A stretch of DNA of 42,377 nt from an uncultured Paracoccaceae bacterium (GTDB lineage: Bacteria; Pseudomonadota; Alphaproteobacteria; Rhodobacterales; Rhodobacteraceae): assembly GCA_938016515.1 (NCBI GenBank), contig CALILP010000127.1:1-42377 (forward strand), in the 5' to 3' direction. Positions 1-42,377 of this stretch are shown in pieces. Positions within the stretch are counted from its first letter, which is position 1; each line of letters opens with the position of its first letter. The notes beneath the pieces were generated by a model. The model searched no databases and was not told the DNA's origin. It saw only the letters and a program-made list of their open reading frames with translations. The position numbers and the translations under genes were made by a program.

Positions 1-389
1 GTCACTTCCAGCATCTCGGCAATCTCAACAACGCGGGCCTTCACGCGCGCCTCATCCACCCCACGATTTCGCAGCGGAAACGCGAGATTATCGTAGACGG
101 TCATCGTGTCGTAGATCACCGGGAACTGGAAAACCTGTGCGATGTTGCGCTGATCCGGCGGCAACCCGGTGACGTCGTGATCGTCAAACAGAATGCTGCC
201 CTCGGACGGCTCTAGTAACCCCGAGATAATATTCAACAGCGTGGATTTCCCGCACCCCGATGGCCCCAGCAGCGCATAGGCCCCGCCATCCGACCAATCG
301 AGGTCAATTTCCTTGAGGGCATAATCCGCCGGCCCCTTGGGGTTTGGCATGTAGCTGTGGCGCAATTTGGACAGTGTAATCTTGGCCAT
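1..389 (-). CDS. glpT: ABC transporter ATP-binding protein, GlpT-like (partial, 3' end outside window)
   Basis: N-terminal 129 residues of a second nucleotide-binding subunit of a probable glycerol ABC importer, located on the cytoplasmic face of the membrane. Seen: Walker A GPSGCGKST near residue 43, and a Q-loop with the family-like text VFQFPVIYDTMTVYDNLAFP. The signature, Walker B and H-loop lie outside the window. The start ATG overlaps the stop of the upstream ATPase gene by one base (TGATG), so the two are probably translationally coupled, which fits a paired-ATPase transporter. Known: in Rhizobium the glycerol importer uses two different ATPases (GlpS, GlpT). The permease genes would be expected just beyond the left edge. 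Assignment to glycerol rests mainly on the neighbouring solute-binding protein; another polyol or sugar cannot be excluded. Confidence 0.75.
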   Translation of the reverse strand, partial: MAKITLSKLRHSYMPNPKGPADYALKEIDLDWSDGGAYALLGPSGCGKSTLLNIISGLLEPSEGSILFDDHDVTGLPPDQRNIAQVFQFPVIYDTMTVYDNLAFPLRNRGVDEARVKARVVEIAEMLEV

Positions 390-1450
390 CAGACGGCTTC
401 CCCCACGACACGGGCACCGTCAGGCGCAAAGTAAAAACAGGCACTTGGATCAAGGTAGAACGGATGGTCCTGCCCGATCTCATAGGGATGCACCCCATGC
501 GACAGCGACACCCAATCCGCTTGCGGCATGCGAAAATGGGCAGAGCTTTCTGACCCGGACAATTCGGTCACCAGCACCTCACCGCTCAATGCGACCGTGG
601 CCTTTTCAGTCGGCTTCGGCGTCACATGATGCGGCCTGACTGCCACGACGTACTCGCCATCCGCTATCGCAGGGGCTGCCCACGCGGTATTGCCCATCGT
701 GATCTGATCACCCCGTTTCACAACAGGTGCCGTGTTGATCGGCGGATCAGAAAACACAGCCGCCGCAGACAACGATCCGGGCGCGCGATAGATCTCAGCT
801 GTTCGGCCAAACTGGGCCACGGTACCGTCATCCATCAACCCGGTATAGCCGCCCAGCAACAGGGCCTCTTCAGGTTCAGACGTCGCATAGACCACAACAG
901 CACCCCTGCCCGCGAACAGCTCAGGCAGCTGTTCGCGCAGTTCTTCACGCAGCTTGTAGTCAAGGTTCGCCAGTGGCTCGTCCAGAAACACCGCCCGGCT
1001 TTCCTTGGCAATCGCGCGGGCCAAGGCGGTCCGCTGTTGCTGGCCACCCGATAACTCATGGGGCCTGCGTTTCAGCATCGGGCGCAGTTGCAGGATATCT
1101 GCGGCCTCTTCCACCCGACCTTGGATTTCAGACTTCGCCATGCCTGCCACCTTCAGCGGCGAGGCGATGTTGTCGTAGACGGTCATGTGGGGGTAGTTGA
1201 CGAAGAACTGGTGGACCAGACTGATGTTGCGCTTTTGCGTGCTCAGCTTGGTGACGTCTTCGCCTTCCATAAAGACCTGCCCATCGGCAATCGGGTCAAG
1301 ACCCGCCATCATCTTGATCAGGGATGTTTTGCCCGATCCGGTCTTGCCCAGAAGGACGTTGAAGTGGCCGGTCTCCAAGGTCAGCGTTGTCGGCTTGATA
1401 TGGACCTGGCCCTCTACGACCTTGGTAATATTGGTAACTTGCAGTGTCAT
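389..1450 (-). CDS. glpS: ABC transporter ATP-binding protein, GlpS-like
   Basis: 353-residue ATPase subunit of the same importer. Seen: Walker A GKTGSGKT (residues 35-42), signature LSGGQQQR (133-140), Walker B AVFLDEP (153-159) and D-loop NLD. A regulatory-type C-terminal domain from about residue 240 is typical of the MalK/UgpC group. Odd point: the H-loop, normally VTHDQ, reads YATSEP (188-193), so the switch histidine is replaced by serine; if the other ATPase is canonical this gives an asymmetric ATPase pair. The start ATG is preceded by a modest AAGGG ribosome site. The gene follows glpV after an 86-base gap carrying two hairpins and overlaps glpT by one base. The function is inferred from family resemblance and gene order; substrate not proven. 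Confidence 0.8.
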   Translation of the reverse strand: MTLQVTNITKVVEGQVHIKPTTLTLETGHFNVLLGKTGSGKTSLIKMMAGLDPIADGQVFMEGEDVTKLSTQKRNISLVHQFFVNYPHMTVYDNIASPLKVAGMAKSEIQGRVEEAADILQLRPMLKRRPHELSGGQQQRTALARAIAKESRAVFLDEPLANLDYKLREELREQLPELFAGRGAVVVYATSEPEEALLLGGYTGLMDDGTVAQFGRTAEIYRAPGSLSAAAVFSDPPINTAPVVKRGDQITMGNTAWAAPAIADGEYVVAVRPHHVTPKPTEKATVALSGEVLVTELSGSESSAHFRMPQADWVSLSHGVHPYEIGQDHPFYLDPSACFYFAPDGARVVGEAV

Positions 1451-1480
1451 GATTGCCCTTTAGGGGTCTTGAGTGAGTGA

Positions 1481-1504
1481 CCGAGGCCCGTGAAAAGGCC
1501 CCGG
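1481..1504 (-). promoter_or_regulatory. Stem-loop in glpV-glpS gap (hairpin nearest glpS)
   Basis: Inverted repeat CCGAGGCC / GGCCCCGG (8-base arms, one mismatch, 8-base loop) between the solute-binding protein gene and the first ATPase gene. It is read as RNA from the minus strand. It has no U-tract, so it is more likely a 3'-end stabiliser or attenuator than a full terminator. Such hairpins commonly raise the solute-binding protein:ATPase ratio in ABC operons; applying that here is inference. Confidence 0.5.
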
Positions 1505-1509
1505 TCTGC

Positions 1510-1529
1510 GTCAGTACAAAAGCACTGAC
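1510..1529 (-). promoter_or_regulatory. Stem-loop just downstream of glpV stop
   Basis: Perfect inverted repeat GTCAGT / ACTGAC with an 8-base loop, starting 7 bases after the glpV stop codon. It sits in tandem with the hairpin at 1481-1504. Likely role (inference): block 3' exonucleases so the glpV message outlives the distal part of the transcript. Confidence 0.45.
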
Positions 1530-1536
1530 AGGGAGA

Positions 1537-3273
1537 TTACTCAGTCGCCCAGCGGGCTACCAATTCGTCATAGTTGACGGTTTCACCCTGCGGCTTCTCG
1601 TTCTCCAGCGGCGGCTTGGCCCCACCATTGGCGTACCAGAATTCCGCATCCTGCTCTTCGTTCAGGCGTGGACCACAGCCGCCGTAGATGTTGGCTTGCT
1701 CATCCGCAGCCTGCATCCGACCCATGGTGATATCCATCTCCTCTGCGAGACGATCCATGGCTTCCTGCGGTGTGAACGCACCAGAGTTCACGTCACCAAT
1801 CTGCTGCCACCAAATCTGGGCCAGCTTTGGATAGTCAGGCACGTTGATGCCTGTTGGCGACCAAGCGACACGATCAGGCGAGCGATAGAACTCGACCAGA
1901 CCACCCAGTTTCGGTGCACGCTCTGTGAAGCTTTCGTGGTTGACCGAGCTGTCGCGGATGAAGGTCAGACCCACATGGGACTTCTTCACGTCAACAGTCT
2001 TGGAGGTCACGAATTGCGCATAAAGCCAAGCAGCCTGTGCACGATCAGCCGGAGTGGAATTCAGGAAGGTCCAAGACCCCACATCCTGATAGCCAACCTT
2101 CTGGCCTTCTTCCCAGTATGGACCGTGTGGCGATGGTGCCATCCGCCATAGTGGTGTGCCCTCTTCATCCACTGTATTGTTACCAGCGGACTGCGGGGCA
2201 ACCATGTCAGCGGTGAAAGCTGTGTACCAGAAAATTTGCTGGGCCACGTTGCCTTGGGCCAATGCTGGCAAGGACTGATAGAAATCATAGCTGGCCGCAC
2301 CCGGAGGCGCATAAGCCCGCAGCCATTCGTCCCACTTGCGGATCGCATAGACGGCCGCTGGGCCGTTCGCCGCACCACCACGCGACACAGATGCGCCCAC
2401 AGGGTTACAGGTGCCCGCTTCCATGCGGATGCCCCATTCGTCGATTGGCACGCCGTTCGGCTCGCCCTTCGATCCGGCACCAGCCATGGAAAGCCATGCA
2501 TCTGTCATTCGCCAGCCAAGGTCAGGCGCACGCTTGCCATAGTCCATGTGGCCATAGATCGCGACGCCGTCGATTTCCTTGACGTCTTCGCTAAAGAACT
2601 GCGCGATGTCTTCATACGCAGACCAGTTGACAGGCACGCCAAGCGGATAGCCGTATTTCGCCTCGAAAGCTGCCTTGTACTCTTCATTGTCGAACCAGTC
2701 TTTGCGGAACCAGTAGAGGTTCGCAAACTGTTGGTCTGGCAGCTGGTACAGGTTGCCATCCGGGCCGGTCGTGAACTGAATGCCCATGAAATCTTCAAGG
2801 TCCAGCGTCGGCGATGTTGTCGCCGCCCAATCACCTGCCATCTGTTCGGTCAGGTTATAGGCCTGCTGGAGACGCGAGTGCGTGCCGATCAGATCGCTGT
2901 CGTTGACGTAACCGTCATAGAGGTTTCGGTTCGTCTGCATCTGGGTTTGCACCGCCTGGACGACCTCGCCTTCGCCGAGGATCTGGTGGTTGACCGTGAT
3001 GCCGGTGATTTCCTCGAACGCCTTTGTCAGGACTTCGCTTTCGTAGGAATGGGTTGGAATGCCTTCGGACAATACGTTGATTTCCATGCCCGCGTAAGGC
3101 TGAGCGGCATCAATGAACCACTGCATTTCGGCCATCTGTTCGTCTTTCGACAATGTGGATGGCTGGAATTCTTGATCAATCCAACGTTGTGCCGCAGCTT
3201 CATCAGCCATGACGCTATTGGGCCCCGCAAGCACGGCTGTAACCGCGACTGCGGAGAGCAGATACTTGCGCAT
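1537..3273 (-). CDS. glpV: Glycerol ABC transporter solute-binding protein, GlpV-like
   Basis: 578-residue periplasmic solute-binding protein, large for the class, matching in length and text the GlpV-type proteins of rhizobia and roseobacters. Seen: Sec signal peptide (MRKYLLSAVAVTAVLAG, probable cleavage after VMA at about residue 23). The mature part has the conserved stretches NVLSEGIPTHSYES, GEGEVVQAVQTQMQT, YDGYVNDSDLIGTHSR and LPDQQFANLYWFRKDWF. Start supported by a strong GGGAGGAG ribosome site. It is the first gene of the operon followed by glpS and glpT. The upstream 340 bases hold three matching palindromes (3417-3558), suggesting specific control. Substrate assignment (glycerol) follows from family knowledge and was not tested here. 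Confidence 0.82.
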   Translation of the reverse strand: MRKYLLSAVAVTAVLAGPNSVMADEAAAQRWIDQEFQPSTLSKDEQMAEMQWFIDAAQPYAGMEINVLSEGIPTHSYESEVLTKAFEEITGITVNHQILGEGEVVQAVQTQMQTNRNLYDGYVNDSDLIGTHSRLQQAYNLTEQMAGDWAATTSPTLDLEDFMGIQFTTGPDGNLYQLPDQQFANLYWFRKDWFDNEEYKAAFEAKYGYPLGVPVNWSAYEDIAQFFSEDVKEIDGVAIYGHMDYGKRAPDLGWRMTDAWLSMAGAGSKGEPNGVPIDEWGIRMEAGTCNPVGASVSRGGAANGPAAVYAIRKWDEWLRAYAPPGAASYDFYQSLPALAQGNVAQQIFWYTAFTADMVAPQSAGNNTVDEEGTPLWRMAPSPHGPYWEEGQKVGYQDVGSWTFLNSTPADRAQAAWLYAQFVTSKTVDVKKSHVGLTFIRDSSVNHESFTERAPKLGGLVEFYRSPDRVAWSPTGINVPDYPKLAQIWWQQIGDVNSGAFTPQEAMDRLAEEMDITMGRMQAADEQANIYGGCGPRLNEEQDAEFWYANGGAKPPLENEKPQGETVNYDELVARWATE

Positions 3274-3416
3274 CTTTTCTCCTCCCTTGAGATGTTATGA
3301 GCCGGTTTTTGCCGACACCCTAATGTCGCTGCGTCAGGTGTGCTTTGTCAAACTAAAAAATTAGTAATAAGAGGAACGGGAATTACATAATTGATATCGT
3401 TATGTATTTTACCCTG

Positions 3417-3433
3417 CATTTCGATGCGAAATG
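3417..3433. promoter_or_regulatory. Palindromic operator candidate 1 upstream of glpV
   Basis: CATTTCG-ATG-CGAAATG: 7-base arms around 3 bases. Shares the TTTCG-N3-CGAAA core with two further copies at 3484 and 3542. The TTTCG half site recalls operators of DeoR-family GlpR-type regulators; the regulator is not in the window, so this is inference. Confidence 0.5.
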
Positions 3434-3483
3434 ATCTGATATTGCGCATTTTAGATCTGCAATTGGGCACGCCCGCATTTCTT

Positions 3484-3496
3484 TTTCGCCGCGAAA
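3484..3496. promoter_or_regulatory. Palindromic operator candidate 2 upstream of glpV
   Basis: TTTCGC-C-GCGAAA: 6-base arms with a single central base. Its centre is 65 bases from copy 1 and 60 from copy 3, i.e. roughly whole helical turns, compatible with cooperative binding or looping. Confidence 0.5.
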
Positions 3497-3541
3497 TCAG
3501 CGTGACAGAGATGTGATTTCGCCCACCTGAGTCGGGGCCTG

Positions 3542-3558
3542 ATTTTCGCAGCGAAAAT
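3542..3558. promoter_or_regulatory. Palindromic operator candidate 3 upstream of glpV
   Basis: ATTTTCGC-A-GCGAAAAT: the best copy, 8-base perfect arms around one base. The one-base loop and lack of a T-tract argue against it being the sit operon terminator. Confidence 0.5.
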
Positions 3559-3613
3559 AGGAAATTAACTATATTTTAGAGTGTGTTAATGGGAACTTAA
3601 TGATAAAAAGCGA

Positions 3614-4453
3614 TTACGCCATCGTTTTACGGGACTGACGCGCAGTGACCCGCAACCTGTAGGTGAATGCAATGACAAACATTGCCGTCAGGATCAGCAC
3701 GATGGTCGCCGCAGGCGCGCTGTCGAGGAAGAAACTGGCGTAGGTGCCTCCGAACATGCCGATGAAACAGACTGCGACCGACACCACCATCATCTTGCCG
3801 AAGCTGCGCACGATCAGGAACGCCACCGCCCCCGGTGTGATCAAAAGCGCCACCGCAAGGATCAGGCCCGTTGCCGAGAGCGTCGCCACAATCGCAAGCG
3901 ACAGCACAACCAATAGCCCGTAGTGCAGAAATTGCACCGGCAGGCCGCTTGCCTTGGCTTGGGCCGGGTCGAAGGCGTGCAGCACAAGGTCTTTCCATTG
4001 CAGCACAAGGAACCCCGTAACCACCGCAGAGATAATCCCTGCCGTCCACAGATCATCCGATCCGATCCCCAGCATGTTCCCAAACAGGATGTGATCGAGG
4101 TGTTCGTTTGTGGTGATGGATGTGTACATCACGATGCCTAACCCAAACATGCCAGAGAAGACGACCCCCATGACGGTGTCTTGTTTGATCCGGCTGTTTT
4201 CGGCCAGATAGCCGGTGGACACGGCGCAGAACATGCCTGCTGCGAAAGCTCCGATGATCAGTGGGATGCCTGTCATCCACGCCAGTACGATGCCCGGCAG
4301 CACCGCGTGGCTGACCGCATCCCCCATCAGCGCCCAGCCTTTGAGAACAAGGAAACAGGACAGCAGAGCCGTGGGTGGCGCGATCAGCAGGGTGATCCAG
4401 AAGGCGTTGTGCATAAACGGAAATTGAAAGGGCAGCAGCAGGTGATCAAGCAT
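3614..4453 (-). CDS. sitD: Manganese/iron ABC transporter permease SitD
   Basis: 279-residue integral membrane permease of the metal-type ABC-3 family, the second of two permeases in the SitABCD importer. Seen: many hydrophobic segments across the length and family landmarks LKGWALMGDAVSHAVLPG (about residues 40-57), GNMLGI and LLITPGAVAFLI. Start chosen at MLDHLLLPF (4453), not further upstream, because upstream reading is arginine/cysteine-rich nonsense inside sitC. This start overlaps the sitC stop by 8 bases, typical of this coupled operon. Function: moves Mn(II), possibly Fe(II), across the inner membrane, powered by SitB. SitC and SitD are homologous and probably form a heterodimer. Confidence 0.88.
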   Translation of the reverse strand: MLDHLLLPFQFPFMHNAFWITLLIAPPTALLSCFLVLKGWALMGDAVSHAVLPGIVLAWMTGIPLIIGAFAAGMFCAVSTGYLAENSRIKQDTVMGVVFSGMFGLGIVMYTSITTNEHLDHILFGNMLGIGSDDLWTAGIISAVVTGFLVLQWKDLVLHAFDPAQAKASGLPVQFLHYGLLVVLSLAIVATLSATGLILAVALLITPGAVAFLIVRSFGKMMVVSVAVCFIGMFGGTYASFFLDSAPAATIVLILTAMFVIAFTYRLRVTARQSRKTMA

Positions 4454-5315
4454 CTTGCCGTCCTCTTTCCAGTGCCAATGTCGCCTGCCGCTTTGTCGCC
4501 AGCACACCGTGTTTGGGCGCATAGGTGAAGGCCAGCAGGAAGATGATCGTTTGCAGACACACGATGATCCCGCCCGTCGCCCCATCGAGGAAATAGCTGA
4601 TGTAGGCCCCGAAGAAACTGGTGAGCGTTCCGATCAGGACCGACACGATGATCAGGCGCGGGAACCGGTCGCACAGCAGATAGGCCGTCGCCCCCGGTGT
4701 CACGACCATCGCGATCACAAGGAACGCACCGACCGTGATCATGGCTGCCACAATGGCCGCTGAGAGAAGGATGAAGAAGACGGCCTTGAGGAGGTCGGGT
4801 TTGAGGCCGATTGTCCGTGCGTGGTTTTCGTCGAAGAACGTGACCATAAGGTCTTTCCACTTGGCCAGCAGCACCGCCAGACACACGAAACCGATGATTG
4901 CCAGTTGCAGTGTGTCGCCGGGCGTGATCGCCAGAATGTTGCCCATGATCACTGTCTGGATGTCCACCGCGATGGGGTTGAGCGAGATCATGAACAGGCC
5001 GAGGCCAAAGAAGGATGTGAAGATGATGCCAATGATGACGTCGATTTTCAGCCCGGACCTGCCTGACAGGAACAGCATCGCAATGGCCGCTAAGCCCCCG
5101 GACAGAAAGGCCCCGAGGGCGAAGGGCAGCCCGAGTATATAGGCCCCTGCCACGCCAGGCACGACGGAGTGTGCGAGCGCGTCCCCGATCAGAGACCAGC
5201 CTTTGAGCATGAGGTAGGCCGAGAGGAATGCGCAGACAGCCCCGACCAAGGCCGATACCCACATGGCGTTGAACATGTAGCTGTAGGTGAAGGGCTCTAG
5301 CAGGGTTTCGATCAC
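4446..5315 (-). CDS. sitC: Manganese/iron ABC transporter permease SitC
   Basis: 289-residue ABC-3 family permease. Seen: hydrophobic segments throughout, [18 protein letters not shown] (about residues 38-55), [10 protein letters not shown] and [12 protein letters not shown], parallel to the motifs in SitD. The start overlaps the end of sitB by 4 bases (ATGA) and the end overlaps sitD by 8 bases, so B, C and D are translationally coupled. Role: membrane channel half of the periplasmic-binding-protein-dependent Mn/Fe importer. Zinc is a less likely substrate, judged by the close SitA-like text of the binding protein. Confidence 0.88.
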
Positions 5316-6190
5316 TTGGCCTCGTCCTTTTCGGGGCGTTCGCCGTAGTGCACAAAGGGCCGTTCGTCGTCTGTGATGATGCTGACTTCGCGGGTGTCAT
5401 CATCGTCATGCAGATCAGACCCGCCGAGGGTGAAGTGCCGCAGGACACCGCCAAAGGCCATTTCGAGGTTTTGGCGTGTGAAGACGTCTTCAGTGGGCCC
5501 GTGGGCGAGGACCGTCTGTTTGACGAGGATAGTCCGGTCGCAAAACTCTGGTACCGAGCCGAGGTTGTGGGTCGAGACGAGCATGACCCGCCCCTCTTCC
5601 TTGAGTTCGCGAAGCAGCGCCACGATCTGGTCCTCGGTTTTCACATCTACGCCGGTGAAGGGCTCGTCCAACAGGATGACTTGGCCATCTTGTGCCAGTG
5701 ACCGCGCCAGGAAAACCCGTTTGCGCTGTCCGCCTGACAGCTCTCCGATCTGGCGGTGCTTGTAGTCGGTCATGTTGACCCGGCGCAGCGCTTCGTCCAC
5801 CGCGGCCCGGTCCTTGGCAGAAGGTCGGCGCAGGAAGCCCATGTGGCCGTAGCGGCCCATCATGACGACATCTTCGACCAGCACGGGAAAGGCCCAATCG
5901 ACCTCTTCTGCTTGCGGGACGTAGGCGACGAGATTGCGGCCCAGGGCCTCTTTGACGGACATGCCGAGGAGCTGGATGTCGCCTTTGGCTGCTGGAACAA
6001 AGCCCATGATCGCCTTGAAAAGAGTGGATTTTCCCGCGCCATTCACACCCACTAAGGCGGTGATCGTCCCCTTGGGGATTTCAAAAGATGCGTCGTAAAG
6101 AGCCGTATGCCCATTGCGGTAGGTGACCGTGACATCGCGGGCGCAGATGCCTTGCACGTCGGCTATGATATCGCGGTCAACCACGTTCAT
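5312..6190 (-). CDS. sitB: Manganese/iron ABC transporter ATPase SitB
   Basis: 292-residue cytoplasmic ATPase. Seen: Walker [10 protein letters not shown] (48-56), Q-loop [10 protein letters not shown], signature LSGGQRKR (151-158), Walker B VILLDEP (171-177) and switch histidine in STHN (206-209), so all ATPase motifs are intact. The last 40 or so residues add an acidic tail with DDDD and several His/Glu, which might bind metal (inference). Overlaps sitA at its start and sitC at its end by 4 bases each. Powers SitC/SitD transport. Confidence 0.88.
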
Positions 6191-7083
6191 TGGGTCAGGC
6201 CGTTTGCCACGGTTTCAGAGGTCACGCGCAGCAAGTCCAGATAGGTGGGGACCGGCCCGTCAGCGGTGCTGAGGCTGTCCACATAAAGCACACCACCGTA
6301 AGCTGCCCCGGTTTCGCGGGCGACCTGTTCGGCGGGGCTGGTGTTGACTGTGCTTTCGCAAAACACGACCGGGATGTCGTTGTCACGCACGCCGTCAATG
6401 ACGCGGCGCACCTGTTGCGGCGTGCCTGTTTGGTCTGCGTTCATGGGCCACAGGTAGAGTTCTTGCATGCCGAAGTCCCGCGCCAGATAGCTGAATGCCC
6501 CTTCGCAGGTGACAAGCCAGCGGTCGTCTTGTGGGATGGCTGCGATCTGGTCGCGCAGGGGGGCGATGGTGGCTTCGATTTCCGATTTGTAGGACGCTGC
6601 GTTGGCCCTGTAGGTATCTGCGTTTTCAGGGTCGTATTCCGCAAAGGCATCCGCGATATTGTCGATGTAGATCAGCGCGTTATCAAGGCCCATCCAAGCA
6701 TGGGGATTGGCCTTGCCCGCGTAGGATCCAGAGGCGATCGAGATCGGATCTATCCCCTCTGTCAGGGTCACCGATGGCTTTTCCCCGAGGTTGTCGAGGA
6801 ATTGTTCGAACCAAAGTTCAAGGTTCAGCCCGTTCCACAGGATCAAGTCCGCATCCACCGCCCGCACGAGGTCTTGTGGTGTCGGTTCGTACCCGTGGAT
6901 TTCTGCACCCGGTTTGGTGATGGACACGACCTGCGCTGCATCTCCGGCCACGTTCTGCGCCATATCGGCGAGGACGGTGAACGTTGTCACCACCTTGAAC
7001 GTGTCGTCGGCCATCGCTGTCGATGCGATCATCGCGCCAAGGGCGGGGCCGGTCAGAAAGGGAAGCAGGCGGTTCATCATCAA
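6187..7083 (-). CDS. sitA: Manganese/iron ABC transporter solute-binding protein SitA
   Basis: 298-residue periplasmic metal-binding protein, cluster A-I family. Seen: signal peptide with probable cleavage after AMA (residue 25). Predicted metal ligands are His63 (GAEIHGYEP), His128 (NPHAWM), Glu194 ([14 protein letters not shown]) and Asp269 (YVDSLS). The Glu at the third position and the stretch [16 protein letters not shown] are the SitA pattern and argue for Mn/Fe rather than Zn. A good AGGAGA ribosome site precedes the start; three successive ATG codons make the exact start uncertain by two residues. First gene of sitABCD, behind a promoter whose spacer is a Mur-like palindrome. Confidence 0.9.
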
Positions 7084-7135
7084 CGTCTCCTATTGAAGGT
7101 CACGTGACATGTAGCGCTGTTGCGAAGCGTTCTCA

Positions 7136-7164
7136 AGTAAATTGCGAATAAGTCGCAATAACAA
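7136..7164 (-). promoter_or_regulatory. Candidate sitA promoter with Mur/Fur-type operator
   Basis: Reading the minus strand: -35 TTGTTA (7159-7164), 17-base spacer, -10 TTTACT (7136-7141). The spacer is filled by the palindrome ATTGCGA-ATAAG-TCGCAAT (7141-7159, perfect 7-base arms). This resembles the TGC...GCA type box bound by the manganese-responsive regulator Mur in alphaproteobacteria. A repressor bound here would cover both promoter elements. The regulator itself is not in the window. Confidence 0.6.
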
Positions 7165-7212
7165 TTCTGACACCCTCTCCCCTTCTTTGAAAAGGCGTGC
7201 CACATTGCGGGT

Positions 7213-8115
7213 ATGTTGAAGACAATGCTTATGGTTTTGATTGCCCTTTTGGCAGCGGTTGGTTGCCAGACATGGCGCAATTCTGGTCAGGTCACGGCCC
7301 CAGACCAACACTCTGATGCCTTGCGGATTGGGACCTACAACGTCCACTACATTATCCTGAGCCAAGAGACCGGTGCGTGGTCTGTCGGTGATTGGGAGCG
7401 GCGTAAGGGGCCGCTTGATCTGGCGTTTAAGGCTGTGGACGCTGACGTCATCGGGTTTCAGGAGATGGAGAGCTTTGCGCGGGGCAGTGGCGGCAGGACC
7501 AACCTGACGCTGGATTGGTTGCTGGATCAGAACCCTGATTATGCAGCAGCGGCTGTGGGGGACCCTGCGACATTTCCCTCAACCCAGCCGATCTTTTACC
7601 GCAAGGCCAAGATCACCTTGCAGGATCAAGGCTGGTTCTTTTTCTCGGATACCCCTGATCAGATTTATTCCCGCACGTTCAATGGGTCGTTTCCTGCCTT
7701 TGCGTCTTGGGCTGTCTTCACCGACACTGGCAACGGTGCTGCCTTTCGGGTCATCAACGTGCACACCGACTATGCCAGCCGCAGCAACCGGCTGCAAAGC
7801 GCAGACTTGATTGCTGCCCGCATGGCACCTTGGATTGCCGCAGGTGAAACCGTATTTCTGATAGGCGATCTGAATGCCCGGTTGGGCGACACGGTTGTCG
7901 ACATCTTGGCCGACGCTGGTCTGACGTTCTCACCTGTTTCAGGGTCAACTTATCACCTGAACCGAGGCCTTAACCTGTTTGGTGCGATTGATCATATCGC
8001 GTACCGTGGCACTGCATCGCCAGTTGGTGATCCGTTTGTTTTGCGCCAGAAATTTGCGGGCGAATGGCCGACAGACCATTACCCTGTTGCCGCTGATTTC
8101 CAGATCACCCCTTAG
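7213..8115 (+). CDS. Endonuclease/exonuclease/phosphatase family protein, probable lipoprotein
   Basis: 300 residues. Seen: N-terminal hydrophobic segment ending in a possible lipobox (AAVGC, Cys18), then the EEP fold with its catalytic landmarks: YNVH (42-45), QEME (Glu84), GDLNAR around 223, DHI around 260 and a terminal TDHYP. The family includes DNase I-like nucleases, sphingomyelinases and inositol phosphatases; the substrate cannot be read from sequence. A lipid anchor would place it at the cell envelope, suggesting extracellular nucleic acid or phosphodiester breakdown (inference). It is divergent from sitA, sharing the short intergenic region with the Mur-like box, and its 3' end overlaps the mrpG 3' end by 11 bases. 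Confidence 0.78.
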   Translation: MLKTMLMVLIALLAAVGCQTWRNSGQVTAPDQHSDALRIGTYNVHYIILSQETGAWSVGDWERRKGPLDLAFKAVDADVIGFQEMESFARGSGGRTNLTLDWLLDQNPDYAAAAVGDPATFPSTQPIFYRKAKITLQDQGWFFFSDTPDQIYSRTFNGSFPAFASWAVFTDTGNGAAFRVINVHTDYASRSNRLQSADLIAARMAPWIAAGETVFLIGDLNARLGDTVVDILADAGLTFSPVSGSTYHLNRGLNLFGAIDHIAYRGTASPVGDPFVLRQKFAGEWPTDHYPVAADFQITP

Positions 8116-8509
8116 CTGCAGGCTTATCATCCATTTTTTGTGTCAACGCGCCGTCATGGGCAGGCACGGCATAGGTTGACCATGTGTCGTCACGCGGTGG
8201 TTTTGGCGGCGTGTCACAGGCATTTTTGTGCATGTTCGTCTTGGCCAAAAAGTTCGCCGAGATCGGCGCTGTCACAAACAGGAAAGCCATGATCAGAACC
8301 TCGTGGAACGACCCGGCCCCCAGCACCCACGCATGGATCATTGAGGCCAACAGCAGTGCCCCGATGCCCACTGTTCCAACTTTGGTGGGCGCATGCAGGC
8401 GTGTCATCGAGTCCGGTAGTTTCAAAAGCCCTATCGCGCCCACCAAGGCAAATCCTGCCCCGATCAACAAAAGTATCCCGACACAGACAAGTCCAATCGT
8501 TTCGATCAT
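8105..8509 (-). CDS. mrpG: Mrp cation/proton antiporter subunit G
   Basis: 134-residue small membrane subunit. Seen: three hydrophobic segments (about residues 5-28, 40-62, 66-90) with the MnhG-type text KLPDSMTRLHAPTKVGT in between. It ends in a hydrophilic tail of about 40 residues rich in Pro, Asp and Lys, somewhat longer than usual. The start overlaps mrpF by 4 bases (ATGA). Last gene of the operon, and its stop lies inside the convergent EEP gene (11-base overlap). Contributes to the Mrp hetero-oligomer that exchanges Na+ or K+ for protons. Confidence 0.88.
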   Translation of the reverse strand: MIETIGLVCVGILLLIGAGFALVGAIGLLKLPDSMTRLHAPTKVGTVGIGALLLASMIHAWVLGAGSFHEVLIMAFLFVTAPISANFLAKTNMHKNACDTPPKPPRDDTWSTYAVPAHDGALTQKMDDKPAAKG

Positions 8510-8790
8510 TCGATGATGTCCCCCCGCAGTACGAACCGCGCCAAAGCCACAGTTGAGACGAAACCAAGCATCGCGATCATCATTGATGGTTCAAAATAGA
8601 TCCGAAAGCCTTGTGAAATCCCCAGCAGCACGATCAGCCCGATGGCATTGATGACCATCGTATCAAGCGCCAGAATACGGTCCCCCGTCGAGGGCCCTTT
8701 GACGAGCCGGATCATCGCCATGATCTGCCCGAGCGCCATAGCCACAAAGGCCACTATCAGCGCGAAATTCATAAAAGCGAGTGCAGACAT
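8506..8790 (-). CDS. mrpF: Mrp cation/proton antiporter subunit F
   Basis: 94-residue membrane subunit, normal length. Seen: three hydrophobic segments and the MrpF hallmark KGPSTGDRILALDTM (about residues 30-44) between the first two. One-base overlap with the mrpE stop (TGATG) and 4-base overlap with mrpG indicate strict co-translation. In other Mrp systems all subunits are needed for activity. Confidence 0.9.
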   Translation of the reverse strand: MSALAFMNFALIVAFVAMALGQIMAMIRLVKGPSTGDRILALDTMVINAIGLIVLLGISQGFRIYFEPSMMIAMLGFVSTVALARFVLRGDIIE

Positions 8791-9290
8791 CAGACAAATA
8801 TCTCCTTCAGGCGGGCCTCGTAGCGCGATTTGATCGTCGCGACTTCTGCGTCCGGGTCATCTGTGTGCAAGACGTGTACCAACAGGCTATGGCCCTTATC
8901 CGACAAATCCGCAGAGACCGTGCCCGGTGTCAGGGTAATGGTCCCTGCCAGGATCGTGATCGCCTCTGGCTCTTTGAGATCAAGCGGGATGATGATCCAT
9001 GCTGGTTTCAGATCGGCCACTGGCACGAACAGCACGATCTTGGCCACTTCGATGTTGGCCACCAAGATGTCCCACATGACGATCAGGCTGTAATTGATCA
9101 TCTTGCCCAGCCGAAAGCCCTGCGGCCTGTCCGGCCACCATGCAGCCGTCATGAGTGGGATGATGATCCCAAGAATGACCCCAAAGACCACCATCCCCGC
9201 AGAGACAGAGTTCTGCAGAAGGGTCCAGACCACTGCAAGGAGCAGCGTCAGGATAGGGTGCGGCAAAAGCCAGTTGAACGCCTTTGTCAT
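8790..9290 (-). CDS. mrpE: Mrp cation/proton antiporter subunit E
   Basis: 166-residue MnhE-type subunit. Seen: N-terminal hydrophobic segments, then the cytoplasmic part with the family text SLIVMWDILVANIEVAK, TITLTPGTVSADL and LLVHVLHTDD. It starts directly after the mrpD stop with no intervening base and shares one base with mrpF. Probably an assembly or stability subunit of the antiporter. Confidence 0.9.
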   Translation of the reverse strand: MTKAFNWLLPHPILTLLLAVVWTLLQNSVSAGMVVFGVILGIIIPLMTAAWWPDRPQGFRLGKMINYSLIVMWDILVANIEVAKIVLFVPVADLKPAWIIIPLDLKEPEAITILAGTITLTPGTVSADLSDKGHSLLVHVLHTDDPDAEVATIKSRYEARLKEIFV

Positions 9291-10898
9291 CTAGTGCTCC
9301 CCCTCTGCGTTGTCGTCGGTGTGGTCGTCGTCGGTGTGGTCGTCGTATGCTGCGGCTTTGGCTTTGTCTTCTGGCCGTTGCAACTTGCCCGGCGTATCCA
9401 AAACAGTCGCCTGATAGGGCTCTGACGCGAAAAGCTGCGCTGCCATTGTCGTGGTGTACCCGTGTACCTGTCCTGCGAATGCTGTATGCGCCACAAGAAG
9501 CGTCATCAGCCCCCCAACCGCTGCATAGGCCAGTGGTTTGGGCGCGTCTGCAGGCTCTGCCTTTGGGTCCGGATCGATGCTTTTGGATTTCCAATAGGCG
9601 ATACTGCCCGCCCGACCAAATCCAACGATGCTGATCAGGCTAGAGATCAGGATCGTTCCCCAGACCCAGGGCGCGATGGGTGACGCAAAGCTGGCGTCCA
9701 GCACCAGCAGTTTACCGATGAAGCCCGACAAAGGCGGCAGCCCCGCCATTGCGATCGCACCTGCGAAGAACAGCCCCGCTGTCAGCGCCATGCCCGCAAT
9801 GGGCGGCTGCGCTGTCAGGTCCAGGTTTGCCCGCCCTGCCCGTGTCAGATCGACCACGAGGAACAGAACCGCTGCTGCCAGTGTTGAATGCACCATATAG
9901 TACAGTGCTGCTGCGATGCCCGCTGGCGTGAATAGCGCGATAGCCACCATAACCATGCCCATCGACCCGATGACCGAGAACGTCACAAGCCGGTCCAGTT
10001 TCTTTGCCGCCAAGACCCCGACCATGCCGACCGCCACAGATACCAGTGCTGCATAAAGCAGCCATGTGCCGTGCAGCCCTTGTGTCACTGCCAGATCCGG
10101 TGGAAAGACCATCGTATAGACCCGGATGATCGCATAGGCCCCGACCTTGGTCATGATCGCAAAGAGCGCTGCAACAGGTGCCGGTGCCTCTGCGTAGCTG
10201 GAGGGCAGCCAGAAATGGAGTGGCACCACCGCCGCTTTGATCGCGAAGACCAGCAGCAGCAGGACCGCCGCAAGCCGGATCCCAACGGTCCCGTCATCCG
10301 GGATCAATTGCACCCGTTGCGCCAGATCCGCCATGTTTAGCGTCCCTGTTTGCGCATAGATCGCCCCAAGTGCGAACAAAAACAGCGTCGATCCAAGCAG
10401 GTTGAACAGCACATATTGCACCCCTGCCCTGAGCCGCGCTGTTCCCCCTGCATGGATCATCAGGCCGTAGGAGGCGATGAGCAGCACTTCGAAGAAGACA
10501 AACAGGTTGAAAAGGTCACCTGTCAGGAACGCTCCCATGATCCCCATGATCTGAAACTGGAACAGCGCGTGAAAGTGCCTGCCTCGGTCATCCCAGCCCG
10601 ACCCGATGGCGTACAGCAGGACAAACAACGCAAGGATGGCTGTCAGCAGCACCATCATGGTCGACAAGCGATCACCAACAACGACAATGCCAAAGGGTGC
10701 TGCCCAGTCTCCGAGTTGATACAGCGTGATCGTCCCGTCAGAGGCCTGCCACGCAAGACCCAGCCCCAGCACAACCTGTGCCACGATACCCGCAACAGAC
10801 AGGACCCGCTGGATGCCGATGTGATAGCGTGCTGCCAGCACGATGAACGGTGCCAAAATGGCCGGCAGCATCACGGGAAGGATGATCCAATGGCTCAT
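9291..10898 (-). CDS. mrpD: Mrp cation/proton antiporter subunit D
   Basis: 535-residue complex-I NuoN-like subunit. Seen: many hydrophobic segments, FFEVLLIASYGLMI with the conserved membrane glutamate, and FWLPSSYAEAPAPVAALF with the usual Pro-rich loop. Odd: the C-terminus ends in a hydrophilic tail with Asp-Asp-His-Thr repeats encoded by a 15-base tandem duplication (9313-9342). Overlaps mrpC by 4 bases (ATGA). Part of the proton/cation translocation path together with MrpA. Confidence 0.92.
   Translation of the reverse strand: MSHWIILPVMLPAILAPFIVLAARYHIGIQRVLSVAGIVAQVVLGLGLAWQASDGTITLYQLGDWAAPFGIVVVGDRLSTMMVLLTAILALFVLLYAIGSGWDDRGRHFHALFQFQIMGIMGAFLTGDLFNLFVFFEVLLIASYGLMIHAGGTARLRAGVQYVLFNLLGSTLFLFALGAIYAQTGTLNMADLAQRVQLIPDDGTVGIRLAAVLLLLVFAIKAAVVPLHFWLPSSYAEAPAPVAALFAIMTKVGAYAIIRVYTMVFPPDLAVTQGLHGTWLLYAALVSVAVGMVGVLAAKKLDRLVTFSVIGSMGMVMVAIALFTPAGIAAALYYMVHSTLAAAVLFLVVDLTRAGRANLDLTAQPPIAGMALTAGLFFAGAIAMAGLPPLSGFIGKLLVLDASFASPIAPWVWGTILISSLISIVGFGRAGSIAYWKSKSIDPDPKAEPADAPKPLAYAAVGGLMTLLVAHTAFAGQVHGYTTTMAAQLFASEPYQATVLDTPGKLQRPEDKAKAAAYDDHTDDDHTDDNAEGEH
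9313..9342. repeat. Two tandem 15-bp repeats inside mrpD
   Basis: The unit TCGTCGGTGTGGTCG occurs twice in a row, in frame, producing the DDHTD repeat in the MrpD tail. The period is a multiple of three, so copy-number change would keep the reading frame. Confidence 0.85.
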
Positions 10899-11248
10899 GT
10901 TGCATCCTCCGCCCGGTGATCATCGCCTTTGGGATCGTCCACATGGTCGTCGTCCGCCCCAAGGAACGCCCCAAGGCCGATCATCACCACAACCGCCGTC
11001 ATCCCGAACGAGATCACGATGGCTGTCAGCACCAGTGCTTGCGGAAGTGGGTCGGAATAGACCGCGACCCCGTCCCGCAGGATGGGTGGCCCACCGACCA
11101 TCAGCCGCCCGGACGCGAACAGAAACACGTTCACCGCGTAGGTCAGCAAAGAGATCCCAAGGATCACCGGGAAGGTCCGCATCCGCAGCGTCAGGTAGAT
11201 CCCCGCAGCCGTCAGAATGCCAATGGCAGAGGCAACAAGCAGTTCCAT
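10895..11248 (-). CDS. mrpC: Mrp cation/proton antiporter subunit C
   Basis: 117-residue NuoK-like subunit. Seen: three hydrophobic segments, GIYLTLRMRTFPVILGISLLTYAVN-type family text near the N-terminus, and DPLPQALVLTAIVISFGMTA in the third segment. Like MrpD it has an Asp/His-rich hydrophilic C-terminal tail (DDDHVDDPKGDDH), which is unusual for this small subunit. One base separates it from mrpAB and it overlaps mrpD by 4 bases. Confidence 0.92.
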   Translation of the reverse strand: MELLVASAIGILTAAGIYLTLRMRTFPVILGISLLTYAVNVFLFASGRLMVGGPPILRDGVAVYSDPLPQALVLTAIVISFGMTAVVVMIGLGAFLGADDDHVDDPKGDDHRAEDAT

Positions 11249-11249
11249 C

Positions 11250-14123
11250 TTACACGCCCCCCTTCACAGCATCGCCTTGCGGTGCGTCGTCTCTGGATGG
11301 GTCGATGTCCATCGGGTATTCACTGTCTTTCACATGGGCACGGCGCGCAAGCCGCGAGAAGCTTTCAAGTGACAGCATCACCGCACCAACCACAGCAAGG
11401 AACACGCCGAGGTCGAAGATTGCTGCTGTCGCCAGCTCGAATTCCTGGAATGGCGGGATGCGCACGTAGGTAAAGTCGGACGTCAGGAACGGTTTGCCGA
11501 AGAACCATGACCCAATCCCGCAAAGCCCTGCGATCAGAACCCCTGCCCCGATCACCCCGTGATACGGATACCGCTGCCGTGCTGCCGCCCAGCTAAAGCC
11601 GGAAGCCATGTACTGCATCACCACCGCAATCGATACGATAAGACCCGCGATAAACCCGCCTCCCGGCTCGTTGTGGCCGCGCCAGAAGATGTAGAAGCCC
11701 ACCATCAGGATGATCGGCATCATCACACGGGTCAGCACAACCATCATCATCGGATGCATATCCCCCGCCAGTGGTTGATCCGGTGTCCGGTTCAGAAGGC
11801 GTGCGCGCACCGGCCCGTTCAACAGGGTCTCGGTCAGGGCGTAGATCAACAAAGCCGCGATACCCAGCACGATGATCTCGCCAAAGGTATCAAAGCCCCG
11901 GAAGTCCACGAGGATCACGTTCACGACGTTCGTCCCACCGCCCCCTTTGTAAGAGTTCGCCAGATGGAATTCCGAGATCGAGGGCGCCACGAAATCCCGC
12001 ATCAGGAAGTAGTAGGCCATTGTGAAGGCCGCCAAACCACCAGCCACGCCGATCACCCCGTCCCGCGCACGGCGAAGTGTGCTGCTTTCAACCGGTGTTT
12101 TCTTGGGCAGGAAGTTCAGCGCCAATAGCAGCAAGATGATCGTCACAACCTCGACCGTGAATTGCGTCATCGCAAGGTCAGGCGCGCTGAAGAACACAAA
12201 GCCCACCGATACCATCAACCCGACGATCCCGATCAGGATCAGCGCCAGCAAACGGTTACGGTGCATAAACACCAAGCCACCTGTTGCTGCGACCAGCATC
12301 AACCAGCCTGCGATTTCAACCGGCCCTGCTGCCTGCATCTCGCGGGTGGGTGCGTCAACCGTGCCTGTCCGCCAAGCATAGTAGCCTGCCAAGCTGACAA
12401 AGCCCGTCATGATCGCTGCATAGCGCGAAAATGCCCCATCGTGGGTTGGGTGGATGATGCCCCGCGCAAGGCGCACCGCTGCTGCGATGATCGCCTCAAA
12501 GATGGTTTTGGCCTCTGGGCGTGGTGCCGCCTCCCAGCCTTTCAGCAGGGGCTTGAAGAGTGTCATCAAGATCAAACCGCCGACAACCGCAATGATCGAC
12601 ATGTAAAGCGCAGGCACAAGGCCGTGCCAGATTTTGATGTATTTCACCTCTAGGTCAGCCACACCGCCGATCACCGACTTGGCGACCAGGAACACAAAGT
12701 CCTGCACCAGGAATGGCGCCACACCGATCACAACCACCGGGATCATCAAAAGTGCGGGTGGCAACCACAGGCCCGGACCCGGATCATGTGGATGTGCCGG
12801 ATAATCGTCCCGCTTAGGCCCAAGAAAAGTGTGCCCGATCAGACGGAAGCAATAGGCCGCCGAAAAGAGCGAGCCGACCGTCGCAAGCACCGGCACAAGG
12901 TAAGGCGAATTGAACAGAACGGTATGGGTCGCCTCTTCCAGCATCATTTCTTTTGACAAGAAGCCGTTCAGGAAAGGGATCCCCGCCATCGAGAGGGCCG
13001 CCAGGACCACAATGGTGAAGGTGATCGGCATCAGGTGTCTCAGACCACCAAGACGTCGAATATCGCGGGTGTGTGTTTCGTGATCAACGATGCCTGCCGA
13101 CATGAACAACGCCGCCTTGAAGGCCGCGTGGTTCAGGACGTGGAACATCGCCGCCATCGCCCCAAAGGTCGTGCCCGTGCCCAGCAGCATCGTGATCAAA
13201 CCAAGATGACTGACCGTCGAGAACGCCAACAATGCCTTGAGGTCGTGTTTGAACAGCGCAATGACCGCCCCAAGAACCATCGTGATCAGCCCTGCCCCGG
13301 TGACCAGCACGAACCATTCCGGTGTCCCCGACAAGACAGGCCACATGCGCGCCATCAGAAAGATGCCCGCTTTGACCATCGTCGCAGAGTGCAGATAGGC
13401 CGAGACCGGCGTGGGCGCTGCCATCGCGTGGGGCAACCAGAAGTGGAACGGGAATTGTGCCGACTTGGTGAAACAGCCCAGCAGGATCAGGATGAGCGCC
13501 GGTAGGTAGAGCGGGCTTTCCTGAATAAGATCGCGGTTTTGCAGGATCACGCTGAGGTCGTAGCTGCCCACGATCTGCCCAAGGATCAGCATGCCCCCGA
13601 TCATCGCAAGGCCACCCATGCCGGTGACGGTCAACGCCATCCGCGCGCCTTGGCGGCCTTCCGGCAGATGCTTCCAATACCCGATCAACAGGAAGGATGA
13701 TAGCGACGTCAACTCCCAAAATATAAGCAATATCAGGATATTATCAGACAGAACGATCCCGACCATCGCCCCCTGAAACAACAGAAGATATGTAAAGAAT
13801 TCGCCCATGTTGTCTTCGCGGGCCAGATAGCTGCGCGCGTAGGCGATGATCAACAGCCCGATACCAAGGATCAACAGAGCAAAGAAGAACCCAAGCCCGT
13901 CCAGCATCAGATTAAAGTTCAGCCCAAGGATTGGCATCCAGTCAACACGGGCCGTCACAACCTCGCCGGCCAGAACGGCGGGCGCATTTGTCAGCAGGCC
14001 TACAAACGCTGCTAAAGTGACCGTGAACGTCACACCGGCACAGGCTTGGCGCCCTGCGGAATACATCAGACCGGGCAGCAAGGCCCCCAAAAACGGTAGG
14101 GCAACGATGAGGAAGAGGGACAC
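11250..14123 (-). CDS. mrpAB: Fused Mrp cation/proton antiporter subunits A and B
   Basis: 957-residue fusion as in the PhaAB subunits of other alphaproteobacteria. Seen: an NuoL-like MrpA core with ELTSLSSFLLIGYW (conserved Glu) and FPFHFWLPHAMAAPTPVSAYLHS. A middle membrane domain follows, then from about residue 789 an MnhB domain (LTRVMMPIILMVGFYIFWRG, EPGGGFIAG). GTG start is supported by AGGAG six bases upstream. First gene of the six-gene mrp operon (AB-C-D-E-F-G), so the antiporter is complete. Role: Na+/H+ or K+/H+ exchange for pH and salt homeostasis, fitting a marine lifestyle; ion choice cannot be read from sequence. Confidence 0.93.
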   Translation of the reverse strand: MSLFLIVALPFLGALLPGLMYSAGRQACAGVTFTVTLAAFVGLLTNAPAVLAGEVVTARVDWMPILGLNFNLMLDGLGFFFALLILGIGLLIIAYARSYLAREDNMGEFFTYLLLFQGAMVGIVLSDNILILLIFWELTSLSSFLLIGYWKHLPEGRQGARMALTVTGMGGLAMIGGMLILGQIVGSYDLSVILQNRDLIQESPLYLPALILILLGCFTKSAQFPFHFWLPHAMAAPTPVSAYLHSATMVKAGIFLMARMWPVLSGTPEWFVLVTGAGLITMVLGAVIALFKHDLKALLAFSTVSHLGLITMLLGTGTTFGAMAAMFHVLNHAAFKAALFMSAGIVDHETHTRDIRRLGGLRHLMPITFTIVVLAALSMAGIPFLNGFLSKEMMLEEATHTVLFNSPYLVPVLATVGSLFSAAYCFRLIGHTFLGPKRDDYPAHPHDPGPGLWLPPALLMIPVVVIGVAPFLVQDFVFLVAKSVIGGVADLEVKYIKIWHGLVPALYMSIIAVVGGLILMTLFKPLLKGWEAAPRPEAKTIFEAIIAAAVRLARGIIHPTHDGAFSRYAAIMTGFVSLAGYYAWRTGTVDAPTREMQAAGPVEIAGWLMLVAATGGLVFMHRNRLLALILIGIVGLMVSVGFVFFSAPDLAMTQFTVEVVTIILLLLALNFLPKKTPVESSTLRRARDGVIGVAGGLAAFTMAYYFLMRDFVAPSISEFHLANSYKGGGGTNVVNVILVDFRGFDTFGEIIVLGIAALLIYALTETLLNGPVRARLLNRTPDQPLAGDMHPMMMVVLTRVMMPIILMVGFYIFWRGHNEPGGGFIAGLIVSIAVVMQYMASGFSWAAARQRYPYHGVIGAGVLIAGLCGIGSWFFGKPFLTSDFTYVRIPPFQEFELATAAIFDLGVFLAVVGAVMLSLESFSRLARRAHVKDSEYPMDIDPSRDDAPQGDAVKGGV

Positions 14124-14305
14124 GCGAACTCCTGATCTTATGGGGCCTGTGGGCTTGGACCTGTTTGTGATAAAATCTCGGCGGCCTCAAGCGAAACCGG
14201 TAAAAATTGTCACATACAGGCCCTTAACTGCAAAAAAGCCAGCGCAATTGCACTGACACTCCTGCCGCTGGCGGCTTCGTTCACGTGGGATATAGGCGTG
14301 GTTTT

Positions 14306-14329
14306 CGGGCTGACCAGAGGGTCAGCCCG
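14306..14329 (-). terminator. Hairpin downstream of manC
   Basis: Perfect inverted repeat CGGGCTGACC-AGAG-GGTCAGCCCG with 10-base GC-rich arms and a 4-base loop, starting 14 bases after the manC stop on the minus strand. There is no U-tract behind it, so it is either a weak or factor-assisted terminator or an RNA-stabilising element. It separates manC from the mrp operon in the same orientation. Confidence 0.65.
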
Positions 14330-14343
14330 TAATTCCGACAATT

Positions 14344-15756
14344 TTAGTTACGGTCGTAGATATCTTCGTAGCGTACGATGTCGTCTTCGCCCAGATAGGC
14401 CCCTGTTTGCACCTCAATCAGGTACATCGGCAGCTTACCGGGATTGGCCATGCGGTGGACGGTGCCAACAGGGATATAGACCCCTTGGTTTTCGGTCACC
14501 AGCTGGACATCCTCGCCGATGGTGACTTCTGCTGTTCCCGCAACAACGATCCAGTGTTCGGACCTGTGGTGGTGACTTTGCAGGCTGAGAACGCCGCCCG
14601 GCTTCACCATGATCCGTTTGACCTGAAAACGCGTGTCGAGGCACAGTGTTTCGTACCATCCCCAAGGTCGGTGAAACCGTGGATAATCATCAGCTTGCGC
14701 GACAGAGTTCGCCCGCAGCGCACTGACAACCGCCTTCACATCCTGCCCACGTGATTTATCCGCGACAAGGATCGCGTCCCGCATCGCCACAGCCACGATG
14801 TTGTCCAATCCAAGACCCACCAGCTGGATGTTGTCATCCTCGGATCGCAGGTACGTGTTCTTGCAATCAATGTCCGTGACAGCGCCGAATGTTGCGACCC
14901 CGTTTTCATCCGGGTTCTGCGCCTGCCACAGCGATTCCCAGGACCCAAGATCAGACCACGCGCTGGTCAGTGGGACGGTCATCACCTTTGCCGCTTTTTC
15001 CATGATCGCATAGTCAAACGAGATCGCTGTCGCCTTGCTGTAACCCTCTGCGCCAAGCCGGCAAAAGCCGAGGTCTTCTGTGCTGGCCGCAAGCGCCGCT
15101 TCACAGGGCGCAATCAGATCGGGCGTATGGGTCTGAAAGGCTGCAAGGATGTCGGACACCCGGAACAGGAAGATGCCAGAGTTCCAAAGGTAATTGCCCG
15201 CATCCAGCATCGCCTGTGCTGTCGCCTCATCCGGTTTCTCGCGGAAGCTTTTGAGGTCGACCGCCGCCCCACTTTCAGGTTGGCGAGCCAATTCAAGATA
15301 GCCATACCCCGTCTCGGGCCGATCCGGCGTCACACCAAAGGTGACAAGCGCGCCAGTTTCAGCGGCTTGCGCCGCTGTCATCACACAATCCACAAAGGCA
15401 GACGGATCAGCGATCACATGATCCGATGGGGCGACCAGCATAATTGCGTCTGGCTGGTCTTTCAGAGAAAGCGCTGCAGTCAGGATCGCAGGTGCCGTGT
15501 CCCGCGCGGATGGTTCGATGTAGACGCGGGCATCTGACAGGCCGATGTCTGTTGCCTGCTCCATCGCCATGAAGCGAAAGTCATCGCCGGTCATGATAAT
15601 GGGCGCAGCTAGCCCTTTGCCGCTGAGACGGCGCAAGGTCATCTGATACAGGCTTTCATCGCCGATCAATGGCGCGAATTGTTTGGGATACGCTTTGCGC
15701 GAGACAGGCCACAGTCGCGTGCCGGAGCCGCCACAAAGAATGACAGGATAAATCAT
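14344..15756 (-). CDS. manC: Mannose-1-phosphate guanylyltransferase / mannose-6-phosphate isomerase
   Basis: 470-residue bifunctional type II enzyme of the AlgA/CpsB/ManC group, full family length; makes GDP-mannose for exopolysaccharide. Seen: nucleotidyltransferase motif GGSGTRLWPVSRKAYPKQF at the N-terminus, FREKPDE and NSGIFLF in the middle. The C-terminal cupin isomerase domain has PWGWYETL, QSHHHRSEHWIVVAGTAEV (metal ligands) and YIPVGTVHRMAN. Start chosen at MIYPVILCGG (15756), preceded by AAAGG nine bases upstream; a longer reading adds ten poorly conserved residues. Transcribed away from the pyruvyltransferase gene; likely the left edge of the polysaccharide locus. Confidence 0.92.
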   Translation of the reverse strand: MIYPVILCGGSGTRLWPVSRKAYPKQFAPLIGDESLYQMTLRRLSGKGLAAPIIMTGDDFRFMAMEQATDIGLSDARVYIEPSARDTAPAILTAALSLKDQPDAIMLVAPSDHVIADPSAFVDCVMTAAQAAETGALVTFGVTPDRPETGYGYLELARQPESGAAVDLKSFREKPDEATAQAMLDAGNYLWNSGIFLFRVSDILAAFQTHTPDLIAPCEAALAASTEDLGFCRLGAEGYSKATAISFDYAIMEKAAKVMTVPLTSAWSDLGSWESLWQAQNPDENGVATFGAVTDIDCKNTYLRSEDDNIQLVGLGLDNIVAVAMRDAILVADKSRGQDVKAVVSALRANSVAQADDYPRFHRPWGWYETLCLDTRFQVKRIMVKPGGVLSLQSHHHRSEHWIVVAGTAEVTIGEDVQLVTENQGVYIPVGTVHRMANPGKLPMYLIEVQTGAYLGEDDIVRYEDIYDRN

Positions 15757-16090
15757 GAAAACACACCTTTCACACAATGACACAGGCGAGGCCGGCCCGA
15801 AGGTCTTATAGATATGACATGCCGCAGGGGGCCTTCGTTGGCAAGGGTTATCAGCTTTAGATTGTCCTTAGAAACGGGTCAATCTTGGCCTGTAATGTAT
15901 TGTTGTTGATGGATAAACATAACTCCGGCCTTGCTTGTGCACCCACACGACTGAAGTCGCGCCATCATTCCCAAAGCCCTCACATCATATCGCACCACTT
16001 TCACAACAGTGTTTTCTTGGAAGGTGACATCACTTAATGTCCCGACCACGCGAAGCCACGTAGGTTTTGCGAATCGATAAGGCGTTATGT
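15757..16090. promoter_or_regulatory. Divergent intergenic region manC / pyruvyltransferase
   Basis: About 334 bases without a gene. For manC a weak candidate promoter on the minus strand is TTGACC (15877-15882), 17-base spacer, TAAAGC (15854-15859); the -10 match is poor. No clear promoter was found for the plus-strand gene. No strong repeat or hairpin seen. Confidence 0.3.
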
Positions 16091-17278
16091 GTGAAAATTG
16101 TTCAGTTTGGTTTGTGTTTTAGCCCCAACCTTGGGGATGGTGTTATCGCGGAATGTATCGGTCATGGGCTAAGAACCAAACGACCGGACGCCACCGTCAC
16201 CCACATTGATTTATCCGGTCGCCAAGACTTTGGCCAAGTCGTGATCCCCAATCGCGAAGCTATACTTGCGATTGTCGACCGTCTGCCCTTGTTCATCCGG
16301 CAACGGCTGGCGCAATGGAAGTTGAACCGACTGGTTGACGGCGTCGCTGATCAATGGCGCAAGGCTGCACAGGCAAATCTTGCGATCATCGGTGGCGGTC
16401 AGGTTTTTTCAGATTCCAACCTGAACTTTCCGATTAAAATCGGCCGGGTTGCCGACATTCTTGCCCAGACCCAGACACCAACGGCCGTCTTCGGCGTCGG
16501 CGTTTCAAAGAACTGGACCCCAAAAGGCAAACACCTGTTTCACAAACTGGCGGATGCGGATGTGCGCATGGTCGGCGTCCGAGACGACGGGTCTGCGGCC
16601 GGGTGGCGCGCGCAGATGTCCCAAGGCCCTGCCCCAGAGCTGACGCTTGATCCGGGACTACTGGCCGCGCTGCATTACGGCCCAGCTGCTGACCCCAAGG
16701 GTGTTGGCCTTTGCGTAACCGACTTTGGGATACTGGCCCATCATGCCAGCGGGACCGTTGCAGGCGCTGCAGCCACGGCCACTGCGTTTTATGCAGGTAT
16801 TGCTGGCGCTGTGCTTAAGAAGGGCCACGCAGTGACCTTGTTTTGCAATGGCGCCGCAGAGGACATCGCCCTTTTGGAAAAGGTTGCAGCCGATCCTTCT
16901 TTGCAAGGCTATCGCGACGCCAATCACTTGCATGTTCCAACGGCACCGCGCACCCCGACAGAGCTTGTGGCGATCATTGCCGGCTGTGAGGCCGTGATTG
17001 CCCATCGCTTGCACGCCTGCATCGTGGCCTACAGCTATGGTCGTCCGATTGTGGGGCTTGGCTGGGATACCAAGTTGGATGCCTTCTTTGAGACCGCCGG
17101 GCTGTCAGGATGCTTTTCTTCTGCACCCGATCTTTCAGCCCAAGACGTCGCGGATTTGGTCACTGGCGCGATGGCGCAGGGGATTGATGCAGATCATCAC
17201 GCAAAACTGCTGGCAGACACCTGGGACGGATTTGACCGGGTGCTGGCCTGTGCCGCTACTGCGCCTGCCGCACCGTGA
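16091..17278 (+). CDS. Polysaccharide pyruvyl transferase family protein
   Basis: 395 residues, PS_pyruv_trans family (CsaB/WcaK-like), expected to transfer pyruvate from phosphoenolpyruvate to a sugar of the polysaccharide as a ketal. Seen: N-terminal NLGDGVIAE (typical N-[FW/L]GD start of the family), nucleotide-fold segment AIIGGGQVFSD, GVRDDGSA, and the C-terminal hallmark AHRLHACIVAYSYGRPIVG followed by WDTKLDAFF. Start chosen at GTG 16091 because AAGG lies 7 bases upstream and the first residues (VKIVQFG) form the expected first strand; a TTG at 16067 would add eight residues. Pyruvyl groups would give the polysaccharide negative charge. Its last 23 bases overlap the convergent glycosidase gene. 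Confidence 0.85.
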   Translation: MKIVQFGLCFSPNLGDGVIAECIGHGLRTKRPDATVTHIDLSGRQDFGQVVIPNREAILAIVDRLPLFIRQRLAQWKLNRLVDGVADQWRKAAQANLAIIGGGQVFSDSNLNFPIKIGRVADILAQTQTPTAVFGVGVSKNWTPKGKHLFHKLADADVRMVGVRDDGSAAGWRAQMSQGPAPELTLDPGLLAALHYGPAADPKGVGLCVTDFGILAHHASGTVAGAAATATAFYAGIAGAVLKKGHAVTLFCNGAAEDIALLEKVAADPSLQGYRDANHLHVPTAPRTPTELVAIIAGCEAVIAHRLHACIVAYSYGRPIVGLGWDTKLDAFFETAGLSGCFSSAPDLSAQDVADLVTGAMAQGIDADHHAKLLADTWDGFDRVLACAATAPAAP

Positions 17279-18917
17279 TCCGATAGTCGGTCAGGTCTCC
17301 GGATGCTGTCTCACCCGGTCCAACGACCACATCAAGTTGGGTGCCTGCTGCAAGGTCCAGCCTGATCGCGTCAAATTGTAACGTTCCTTTGCCCGTTTGC
17401 GCCGCAATGACCTTGCCATCGCGCAGGATGGTGACGCTAATACCGTCCGCACTGCGTGGCACTGGCGTGAATGTCCCTGTCAGTTCAACAGCCTGCGCCG
17501 TGGTCGCTGTGTAGCGATGCGTGATGCTGACAGGGGATTGTCCTGTCCCACCGGGTAACATCGTCCGGGGAAGCAGCCGAATATCGCCGTTTCCGGGGAT
17601 GCCCAACCAAGGTGTCCAAGGTCGCCCTGCACGCGCCTGACCGGGCATCGTCGCAAATGCGGTGTCCGCCCCTGCAAAGCGCGTGAACCCCCCGCCTGCA
17701 CGCCCGTCCGGCGGATAGGTAAAGCCGTGATAGCTGTCGGCCAGGACCGTTTGTGGCGCGAGACGCAGGTCACGTTCCAAAGAAAGCTGGTTTGGTGCGA
17801 TGACGATCAGCGGCTCTGTCTGGGACAATTCAAATGCTGGGCCGTCCAGCTGCCTGCCCGTCGCGTCGAAAACTGTCAGGTTTGGTGAAACCAGCGTGAC
17901 CTGCCGTTGCATCCCCCAAATGACCAGTTTTCGATCATCATAAAGGCACGCATAGGTAAAAGGATCAGGTGCGACATCGCTCACAACATGCCCCGCCAAT
18001 TCCGTTTGGGCAAAGGCAAACGCCTGCCACGTAGCCGTCCGCGTTCCATCCCGTGTGATCAACGGTTCGTAATCATCGCCTCGTTCGTTCAAGGCATACC
18101 ACGCAAGGCGGCTGGCCCCTGCCAATGCGTATTGGCAATGACTGCGGATCAGTTTGCCAGGCCCCTGTCCGGGGTCTTGCGTGCCGAATTCCGTGATCTC
18201 TATGGGGATTTTTGCAAGTTGAGGATTGCGTCGCATCACCTTGATTTGTTTTGCATAATGTTCGACCGGAGTAGAATACGGATGCAGGGCGATGCTGTCC
18301 ATATAATCCCCTGCGCCAAGCGCAAAAAGCTTATCAAGATAGCCTGTCGGGATTGAATGCACGCCACCGCCAATGATGCGGATATCGGGGCGGACGGCCC
18401 TGGCTTGGGTGGCGACCTCGCGCAGGAGCGCCACATAAGCTGAGGCGCGTGCATCCAGACCTGCGTCGCGCAAGGGTCCGGTCACAAAGTTGGCGCTGTT
18501 AAACTCGTTGCCCACTTCGATGGCTGTGATCGCAGGAAAGCGCGCGACGGTTTCGGCGGCGTGGCGCCCGAAGGCACGCGCGGCCTTTTCAGTCGTGGGT
18601 GTCTCCCCGGTTTGATATGCAGGATGGCCGTTGTTGACAGTCAGGCTCATGGTGGCGCCGGCTGCTGCCAGCAGATCGGGATACACTGTCTCTGCTGTCT
18701 CGAAGCGGAAAGTGCCGTCTGCCCCTTCGACCCGGTCCCAATAAAGTGCATCGCGGTAGTCGGTGATCCCTGCCCCGATGGATTGGGTCAGCAAGTCTGC
18801 CAAAAAGCCCTGACCGAAGTTTGATGCAACCGCGAGGTCCGGCCCCCGCAATTCCTGCGACGACGCCGCGCTACTTAGGACCGCACACAAAAGAAGGCCC
18901 GACATTACCTTACGCAT
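17256..18917 (-). CDS. Secreted glycoside hydrolase, GH39/PslG-like
   Basis: 553 residues with an N-terminal signal peptide (MRKVMSGLLLCAVLSSAAS). Seen: TIM-barrel glycosidase of clan GH-A type, with proposed acid/base Glu138 in GNEFN and proposed nucleophile Glu243 in ITEFG; landmarks LTVNNGHPAYQ and DSIALHPYS fit the GH39 / PslG-like group. A beta-sandwich-like C-terminal region of about 150 residues follows, possibly carbohydrate-binding. Start at MRKV is supported by GAGG six bases upstream; upstream residues lack signal-peptide character. Location between a pyruvyltransferase and a polymerase suggests it trims or recycles the locus' own polysaccharide in the periplasm or outside, as PslG does in Pseudomonas (inference). 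Confidence 0.75.
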   Translation of the reverse strand: MRKVMSGLLLCAVLSSAASSQELRGPDLAVASNFGQGFLADLLTQSIGAGITDYRDALYWDRVEGADGTFRFETAETVYPDLLAAAGATMSLTVNNGHPAYQTGETPTTEKAARAFGRHAAETVARFPAITAIEVGNEFNSANFVTGPLRDAGLDARASAYVALLREVATQARAVRPDIRIIGGGVHSIPTGYLDKLFALGAGDYMDSIALHPYSTPVEHYAKQIKVMRRNPQLAKIPIEITEFGTQDPGQGPGKLIRSHCQYALAGASRLAWYALNERGDDYEPLITRDGTRTATWQAFAFAQTELAGHVVSDVAPDPFTYACLYDDRKLVIWGMQRQVTLVSPNLTVFDATGRQLDGPAFELSQTEPLIVIAPNQLSLERDLRLAPQTVLADSYHGFTYPPDGRAGGGFTRFAGADTAFATMPGQARAGRPWTPWLGIPGNGDIRLLPRTMLPGGTGQSPVSITHRYTATTAQAVELTGTFTPVPRSADGISVTILRDGKVIAAQTGKGTLQFDAIRLDLAAGTQLDVVVGPGETASGDLTDYRITVRQAQ

Positions 18918-19090
18918 CACACACCTCAGTTGGCCTTGTGCCACTGAGAGGCGGCGGCTGGCCCAATTGTTACTCAATCACAAACATATGCGTACCAATC
19001 CGGTGATCATTGCGAAATCAAGAACAATTTACCACCGCCGGACTGGTTTCATCGTTGACATACACGACACAGATGGCGCCAGAAAGGGGG

Positions 19091-20536
19091 ATGCAGATTG
19101 TTCTTAGCTCCGTTCTGGCCCTTGCGGTCATTGCGGTCCTCGCGTTTCGGGGGCCTTACCGCGGGCTGTGGATGTTCTTTGCTGTGACCCCACTGGCAGC
19201 TGCGGCGGCGATTAATTTGCCGGCTGTGGGTGGTGCATCGATCCTTGTGTCGGATTTGGTGGCCTTGATGATGTTCGCGCTGGTGATCGTGCACCGCAAC
19301 GGTCTGACGCTGATGGCGGGCACGATGCGGTTTGGTCAGCCCGGCTTCTGGATGCTGTTGCTGATGCTGTATGCCAGTTTTGCGACATTGATGCTGCCCT
19401 CTGTTTTTGCAGGGCAAACCGAGGTGTTCAGCCTGTCACGCAGAGCCAACGAATCCGGTATCATCTCGATCCCGCTGGGCCCGAGTTCTGGCAATCTGAC
19501 CCAATTGTTCCGCCTTGGACTGGGGGTTGCGATCTTTTATGCGACGGCGACAGTCTTTCGCGTCCGGCCAGATGGCCGCACGATCCTGACCGCTTTGACC
19601 GTGGCGACCGGCGTGAACGTGGCCCTTGGCTGGCTGGATGTTGCGACGTATGCGGTTGGGCTGGAGGCATTGTTAGAGCCGATCCGCAGCGCCAACTACG
19701 CGATCCTATATGACGTCCGAATGGCCGGGCTAAAGCGCATGATCGGTGGCTTTCCCGAGGCCAGCTCTTATGGGTATTTCAGCTTGGGCCTGTTTGCGTT
19801 CTGGTTCCAATACTGGCTGGACACCCCCAAGTCGCGCTTTGTCGTGTTCATGGTGGTGATCACAGCGGTAGCTGTGCTGCGGTCCACGTCATCGGCATCC
19901 TACGTGGCTTTCGTGGCGTATCTTGTCACGGTTGGCCTGCTGTGGGGCGGCCGCACGTTTGGCATGCAGACCGAAAGGCGCACGATAGCCATTGCCATCG
20001 GCGGATTGCTGGTCGCATGGCTGGCCGTCATCGCGATTTTCGCAAGCTATGAATATGTCGGTGCTGTGCAGGCCTTTCTTGATCGTGCTTTGTTCAACAA
20101 GCTTGATGGTGCCTCTGGCGTGGAGCGGCTGAGCTGGAATACGCAGGCCTTTCAGAACTTCCTCGATACCGGACTGATGGGGGCCGGGTTGGGCAGTGTG
20201 CGCGCCTCCAGCTGGTTCATGGCCACGCTGGCCAGTCTTGGGCTGATCGGAACGGGATTGTTTGCGCTTTTCATTGCAAGCGTGCTGTGGCCTGTCAGAC
20301 CTTCCAACCCGCAGGACCCCCGTTGGGCCGTTGTGCGGGCGTTGCAATCTGCTTGTATCGCCCTGCTGATCTCGGCCTGTCTGACAGGTGCGACGCCTGA
20401 CCTAGGCGTTTTCTTCTTTGCGTTTTGCGGTCTGGCGGCTGGACTTCGGCGAGGTGTGATTCTTGAAGTCGCACAACCCTTGGGTGCATCCCCGACACGC
20501 GCCCCAGCAAGGGTGGACAATCCGGCGCGCGCATAG
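19091..20536 (+). CDS. O-antigen ligase/polymerase-type membrane protein (Wzy-like)
   Basis: About 481 residues, strongly hydrophobic with roughly ten or more membrane segments and a long periplasmic loop in the second half containing the family-like text LSWNTQAFQNFLDTGLMGAGLGSVRAS. This is the Wzy_C/O-antigen ligase pattern: it would polymerise undecaprenyl-linked repeat units on the periplasmic side. Start uncertain: ATG 19091 has a purine-rich AAGG very close upstream, ATG 19073 is six residues longer with no clear ribosome site, and TTG 19010 longer still. Positioned just before the wzc-like gene, as expected for a Wzx/Wzy system. Hydrophobic polymerases diverge quickly, so ligase versus polymerase is not decided. 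Confidence 0.75.
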   Translation: MQIVLSSVLALAVIAVLAFRGPYRGLWMFFAVTPLAAAAAINLPAVGGASILVSDLVALMMFALVIVHRNGLTLMAGTMRFGQPGFWMLLLMLYASFATLMLPSVFAGQTEVFSLSRRANESGIISIPLGPSSGNLTQLFRLGLGVAIFYATATVFRVRPDGRTILTALTVATGVNVALGWLDVATYAVGLEALLEPIRSANYAILYDVRMAGLKRMIGGFPEASSYGYFSLGLFAFWFQYWLDTPKSRFVVFMVVITAVAVLRSTSSASYVAFVAYLVTVGLLWGGRTFGMQTERRTIAIAIGGLLVAWLAVIAIFASYEYVGAVQAFLDRALFNKLDGASGVERLSWNTQAFQNFLDTGLMGAGLGSVRASSWFMATLASLGLIGTGLFALFIASVLWPVRPSNPQDPRWAVVRALQSACIALLISACLTGATPDLGVFFFAFCGLAAGLRRGVILEVAQPLGASPTRAPARVDNPARA

Positions 20537-20684
20537 GCTTTAGAGCCGGAAAAAGCGACAAAATTTCGGACAATTCGTCACAAAACGGACTTTAGGTCAC
20601 CATGTCCCGACAAAGGGTGTTATAAGTGACGTGGGGGCTCATGTTGGGCATCCGTGTATTTATTACTGAGTGAGTGGTTCAGGT

Positions 20685-22883
20685 ATGTCTGACATCTTTG
20701 CCCGCGGGCCGTTGCGCATTGGTGCATCGCCTACCGGGACAAATGACCGCGATTCCGTTGACTTGCGCATTATCTTTCGGCGCTTCTGGAAAGACCGGCT
20801 TATTTTCCTGATAACGATGTTTGCCTGCGGGTTGCTTGCGGCCGTTCTGGTGTCGCGCGTGACGCCGCAATACACATCGATGTCTCAGGTCTTGCTGGAT
20901 CCCCGCGCACCGCGGTTGGTGGTTTCTGAACAGGTCGTATCGGACCGGAACCTGAACGATTCCGTCATGGGCAGCGAGATTTCGATCATCCGCTCTAACA
21001 CGTTGCTGGAATCGGTGATTGCACAGGTTGATGCCGCCGACCCGGATGCCTTTTCCTACATTGATATCGCGCAGGCCGAACCCTCTGCGCTGCGCAAGGT
21101 GCTGTCGACCGTAAAGGGCTTTGTTAGTCCCCCGTCAGAGGTAACCCCCGCCGAAGAGGAAATCGCCCGCCTTGCCCGTGTGGATCGCCTGACCTGGGCG
21201 ATCCGGCGCAGTCTGGATGTTTGGCGTGACGGAGAGTCCTACGTGATTTCCATATCCGTCGAGACGCCCAGCCCCCAATTGTCCATGCTTTTGGCCAAAG
21301 CTGTCGCAGAGCGGTATGTCCAACAGCAGCTGGAAACACAGCAATTGTCGTCAACGCAAGCCGCCAACTGGATTGAACGGCGCGTCGAAGAATTGCGCCT
21401 GCAGGTCCAAGATGCCGAAAATGCCGTTGAAGATTATCGCGCCCGCAGCATCGAAGATACCGGCACCAGCCTAGAAATCATCACCCAGCGCCTTGTCAGC
21501 CTGAACGACGAGTTGATCGAGTCTCGCGCCGCCCTTGTTGGCGCTGAATCCCGGTTCAATGAAATCGAACGGGTGATCGCGGAAGACGGCTTTAACGCGA
21601 TCGGTAACCTGCTGACCTCCGCCCCGATCCTTGACCTGAATGCCCAGCGTCTTGATATCCTGGCCGAAGACGCACAATGGGCTGAAAGCTTTGGCCCGAC
21701 ACATCCCGAACGTCAAAAACTACGCGCTCAACTGGCCGAGGTTGATCGCGCGATGCAGTCCGAGATGCGGCTCGCCGTCGATGCCCAACGCAATGAGGTC
21801 CAGATCGCCCGGATCCGCGAACAAACCATGAGCGATAGCCTTGAAGAGGCCGAGCAGCAGTTTCTGGAAATCTCGCGCAGCAATAACGGTTTGCGCCAGC
21901 TGGAACGCGAGGCCGATGTCGTCCGCGATATGTATATTGAGTTGTTGAACCGCTTCACCGAGACCCAGACCAAAGAGCAGTTACAGCAAGCCGATGCCCG
22001 CATCATCGAACGTGCCACGTTACCCGGTGCCCCATCTGCCCCCCGCCCCAAGTTGATGACCATGCTGGGCCTGATGATTGGTGCCGCATTGGGTGCTGCC
22101 ATCGTCACGTACCGCCAGATCAGCCGCGGCACCTTTTCCACCTTGTCCGACCTTGAGCAGACCACCGGCTTACCTGTCCTGAGCGCCTTGCCAGAGCGCA
22201 AGTGGGCCAACCTTAGTGCTGCTTTGCGCGAGGTTGACGCGGATAAGTTGGGGGCCTCTGCCGAAAGTATCAGGCGCTTGCGCAACGCCTTGTCGATTGG
22301 CAAAGCAGACACAGAACCCCAAAGCATTGCCTTGATGTCCCCCCTTCAGGACGAGGGCAAGACAACCACAACCGTCCTGTTGGCCGATTTGACTGAAAAG
22401 GCCGACAACCTTGTCGTCGTTGTGGATTGCGATTTCCGGCACAACTCGATCCAGCGCGAATTTGGGTTCAAGATCAAACGTGATCTGGGGGACTACCTGC
22501 GCGGTGAGGCCTCTGTCCTGGAGGCCTTGCACACCGAGACCGGCATGGGGTTCGACCTGATGTCCCTGCGTGATGCCGATCCTGACGTTGCCGATACGAT
22601 CACAACCCAAGCTCTGCGCGAGCTGTTTCACGACCTGAAGCAGTATTACGACACCGTTTTGATCAATTGCCCTGCCCTGCTGCCCGCAGCAGAAGCCTTG
22701 ATCATTGCCGGGGCTGTTGATCAACGGGTGATGCTGGTCCGCCATGACGCCACCCCCCGCGACGCCGTTCGTCGCAGCCTTGGCATTCTGGGAAACAGTG
22801 GTCTGGATGTGACCGGTCAGGTCCTGACGCGCATCGACCCAGATCTTTTGCAAGACAGTGCGATCTATTCCTATGCAACATGA
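20685..22883 (+). CDS. Wzc/ExoP-like polysaccharide co-polymerase with BY-kinase-like domain
   Basis: About 732 residues. Seen: N-terminal cytoplasmic tail, membrane segment at about 39-57, periplasmic Wzz-type region rich in coiled coil (about 200-440), and second membrane segment LMTMLGLMIGAALGAAIVTY at about 457-477. A cytoplasmic ATPase domain follows: Walker A-like LQDEGKTTTT (Lys559) and Walker A' VVVDCDFR (Asp581, Asp583). The Walker B-like stretch reads VLINCPAL with Asn661 where Asp is usual, and the C-terminus has only two tyrosines (IYSYAT) instead of a long cluster, so kinase activity is doubtful. Controls chain length of the polymer made with Wzy. Start ATG 20685 chosen; a GTG at 20670 would add five residues. 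Overlaps the next GT gene by 11 bases. Confidence 0.85.
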   Translation: MSDIFARGPLRIGASPTGTNDRDSVDLRIIFRRFWKDRLIFLITMFACGLLAAVLVSRVTPQYTSMSQVLLDPRAPRLVVSEQVVSDRNLNDSVMGSEISIIRSNTLLESVIAQVDAADPDAFSYIDIAQAEPSALRKVLSTVKGFVSPPSEVTPAEEEIARLARVDRLTWAIRRSLDVWRDGESYVISISVETPSPQLSMLLAKAVAERYVQQQLETQQLSSTQAANWIERRVEELRLQVQDAENAVEDYRARSIEDTGTSLEIITQRLVSLNDELIESRAALVGAESRFNEIERVIAEDGFNAIGNLLTSAPILDLNAQRLDILAEDAQWAESFGPTHPERQKLRAQLAEVDRAMQSEMRLAVDAQRNEVQIARIREQTMSDSLEEAEQQFLEISRSNNGLRQLEREADVVRDMYIELLNRFTETQTKEQLQQADARIIERATLPGAPSAPRPKLMTMLGLMIGAALGAAIVTYRQISRGTFSTLSDLEQTTGLPVLSALPERKWANLSAALREVDADKLGASAESIRRLRNALSIGKADTEPQSIALMSPLQDEGKTTTTVLLADLTEKADNLVVVVDCDFRHNSIQREFGFKIKRDLGDYLRGEASVLEALHTETGMGFDLMSLRDADPDVADTITTQALRELFHDLKQYYDTVLINCPALLPAAEALIIAGAVDQRVMLVRHDATPRDAVRRSLGILGNSGLDVTGQVLTRIDPDLLQDSAIYSYAT

Positions 22884-24078
22884 TCCAAACAAGCTGCAGC
22901 CGATGAGCCCTGTCACCATAAAACAACCCCGTGTTGCCCTGATCCACTATTGGTTGGTCGGCATGCGCGGTGGCGAGAAAGTTTTGGAAGCCCTGTGCCG
23001 GATGTATCCCCAGGCTGACATTTTCACCCACGTCTATGACCCGTCCAAGATCAGCGGCACCATTAACAGACACAAAGTCACCGAAACCTCGGTCGGTCGC
23101 CTGCCCTTCGCGAAACGGCTTTATCAATCCTATCTGCCTTTCATGCCCCGCGCCCTGGAAGAGCTGGACCTGACCGGTTACGACCTTGTCATTTCAAGCG
23201 AAGCTGGCCCGGCAAAGGGTGTGATCGTCCCCCCCGATGCTTTCCATTTGTGCTACTGCCACTCTCCGATGCGGTACTTGTGGGATCAGTATCACGTTTA
23301 TCGCAATTCAGCCGGCCTTTTGCCGCGGATTATCATGCCGCATGTCGCCCACCACCTGCGCGAATGGGATGTCTCTAGTGCTGCACGGGTTGACGTCTTT
23401 GCAGCCAATTCCAACCACGTCGCATCCCGGATCGAAAAGTACTGGCGCCGTGATGTAACAGTCGTGCATCCCCCGGTCGATCTGGCTGCATTCTCGCCTG
23501 CTGACCCCGCTGATATTGGCGATTTCTATCTTTGGGCGGGCGAATTGGCCCCCTATAAGCGCCCTGACATCATGATCGAAGCCTTCAACCGTCTGGGTCT
23601 GCCCCTGATTGTGATCGGTGGTCCGGAAAAGACCCGCCTGAAGCTGGAAGCCACAGCCAACGACAACATCACATTCCTGGGGCGCGCCCCGTTCGACGTG
23701 TTGAAAGACCACCTGTCGCGGTGTCGTGGCCTGATCTTTCCCGGTGAAGAAGACTTTGGGATTGTTCCCGTTGAGGTCATGGCCTCTGGCCGCCCTGTGA
23801 TCGCCTTTGACCGTGGCGGTGCTCGAGATACCGTCGTGCATGGTCGGACCGGTGTTTTGTTCGAAGATCAAACCGTTGAGGCTTTGGTAGCCGCTGTCGA
23901 ACGTTTCGAGACCGACAAGCTGTATGAAATCGATAGCGACACATTGGTTGAACACAGCAATCAATTCAGCGAGGATGCATTTTGCGAGGGGATCAACAAT
24001 ATGCTGCCAGCACATTTGCGATCAGATGCGCAACGATACGTCACCGATGAGGCCGAACCACCATGGGCAGCCCAGTAG
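22873..24078 (+). CDS. Glycosyltransferase family 4 protein
   Basis: About 401 residues with a GT-B fold. Seen: N-terminal VALIHYWLVGMRGGEKVLE (donor/acceptor loop), CYCHSPMRYLWDQYH in the middle, and the GT4 signature FPGEEDFGIVPVEVMASGRPVIAFDRGGARDTV near residues 291-323 with the EX7E pair. Text of this kind is common among mannosyl- or glucosyltransferases of exopolysaccharide loci; donor and acceptor not determinable, though manC makes GDP-mannose plausible. The start is one of three possible codons (GTG 22858, ATG 22873, ATG 22903), none with a strong ribosome site, so coupling to wzc is likely. Its 3' end overlaps the phosphopantetheinyl transferase gene by 16 bases. Confidence 0.85.
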   Translation: MQHDPNKLQPMSPVTIKQPRVALIHYWLVGMRGGEKVLEALCRMYPQADIFTHVYDPSKISGTINRHKVTETSVGRLPFAKRLYQSYLPFMPRALEELDLTGYDLVISSEAGPAKGVIVPPDAFHLCYCHSPMRYLWDQYHVYRNSAGLLPRIIMPHVAHHLREWDVSSAARVDVFAANSNHVASRIEKYWRRDVTVVHPPVDLAAFSPADPADIGDFYLWAGELAPYKRPDIMIEAFNRLGLPLIVIGGPEKTRLKLEATANDNITFLGRAPFDVLKDHLSRCRGLIFPGEEDFGIVPVEVMASGRPVIAFDRGGARDTVVHGRTGVLFEDQTVEALVAAVERFETDKLYEIDSDTLVEHSNQFSEDAFCEGINNMLPAHLRSDAQRYVTDEAEPPWAAQ

Positions 24079-24761
24079 CGCTTTATCTGTGGTCCCTGCA
24101 GGCCTCGTCGAAAGACCTGGCCCGTTTCAACAGCACACTTAGCACCGAAGAGGCCGCCCGGCGCGACCGCTTTGTGTTTCCGCGTGATCGCGATGCCTTT
24201 GTTGTTGCACGCGGTGGTCTGCGCGAAAGCCTTGGCCGCTTGACCGGTCTGCCCGCCCGCGATCTGACGTTTCACTATGGACCACAGGGCAAACCTGCGT
24301 TGCAAGACGGCCCGTTCTTTAACCTCAGCCATTCCGGCGGTTTGGCCTGTTTGGCCGTGCAGGATGATTTTGAAGTTGGCGTCGATATCGAGGCCATGCG
24401 CCCTGTGGAAGGCGATATCGCCGCGCGATTTTTCTCTGCCGCTGAAAACAAGGCTTTAAAAGCGCTGCCGGATGCGGATCGAACCGACGGATTTTTCCGG
24501 TGCTGGACCCGCAAAGAGGCTGTCATCAAAGCGCTTGGCGGCGGGCTATCGATCCCGCTGACGGACTTTGACGTCTCGCTTCGTTCTGATCAGGCGCGTC
24601 TGCAACGCATCGCCCCCACCCACGGCGATGCTGCCGAATGGGCGATGGCCGCTTTCAAGTGCGGTGCAGACATGTGGGGCGCGGTGGCCGCGAAAACTGG
24701 CGGCCACCCGATCACTTTGGAGATCAAGCGTTGCCCCAAGGGAGTGTCGGTCTTGGTCTAG
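24063..24761 (+). CDS. 4'-phosphopantetheinyl transferase, Sfp type
   Basis: 232-residue cytoplasmic enzyme that converts apo carrier proteins to the holo form using coenzyme A. Seen: GKPAL (76-80), FNLSHSGG (86-93), VGVDIE (105-110, Mg-binding Asp108/Glu110) and the W..KEA..K motif CWTRKEAVIKALGGG (147-161). Length and motif order fit the Sfp/Gsp group that activates NRPS and PKS carriers. It is the natural activator of the four carrier domains encoded just downstream on the other strand. Its start lies 16 bases inside the GT4 gene, in the same operon as wzc, which ties the assembly line to polysaccharide synthesis. The stop codon interlocks with that of the convergent NRPS gene (CTAG). Confidence 0.92.
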   Translation: MGSPVALYLWSLQASSKDLARFNSTLSTEEAARRDRFVFPRDRDAFVVARGGLRESLGRLTGLPARDLTFHYGPQGKPALQDGPFFNLSHSGGLACLAVQDDFEVGVDIEAMRPVEGDIAARFFSAAENKALKALPDADRTDGFFRCWTRKEAVIKALGGGLSIPLTDFDVSLRSDQARLQRIAPTHGDAAEWAMAAFKCGADMWGAVAAKTGGHPITLEIKRCPKGVSVLV

Positions 24762-27502
24762 ATTTCGCCCAGAAATTCTTCGATTTCCGCGGCCAAATTA
24801 CCAACCCCAGTCCGCTTGTCCCGCAACACTGTTACCTTGTCCAAATGCACTGTCTTAAGGCAGCCATCTATCACAACGTCTTCCCACCCGATGGACGGTG
24901 CAAACCCATCCCCGGTGGGCGTGATATCTGTCACGATGTGCAAGACAGGGAAAGTGATCGCATCGGGCAGATAAGTATCCCGTTTTTGCGATACCGCCGA
25001 GATGAACCCCTCTTGGTCTTGATCCAGATCTGTTTTGTGGACCCGGTCCAACAAGCCTAGTTTGGTCCCAAGGGCCACAACACCCGTTTTATGCGCGATG
25101 CTGTAGAACCGCAGTAAAGTCCCCAATGAAATTTCACCTGCCCACACCGCCCGAAGTCGGGTCCGCAAGCTAAACCACTTTTCGGCCCGGCGCATTTCAG
25201 GATCTTGCAGGATGCGGCTGGTATAGCCCGGCTCCCAGACGTCTTTCATCACGACCCCTGCGATCGTTGCCCCACCCGTTTGCAGGATACGCGCGGTTTC
25301 CAAGGCTAGGTTGCCGTGTACGCAATTGCCGTAAAGCATGTAGGGGCCCTTTGGCTGACCTGCTTTGATGACGTCAGCGTAGGCTGCAGCAATCTGTTCA
25401 AAGGTCTGATCTGCGATGATCAACCCCCGATCCCCGTCAGACACGCGGGCACAGTTCACAGGTCGCGGGTTTTGCCCGGCGGTTGCAAGGGCCAAACCGG
25501 TGGCTGCGTTATTGATCGCAATCAACGGTTGGCTGTTCCCTTTGGTTGCCAACGTCATATATCGCCAGTCCTTTTTCGGGGTGCTGGTCGGCGTCTCAAG
25601 CTGTGCCGTGACAAGCCGCGCCAGATCAGACAGCACCGCATTCTCGTAGATTGCTGTCACATCAAGGGCGATCCCCCAGCGATCCCTGATCCGGGCAAGC
25701 TGGCGTAATACCAGCACCGAATGACCGCCAAGATCGAAGAAATGCGCATCAGATGGGACGGTCATGATCCCAAGTATCTCGGACCAGTCGTCCTTTAGGG
25801 CTGTTACGATGTCCGCTCTTGCCATCACGGGGCCAGATGTGGACCGCTTTGCCGGGACCGTCAAAAGCGACTTGTTCACATCGCCTGTCACGGTTCTTGG
25901 AAAAGCCCCGATAAGGCTGACGCCTGCCAAGTGGGTGTCCGACGCCTCTCCGATATGATCCATGATCCGCTGCGGCAACTGTTCCAAGGGCCACGTTCCA
26001 GTGTCGCCGGGCACAATGAAACCATACAATCCGTCACCGCTTTGCACGACAGCAGCCTCTTGCACCATCGCATGGCTAACCAACAGCTGCTCTGCTGCGA
26101 TGATGGCTGTGCGATCTGCATCCCCCCGCGTTGCCAATGATTGCGGGACAGGAATGTCAGCCAAAGGGGCCGTGATGTTGTCGAAAGCAAAGTCGAAGGC
26201 GGCCGCGACCAGATCAAGGATCGCCTCTGCTGTTTGGGTCTCAAACAGCGTCACCGCATATTCAAGGTTCAATTGCCACCCTGTTGGACGGCCCATGACC
26301 GCGAGGTCCAGATCATAGATCGCACCCGGCGCATGAGACGGAGATGACCGCAGTTCAAACCCGCCGTAGGATTTGGTTTCCATGAAAACGTTCTGCAGGT
26401 TGAAATTGACCGATATCAGCGGTGTTCGCGACGGGTCCCGGACAGGGTTCAGCCGTTCGACCAAGACGTTGAACGGCATGGTCTGGTGGGTCAGCGCCCC
26501 TTCAACCACCGCCTTGGATGCCGCGACATGTTCCGCGATTGATATGGCCGGATTGGCTTGAAACCGCAGCACCAGGTTGTTTATGAAAACCCCGATCAAA
26601 GTATCAAGATCCGTGTCCAGCCGCCCCGCAATCTGGGTCCCAAACAAGACGTCTTGCGCCCCCGTCATACGCCCAAGACAGGCGCTGAAGATGGCTGCAC
26701 CAAAGGTAAAGGGCGACACGCCAAGACGTTGCGCCGTCTGATCCAGTTTCGACCCAAAGTCTGCCGCCAAGTCCCGCATGACCAGATCAACATCAGTGCT
26801 TTTGACCTGAGGGCGGGCCTTGTCAGGTGGCACCTCAAAGTAAGACAGGTTGTCGAGGGTTTGCAGCCAATAGGCGCTTTCCTCTTCCAGCACACCGCTT
26901 GCCAGATAGTCGTGCTGCCACAGCGTGAAGTCCCCATATTGCAGCGGCAGGTCTGGCAGGTCCGGTACCGCGCCCGCCGCAAAGGCCTGTGCTGCCGTCC
27001 CGATCTCGTGTCCCAGAACCCGGATCGAGTATCCATCAAAGCAGCTTTGGTGCACCACAAAGATGATCAGAGCCCGGTCAGCGGTAAGCCAAACAAGCAC
27101 CGCGCGGATCAGGTTTGGCTGGCCAAGATCGAAAGGCCGCTGCGCAAAATCATGCGCGATGTCTTCGATCCGGGCGGGCTGCGCCGCTTTTTCGATCCGG
27201 CGCAGGTCGACAACATCCAGTTTGAATTTGACCCCAGCCACAACCTGCTGTTCTGGCGTGCCATCGACTTGCCTAAAGCGGGTCCGCAGAATTTCGTGTC
27301 GGTCGATGACGGTTTGGAAAGCAGCCTCGAAGATGTCGGCTGTGATGTCTCCCGTCACCTCCCAGCGCACGGCGACGTTCAGCGCGGGGTTGCCGGGCTG
27401 CATCTGGTCAAGAAACCAGCACCGTTGTTGCGTCGTACTGAGCGGAAAGCGCGCGACGATGTCTTGCAGATCTGGTGTGGGTGCTTGTGTTTCCTGACTC
27501 AT
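24758..27502 (-). CDS. NRPS termination protein: C - truncated A - PCP - thioesterase
   Basis: 914 residues. Seen in order: condensation domain (about 15-455) starting FPLSTTQQRCWFLDQ, with active-site motif HQSCFDG (151-157), where the second, catalytic His of HHxxxDG is Gln. Then about 80 residues (470-550) resembling only the C-terminal lid of an adenylation domain (AMVQEAAVV, LYGFIVPGD, FPRTVTGDVNKSLL), with no core. Then a PCP with FFDLGGHSV (Ser595), and an alpha/beta-hydrolase thioesterase (about 655-914) whose nucleophile elbow is YGNCVHG, i.e. Cys727 in place of Ser, with a candidate His886. The start ATG overlaps the stop of the giant upstream gene (ATGA), so the two proteins are co-translated. 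The PCP has no adenylation core to load it, so it may be loaded in trans or receive the chain directly. Role: accept the chain from the hybrid synthetase and release or transfer it. Confidence 0.88.
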   Translation of the reverse strand: MSQETQAPTPDLQDIVARFPLSTTQQRCWFLDQMQPGNPALNVAVRWEVTGDITADIFEAAFQTVIDRHEILRTRFRQVDGTPEQQVVAGVKFKLDVVDLRRIEKAAQPARIEDIAHDFAQRPFDLGQPNLIRAVLVWLTADRALIIFVVHQSCFDGYSIRVLGHEIGTAAQAFAAGAVPDLPDLPLQYGDFTLWQHDYLASGVLEEESAYWLQTLDNLSYFEVPPDKARPQVKSTDVDLVMRDLAADFGSKLDQTAQRLGVSPFTFGAAIFSACLGRMTGAQDVLFGTQIAGRLDTDLDTLIGVFINNLVLRFQANPAISIAEHVAASKAVVEGALTHQTMPFNVLVERLNPVRDPSRTPLISVNFNLQNVFMETKSYGGFELRSSPSHAPGAIYDLDLAVMGRPTGWQLNLEYAVTLFETQTAEAILDLVAAAFDFAFDNITAPLADIPVPQSLATRGDADRTAIIAAEQLLVSHAMVQEAAVVQSGDGLYGFIVPGDTGTWPLEQLPQRIMDHIGEASDTHLAGVSLIGAFPRTVTGDVNKSLLTVPAKRSTSGPVMARADIVTALKDDWSEILGIMTVPSDAHFFDLGGHSVLVLRQLARIRDRWGIALDVTAIYENAVLSDLARLVTAQLETPTSTPKKDWRYMTLATKGNSQPLIAINNAATGLALATAGQNPRPVNCARVSDGDRGLIIADQTFEQIAAAYADVIKAGQPKGPYMLYGNCVHGNLALETARILQTGGATIAGVVMKDVWEPGYTSRILQDPEMRRAEKWFSLRTRLRAVWAGEISLGTLLRFYSIAHKTGVVALGTKLGLLDRVHKTDLDQDQEGFISAVSQKRDTYLPDAITFPVLHIVTDITPTGDGFAPSIGWEDVVIDGCLKTVHLDKVTVLRDKRTGVGNLAAEIEEFLGEI

Positions 27503-30500
27503 CGCGCTGCCCCCGTTGTGCCGCGTCCACGATGCGCCCCATCTCGGTAAGACTTGAGGGATGGTCGCCCTGACACTGGTCCAGACGCTGTGCGACTGTC
27601 GTGGAAGTCTGACAAGGCCCGGATCGAGGGATGCGCGAACATGTGTTTCGCCTCTAGGTTCAGGCCATCGTTCAGCATATGCGCCGCAATCCGAAACAAC
27701 GCGAGAGAGTCCACGCCAAGCGCATACAGCGTATCTGTGACGCTGATCTGCTGACGTTCCAGAACAGTTTCCCAAATCGCAGCAATCCGCTTTTCGGTTG
27801 GTGTCGATGGTATGACCCGTTGATGCAGGGGCGTGACGCTGGCTGTGTCTTGTGGGTCTGGCAATGCTTTGCGATCCAGTTTCCCGTTCCCGGTTTGCGG
27901 CAAAGCAGACAACGTCACCCATGCCCGCGGCACCATGTAGTCCGGCAGGTCTGCTGCAAGTGCAACTGCCACCGCGTTCAGATCAAGCGACTGGCCGTCC
28001 TCGGCCACCAAGTAGCCGACAAGTTGGCCGTCTCCGTTGCTGCGTTTGCGCAGATCGACTGCTGCTTGGGTGATCCCTGCAACGGCCCGGAGGCGTGTTT
28101 CGATCTCGCCCAGTTCGATGCGGAAGCCACGCAACTTGACCTGTGTATCGATCCGTCCAAGCACCGCGATGTCACCTTGCGGAGTGCGTTGCGCAAGGTC
28201 TCCGGTTGCATAGAGCCGCATGGTTTGCCCCGCCAGCGTCACGTCCCGAAACGCCTGTGCCGTCAGATCGTCTCGGCCATAATAGCCCAGCGCCAGACCG
28301 TCGCCGCTGATGTTCAACTCTCCTACGACCCCGTCCGGCACCAGCTGTCCGGCCTCATCAAGGATGTGCAATCCGGTATTGGCAATCGGCTGACCGATGG
28401 TGATGGCCGCGCCTGCATTGACCTGTTTGATGGCAGACCAAATTGTTGTTTCCGTAGGCCCGTACATGTTCCACAGGTCCGCACCCTGCCCCAGCATGCG
28501 ATCTGCAAGGTCTTGGGGCAGCGCCTCGCCGCCGCACAGGATGCGGAAACCAGCGGGCGGTGTGAACCCGGCTGTCAGCGCCATATCCCACAAGGTGGGT
28601 GTGGCCTGCATGACGGTGATGTCTCCCTGCCCCAGCCGCTCGACCAGTTTGAAACCATCGACGACCATCTCGGTTGGTGCGATTGCAACCTGTCCGCCCA
28701 CTGTGAGGGGCAGGAAGATTTCCAAGGCTGCGATGTCAAACATCACGGTCGTCACTGCCAGAAGTTTATCAGATGCTGCACAGCCCGGCGCCTGCCCCAT
28801 CGAAGTCAGGAAATTCACCAAGGCCCGATGCGCGACTACCACCCCTTTGGGTGTGCCGGTAGAGCCTGAGGTGAAGATCACGTAAGCCGGATCATCGGCT
28901 GCCACCGTCGCGGGTGTGGGCTGTGTTCCTGCCACGGCATTCTGCGCAAGGATAAGCTGCAAGTCCTGCCCGATATCAGCGGTTTCGGGTATGTCTGTCA
29001 GGATTGCCGAGACTTCTGCCGTTTGTACGATCTGCGCAAGTCGGGCTGCTGGTTGGTTCGGGTCCAGCGGCACGTAGGTATGGCCTGCTTTCAGAATACC
29101 CAGAAGCCCAGCCACCATATCCGCGCCACGCGGCAGGCAAAGTGCCACCCGTTTGCCCTGACCGGTCACCGTATCTTGGATCAAGGCCGCAAGTGCATCG
29201 CTGCGTTGGTCCAGATCAGCGTAGGTCCATGTAACGTGGTCGTCCGAGACCGCAGGCGCATGCGGTGTCTGAACGACCATTCTTTGGATCATATCGACCA
29301 AGGTCATTGAACGGTCGTAGTCACCGGACACCGCATTCTTTGTCAGCAACGCCAACTGCTCTTGCTGGGTGAGCATGGCGATGTTGCTGACGGGTTGGCT
29401 CATGTCCTTGGTCATTGCCGTCAGGATCGCCTTATAGGCCCGCGCCCAGCCGGTCACTCGGTCTGCGTTGAACAGATCCGCGTTAAAGTGGGCCTCGATA
29501 CGCAGGCCTGTCTGGGTTTCGACCACATTGAAGAACAGATCAAAGTTGACGGCCTGTTTTGGGTTCGGGTGGAACTGTGTCGTCAGTCCCGTCATTTCTT
29601 CCAGTGGTTTGTCTTGCTCTAGGTTAAACTCTATCTCGGCCAGCGGCAGGCGGTTCAGGGCGCGCGGGATCGCCAGATCCTGCACGATGGCCCCAAAAGT
29701 GGTGTCCTGATGATCAAGCGCTGCGTTTAGCCCGTCGCGCACAACGTTCAGGTGATCGCTGATAGCGGCCCCTTCCGCCAGCGGTATACGGATTGGCAGG
29801 AAGTTGACGCAATGCCCCACAAGGTCCTGATTGGTCAGATTTTGTTGGGCCGCAGTCGGCACCCCAAGCGCAAAGTCACGCGATCCGCTGATCCGATGCA
29901 CAAGGATTTGCATCGCAGCGAAGGTTGTCGCGAACAGCGTGCACCCGGCCTTGGCCCCTGCCTTTTTGACGGTTTGCACCAGATCACCGTCCACGTCGTA
30001 AAACACTGTCCCACCCGCATAGCTGCGCTGTTGAGGGCGCGGCCTGTCGGTTGGCAAGTCTGGCAAAGTAGGCGCTGGCGTGTGCATGGACTGCCAGAAC
30101 GCTTTCGTTTGGGGTGTTGGCGCCTGCCCCGCCTCTGCCGATGCGTGGGCTGCGAAGGATTGCGCGGCTGGCAGGTTTGTTTGGTCACCGTTGACGGCTG
30201 CCGTGTACATATCCGCGAAGTCAGCAAGGAAGACCGCAAAGGACCAGCCGTCTGCGACGATGTGATGGGCCGTGATGACCAAAACATGGTGATCATCTGA
30301 CAGCTTGGCGATGACCGCACGGATTGGCAGATCAGCGGTAAGATCGAATGGCGTTGCCGCATCTTTTGCGATCAGGTCTTGCAGATCAGACGGCCCATTG
30401 ACGTCAATGAGGTCAAGCGTTGGCACGTCTGGCGGTGTCACATCGAACGTCGCCCCATCCCGCGCGAACCGCAGGCGCAGCGCGTCGTGGCGCGCGATCA

Positions 30501-33500
30501 GGTCGGCCCATGCCGCCTGCAAAGACGTCATATCCAGCGTGCCTTTCAGGTCCAGCGACCCGCTTTCGTTGAAAGCCGCTGCCGCCATGCCCCCAAGCTG
30601 ATGGGTCATCCAAATCTCGCGCTGGCTGGCGGTCAGCGGGACCCCAGCGTTGGACGAAACTGGCGTTGTGGTATCGTCTTGCAGGTCGGTCAATATCCCC
30701 ACTGCCAGCAACGCATCGAGGGCTGCCGTGAACCCATCCACGATCTTGGCACATTCCGCATCGCCATGCTCTGTCGTCAGGAAGCAACAAAAGCCATCCA
30801 TGACGTGCAGGCCTTCCATCCGCATCAGCGGGTAAAGCAGTGTTGCGCGAGGGTCGGCCTCGGTGACGTTGATGACGAACCAGCTTGCGTAGGTCTCGAT
30901 CAGGTCCGGCAGGCCACGGGATGTCATGATCTCGCTGAGTTGTGCTGCGACCTGCGCTGTCCGGTCTGCCGCGGCGATCCAGAGATCATCCCCTTGCGCA
31001 GCCATATGATCAAGCGTTGCATCCACTGCCGCCAAGACCAGCGGATGCCGCACGAAAGTCCCTGCGAAGAAGGTTGGCATTGCTTCGGGCTGGCTGTCGT
31101 CTCCGAATTGCCAGGTCCCACCATCAAGCGCGTCCATGAAGGCCGCATCACCGGCAAGGACCCCGATGGGCATGCCGCCACCGACAACCTTGCCGTAAGT
31201 GGCCATGTCGCCCTGAATGCCCCAGATACCCTGCATGCCCTGCGCGCCGGTCCGAAAGCCGGTCACGACTTCGTCGATCACAAGGGCCGCACCGTTATCG
31301 CGGGTGATAGTGCGCAGCGCGCGCACAAAATCTACGGGCCGGTGTTCAGGATGGCGGCTTTGAACGGGTTCGACGATGACTGCCGCCACGTCATTGATGT
31401 TCTCGCGGATCCAGTGCAGCGCCGTGTCGCCGCCATACGGCAGCACTTTCATGTTGCTTAGGCCAGAGCGTGGAATGCCCGGCGCAATCGGCAGCGGGTC
31501 AGCCGACGCGCCGCTGGCTTTGCCCTTGACCAGCACCTCATCAAATTGCCCGTGATAGTCGCGGTCAAACACCACGATCAGATCGCGGCCAGTGACGGTG
31601 CGGGCCACGCGCATTGCGGCCATCACCGCTTCGGACCCGGTGTTGCAGAATGTCACGCGGTCATGCCCCACCGCCTGTGCAAATTTCTGCGCGACCGGGC
31701 CTGCAAGGTCTGTTTGTGGCCCGATTGGAAACCCTTTTTCCATCTGTGCGTTCACCGCATCGATGACGAAATCAGGGGAATGCCCGAAAGCCGTTTGCCC
31801 AAAGCCGTTGACCAGATCAACGAAGTCATTGCCGTCAAGATCGTGGACGTAGGCCCCCTTAGAGCGGTCCGCGACGATGGGGAACGTCAGTTCTTTCCAG
31901 TCTTCCCTGAAGCCTGCAGCGGTGCGCGGATCAGCAAGGACATTGCGGTGTTTGGCCGTGTAGGCCTTGGATTTCGCATGTTTATCGGAATAGCGGGTCG
32001 CAAGATCCTGTGCGAAGGAGATCTGTTCATCGGTCAGGGTCCCGCCCGCTACGGAGGGGCCACGCCCGAATTTGAAGGCTGCGGGTTGGGTTTCCGTCGC
32101 GGTGGTCTGGGACTGAGCCACAGGCTTTGGTGCCGGGACCAATGGTGCAGGTGACGCAGTGGGGGCCTGTCCAAGCGCTTGCAATTGTTGCGCAAAGACC
32201 GCCTGCATTGTTTGCAACTGCGCTTGGACGATTGCGTTTGCGTCAGTGCCACTGGCTGCTACTGGCATCACGGGTGCCCCGGCAATGACAGGTGTTTCGA
32301 TTGGCGCAGATGCTGGTGCCTCTGGCAGCAATTCCGCATCGAGGTATGCTGCAAGTGCCGAGACAGAAGACACCTCTGACAGCATCTTCCGAAACCCGAT
32401 TTGTACGCCATAGGTCTTGCCAATTTCCTGACTGACTTGCCCAAGAAAGAGCGAGTCAAAGCCCAGTTCCACAAAGGACACATCACTTTCGGTAAGACCA
32501 ATGTCGTCACCGGACATGTCCGACAGCATTGCGCAAAGGTCGTTGCACAAACGCGGTTGGCGGTCGGCGGGGACAGATGTGGGCATGGGCAGACTTTCGG
32601 GTTTTGGCGGTGCGAGGACAGGATCAACGGCTTGAGAGGACGCGCACTCTGGCGGATCAATCCAGCATGTCTGGCGCTGGAACGGGTAGCTGGGCAGTTC
32701 AATCTTGAGGGTCCCGCGCTGGCCAAACGCTGCAAGATCAACATCAGCGCCAGCCACCCAAAGGCCGGCTGCGGCGGTGGCCATGGCGGTAAGATCCCCA
32801 ATGGGCCGGGTATGATCTGGCAGGGATTGCGCGGTGCACCGCACCTGATCGCGCGACGCCGTTTGTGCCGCACAGGTCGAAAGCGCCCTGCCCGGTCCCA
32901 CCTCGACAAAAGCCGGGGACATGTCGTTGGCGGCTGCCGTCACAGCACCCTGGAAATTCACACAGGCGCGTGCCTGGGCCGCCCAATAGGCCGGATCGCG
33001 GGCCTGGCTGTCCGAAAGTCTTTGACCCGTGACGGTGGAATAGATTGGTCTGTCAGGTGCGTTGAATTGGATCGTCTGTGCAATCTCTTGCAAGCCAACC
33101 GAGACTGGATCCATCATTTTGGAATGGAATGCGTGCGAGGTATGCAGGCGTCGGCACGCGATCTGTGCGGTTTCCAGCCGTTGCATCAACGCGTCAATTG
33201 CGGCGTCCGGCCCTGCAATCACCTGTAGCTTTGGCGCATTTTGCGCGGCAAGATCGACTGTTTCGTCCAGAAATGGCGTGAGATCCGCAAGGGTGGCGCG
33301 CACTGATACCATCGCGCCGGGTGGCTGGTCCTGCATCAACTGCCCTCGCCGGGCAATCAGGTGCAGCCCCTCTTCGAACGACATGACACCAGCCAAGGCT
33401 GCTGCTGCAAACTCTCCGACCGAGTGGCCGATGAACGCATCTCCCCGAACGCCCCTTTGCGCCCACAAGTGGCCCAGCGCGTATTCCGTCAGGTATAGCG

Positions 33501-36500
33501 CAGGCTGTGTCAGCCGCGTTTCGCGCAAGGCCGCTGCCGCTTGCTGTGCGGACAGGTTTTGCCCAAGGATCAGCGGTCGAATATCCTGCCCGATGATCGG
33601 CGCAAGGATGTCGCATCCCGCATTAATCCAGCCCGCATAAGCCGGGTCGCTATCATAAAGGTCAGCGCCCATGCCGGGGTATTGCGCCCCTTGTCCGGGG
33701 AACAAGAATACCACATTTGCTTTGCTTGATTGAACCGGTGCCGTTGGCGCTTTGGCCGCGCCCAGTTCCGTGACCGCGTCGCCAGTGCTGCTGGCCACAA
33801 CCGCGATCCTGTAGTCAAAGCTTCGCCGTCCTGACTGCAGGGTATGCGCGACATCGGTCAGCACGAGGTCGGGCTGATCAGACAGCGTTTCCGCAAGACT
33901 GCCCGCCATTTGCGTCAGGGCTTCCGGCGATTTGGCAGACAGGGGCAACACGCAGCAGCCGTCCTGTAAGGTGGCTTCGCATGCGGGATCCGGGGCTTGT
34001 TCCAGAACGACGTGCGCATTTGTGCCGCCTACCCCAAAAGAGCTGACGCCCGCGAACCGCGATCCATCGCTTGGCCAGTCTTGCGCCGTTGCTGGCACTG
34101 TAAATGGCGTCCCGTCCAAAGTGATCCGGTCATTGAGCCGTTCAAAATGCGCAACCGGCGGAATGGTCTTTTCCTTCAAGACTGTCGCCGCTTTGATGAC
34201 CCCCATCACACCGGCCGCTGCGTCCAGATGGCCAAGGTTGCCTTTGACTGATCCCAGCGCACATGTCCCCTCTGACGTGCCAAACGCCTTCGCCAGACCC
34301 GCGATTTCAATCGGATCGCCGAGCGGCGTTCCCGTCCCGTGGCATTCGACGTAGCCGATTTGGGATGCCTGCACGCCAGCGTCCCGGTGGGCAGTCCGGA
34401 TCGCTGCTGCTTGTCCCTTTACGGTGGGGGCCGTGTAGGACATTTTGTCGGCGCCATCGTTGTTGAGCCCGACACCCCGGATGACCGCATGAATGTGGTC
34501 GCCATCAGCCTTTGCATCGGCCAACCGCTTGAGCACGATAACCCCTGCCCCATGCCCAAAGACGGTCCCGCTGGCCTGCGCATCAAATGGACGGCACAGC
34601 CCATCGGACGAGGCCATGCCGGATTCCATGTAAAGGTACCCGCGCTGTTGCGGGAAAGTGATAGAGACCCCGCCCGCAAGGGCCGCATCCGCGTCTCCGC
34701 TGCGCAATGCTTTGCATGCCTGTGCAATTGCGACCAGCGAGGTGGAACAGGCCGTGTTCATCGAAATCGCCGGCCCCTTCAGGCCCAGCTTGAAGGCAAC
34801 ACGGGTCGCAAGATCGCTGCTGTCGTTGCCGGCAAGGATCTCATAGTCGATCTGAAACCCGGAGGTGAACGCTCGCAGTTTGTCCCTGTCCCCCAACAGG
34901 TTATCCAGCATGTACGTGGACATCGGCGCACCTGCATAAACCCCGATGGCGTCTTTCGTGCGATCCGGGTCTATCCCTGCGTTGTCCAGTGCCTCTTGGC
35001 AGATTTCAAGAAACACCCGGCCTTGTGGGTCAGTCAGTGCTGCTTCGCGTGGGCGCATGTCGAAGAACTTGGCATCGAATTGGTCAACATCGCGCAACAG
35101 CGACCGGGCTGGAACATAGGCGTCGCTGGCGCGCGTGGCTGGATCGAAGGCATCCTCTGCCGTTGTCGGATCGAAGGTTTCGATGAGGCTGCGGCCATCG
35201 CGTAGGACCTGCCAAAAGTCCGCAAAGTCCACACCACCCGGCAGGCGCGCGGCCATGCCGACGATGGCAACAGCGTGGTCGTCGGTGACGACGTTGGCTG
35301 TTTGGGTTGGATTGGGGCGATCTGCGGTGTCGCCTGCCAATTGGGTAAGATGGTCTGCAAGATCACCAAGGCGCGGCAATGCGAAAATATCGGCAATCGC
35401 AAAATGCAGCCCTAGCGCCTTTTCGATCTGCGCATGCGCGTCGATCAGTTGCAGCGACGTTCCCCCAAGATCAAAGAACGTGTCTTTGGCCGTCGGTTCC
35501 GGCCCGCCAAGGATATCCCGCCAAATGCCGCCAATAAGGCCTGCAACGTCAGCAGGCTTGTTGCGCGACGCCGCGTCCGATTGCGGAGCCTGCAAGGCCC
35601 GCAAGGCCTTGCGATCAATCTTACCCGCTTGTGTCAGCGCAAATGCATCCAGAAATACAACGTCACGCGGAAAGACATCGCGGGCAAGATCTGCGCTTGC
35701 GGCGTCACGCATGGATGCCACAAACGCTGCTTCATCGACCACCGGGCCGTCCGTCGTGACAAAGGCGGCCAAGCGCGTGGTGCCTTTCGCATCCTGCACC
35801 ACCTCCACAGCAGCCTCTGTCACCCCATCAAGGCCGCGCAAGACGTGTTCGACGCCATCGACCTCTACCCTGCGACCCGCCATTTTGACCTGCCGGTCCG
35901 CGCGCCCTGCAAACCGAAAGACGCCGTTTGCGTCCTGCACAGCAAGATCACCGGTCAGATAGACCCTTCCGGTGTGTGGAGGCCGCGGGTCAGCGATAAA
36001 AACCTCTGAGGTCTCATCTGGCCGGTTGTAGTACCCGATGGCCAGCCCTGTCCCGCCAATTGCCAATTCCCCGATCTGGCCCGGTGCAACTTCTGCAAGG
36101 TCCTCATCCACGACCAAAATCGTCTCGCCGGTCATGGCGCGACCGATGGGTATGGCGCCAGCGGCGACATCATCCAACGTGACCTCATGCAGCAGGCTGC
36201 GCACAGATGTTTCCGTTGGCCCAAATCCGTTGAACAGGCGCAGGTCCGGCCAAGCCCGCAACAGCTTTTCGGCCATCGGCACTGACATGACGTCCCCGCC
36301 CTGCTCGCTGATCCGCACGGTCGCAAAGGCATCGGGACGATGCGCAATCATCAAGTGATGCAGTCCGGCATACCACAAGGCCACAGTGACGCGGTGCCGG
36401 ATCATTGTCTCTGCGACGGTGTGGATGTCAGGGGTATCAGCCTCGACCAGGGCAATCGACGCTCCGCACAGCAACGGGACCAGCAATTCTGCAAGGGCCC

Positions 36501-37128
36501 CATCGCAGGCTATGGTCGCAGCGCTTAGAACAACGTCGGATGGGAAAAGCGCAAGCTCTGGCTGGTCATAGGCCATCGCAGTCACAGCACGATGGGGGAT
36601 GACCACCCCTTTGGGCCGCCCCGTCGTTCCCGACGTATATAGAATGCACGCTGGTGCATCTGGTGAGACGGTCGTGTCTTCAACCGGGTTTGCCGCGTCG
36701 CAAGCCGCGATATCGACAACCGGAACACCCACCGACGCAAACTGGGCCTTCGCAGCCTCGCTCGCCTTGCCATAGGACAAGGCCGCCTTGAACGGCACGT
36801 CTTGTGTGATGAAACCCAATTGTTCCGGCGCAAAGGCAGGGTCCATTGGCACGTAAACCGCCCCGACCTTCAGACAGCCCAAAATCCCGGCAATCGTCTC
36901 GAAGGACCGCGATCCGAACACGGCAACGTGGTCACCAGCAACGATCCCGGCATGGACCAAGGCCCCTGCCACGGCCCCTGCACGGTCATCAAGATCTTTG
37001 TAGCTGCGTGTCCCGTTGACAGTATGAACTGCGGCTGCATTTGTACACCGGCCAACTTGGGCCGAAAATGCTATGGCAATAGACAACTCTGACGTCAGAT
37101 CACTCAAACCAACACACCCCCGACGCAA
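27499..37128 (-). CDS. Hybrid NRPS/PKS megasynthase: A-PCP-KS-AT-ACP-aminotransferase-C-A-PCP
   Basis: 3209 residues. Domains seen: A1 (30-505; ILYTSGTTGRPKGV, GFGPTETS, GKIDRK). PCP1 (530-597, Ser558). KS (617-1047; Cys794 in TACSTS, His930 in HGTGT, His967 in NLGH). AT (1140-1430; GHSVGE Ser1236, HAFH typical of malonyl-CoA). ACP (1527-1600, LGFDSL Ser1559). A Pro/Ala/Gln-rich linker (1601-1690). Class III PLP aminotransferase (1690-2145; IDEVVTGFR, Lys1980 in TYGKVVGGG). C (2164-2595; intact HHIVADG). A2 (2608-3095; pocket reads DILQLGMIWK, glycine-like). PCP2 (3110-3180, LGVDSL Ser3141). No KR, DH or ER. The order parallels MycA/ItuA of iturin-type lipopeptides, but starts with an A domain. 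Predicted chemistry: load a unit, add malonate, transaminate the beta-keto group, condense with glycine. The start is TTG with AGGTGAT six bases upstream. Confidence 0.92.
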   Translation of the reverse strand: MRRGCVGLSDLTSELSIAIAFSAQVGRCTNAAAVHTVNGTRSYKDLDDRAGAVAGALVHAGIVAGDHVAVFGSRSFETIAGILGCLKVGAVYVPMDPAFAPEQLGFITQDVPFKAALSYGKASEAAKAQFASVGVPVVDIAACDAANPVEDTTVSPDAPACILYTSGTTGRPKGVVIPHRAVTAMAYDQPELALFPSDVVLSAATIACDGALAELLVPLLCGASIALVEADTPDIHTVAETMIRHRVTVALWYAGLHHLMIAHRPDAFATVRISEQGGDVMSVPMAEKLLRAWPDLRLFNGFGPTETSVRSLLHEVTLDDVAAGAIPIGRAMTGETILVVDEDLAEVAPGQIGELAIGGTGLAIGYYNRPDETSEVFIADPRPPHTGRVYLTGDLAVQDANGVFRFAGRADRQVKMAGRRVEVDGVEHVLRGLDGVTEAAVEVVQDAKGTTRLAAFVTTDGPVVDEAAFVASMRDAASADLARDVFPRDVVFLDAFALTQAGKIDRKALRALQAPQSDAASRNKPADVAGLIGGIWRDILGGPEPTAKDTFFDLGGTSLQLIDAHAQIEKALGLHFAIADIFALPRLGDLADHLTQLAGDTADRPNPTQTANVVTDDHAVAIVGMAARLPGGVDFADFWQVLRDGRSLIETFDPTTAEDAFDPATRASDAYVPARSLLRDVDQFDAKFFDMRPREAALTDPQGRVFLEICQEALDNAGIDPDRTKDAIGVYAGAPMSTYMLDNLLGDRDKLRAFTSGFQIDYEILAGNDSSDLATRVAFKLGLKGPAISMNTACSTSLVAIAQACKALRSGDADAALAGGVSITFPQQRGYLYMESGMASSDGLCRPFDAQASGTVFGHGAGVIVLKRLADAKADGDHIHAVIRGVGLNNDGADKMSYTAPTVKGQAAAIRTAHRDAGVQASQIGYVECHGTGTPLGDPIEIAGLAKAFGTSEGTCALGSVKGNLGHLDAAAGVMGVIKAATVLKEKTIPPVAHFERLNDRITLDGTPFTVPATAQDWPSDGSRFAGVSSFGVGGTNAHVVLEQAPDPACEATLQDGCCVLPLSAKSPEALTQMAGSLAETLSDQPDLVLTDVAHTLQSGRRSFDYRIAVVASSTGDAVTELGAAKAPTAPVQSSKANVVFLFPGQGAQYPGMGADLYDSDPAYAGWINAGCDILAPIIGQDIRPLILGQNLSAQQAAAALRETRLTQPALYLTEYALGHLWAQRGVRGDAFIGHSVGEFAAAALAGVMSFEEGLHLIARRGQLMQDQPPGAMVSVRATLADLTPFLDETVDLAAQNAPKLQVIAGPDAAIDALMQRLETAQIACRRLHTSHAFHSKMMDPVSVGLQEIAQTIQFNAPDRPIYSTVTGQRLSDSQARDPAYWAAQARACVNFQGAVTAAANDMSPAFVEVGPGRALSTCAAQTASRDQVRCTAQSLPDHTRPIGDLTAMATAAAGLWVAGADVDLAAFGQRGTLKIELPSYPFQRQTCWIDPPECASSQAVDPVLAPPKPESLPMPTSVPADRQPRLCNDLCAMLSDMSGDDIGLTESDVSFVELGFDSLFLGQVSQEIGKTYGVQIGFRKMLSEVSSVSALAAYLDAELLPEAPASAPIETPVIAGAPVMPVAASGTDANAIVQAQLQTMQAVFAQQLQALGQAPTASPAPLVPAPKPVAQSQTTATETQPAAFKFGRGPSVAGGTLTDEQISFAQDLATRYSDKHAKSKAYTAKHRNVLADPRTAAGFREDWKELTFPIVADRSKGAYVHDLDGNDFVDLVNGFGQTAFGHSPDFVIDAVNAQMEKGFPIGPQTDLAGPVAQKFAQAVGHDRVTFCNTGSEAVMAAMRVARTVTGRDLIVVFDRDYHGQFDEVLVKGKASGASADPLPIAPGIPRSGLSNMKVLPYGGDTALHWIRENINDVAAVIVEPVQSRHPEHRPVDFVRALRTITRDNGAALVIDEVVTGFRTGAQGMQGIWGIQGDMATYGKVVGGGMPIGVLAGDAAFMDALDGGTWQFGDDSQPEAMPTFFAGTFVRHPLVLAAVDATLDHMAAQGDDLWIAAADRTAQVAAQLSEIMTSRGLPDLIETYASWFVINVTEADPRATLLYPLMRMEGLHVMDGFCCFLTTEHGDAECAKIVDGFTAALDALLAVGILTDLQDDTTTPVSSNAGVPLTASQREIWMTHQLGGMAAAAFNESGSLDLKGTLDMTSLQAAWADLIARHDALRLRFARDGATFDVTPPDVPTLDLIDVNGPSDLQDLIAKDAATPFDLTADLPIRAVIAKLSDDHHVLVITAHHIVADGWSFAVFLADFADMYTAAVNGDQTNLPAAQSFAAHASAEAGQAPTPQTKAFWQSMHTPAPTLPDLPTDRPRPQQRSYAGGTVFYDVDGDLVQTVKKAGAKAGCTLFATTFAAMQILVHRISGSRDFALGVPTAAQQNLTNQDLVGHCVNFLPIRIPLAEGAAISDHLNVVRDGLNAALDHQDTTFGAIVQDLAIPRALNRLPLAEIEFNLEQDKPLEEMTGLTTQFHPNPKQAVNFDLFFNVVETQTGLRIEAHFNADLFNADRVTGWARAYKAILTAMTKDMSQPVSNIAMLTQQEQLALLTKNAVSGDYDRSMTLVDMIQRMVVQTPHAPAVSDDHVTWTYADLDQRSDALAALIQDTVTGQGKRVALCLPRGADMVAGLLGILKAGHTYVPLDPNQPAARLAQIVQTAEVSAILTDIPETADIGQDLQLILAQNAVAGTQPTPATVAADDPAYVIFTSGSTGTPKGVVVAHRALVNFLTSMGQAPGCAASDKLLAVTTVMFDIAALEIFLPLTVGGQVAIAPTEMVVDGFKLVERLGQGDITVMQATPTLWDMALTAGFTPPAGFRILCGGEALPQDLADRMLGQGADLWNMYGPTETTIWSAIKQVNAGAAITIGQPIANTGLHILDEAGQLVPDGVVGELNISGDGLALGYYGRDDLTAQAFRDVTLAGQTMRLYATGDLAQRTPQGDIAVLGRIDTQVKLRGFRIELGEIETRLRAVAGITQAAVDLRKRSNGDGQLVGYLVAEDGQSLDLNAVAVALAADLPDYMVPRAWVTLSALPQTGNGKLDRKALPDPQDTASVTPLHQRVIPSTPTEKRIAAIWETVLERQQISVTDTLYALGVDSLALFRIAAHMLNDGLNLEAKHMFAHPSIRALSDFHDSRTASGPVSGRPSLKSYRDGAHRGRGTTGAAR

Positions 37129-37447
37129 CCCCGATCACCTGATCAATGCGTCGTTACACAAAACAAATCGCCACCGGATGGCCCGCCCAATAGAGACGGT
37201 GCCATCGAAGCAGAGCATACAGCCAACAGCAAGTTTTTACCCTGCCTGAATTGGTCACATGGTGATTATCTGGACTGGCAAACAGGCGGCAACCGTGTGG
37301 GGCCGTTAAAAGGCTGTAAAAAATGCGTATTTCTGCACATTGGTTGGGAAACGTGCCCTCACCATTTCGTTTCGAGACTGCGCACAGCCCTCGTTTGTCA
37401 GGACGATTGTTCAGAAATCGCATCATACGCTGCAGGCAGGCTTGCCC
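37129..37447. promoter_or_regulatory. Gap between methyltransferase gene and NRPS/PKS gene
   Basis: About 319 bases without a credible gene; a 90-codon reading frame on the minus strand (37154-37426) has no family features. The gap is long compared with the 4-base overlaps on both sides, so the NRPS/PKS gene may have its own promoter, but no good -35/-10 pair was found. The end next to the synthetase holds its ribosome site AGGTGAT (37134-37140). Confidence 0.35.
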
Positions 37448-38275
37448 TTAGGTCACCCCGGTCTGGCGCGATTCGTCGGCAAGGTCGTTTCGGATCAGCA
37501 GATACCCATTGCTTTCGCTGGGTCCGAGCATCGGATGCGTGGCGATGACGTGGGACAATTCCGGGATCGGCCAAGTGTCCGCGATCTGGTAGCCAGCCGC
37601 ACTGACCTCAGCAGACCACGTTTGGGTGGATCTGATGTGGTAAGGCACCTTGGCGCTGCCGATCCGCTCTATCGTGAAAATGGGGGTGCCGGATCGTAAG
37701 GGAAGCTTGTTGATCAGAATGTATCCGGGCGGCTTTTGCAGGCCTTCAAGAAACGCGCCGAGCGGTTGGTCAAGGTATTGTAAGACCCCCGATGCGATCA
37801 TCAGTTCAGCCGGTGGCACTTGTGCAAGGTCGTCCCAAAACGTGATGGCCTTGGGTATCTGACCCTGCGCTTGCCGCGCCCGTGCCGCAGCGATGATGCC
37901 CGGCAAATCATAGACCACCCAGCGCAGGTCTTTGACATTAAGAACATCACGGAACGCTATGTATTTCGTTCCTAAATGCCCACCAGCATCAAGGATGGTA
38001 CCACCTTGGGGCAGCAGTGTTTTAAGCCAATACAGAAGTGGATAATCCCAAGCCGCCCGCGTGCACATCCAATCAAACGAGACCTCTGCAATGGCGCTAT
38101 CATCATACCCGGACTGCAGCCTTTCAGGAAGGCTTGTCAGCGCCGCGTCGCGTGTTTCAAAGGCCCCCGAAAACCGTGATGCGCGCGCCGTGTTTGCACG
38201 AAGGCGCGCCGACGCCGTTGCAGGCAGGGACGCCGCCGACATCAAAGCATGCTTCACGCGCCCCCGTCGTGTCAT
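37448..38275 (-). CDS. Methyltransferase, TIGR04325 family
   Basis: 275 residues. Seen: SAM-binding motif TILDAGGHLGTKYIAF (about 93-108), the downstream VVYDLPGII, IASGVLQYLDQP, and YILINKLPL near residue 200, together the pattern of the TIGR04325 putative methyltransferases often found in polysaccharide loci. Start chosen at MTRRGR (38275) because it overlaps the flippase stop by 4 bases (ATGA); a longer reading would lie entirely in flippase coding sequence. Substrate unknown: it could methylate a sugar of the repeat unit or the amino-acyl product of the NRPS/PKS that follows on the same strand. Confidence 0.75.
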   Translation of the reverse strand: MTRRGRVKHALMSAASLPATASARLRANTARASRFSGAFETRDAALTSLPERLQSGYDDSAIAEVSFDWMCTRAAWDYPLLYWLKTLLPQGGTILDAGGHLGTKYIAFRDVLNVKDLRWVVYDLPGIIAAARARQAQGQIPKAITFWDDLAQVPPAELMIASGVLQYLDQPLGAFLEGLQKPPGYILINKLPLRSGTPIFTIERIGSAKVPYHIRSTQTWSAEVSAAGYQIADTWPIPELSHVIATHPMLGPSESNGYLLIRNDLADESRQTGVT

Positions 38276-39762
38276 CCGGCCACCCTGCGGCCAAGTCCGG
38301 ATGTCAGGGTTCGCCAAAAATCAGCGTCAAAAGCGCGGATCGCTGCGGCGTAGACCACAGTCGCCGCAAGCCCGAAAACAACCACCTCAACCAGATCAGG
38401 CAGGCCAACCGCTTGTGTTGCCTGATCAAGCACCACCAAGGTCCCGACGCCGCAAGCAAGCGGAAGCAACACACCACGCAGTTCGGTCGCAACGCCCCGC
38501 CACGCAATATCTGCGTGTTTTCGGAACAACCAAACCGTTGCCACCGTGACAATCGACGCGATCACAACCTGCGACCACGCAACAGCGTAGACGCCGAATT
38601 GCACAGCCAAGAAGGTCAACGCCACAGACACAACCAGCACCATCAAGGTGAACCCCGGCAAGCGTTTGGCCTGCCCCACAATCGACATGAGCGGTTCTGT
38701 CACGATCCCGAAAAGAAACAGCAGCCGACTAATGGCAAGGATTGCAACCAGTGGGGCCGCTGGCGCCCATTCCGCGCTAAGCAATCCACCGATCAGTTCG
38801 TCGCTCATCACCATCATCCAGACAAATATGGGTGCACCTGCCACAAAAAGCATCTTGATATGCTGGCTGACCTGCGCGTTGATCCGGGTCGCCTGCCCCG
38901 CCGCATCACCGTCATCACGCGCTTTGCGCAGCAAGGTCCACGCCAGCAATTGTCCCGGCACAGCAATGACTTCTGCTGCTGCACTGACCAACCGATCAGC
39001 TGCACGAAAGAACCCAACAGCCGCAGGCCCAAGGTAGCCCCCGATAATGAAAGTCGCCGCATAAAGCCGGATGTTGATCAGCATACGCGCCGTGAAAATC
39101 TGGCTTGAGAAGACCCAGAGGTCGTGCATCAACTCTCGCGTCATTCCAGTCTTTGGTGACAGCCGGGTGATCGCAAAACTGAGTGTCAGATGGGTGCTTT
39201 GATATGACAGCCGCGCAAAGGCCAATGACAGCAGCCCCCACCCCGACAACAGCGTTGAAATGGCCACAATCAGTCCGACGATCTCGCCTGTGATTTCGCA
39301 GATGGCAGAGGCCTTCATTTTGTTTTGCCAGATCAGGATCCCCTTTTGGGCCGATGATGTGTTGGCCATCATCACCCAGATCGAGAACAGCGCCATCAGC
39401 CAGACGACCTCGGGCGGCACGGCCAACTGACCCGCGATAACAGCGCCACACAGGCCAATCCCGCCCACAACGACCCCCGCCAAGATAGCCATCAGCAGGA
39501 CCTGTCGCGGCACCGTATCATCACCCGAAGTGGACATGATAAACGGCGCCCAACCCACCTCTGCCACGCGCAAAAGCAGGATTGCACTGGCCGAGGCAAG
39601 CGCGAAGACACCAAAATCCGCAGGGCCAAGAATGCGGGCTGCCACAACAAATACCGTGAATTGCGCAATTTGAGAGATAACACGTTCTGCCACGGTCAAG
39701 GCCGTGTCGCCCATGACCTTACGGGAACCGGCCTGCGCAGAATCGCGGGAATCTTGCTGCAT
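38272..39762 (-). CDS. wzx: Polysaccharide flippase, Wzx/MATE-like
   Basis: 496-residue membrane protein of the oligosaccharide flippase superfamily. Seen: about 12-14 hydrophobic segments, N-terminal ALTVAERVISQIAQFTVFVVAARILGP-type text with the family's ARILGPADFGVFALA, and GYLGPAAVGFFRAADRL in the middle. It would translocate the undecaprenyl-linked repeat unit to the periplasm for Wzy. Weak ribosome site; an internal ATG at residue 17 is an alternative start. It is first in a minus-strand set followed by the methyltransferase and then the NRPS/PKS genes, so a modified repeat unit could pass through it. No other exporter is present near the NRPS/PKS. Confidence 0.85.
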   Translation of the reverse strand: MQQDSRDSAQAGSRKVMGDTALTVAERVISQIAQFTVFVVAARILGPADFGVFALASASAILLLRVAEVGWAPFIMSTSGDDTVPRQVLLMAILAGVVVGGIGLCGAVIAGQLAVPPEVVWLMALFSIWVMMANTSSAQKGILIWQNKMKASAICEITGEIVGLIVAISTLLSGWGLLSLAFARLSYQSTHLTLSFAITRLSPKTGMTRELMHDLWVFSSQIFTARMLINIRLYAATFIIGGYLGPAAVGFFRAADRLVSAAAEVIAVPGQLLAWTLLRKARDDGDAAGQATRINAQVSQHIKMLFVAGAPIFVWMMVMSDELIGGLLSAEWAPAAPLVAILAISRLLFLFGIVTEPLMSIVGQAKRLPGFTLMVLVVSVALTFLAVQFGVYAVAWSQVVIASIVTVATVWLFRKHADIAWRGVATELRGVLLPLACGVGTLVVLDQATQAVGLPDLVEVVVFGLAATVVYAAAIRAFDADFWRTLTSGLGRRVAG

Positions 39763-40280
39763 AAAACGGGCCTAACACAAACACACACCGCCAAAGCGGG
39801 AAACACAGATGTTATTGCCGACGATTGGCCGTTGCCGTCAATAGATTAAGAACAGGTTACGCAAACTAGCGCAAAAATCGGGAAAATTCCCCACTGAGGC
39901 TGTTACAGTTGCGTAGCTCGATACAATGCGCATTGGCGCCCTTATCGCGTGACCGCCCGTGCATCACTGCAGTTTTGACATCTCTCGAACGCGGCCGCAT
40001 CATCGCGGGTATTTTTTAATAATTATTTACAATTACTTAACCCCCAAAGGCTGGAAGATCTTTGCCACATGACAGGGCTGATTTCCGAAATCTCATGCGG
40101 GCGATCCAAGGCCGAAACTGTTTATCGAAGCCGGCTGCTTCGTTTTTTGCTTCAAATCTCAGCGCGAAAGCGGCAGAATTGTGGCTGCACTAGCCGTTTT
40201 GCGATTTCTACGTTAGACGTGCCCGTGCTTTGTTAATGAGTAATGTACGCGGTCCGTGTTCTGGTCCCGCAGTAAGGTAA
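39763..40280. promoter_or_regulatory. Long divergent intergenic region wzx / GT2
   Basis: 518 bases without a gene between diverging transcription units. A good plus-strand promoter candidate is TTGACA (39975-39980), 17-base spacer, CATCAT (39998-40003), which would leave a leader of about 270 bases before the GT2 gene. An AT-rich island with runs of T and A lies at about 40010-40040. A 7-base inverted repeat TACGCAA / TTGCGTA (39858-39864 and 39909-39915) is a possible regulator site. No clear promoter toward wzx was found. Confidence 0.4.
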
Positions 40281-41204
40281 ATGGTTATGTGTGCGACAAG
40301 CAGCACCTCTCATGTCATGTCGCGGCCTGCAGTTGTGGTCGGTATCGCGACAACCGGTCGTCCGAAAATTGTGCACGACACACTGTTACAGCTTGCATCG
40401 TTGCAGAATGGGCCGGACGCTGTGGTTCTGAGCATTGCGGATGCGCAGGATTTTGATGCAACGCAGCTGCCGCAAATGCCATTCCCGCTGCAGGTGTTGG
40501 AATCGCCAAAGGGCTTATGCGACCAGCGCAATACGATCCTCAAACACGTCGATCCCGATTGCATCCTGCTGTTTCTGGACGACGACTTTCTGATTGCAGA
40601 TGGGTTTATCGACGCCACACGCGATGCGTTCGAAGATGATCCCAGCATCGTGATGACAACAGGGTCCGTTCTGGCCGACGGTATTCTGGGCCCCGGTATG
40701 ACCCATGCTGACGGATTGGCGCATTTGGCCAAAGCAACACGCCCCAAGGGCACCCCTACCCGGTCGGAAACCTATAACGGCTACGGCTGCAATATGGCGA
40801 TCCGCATGTCTGTGGTGCATGCCAACGGCCTGTCATTTGATACCTCGCTGCCCCGCTATGCGTGGTTAGAGGACGTCGATTTCTCGCGCATGTTGGCCAC
40901 GTATGGGCGTGTCGTGAAAGACAGCCACATGCGCGGCGTCCACCTTGGCACAAAGACCGGACGGTCCCGTGGGGTGCCATTGGGGTATTCTCAGGTCGCC
41001 AACCCGATCTTTTTGATCCGCAAGGGCACGATGGCACCGAAACGTGCCCTGCGCCTGATGTTCCGCAACATTCTGGCAAACCTTGCAAAGACATTGCGAC
41101 CAGAACCTTGGGTGGATCGGCCTGGACGGGTGCGTGGGAACTTTCTTGCCCTCAAAGACCTGATCACCGGCCGTATCGCACCATCGCGGATACTGGACCT
41201 TTGA
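40281..41204 (+). CDS. Glycosyltransferase family 2 protein
   Basis: 307 residues with a GT-A fold. Seen: VVVGIATTGRP at the first strand, nucleotide/metal motif LFLDDDF (98-103), and a later acidic pair in WLEDVDFSRML that would hold the catalytic base. Start at ATG 40281 with AAGG close upstream; ATG 40287 has better spacing and ATG 40317 also possible. It is followed by another GT gene whose TTG start overlaps this stop. Probably adds one sugar of the repeat unit; donor unknown. Confidence 0.82.
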   Translation: MVMCATSSTSHVMSRPAVVVGIATTGRPKIVHDTLLQLASLQNGPDAVVLSIADAQDFDATQLPQMPFPLQVLESPKGLCDQRNTILKHVDPDCILLFLDDDFLIADGFIDATRDAFEDDPSIVMTTGSVLADGILGPGMTHADGLAHLAKATRPKGTPTRSETYNGYGCNMAIRMSVVHANGLSFDTSLPRYAWLEDVDFSRMLATYGRVVKDSHMRGVHLGTKTGRSRGVPLGYSQVANPIFLIRKGTMAPKRALRLMFRNILANLAKTLRPEPWVDRPGRVRGNFLALKDLITGRIAPSRILDL

Positions 41205-42377
41205 GCGACACCGCACCATCGGCCCACGCCTTGCGGGTCGTGATCCTGAACGATTCAAGTGTGGCCAAGGGCGGTGCCACTGGCCTTGCCACACTGTCAG
41301 CCCGCATGTTCAGCGCGCGCGGCATTCCCACAACCTATATCGCGGGTGATGATGGCGATGACGGCGCCTTGGCAGCCTTGGGTGTCGACCTGATCGCGAT
41401 GGGCGGCAAGCTGTTGCTGGACGCGGGCAAACTGCAGGCCATGCGCGCGGGCATCTTCAACACCGAGATACGTGACAAGGTCGCCGCACATATTGCGGCG
41501 CATGATACGCCCGGCACGGTTTATCACCTGCATGGGTGGTCACGGATTTTGTCTCCGGCTGTGTTTGATGCGCTTCAGCCGGTGGCAAACCGTACCTTCA
41601 TCCATGCACATGACTTCTTTTTGGGATGCCCCAATGGCGCATTCTACGACTACCGCAAGGAAACCGTTTGCACGCGAACACCGCTATCACTGAGCTGCCT
41701 CAGCACCGCATGCGACCGGCGCGCCTTTCACCACAAGCTGTGGCGCAGCGCACGCAGCGCGATGCTGCGGCGGACGTTCAGTAAGGATGTACCCTGGGCA
41801 AAAGTTTTCGCGCTGCACCCCGGTATGCTTTCTGCCCTTGCGCGGTCGAATATTCCGCAGGAGCTGATGACGACAGTCAGAAACCCCGCAAAACCTTTTG
41901 TCGACAAGCGGATCACCGCAGAGGCCAATCGCACGTTTTGCTTTATTGGTCGGGTCGAAATGGGCAAGGGGATCAACACTCTGTGTGAGGCCGCCCGTTT
42001 GGCCGAGGTTCCGCTGCGTGTCATTGGTGATGGCGCGGAACTGGATGCCTTGCGGGCGCATTACCCCGAGGTCGCGTTTACAGGTTGGGTGGATCAGGCA
42101 GATATCGGTGCGCACCTGAAAGATGTGCGCGCATTAGTGATGCCTTCACGCACACCAGAACCGTTTGGCCTTGTTGCTGCCGAGGCATCGCTTAGCGGGT
42201 TGCCGGTGATCCTTTCGCAACAGGCCCTGCTTGCAGAAGAGTTCGCCACTCAAAATCTGGGCTTTGCCGCAGATACCGACACGCCAGTGGCCTTGGCAAA
42301 GGTGATCCGGAAAGTCGCCGCCTTGCCTGAGGATACCACAAAGGACATCAGCCTGCGTGCCTTTGCTGGACAGGGCC
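41201..42377 (+). CDS. Glycosyltransferase family 4 protein (partial, 3' end outside window)
   Basis: Open from a TTG codon at 41201 (overlapping the preceding stop as TTGA) to the window end, 392 codons without a stop. Seen: VVILNDSSVAKGGATGLA near the N-terminus, HLHGWSRILSP and HAHDFFLGCPNG in the first half. The second half has CFIGRVEMGKGINTL and the GT4 signature SRTPEPFGLVAAEASLSGLPVI. No ATG lies near the start, so TTG with translational coupling is the best choice; GTG 41240 is an alternative. Shows that the polysaccharide locus continues to the right. Confidence 0.8.
   Translation, partial: MSDTAPSAHALRVVILNDSSVAKGGATGLATLSARMFSARGIPTTYIAGDDGDDGALAALGVDLIAMGGKLLLDAGKLQAMRAGIFNTEIRDKVAAHIAAHDTPGTVYHLHGWSRILSPAVFDALQPVANRTFIHAHDFFLGCPNGAFYDYRKETVCTRTPLSLSCLSTACDRRAFHHKLWRSARSAMLRRTFSKDVPWAKVFALHPGMLSALARSNIPQELMTTVRNPAKPFVDKRITAEANRTFCFIGRVEMGKGINTLCEAARLAEVPLRVIGDGAELDALRAHYPEVAFTGWVDQADIGAHLKDVRALVMPSRTPEPFGLVAAEASLSGLPVILSQQALLAEEFATQNLGFAADTDTPVALAKVIRKVAALPEDTTKDISLRAFAGQG

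What the first reader, a model, noticed from the sequence alone, without database searches (positions are those of the whole stretch)
14344..42377. NRPS/PKS assembly line embedded in a Wzx/Wzy exopolysaccharide locus
Seen: two NRPS/PKS genes lie between wzy/wzc/GT4 and methyltransferase/wzx/GT genes. The carrier-activating PPTase gene starts inside the GT4 gene of the wzc operon. No separate MFS, ABC or MATE-type drug exporter is visible near the synthetase apart from Wzx. Inference: the synthetase product is attached to the polysaccharide repeat unit, or made and exported together with it. A basic amino-acyl substituent plus pyruvyl ketals would give a zwitterionic polymer. I do not know a described system of this design.
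Basis: partly seen in the sequence, partly recalled or inferred. Interest (0 to 1): 0.88.

Follow-up and report, generated by a model that had tools for sequence, protein, structure and literature searches.

The report
Peptide assembly line for a polysaccharide
A bacterial gene cluster that builds a surface sugar polymer also carries a complete peptide/polyketide assembly line, and the two travel and change together across distant marine and root-nodule bacteria, which suggests cells hang a custom-made peptide on each sugar repeat before exporting it.

Summary
At 14344-42377 an NRPS/PKS (A-PCP-KS-AT-PCP-AMT-C-A-PCP, then C-PCP-TE) and its PPTase sit inside a Wzx/Wzy locus. It is a conserved type: polysaccharide genes lie beside it in 18 of 18 fetched Rhodobacterales/Rhizobiaceae plasmid loci and in 16 of 18 genome loci, but in 0 of 15 control NRPS loci. 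A relative in another alphaproteobacterial family sits in a different Wzx/Wzy locus. In G400 the synthetase is unlinked, yet a polysaccharide locus lies on another contig. The second A domain has a glycine code (recalled) nearly everywhere; the first varies. The releasing C-PCP-TE protein tracks the flippase (distance r 0.79, 0 of 5000 permutations) more than any other gene tested. Best reading (0.6): the synthetase builds a Gly-ended beta-amino acyl group with a variable head, its Cys thioesterase transfers it to the lipid-linked repeat, and a matched Wzx flips it. Attachment is inferred, not shown. Seven literature searches aimed at this design (open access only) found no described system.

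The parts
14344..15783 (-). ManC-type mannose-1-phosphate guanylyltransferase / isomerase
   Evidence: PF00483 2e-51, PF01050 1.5e-46
16067..17278 (+). polysaccharide pyruvyl transferase
   Evidence: PF04230 1.5e-28
17256..18977 (-). protein with a signal-peptide-like start (read by eye), possibly glycoside-hydrolase-like (weak)
   Evidence: no Pfam hit at 0.001; Glyco_hydro_cc E 0.042, below cut-off; homologues in many relatives, with and without NRPS
19010..20536 (+). Wzy-like polymerase (by hydrophobic sequence, position and conservation only)
   Evidence: no Pfam/NCBIfam hit; homologues in loci with and without NRPS
20670..22883 (+). Wzc-type chain-length determinant / tyrosine autokinase
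   Evidence: PF02706, PF13807, PF13614; TIGR01005 5.2e-67, below its cut-off
22858..24078 (+). GT4 glycosyltransferase
   Evidence: PF00534 8.2e-25
24063..24761 (+). phosphopantetheinyl transferase
   Evidence: PF01648 1.7e-19, PF22624; NF042922 (HetI) 9e-40, below its cut-off
24758..27502 (-). terminal protein C-PCP-TE; core of the A domain absent; C motif HQSCFDG; TE nucleophile Cys (GNCVHG)
   Evidence: TE model nearest to 4zxh AB3403
24761..25585 (-). TE domain with Cys nucleophile and conserved Asp; canonical C-terminal His not conserved in its subfamily
27499..37128 (-). NRPS/PKS A1-PCP-KS-AT-PCP-AMT-C-A2-PCP (start codon uncertain)
   Evidence: active-site motifs present
35599..37056 (-). 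A1 adenylation domain, code DGALIEGVRK, variable among loci
   Evidence: position mapping recalled
32743..35274 (-). KS-AT (KS Cys and two His motifs; AT GHSVG and HAFH, malonyl-type by recall)
30901..31887 (-). class III aminotransferase domain (AMT)
   Evidence: PF00202 1.7e-49, Lys motif
29347..30642 (-). condensation domain, HHIVADG
27862..29283 (-). A2 adenylation domain, code DILQLGMIWK (glycine by recall)
37448..38317 (-). TIGR04325 SAM methyltransferase; nearly restricted to NRPS-positive genomes
   Evidence: class I methyltransferase fold
38272..39762 (-). Wzx flippase (clade I)
   Evidence: PF13440 1.3e-27
40281..41204 (+). GT2 glycosyltransferase
   Evidence: PF00535 6.7e-05, exactly at its cut-off
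41132..42376 (+). GT4 glycosyltransferase, cut by the contig end
   Evidence: PF00534 6.2e-18; extent

Best explanation
The locus makes a Wzx/Wzy-dependent polysaccharide whose repeat unit carries a short acyl-peptide made on demand. Step 1 (inferred from domains): A1 loads a locus-specific amino acid; KS-AT adds one malonyl unit; AMT converts the beta-keto group to a beta-amine; C-A2 adds glycine; the A-less C-PCP-TE may add a second glycine loaded by A2, or only relay the chain. Step 2 (inferred): the Cys thioesterase transfers the product to the lipid-linked repeat in the cytoplasm, perhaps to an amino or hydroxyl group. Step 3 (supported by co-variation): Wzx of the matching type flips the decorated repeat, and Wzy/Wzc polymerise and export it. 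The PPTase arms the carrier domains; the methyltransferase may cap or tailor the product or its sugar. Shown: gene content, linkage and co-variation. Not shown: covalent attachment, acceptor, product.
For: Linked polysaccharide genes in 16 of 18 genome loci and in 18 of 18 alphaproteobacterial plasmid loci fetched, versus 0 of 15 control NRPS loci; the same test does find the unrelated sugar loci of G721 and G072 when their own proteins are left out of the queries. Association with non-homologous sugar gene sets in G072 and in another family, G721. Co-occurrence in 394 family genomes: TIGR04325 methyltransferase in 11 of 14 NRPS-positive and 1 of 380 others; GT2 in 13 of 14 and 16 of 380 (Fisher). 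The methyltransferase in G237 and G353, and the sugar locus in G400, lie on other contigs than the synthetase yet co-occur. C-PCP-TE distances follow Wzx (r 0.79, n 14, 0 of 5000) versus 0.16-0.37 for wzy, wzc, GT4a, GT2, GT4b and PPTase and -0.07 for rpoB; within clade I alone Wzx is still the highest (0.78; TE part 0.79), next wzc 0.66. Genomes with clade I Wzx gave no clade II gene and the reverse; G194, G375 and G355 hold a single PF13440 gene, the clade I one, so it probably serves the polymer. Constant glycine-type A2, variable A1. No other exporter in the window. Wzx can discriminate side sugars, and acetylation affects flipping (PMC6436433 and PMC11759038, abstracts).
Against: No chemistry. 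No transferase for attachment is identified other than the TE; an Acyl_transf_3-type acyltransferase lies beside GT4b in G024, G194 and Jannaschia, beyond the cut end of the window, and could be an alternative. G400 has the synthetase unlinked; G355 fragments are too short to tell. NRPS-positive G197, G308 and G400 carry clade II Wzx, Rhodobacter CZR27 a Wzx near neither clade, G072 a non-homologous one, and NRPS-negative G404 carries clade I. KS and C1 of the main synthetase follow GT2, GT4b and wzy rather than Wzx (KS-Wzx 0.20, C1-Wzx 0.08; within clade I 0.42 and 0.28). The methyltransferase and the initiating transferase show no distance correlation with C-PCP-TE (-0.07, -0.01). Mantel permutations ignore phylogeny and n is 12-15. 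PF13440 counts do not see every MOP transporter. The PMC11759038 abstract also stresses broad flippase specificity.
Confidence: 0.6

Rival explanations
1. The synthetase makes a free small molecule (signal, metallophore or surfactant) that is secreted by Wzx or embedded in the matrix, without covalent attachment.
For: A TE domain normally releases; small free products are ordinary for NRPS/PKS; G400 keeps the cassette away from the sugar genes; Wzx belongs to the MOP superfamily that also holds drug exporters (recalled).
Against: Clade I Wzx is the only PF13440 gene found in G194, G375 and G355, near-complete NRPS-positive genomes that also hold wzy homologues, and clades I and II were never found together, so it looks like the polymer flippase rather than an extra exporter. 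Control NRPS loci do not sit in sugar loci; a Caballeronia one has its own peptide ABC exporter.
Confidence: 0.2
2. The product is joined to the carrier or chain end (a lipid-linked primer or terminal cap), once per chain rather than once per repeat.
For: The methyltransferase could cap a chain end (inference); Bac_transf or GT2 lie in the same locus in many cases.
Against: Wzx handles every repeat unit, and it is Wzx that co-varies most with the releasing protein.
Confidence: 0.1
3. The two systems are merely neighbours that hitch-hike on the same island or plasmid.
For: Patchy distribution (14 of 394), plasmid location in many strains, no species-tree signal (rpoB r -0.07, n 12).
Against: Gene order is rearranged while content stays (G006, G061, G364, G306, G353); non-homologous sugar gene sets are used in G072 and G721; the PPTase overlaps the GT4 gene; partners on other contigs still co-occur.
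Confidence: 0.07

Closest known systems
Wzx/Wzy-dependent exopolysaccharide loci with cytoplasmic decorations
   Same: Flippase, Wzc, glycosyltransferases, pyruvyltransferase; flippases can read decorations (PMC6436433 and PMC11759038 abstracts)
   Different: No modular NRPS/PKS assembly line is part of the described loci that I know or found
Amino-acid-decorated marine exopolysaccharide of Vibrio alginolyticus
   Same: Amino acids (D-Ala, D-Ser) amide-linked to the polymer (PMC4663550, passages)
   Different: Single amino acids on galacturonic acid; the term 'biosynthesis' does not occur in that text and I saw no gene named; here the predicted group contains a polyketide extension and a beta-amine
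Dlt D-alanylation of teichoic acids (recalled)
   Same: Adenylation enzyme plus carrier protein supplies an acyl group to a cell-surface polymer
   Different: One amino acid, with DltB/DltD at the membrane; here a multi-domain line, and no DltB/DltD among the main ORFs scanned
Mycosubtilin/iturin-type AMT synthetases (recalled)
   Same: KS-AT-carrier-AMT order that gives a beta-amino acyl unit
   Different: Those start from a fatty acyl ligase and release a free lipopeptide; here A1 keeps the Asp of amino-acid A domains
Cys thioesterases SulM, ObiF, AB3403
   Same: Cys nucleophile (PMC11298585 passages); AB3403 (4zxh) is the nearest solved structure by sequence and by fold
   Different: The window's subfamily has GxCVHG and no conserved canonical C-terminal His

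Membership tests
Wzx/Wzy-dependent polysaccharide pathway | Wzx flippase of the polysaccharide-synthase family | tested here: met
   PF13440 1.3e-27
Wzx/Wzy-dependent polysaccharide pathway | Wzc/Wzz co-polymerase | tested here: met
   PF02706, PF13807
Wzx/Wzy-dependent polysaccharide pathway | Wzy polymerase | tested here: inconclusive
   No family match in the window; Wzy_C found in G072 and G721
Wzx/Wzy-dependent polysaccharide pathway | Initiating phosphoglycosyl transferase | tested here: inconclusive
   Not in the window, which ends inside the locus; Bac_transf present in 11 of the 12 other NRPS-positive loci with at least 35 kb fetched, C33 of G308 included (not at G400 C15)
Hybrid NRPS/type I PKS | A, C, carrier, KS, AT domains with intact motifs and a PPTase | tested here: met
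Hybrid NRPS/type I PKS | Every elongating NRPS module has its own A domain | tested here: not met
   The window's terminal module has only an A remnant; the 17 rows are 808-997 residues from the start of the C match, too short for a full A domain, though only the window's was scanned with Pfam; G721 keeps the A domain
Dlt D-alanylation system | DltB/DltD membrane transferase | tested here: not met
   No such match in the 26 main ORFs scanned; the locus is cut at the contig end
Classical Ser thioesterase | GxSxG nucleophile with C-terminal His | tested here: not met
   Cys in 17 of 17; in the 11 GxCVHG rows the C-terminal His is not conserved (4 of the 11 have a His in that stretch, 7 do not)
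Mycosubtilin-type AMT synthetase | N-terminal fatty acyl-AMP ligase | tested here: not met
   A1 matches NRPS A domains, best solved match LgrA, with Asp at the amino-binding position (mapping recalled)
Polysaccharide-decorating system | Product covalently bound to polymer | not testable with these tools
   needs chemistry

The most novel reading that the evidence does not exclude
A previously undescribed class of surface glycan: a Wzx/Wzy polymer in which each repeat carries a nonribosomal beta-amino acyl-glycine group, with strain-specific chemistry set by one variable adenylation domain, joined by a Cys transferase-type thioesterase and checked by a matched Wzx. It spans Rhodobacterales, Rhizobiaceae symbionts and at least one further alphaproteobacterial family.
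Probability: 0.5. Interest if true: 0.93.

Novelty: categorically new. Interest (0 to 1): 0.85.

Why it matters
If true, assembly-line biosynthesis, known for antibiotics and siderophores, also builds the side groups of bacterial surface polymers. That would give polysaccharides a new route to chemical diversity, explain orphan NRPS/PKS clusters in roseobacters and rhizobia, and offer a cytoplasmic enzyme that joins peptides to lipid-linked glycans for glycoengineering. It also makes a testable case of how a flippase reads its cargo. Some carriers are nodule isolates, so the group could matter for symbiosis (inference).

Tried and rejected
Two proteins without family hits (17256-18977; G006 708 aa) stay unassigned. 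Counting the C-domain hits of the class-wide search as relatives was rejected: of the 15 other genomes, G721 proved a true relative; 10 of the remaining 14 were fetched and show NRPS matches but no sugar genes (two of them, G823 and G553, share a 43-44% stretch of about 900 residues with the synthetase); 4 were not fetched (G474, G609, G692, G804). Reading A1 as a fatty acyl ligase was rejected. Reading G400 as a refutation was softened by its separate sugar locus. ORF256 of L018 was dropped as a likely antisense frame of the PPTase. The ORF caller picked wrong strands in GC-rich loci, so presence was judged by tblastn. G061 and the Loktanella salsilacus plasmid loci give nearly the same match values and may be one species. 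G072 was left out of the Mantel sets. Rows needed a hit over at least 55% of the query (C-PCP-TE rows by another rule). Three control stretches are short (22-30 kb). Of 22 plasmid records 21 were fetched; the second Rhizobium AB2/73 record was not.

Literature: ten searches of the held open-access library. Seven were aimed at this design; three at Wzx specificity, Cys thioesterases and amino-acid-bearing exopolysaccharides. Seen: passages of PMC11298585, PMC4663550 and PMC6256449 (the last names exopolysaccharide genes and NRPS/PKS clusters separately), abstracts and section lists of PMC6436433 and PMC11759038. The rest were search listings only.

Full report
What is there. On the + strand: pyruvyltransferase, a Wzy-like protein (no family hit), Wzc, GT4 and a PPTase whose start overlaps the GT4 end by 16 bases. 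On the - strand: ManC, a protein of unknown family, C-PCP-TE (24758-27502), a 3209-residue NRPS/PKS (27499-37128), a TIGR04325 methyltransferase and Wzx; then GT2 and GT4 on the + strand to the contig end. The active-site motifs looked for in the main synthetase are present. The ABC genes upstream look like importers. The window equals contig C127 of an 81.4% complete assembly.

Conservation. A search of 56 genomes of the genus gave two near full-length relatives of the C-PCP-TE protein besides the window's, G024 (71%) and G006 (45%); 394 genomes of the family gave 14 positives at 1e-100, the window's included. Neighbourhoods were read by tblastn with window and G006 proteins. Of 18 NRPS-positive genome loci (G000, G024, L018 Pseudooceanicola SP158, G006, the 13 others, and G355), 16 have polysaccharide genes on the same fetched stretch: 14 by tblastn; G072 with non-homologous Bac_transf, GT, Wza, Wzx and Wzy_C genes by Pfam; and G308, split over two contigs, one with NRPS, PPTase, Bac_transf and GT2, one with C-PCP-TE, Wzx and a GT4. 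G355 is in small fragments: NRPS and PPTase on one, Wzx and a Wzy homologue on another. G400 has synthetase, PPTase and methyltransferase on one contig, with one glycosyltransferase-like gene, and a sugar locus (Bac_transf, GT2, GT4b, pyruvyltransferase, wzy, wzc, GT4a; no Wzx) on another. Gene order differs between types while content largely stays.

Wider range. In plasmid records 22 match. I fetched 21. All 18 of these from Rhodobacterales and Rhizobiaceae (Jannaschia sp. M317, Loktanella salsilacus twice, Rhodobacter CZR27, ten Rhizobium, three Sinorhizobium, Ensifer canadensis) show the synthetase with PPTase, Wzc and/or Wza genes and glycosyltransferases; 17 of 18 also show a flippase in the stretch (not SL42). 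The 14 rhizobial loci all add a DegT-type aminotransferase, which could supply an amino-sugar acceptor (inference). Several are close strains, so lineages are fewer than records. In 385 genomes of the class, 16 match at 1e-70, the window's included. One is a further true relative: G721, of another family, carries A-PCP, then KS-AT-PCP-AMT-C-A-PCP (46% over 2611 residues), then C-A-PCP-TE with a Cys nucleophile, again near Bac_transf, Wzy_C, Wzz, GT2, GT4, WecG and Wzx genes. There the last module still has an A domain with the same glycine-type code, which suggests that the window's A-less module descends from a Gly module.

Controls. tblastn with a query set that also holds rhizobial, G072 and G721 polysaccharide proteins, on 12 other alphaproteobacterial NRPS loci (10 of the class hits, plus G047 and G050 of the genus) and on Caballeronia NK8 and Nostoc plasmid loci, found no Wzx, Wzy, Wzc, Wza, Bac_transf or GT match at 1e-8. 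Caballeronia zhejiangensis was negative with the earlier set at 1e-10 and has a peptide ABC exporter next to its NRPS. So 0 of 15. The test is not blind to unrelated loci: without their own proteins as queries, G721 still shows Wzx and Bac_transf, and G072 Wza, Bac_transf and a GT4.

Co-occurrence without linkage. Among the same 394 genomes the methyltransferase occurs in 11 of 14 NRPS-positive and 1 of 380 negative genomes (G444); GT2 in 13 of 14 and 16 of 380. The methyltransferase sits on another contig than the synthetase in G237 and G353 with no other locus gene within the fetched 20 kb, and GT2 does so in G400. In 33 chosen genomes, PPTase homologues occur in 14 of 16 typed NRPS-positives (not G146, G306), in the G355 fragment, and otherwise in G294 and G444. 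These comparisons ignore phylogeny.

The flippase follows the synthetase. Sugar loci without synthetase (G284, G407, G225, G248, G125, G404) keep wzy, wzc, GT4a, GT2 and GT4b homologues but these genomes gave no match to the synthetase, PPTase or methyltransferase at the thresholds used. The Wzx tree of 23 rows has two deep sides: clade I holds 13 NRPS-positive genomes and the negative G404; the other side holds seven negatives (G225, G248, G125, G407, G284, and the more distant G105 and G216) and the positives G197 and G400, to which G308 belongs by identity (47%). Without G105 and G216: clade I in 13 of 16 positives and 1 of 6 negatives (p 0.011). Seven further negatives gave no Wzx match at 1e-12. 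A clade II query finds no clade II gene in clade I genomes, and G194, G375 and G355 have a single PF13440 gene, the clade I one. Rhizobial Wzx score higher with clade I than with clade II; CZR27's is near neither. Distances of C-PCP-TE correlate with Wzx at 0.79 (n 14), and at 0.77 in a common set of 12 genomes where wzy gives 0.26, GT4a 0.17, GT2 0.36 and GT4b 0.39. Within clade I the contrast is smaller: Wzx 0.78, wzc 0.66, GT4b 0.56, PPTase 0.52, wzy 0.49. KS and C1 of the main synthetase instead follow GT2, GT4b and wzy (0.49-0.74) and not Wzx (0.20, 0.08; within clade I 0.42, 0.28). The methyltransferase and Bac_transf show no correlation with C-PCP-TE. My reading: the release protein sets what the flippase sees. 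In the window and in G024, G062, G375, G237 and Jannaschia the synthetase gene lies between wzx and C-PCP-TE, so closeness alone does not explain it.

Product logic. A2 codes are of the form DILQ-(L/M/F/W)-G-(M/L/V)-(I/V)-WK in 14 of 15 genome loci where an A2-type domain was read (G072 differs), in 12 of 12 plasmid loci read (of 18), and twice in G721; by recall this is glycine. A1 codes differ between loci but keep Asp. With malonyl extension and AMT the expected product is X-CH(NH2)-CH2-CO-Gly, with a possible second Gly. Codes and specificities are recalled, not tested. G308's synthetase matches only in C-A within the AMT-C query, so it may lack AMT, and no A1 was read in G400.

The terminal protein. 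The C motif varies at the catalytic second His (HQ in 7, HH in 6, HN in 2, HR and HS in one each of 17). The TE nucleophile is Cys in all 17; in 11 the motif is GxCVHG and the usual C-terminal His is not conserved (4 of 11 have one in that stretch); nine aligned TEs of this group share His90 and His216 of the excised domain. The model (pLDDT 86) is nearest to AB3403 and other thioesterases. Cys nucleophiles are known from SulM, ObiF and AB3403 (PMC11298585 passages). That this TE favours transfer to an acceptor over hydrolysis is inference. Relatives G024, G194 and Jannaschia hold an Acyl_transf_3-type acyltransferase next to GT4b, which in the window would lie beyond the contig end; it could O-acetylate the sugar or be the attaching enzyme.

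Conclusion. The coupling is real, widespread and mobile. Covalent decoration before flipping explains most of the data; a free co-exported product remains possible. The design was not found in print in the seven searches aimed at it, which cover open-access papers only. I call it categorically new because no known kind joins a modular NRPS/PKS line to a Wzx/Wzy polymer; the single components are all known.

Noticed in passing
L018:13518-15329; also in the loci of G062, G146, G061, G237, G306, G197 and in L229, L232, L233: A CocE / X-Pro dipeptidyl-peptidase S15-family hydrolase recurs beside the PPTase or GT4 in 7 of the 17 NRPS-positive loci, but not in the window; possible editing or trimming enzyme.
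   Followed up: partly
L230:24899-26083 and the other rhizobial loci: DegT/DnrJ-type aminotransferase in all 14 rhizobial plasmid loci fetched, a candidate source of an amino-sugar acceptor.
   Followed up: partly
G721 (L227, L225, L226): Relative from another alphaproteobacterial family with an intact third A domain of the same glycine-type code, inside a different Wzx/Wzy locus.
   Followed up: yes
L028:2478-3584 (G024), L142:5671-6741 (G194), L228:3729-4808 (Jannaschia): Acyl_transf_3-type acyltransferase next to GT4b in close relatives; the window ends before that place.
   Followed up: no
G404 (L124-L125): Has clade I Wzx and two wzy types but no synthetase; may be a locus that lost its NRPS.
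   Followed up: no
window:3-14123: Importer-type ABC genes, a ZnuABC-like zinc uptake operon and an Mrp-type Na+/H+ antiporter operon next to the sugar locus; synteny with the antiporter is kept in G024.
   Followed up: no
G047:C8 (L072-L073) and G050:C14 (L074-L075): A separate four-gene NRPS system in the same genus, without polysaccharide genes found nearby.
   Followed up: partly
L031:10172-10576 and L030:11291-13417: Two G006 proteins without Pfam hits (134 and 708 aa) inside the locus; the 708 aa one recurs in G061, G364 and Loktanella salsilacus.
   Followed up: no
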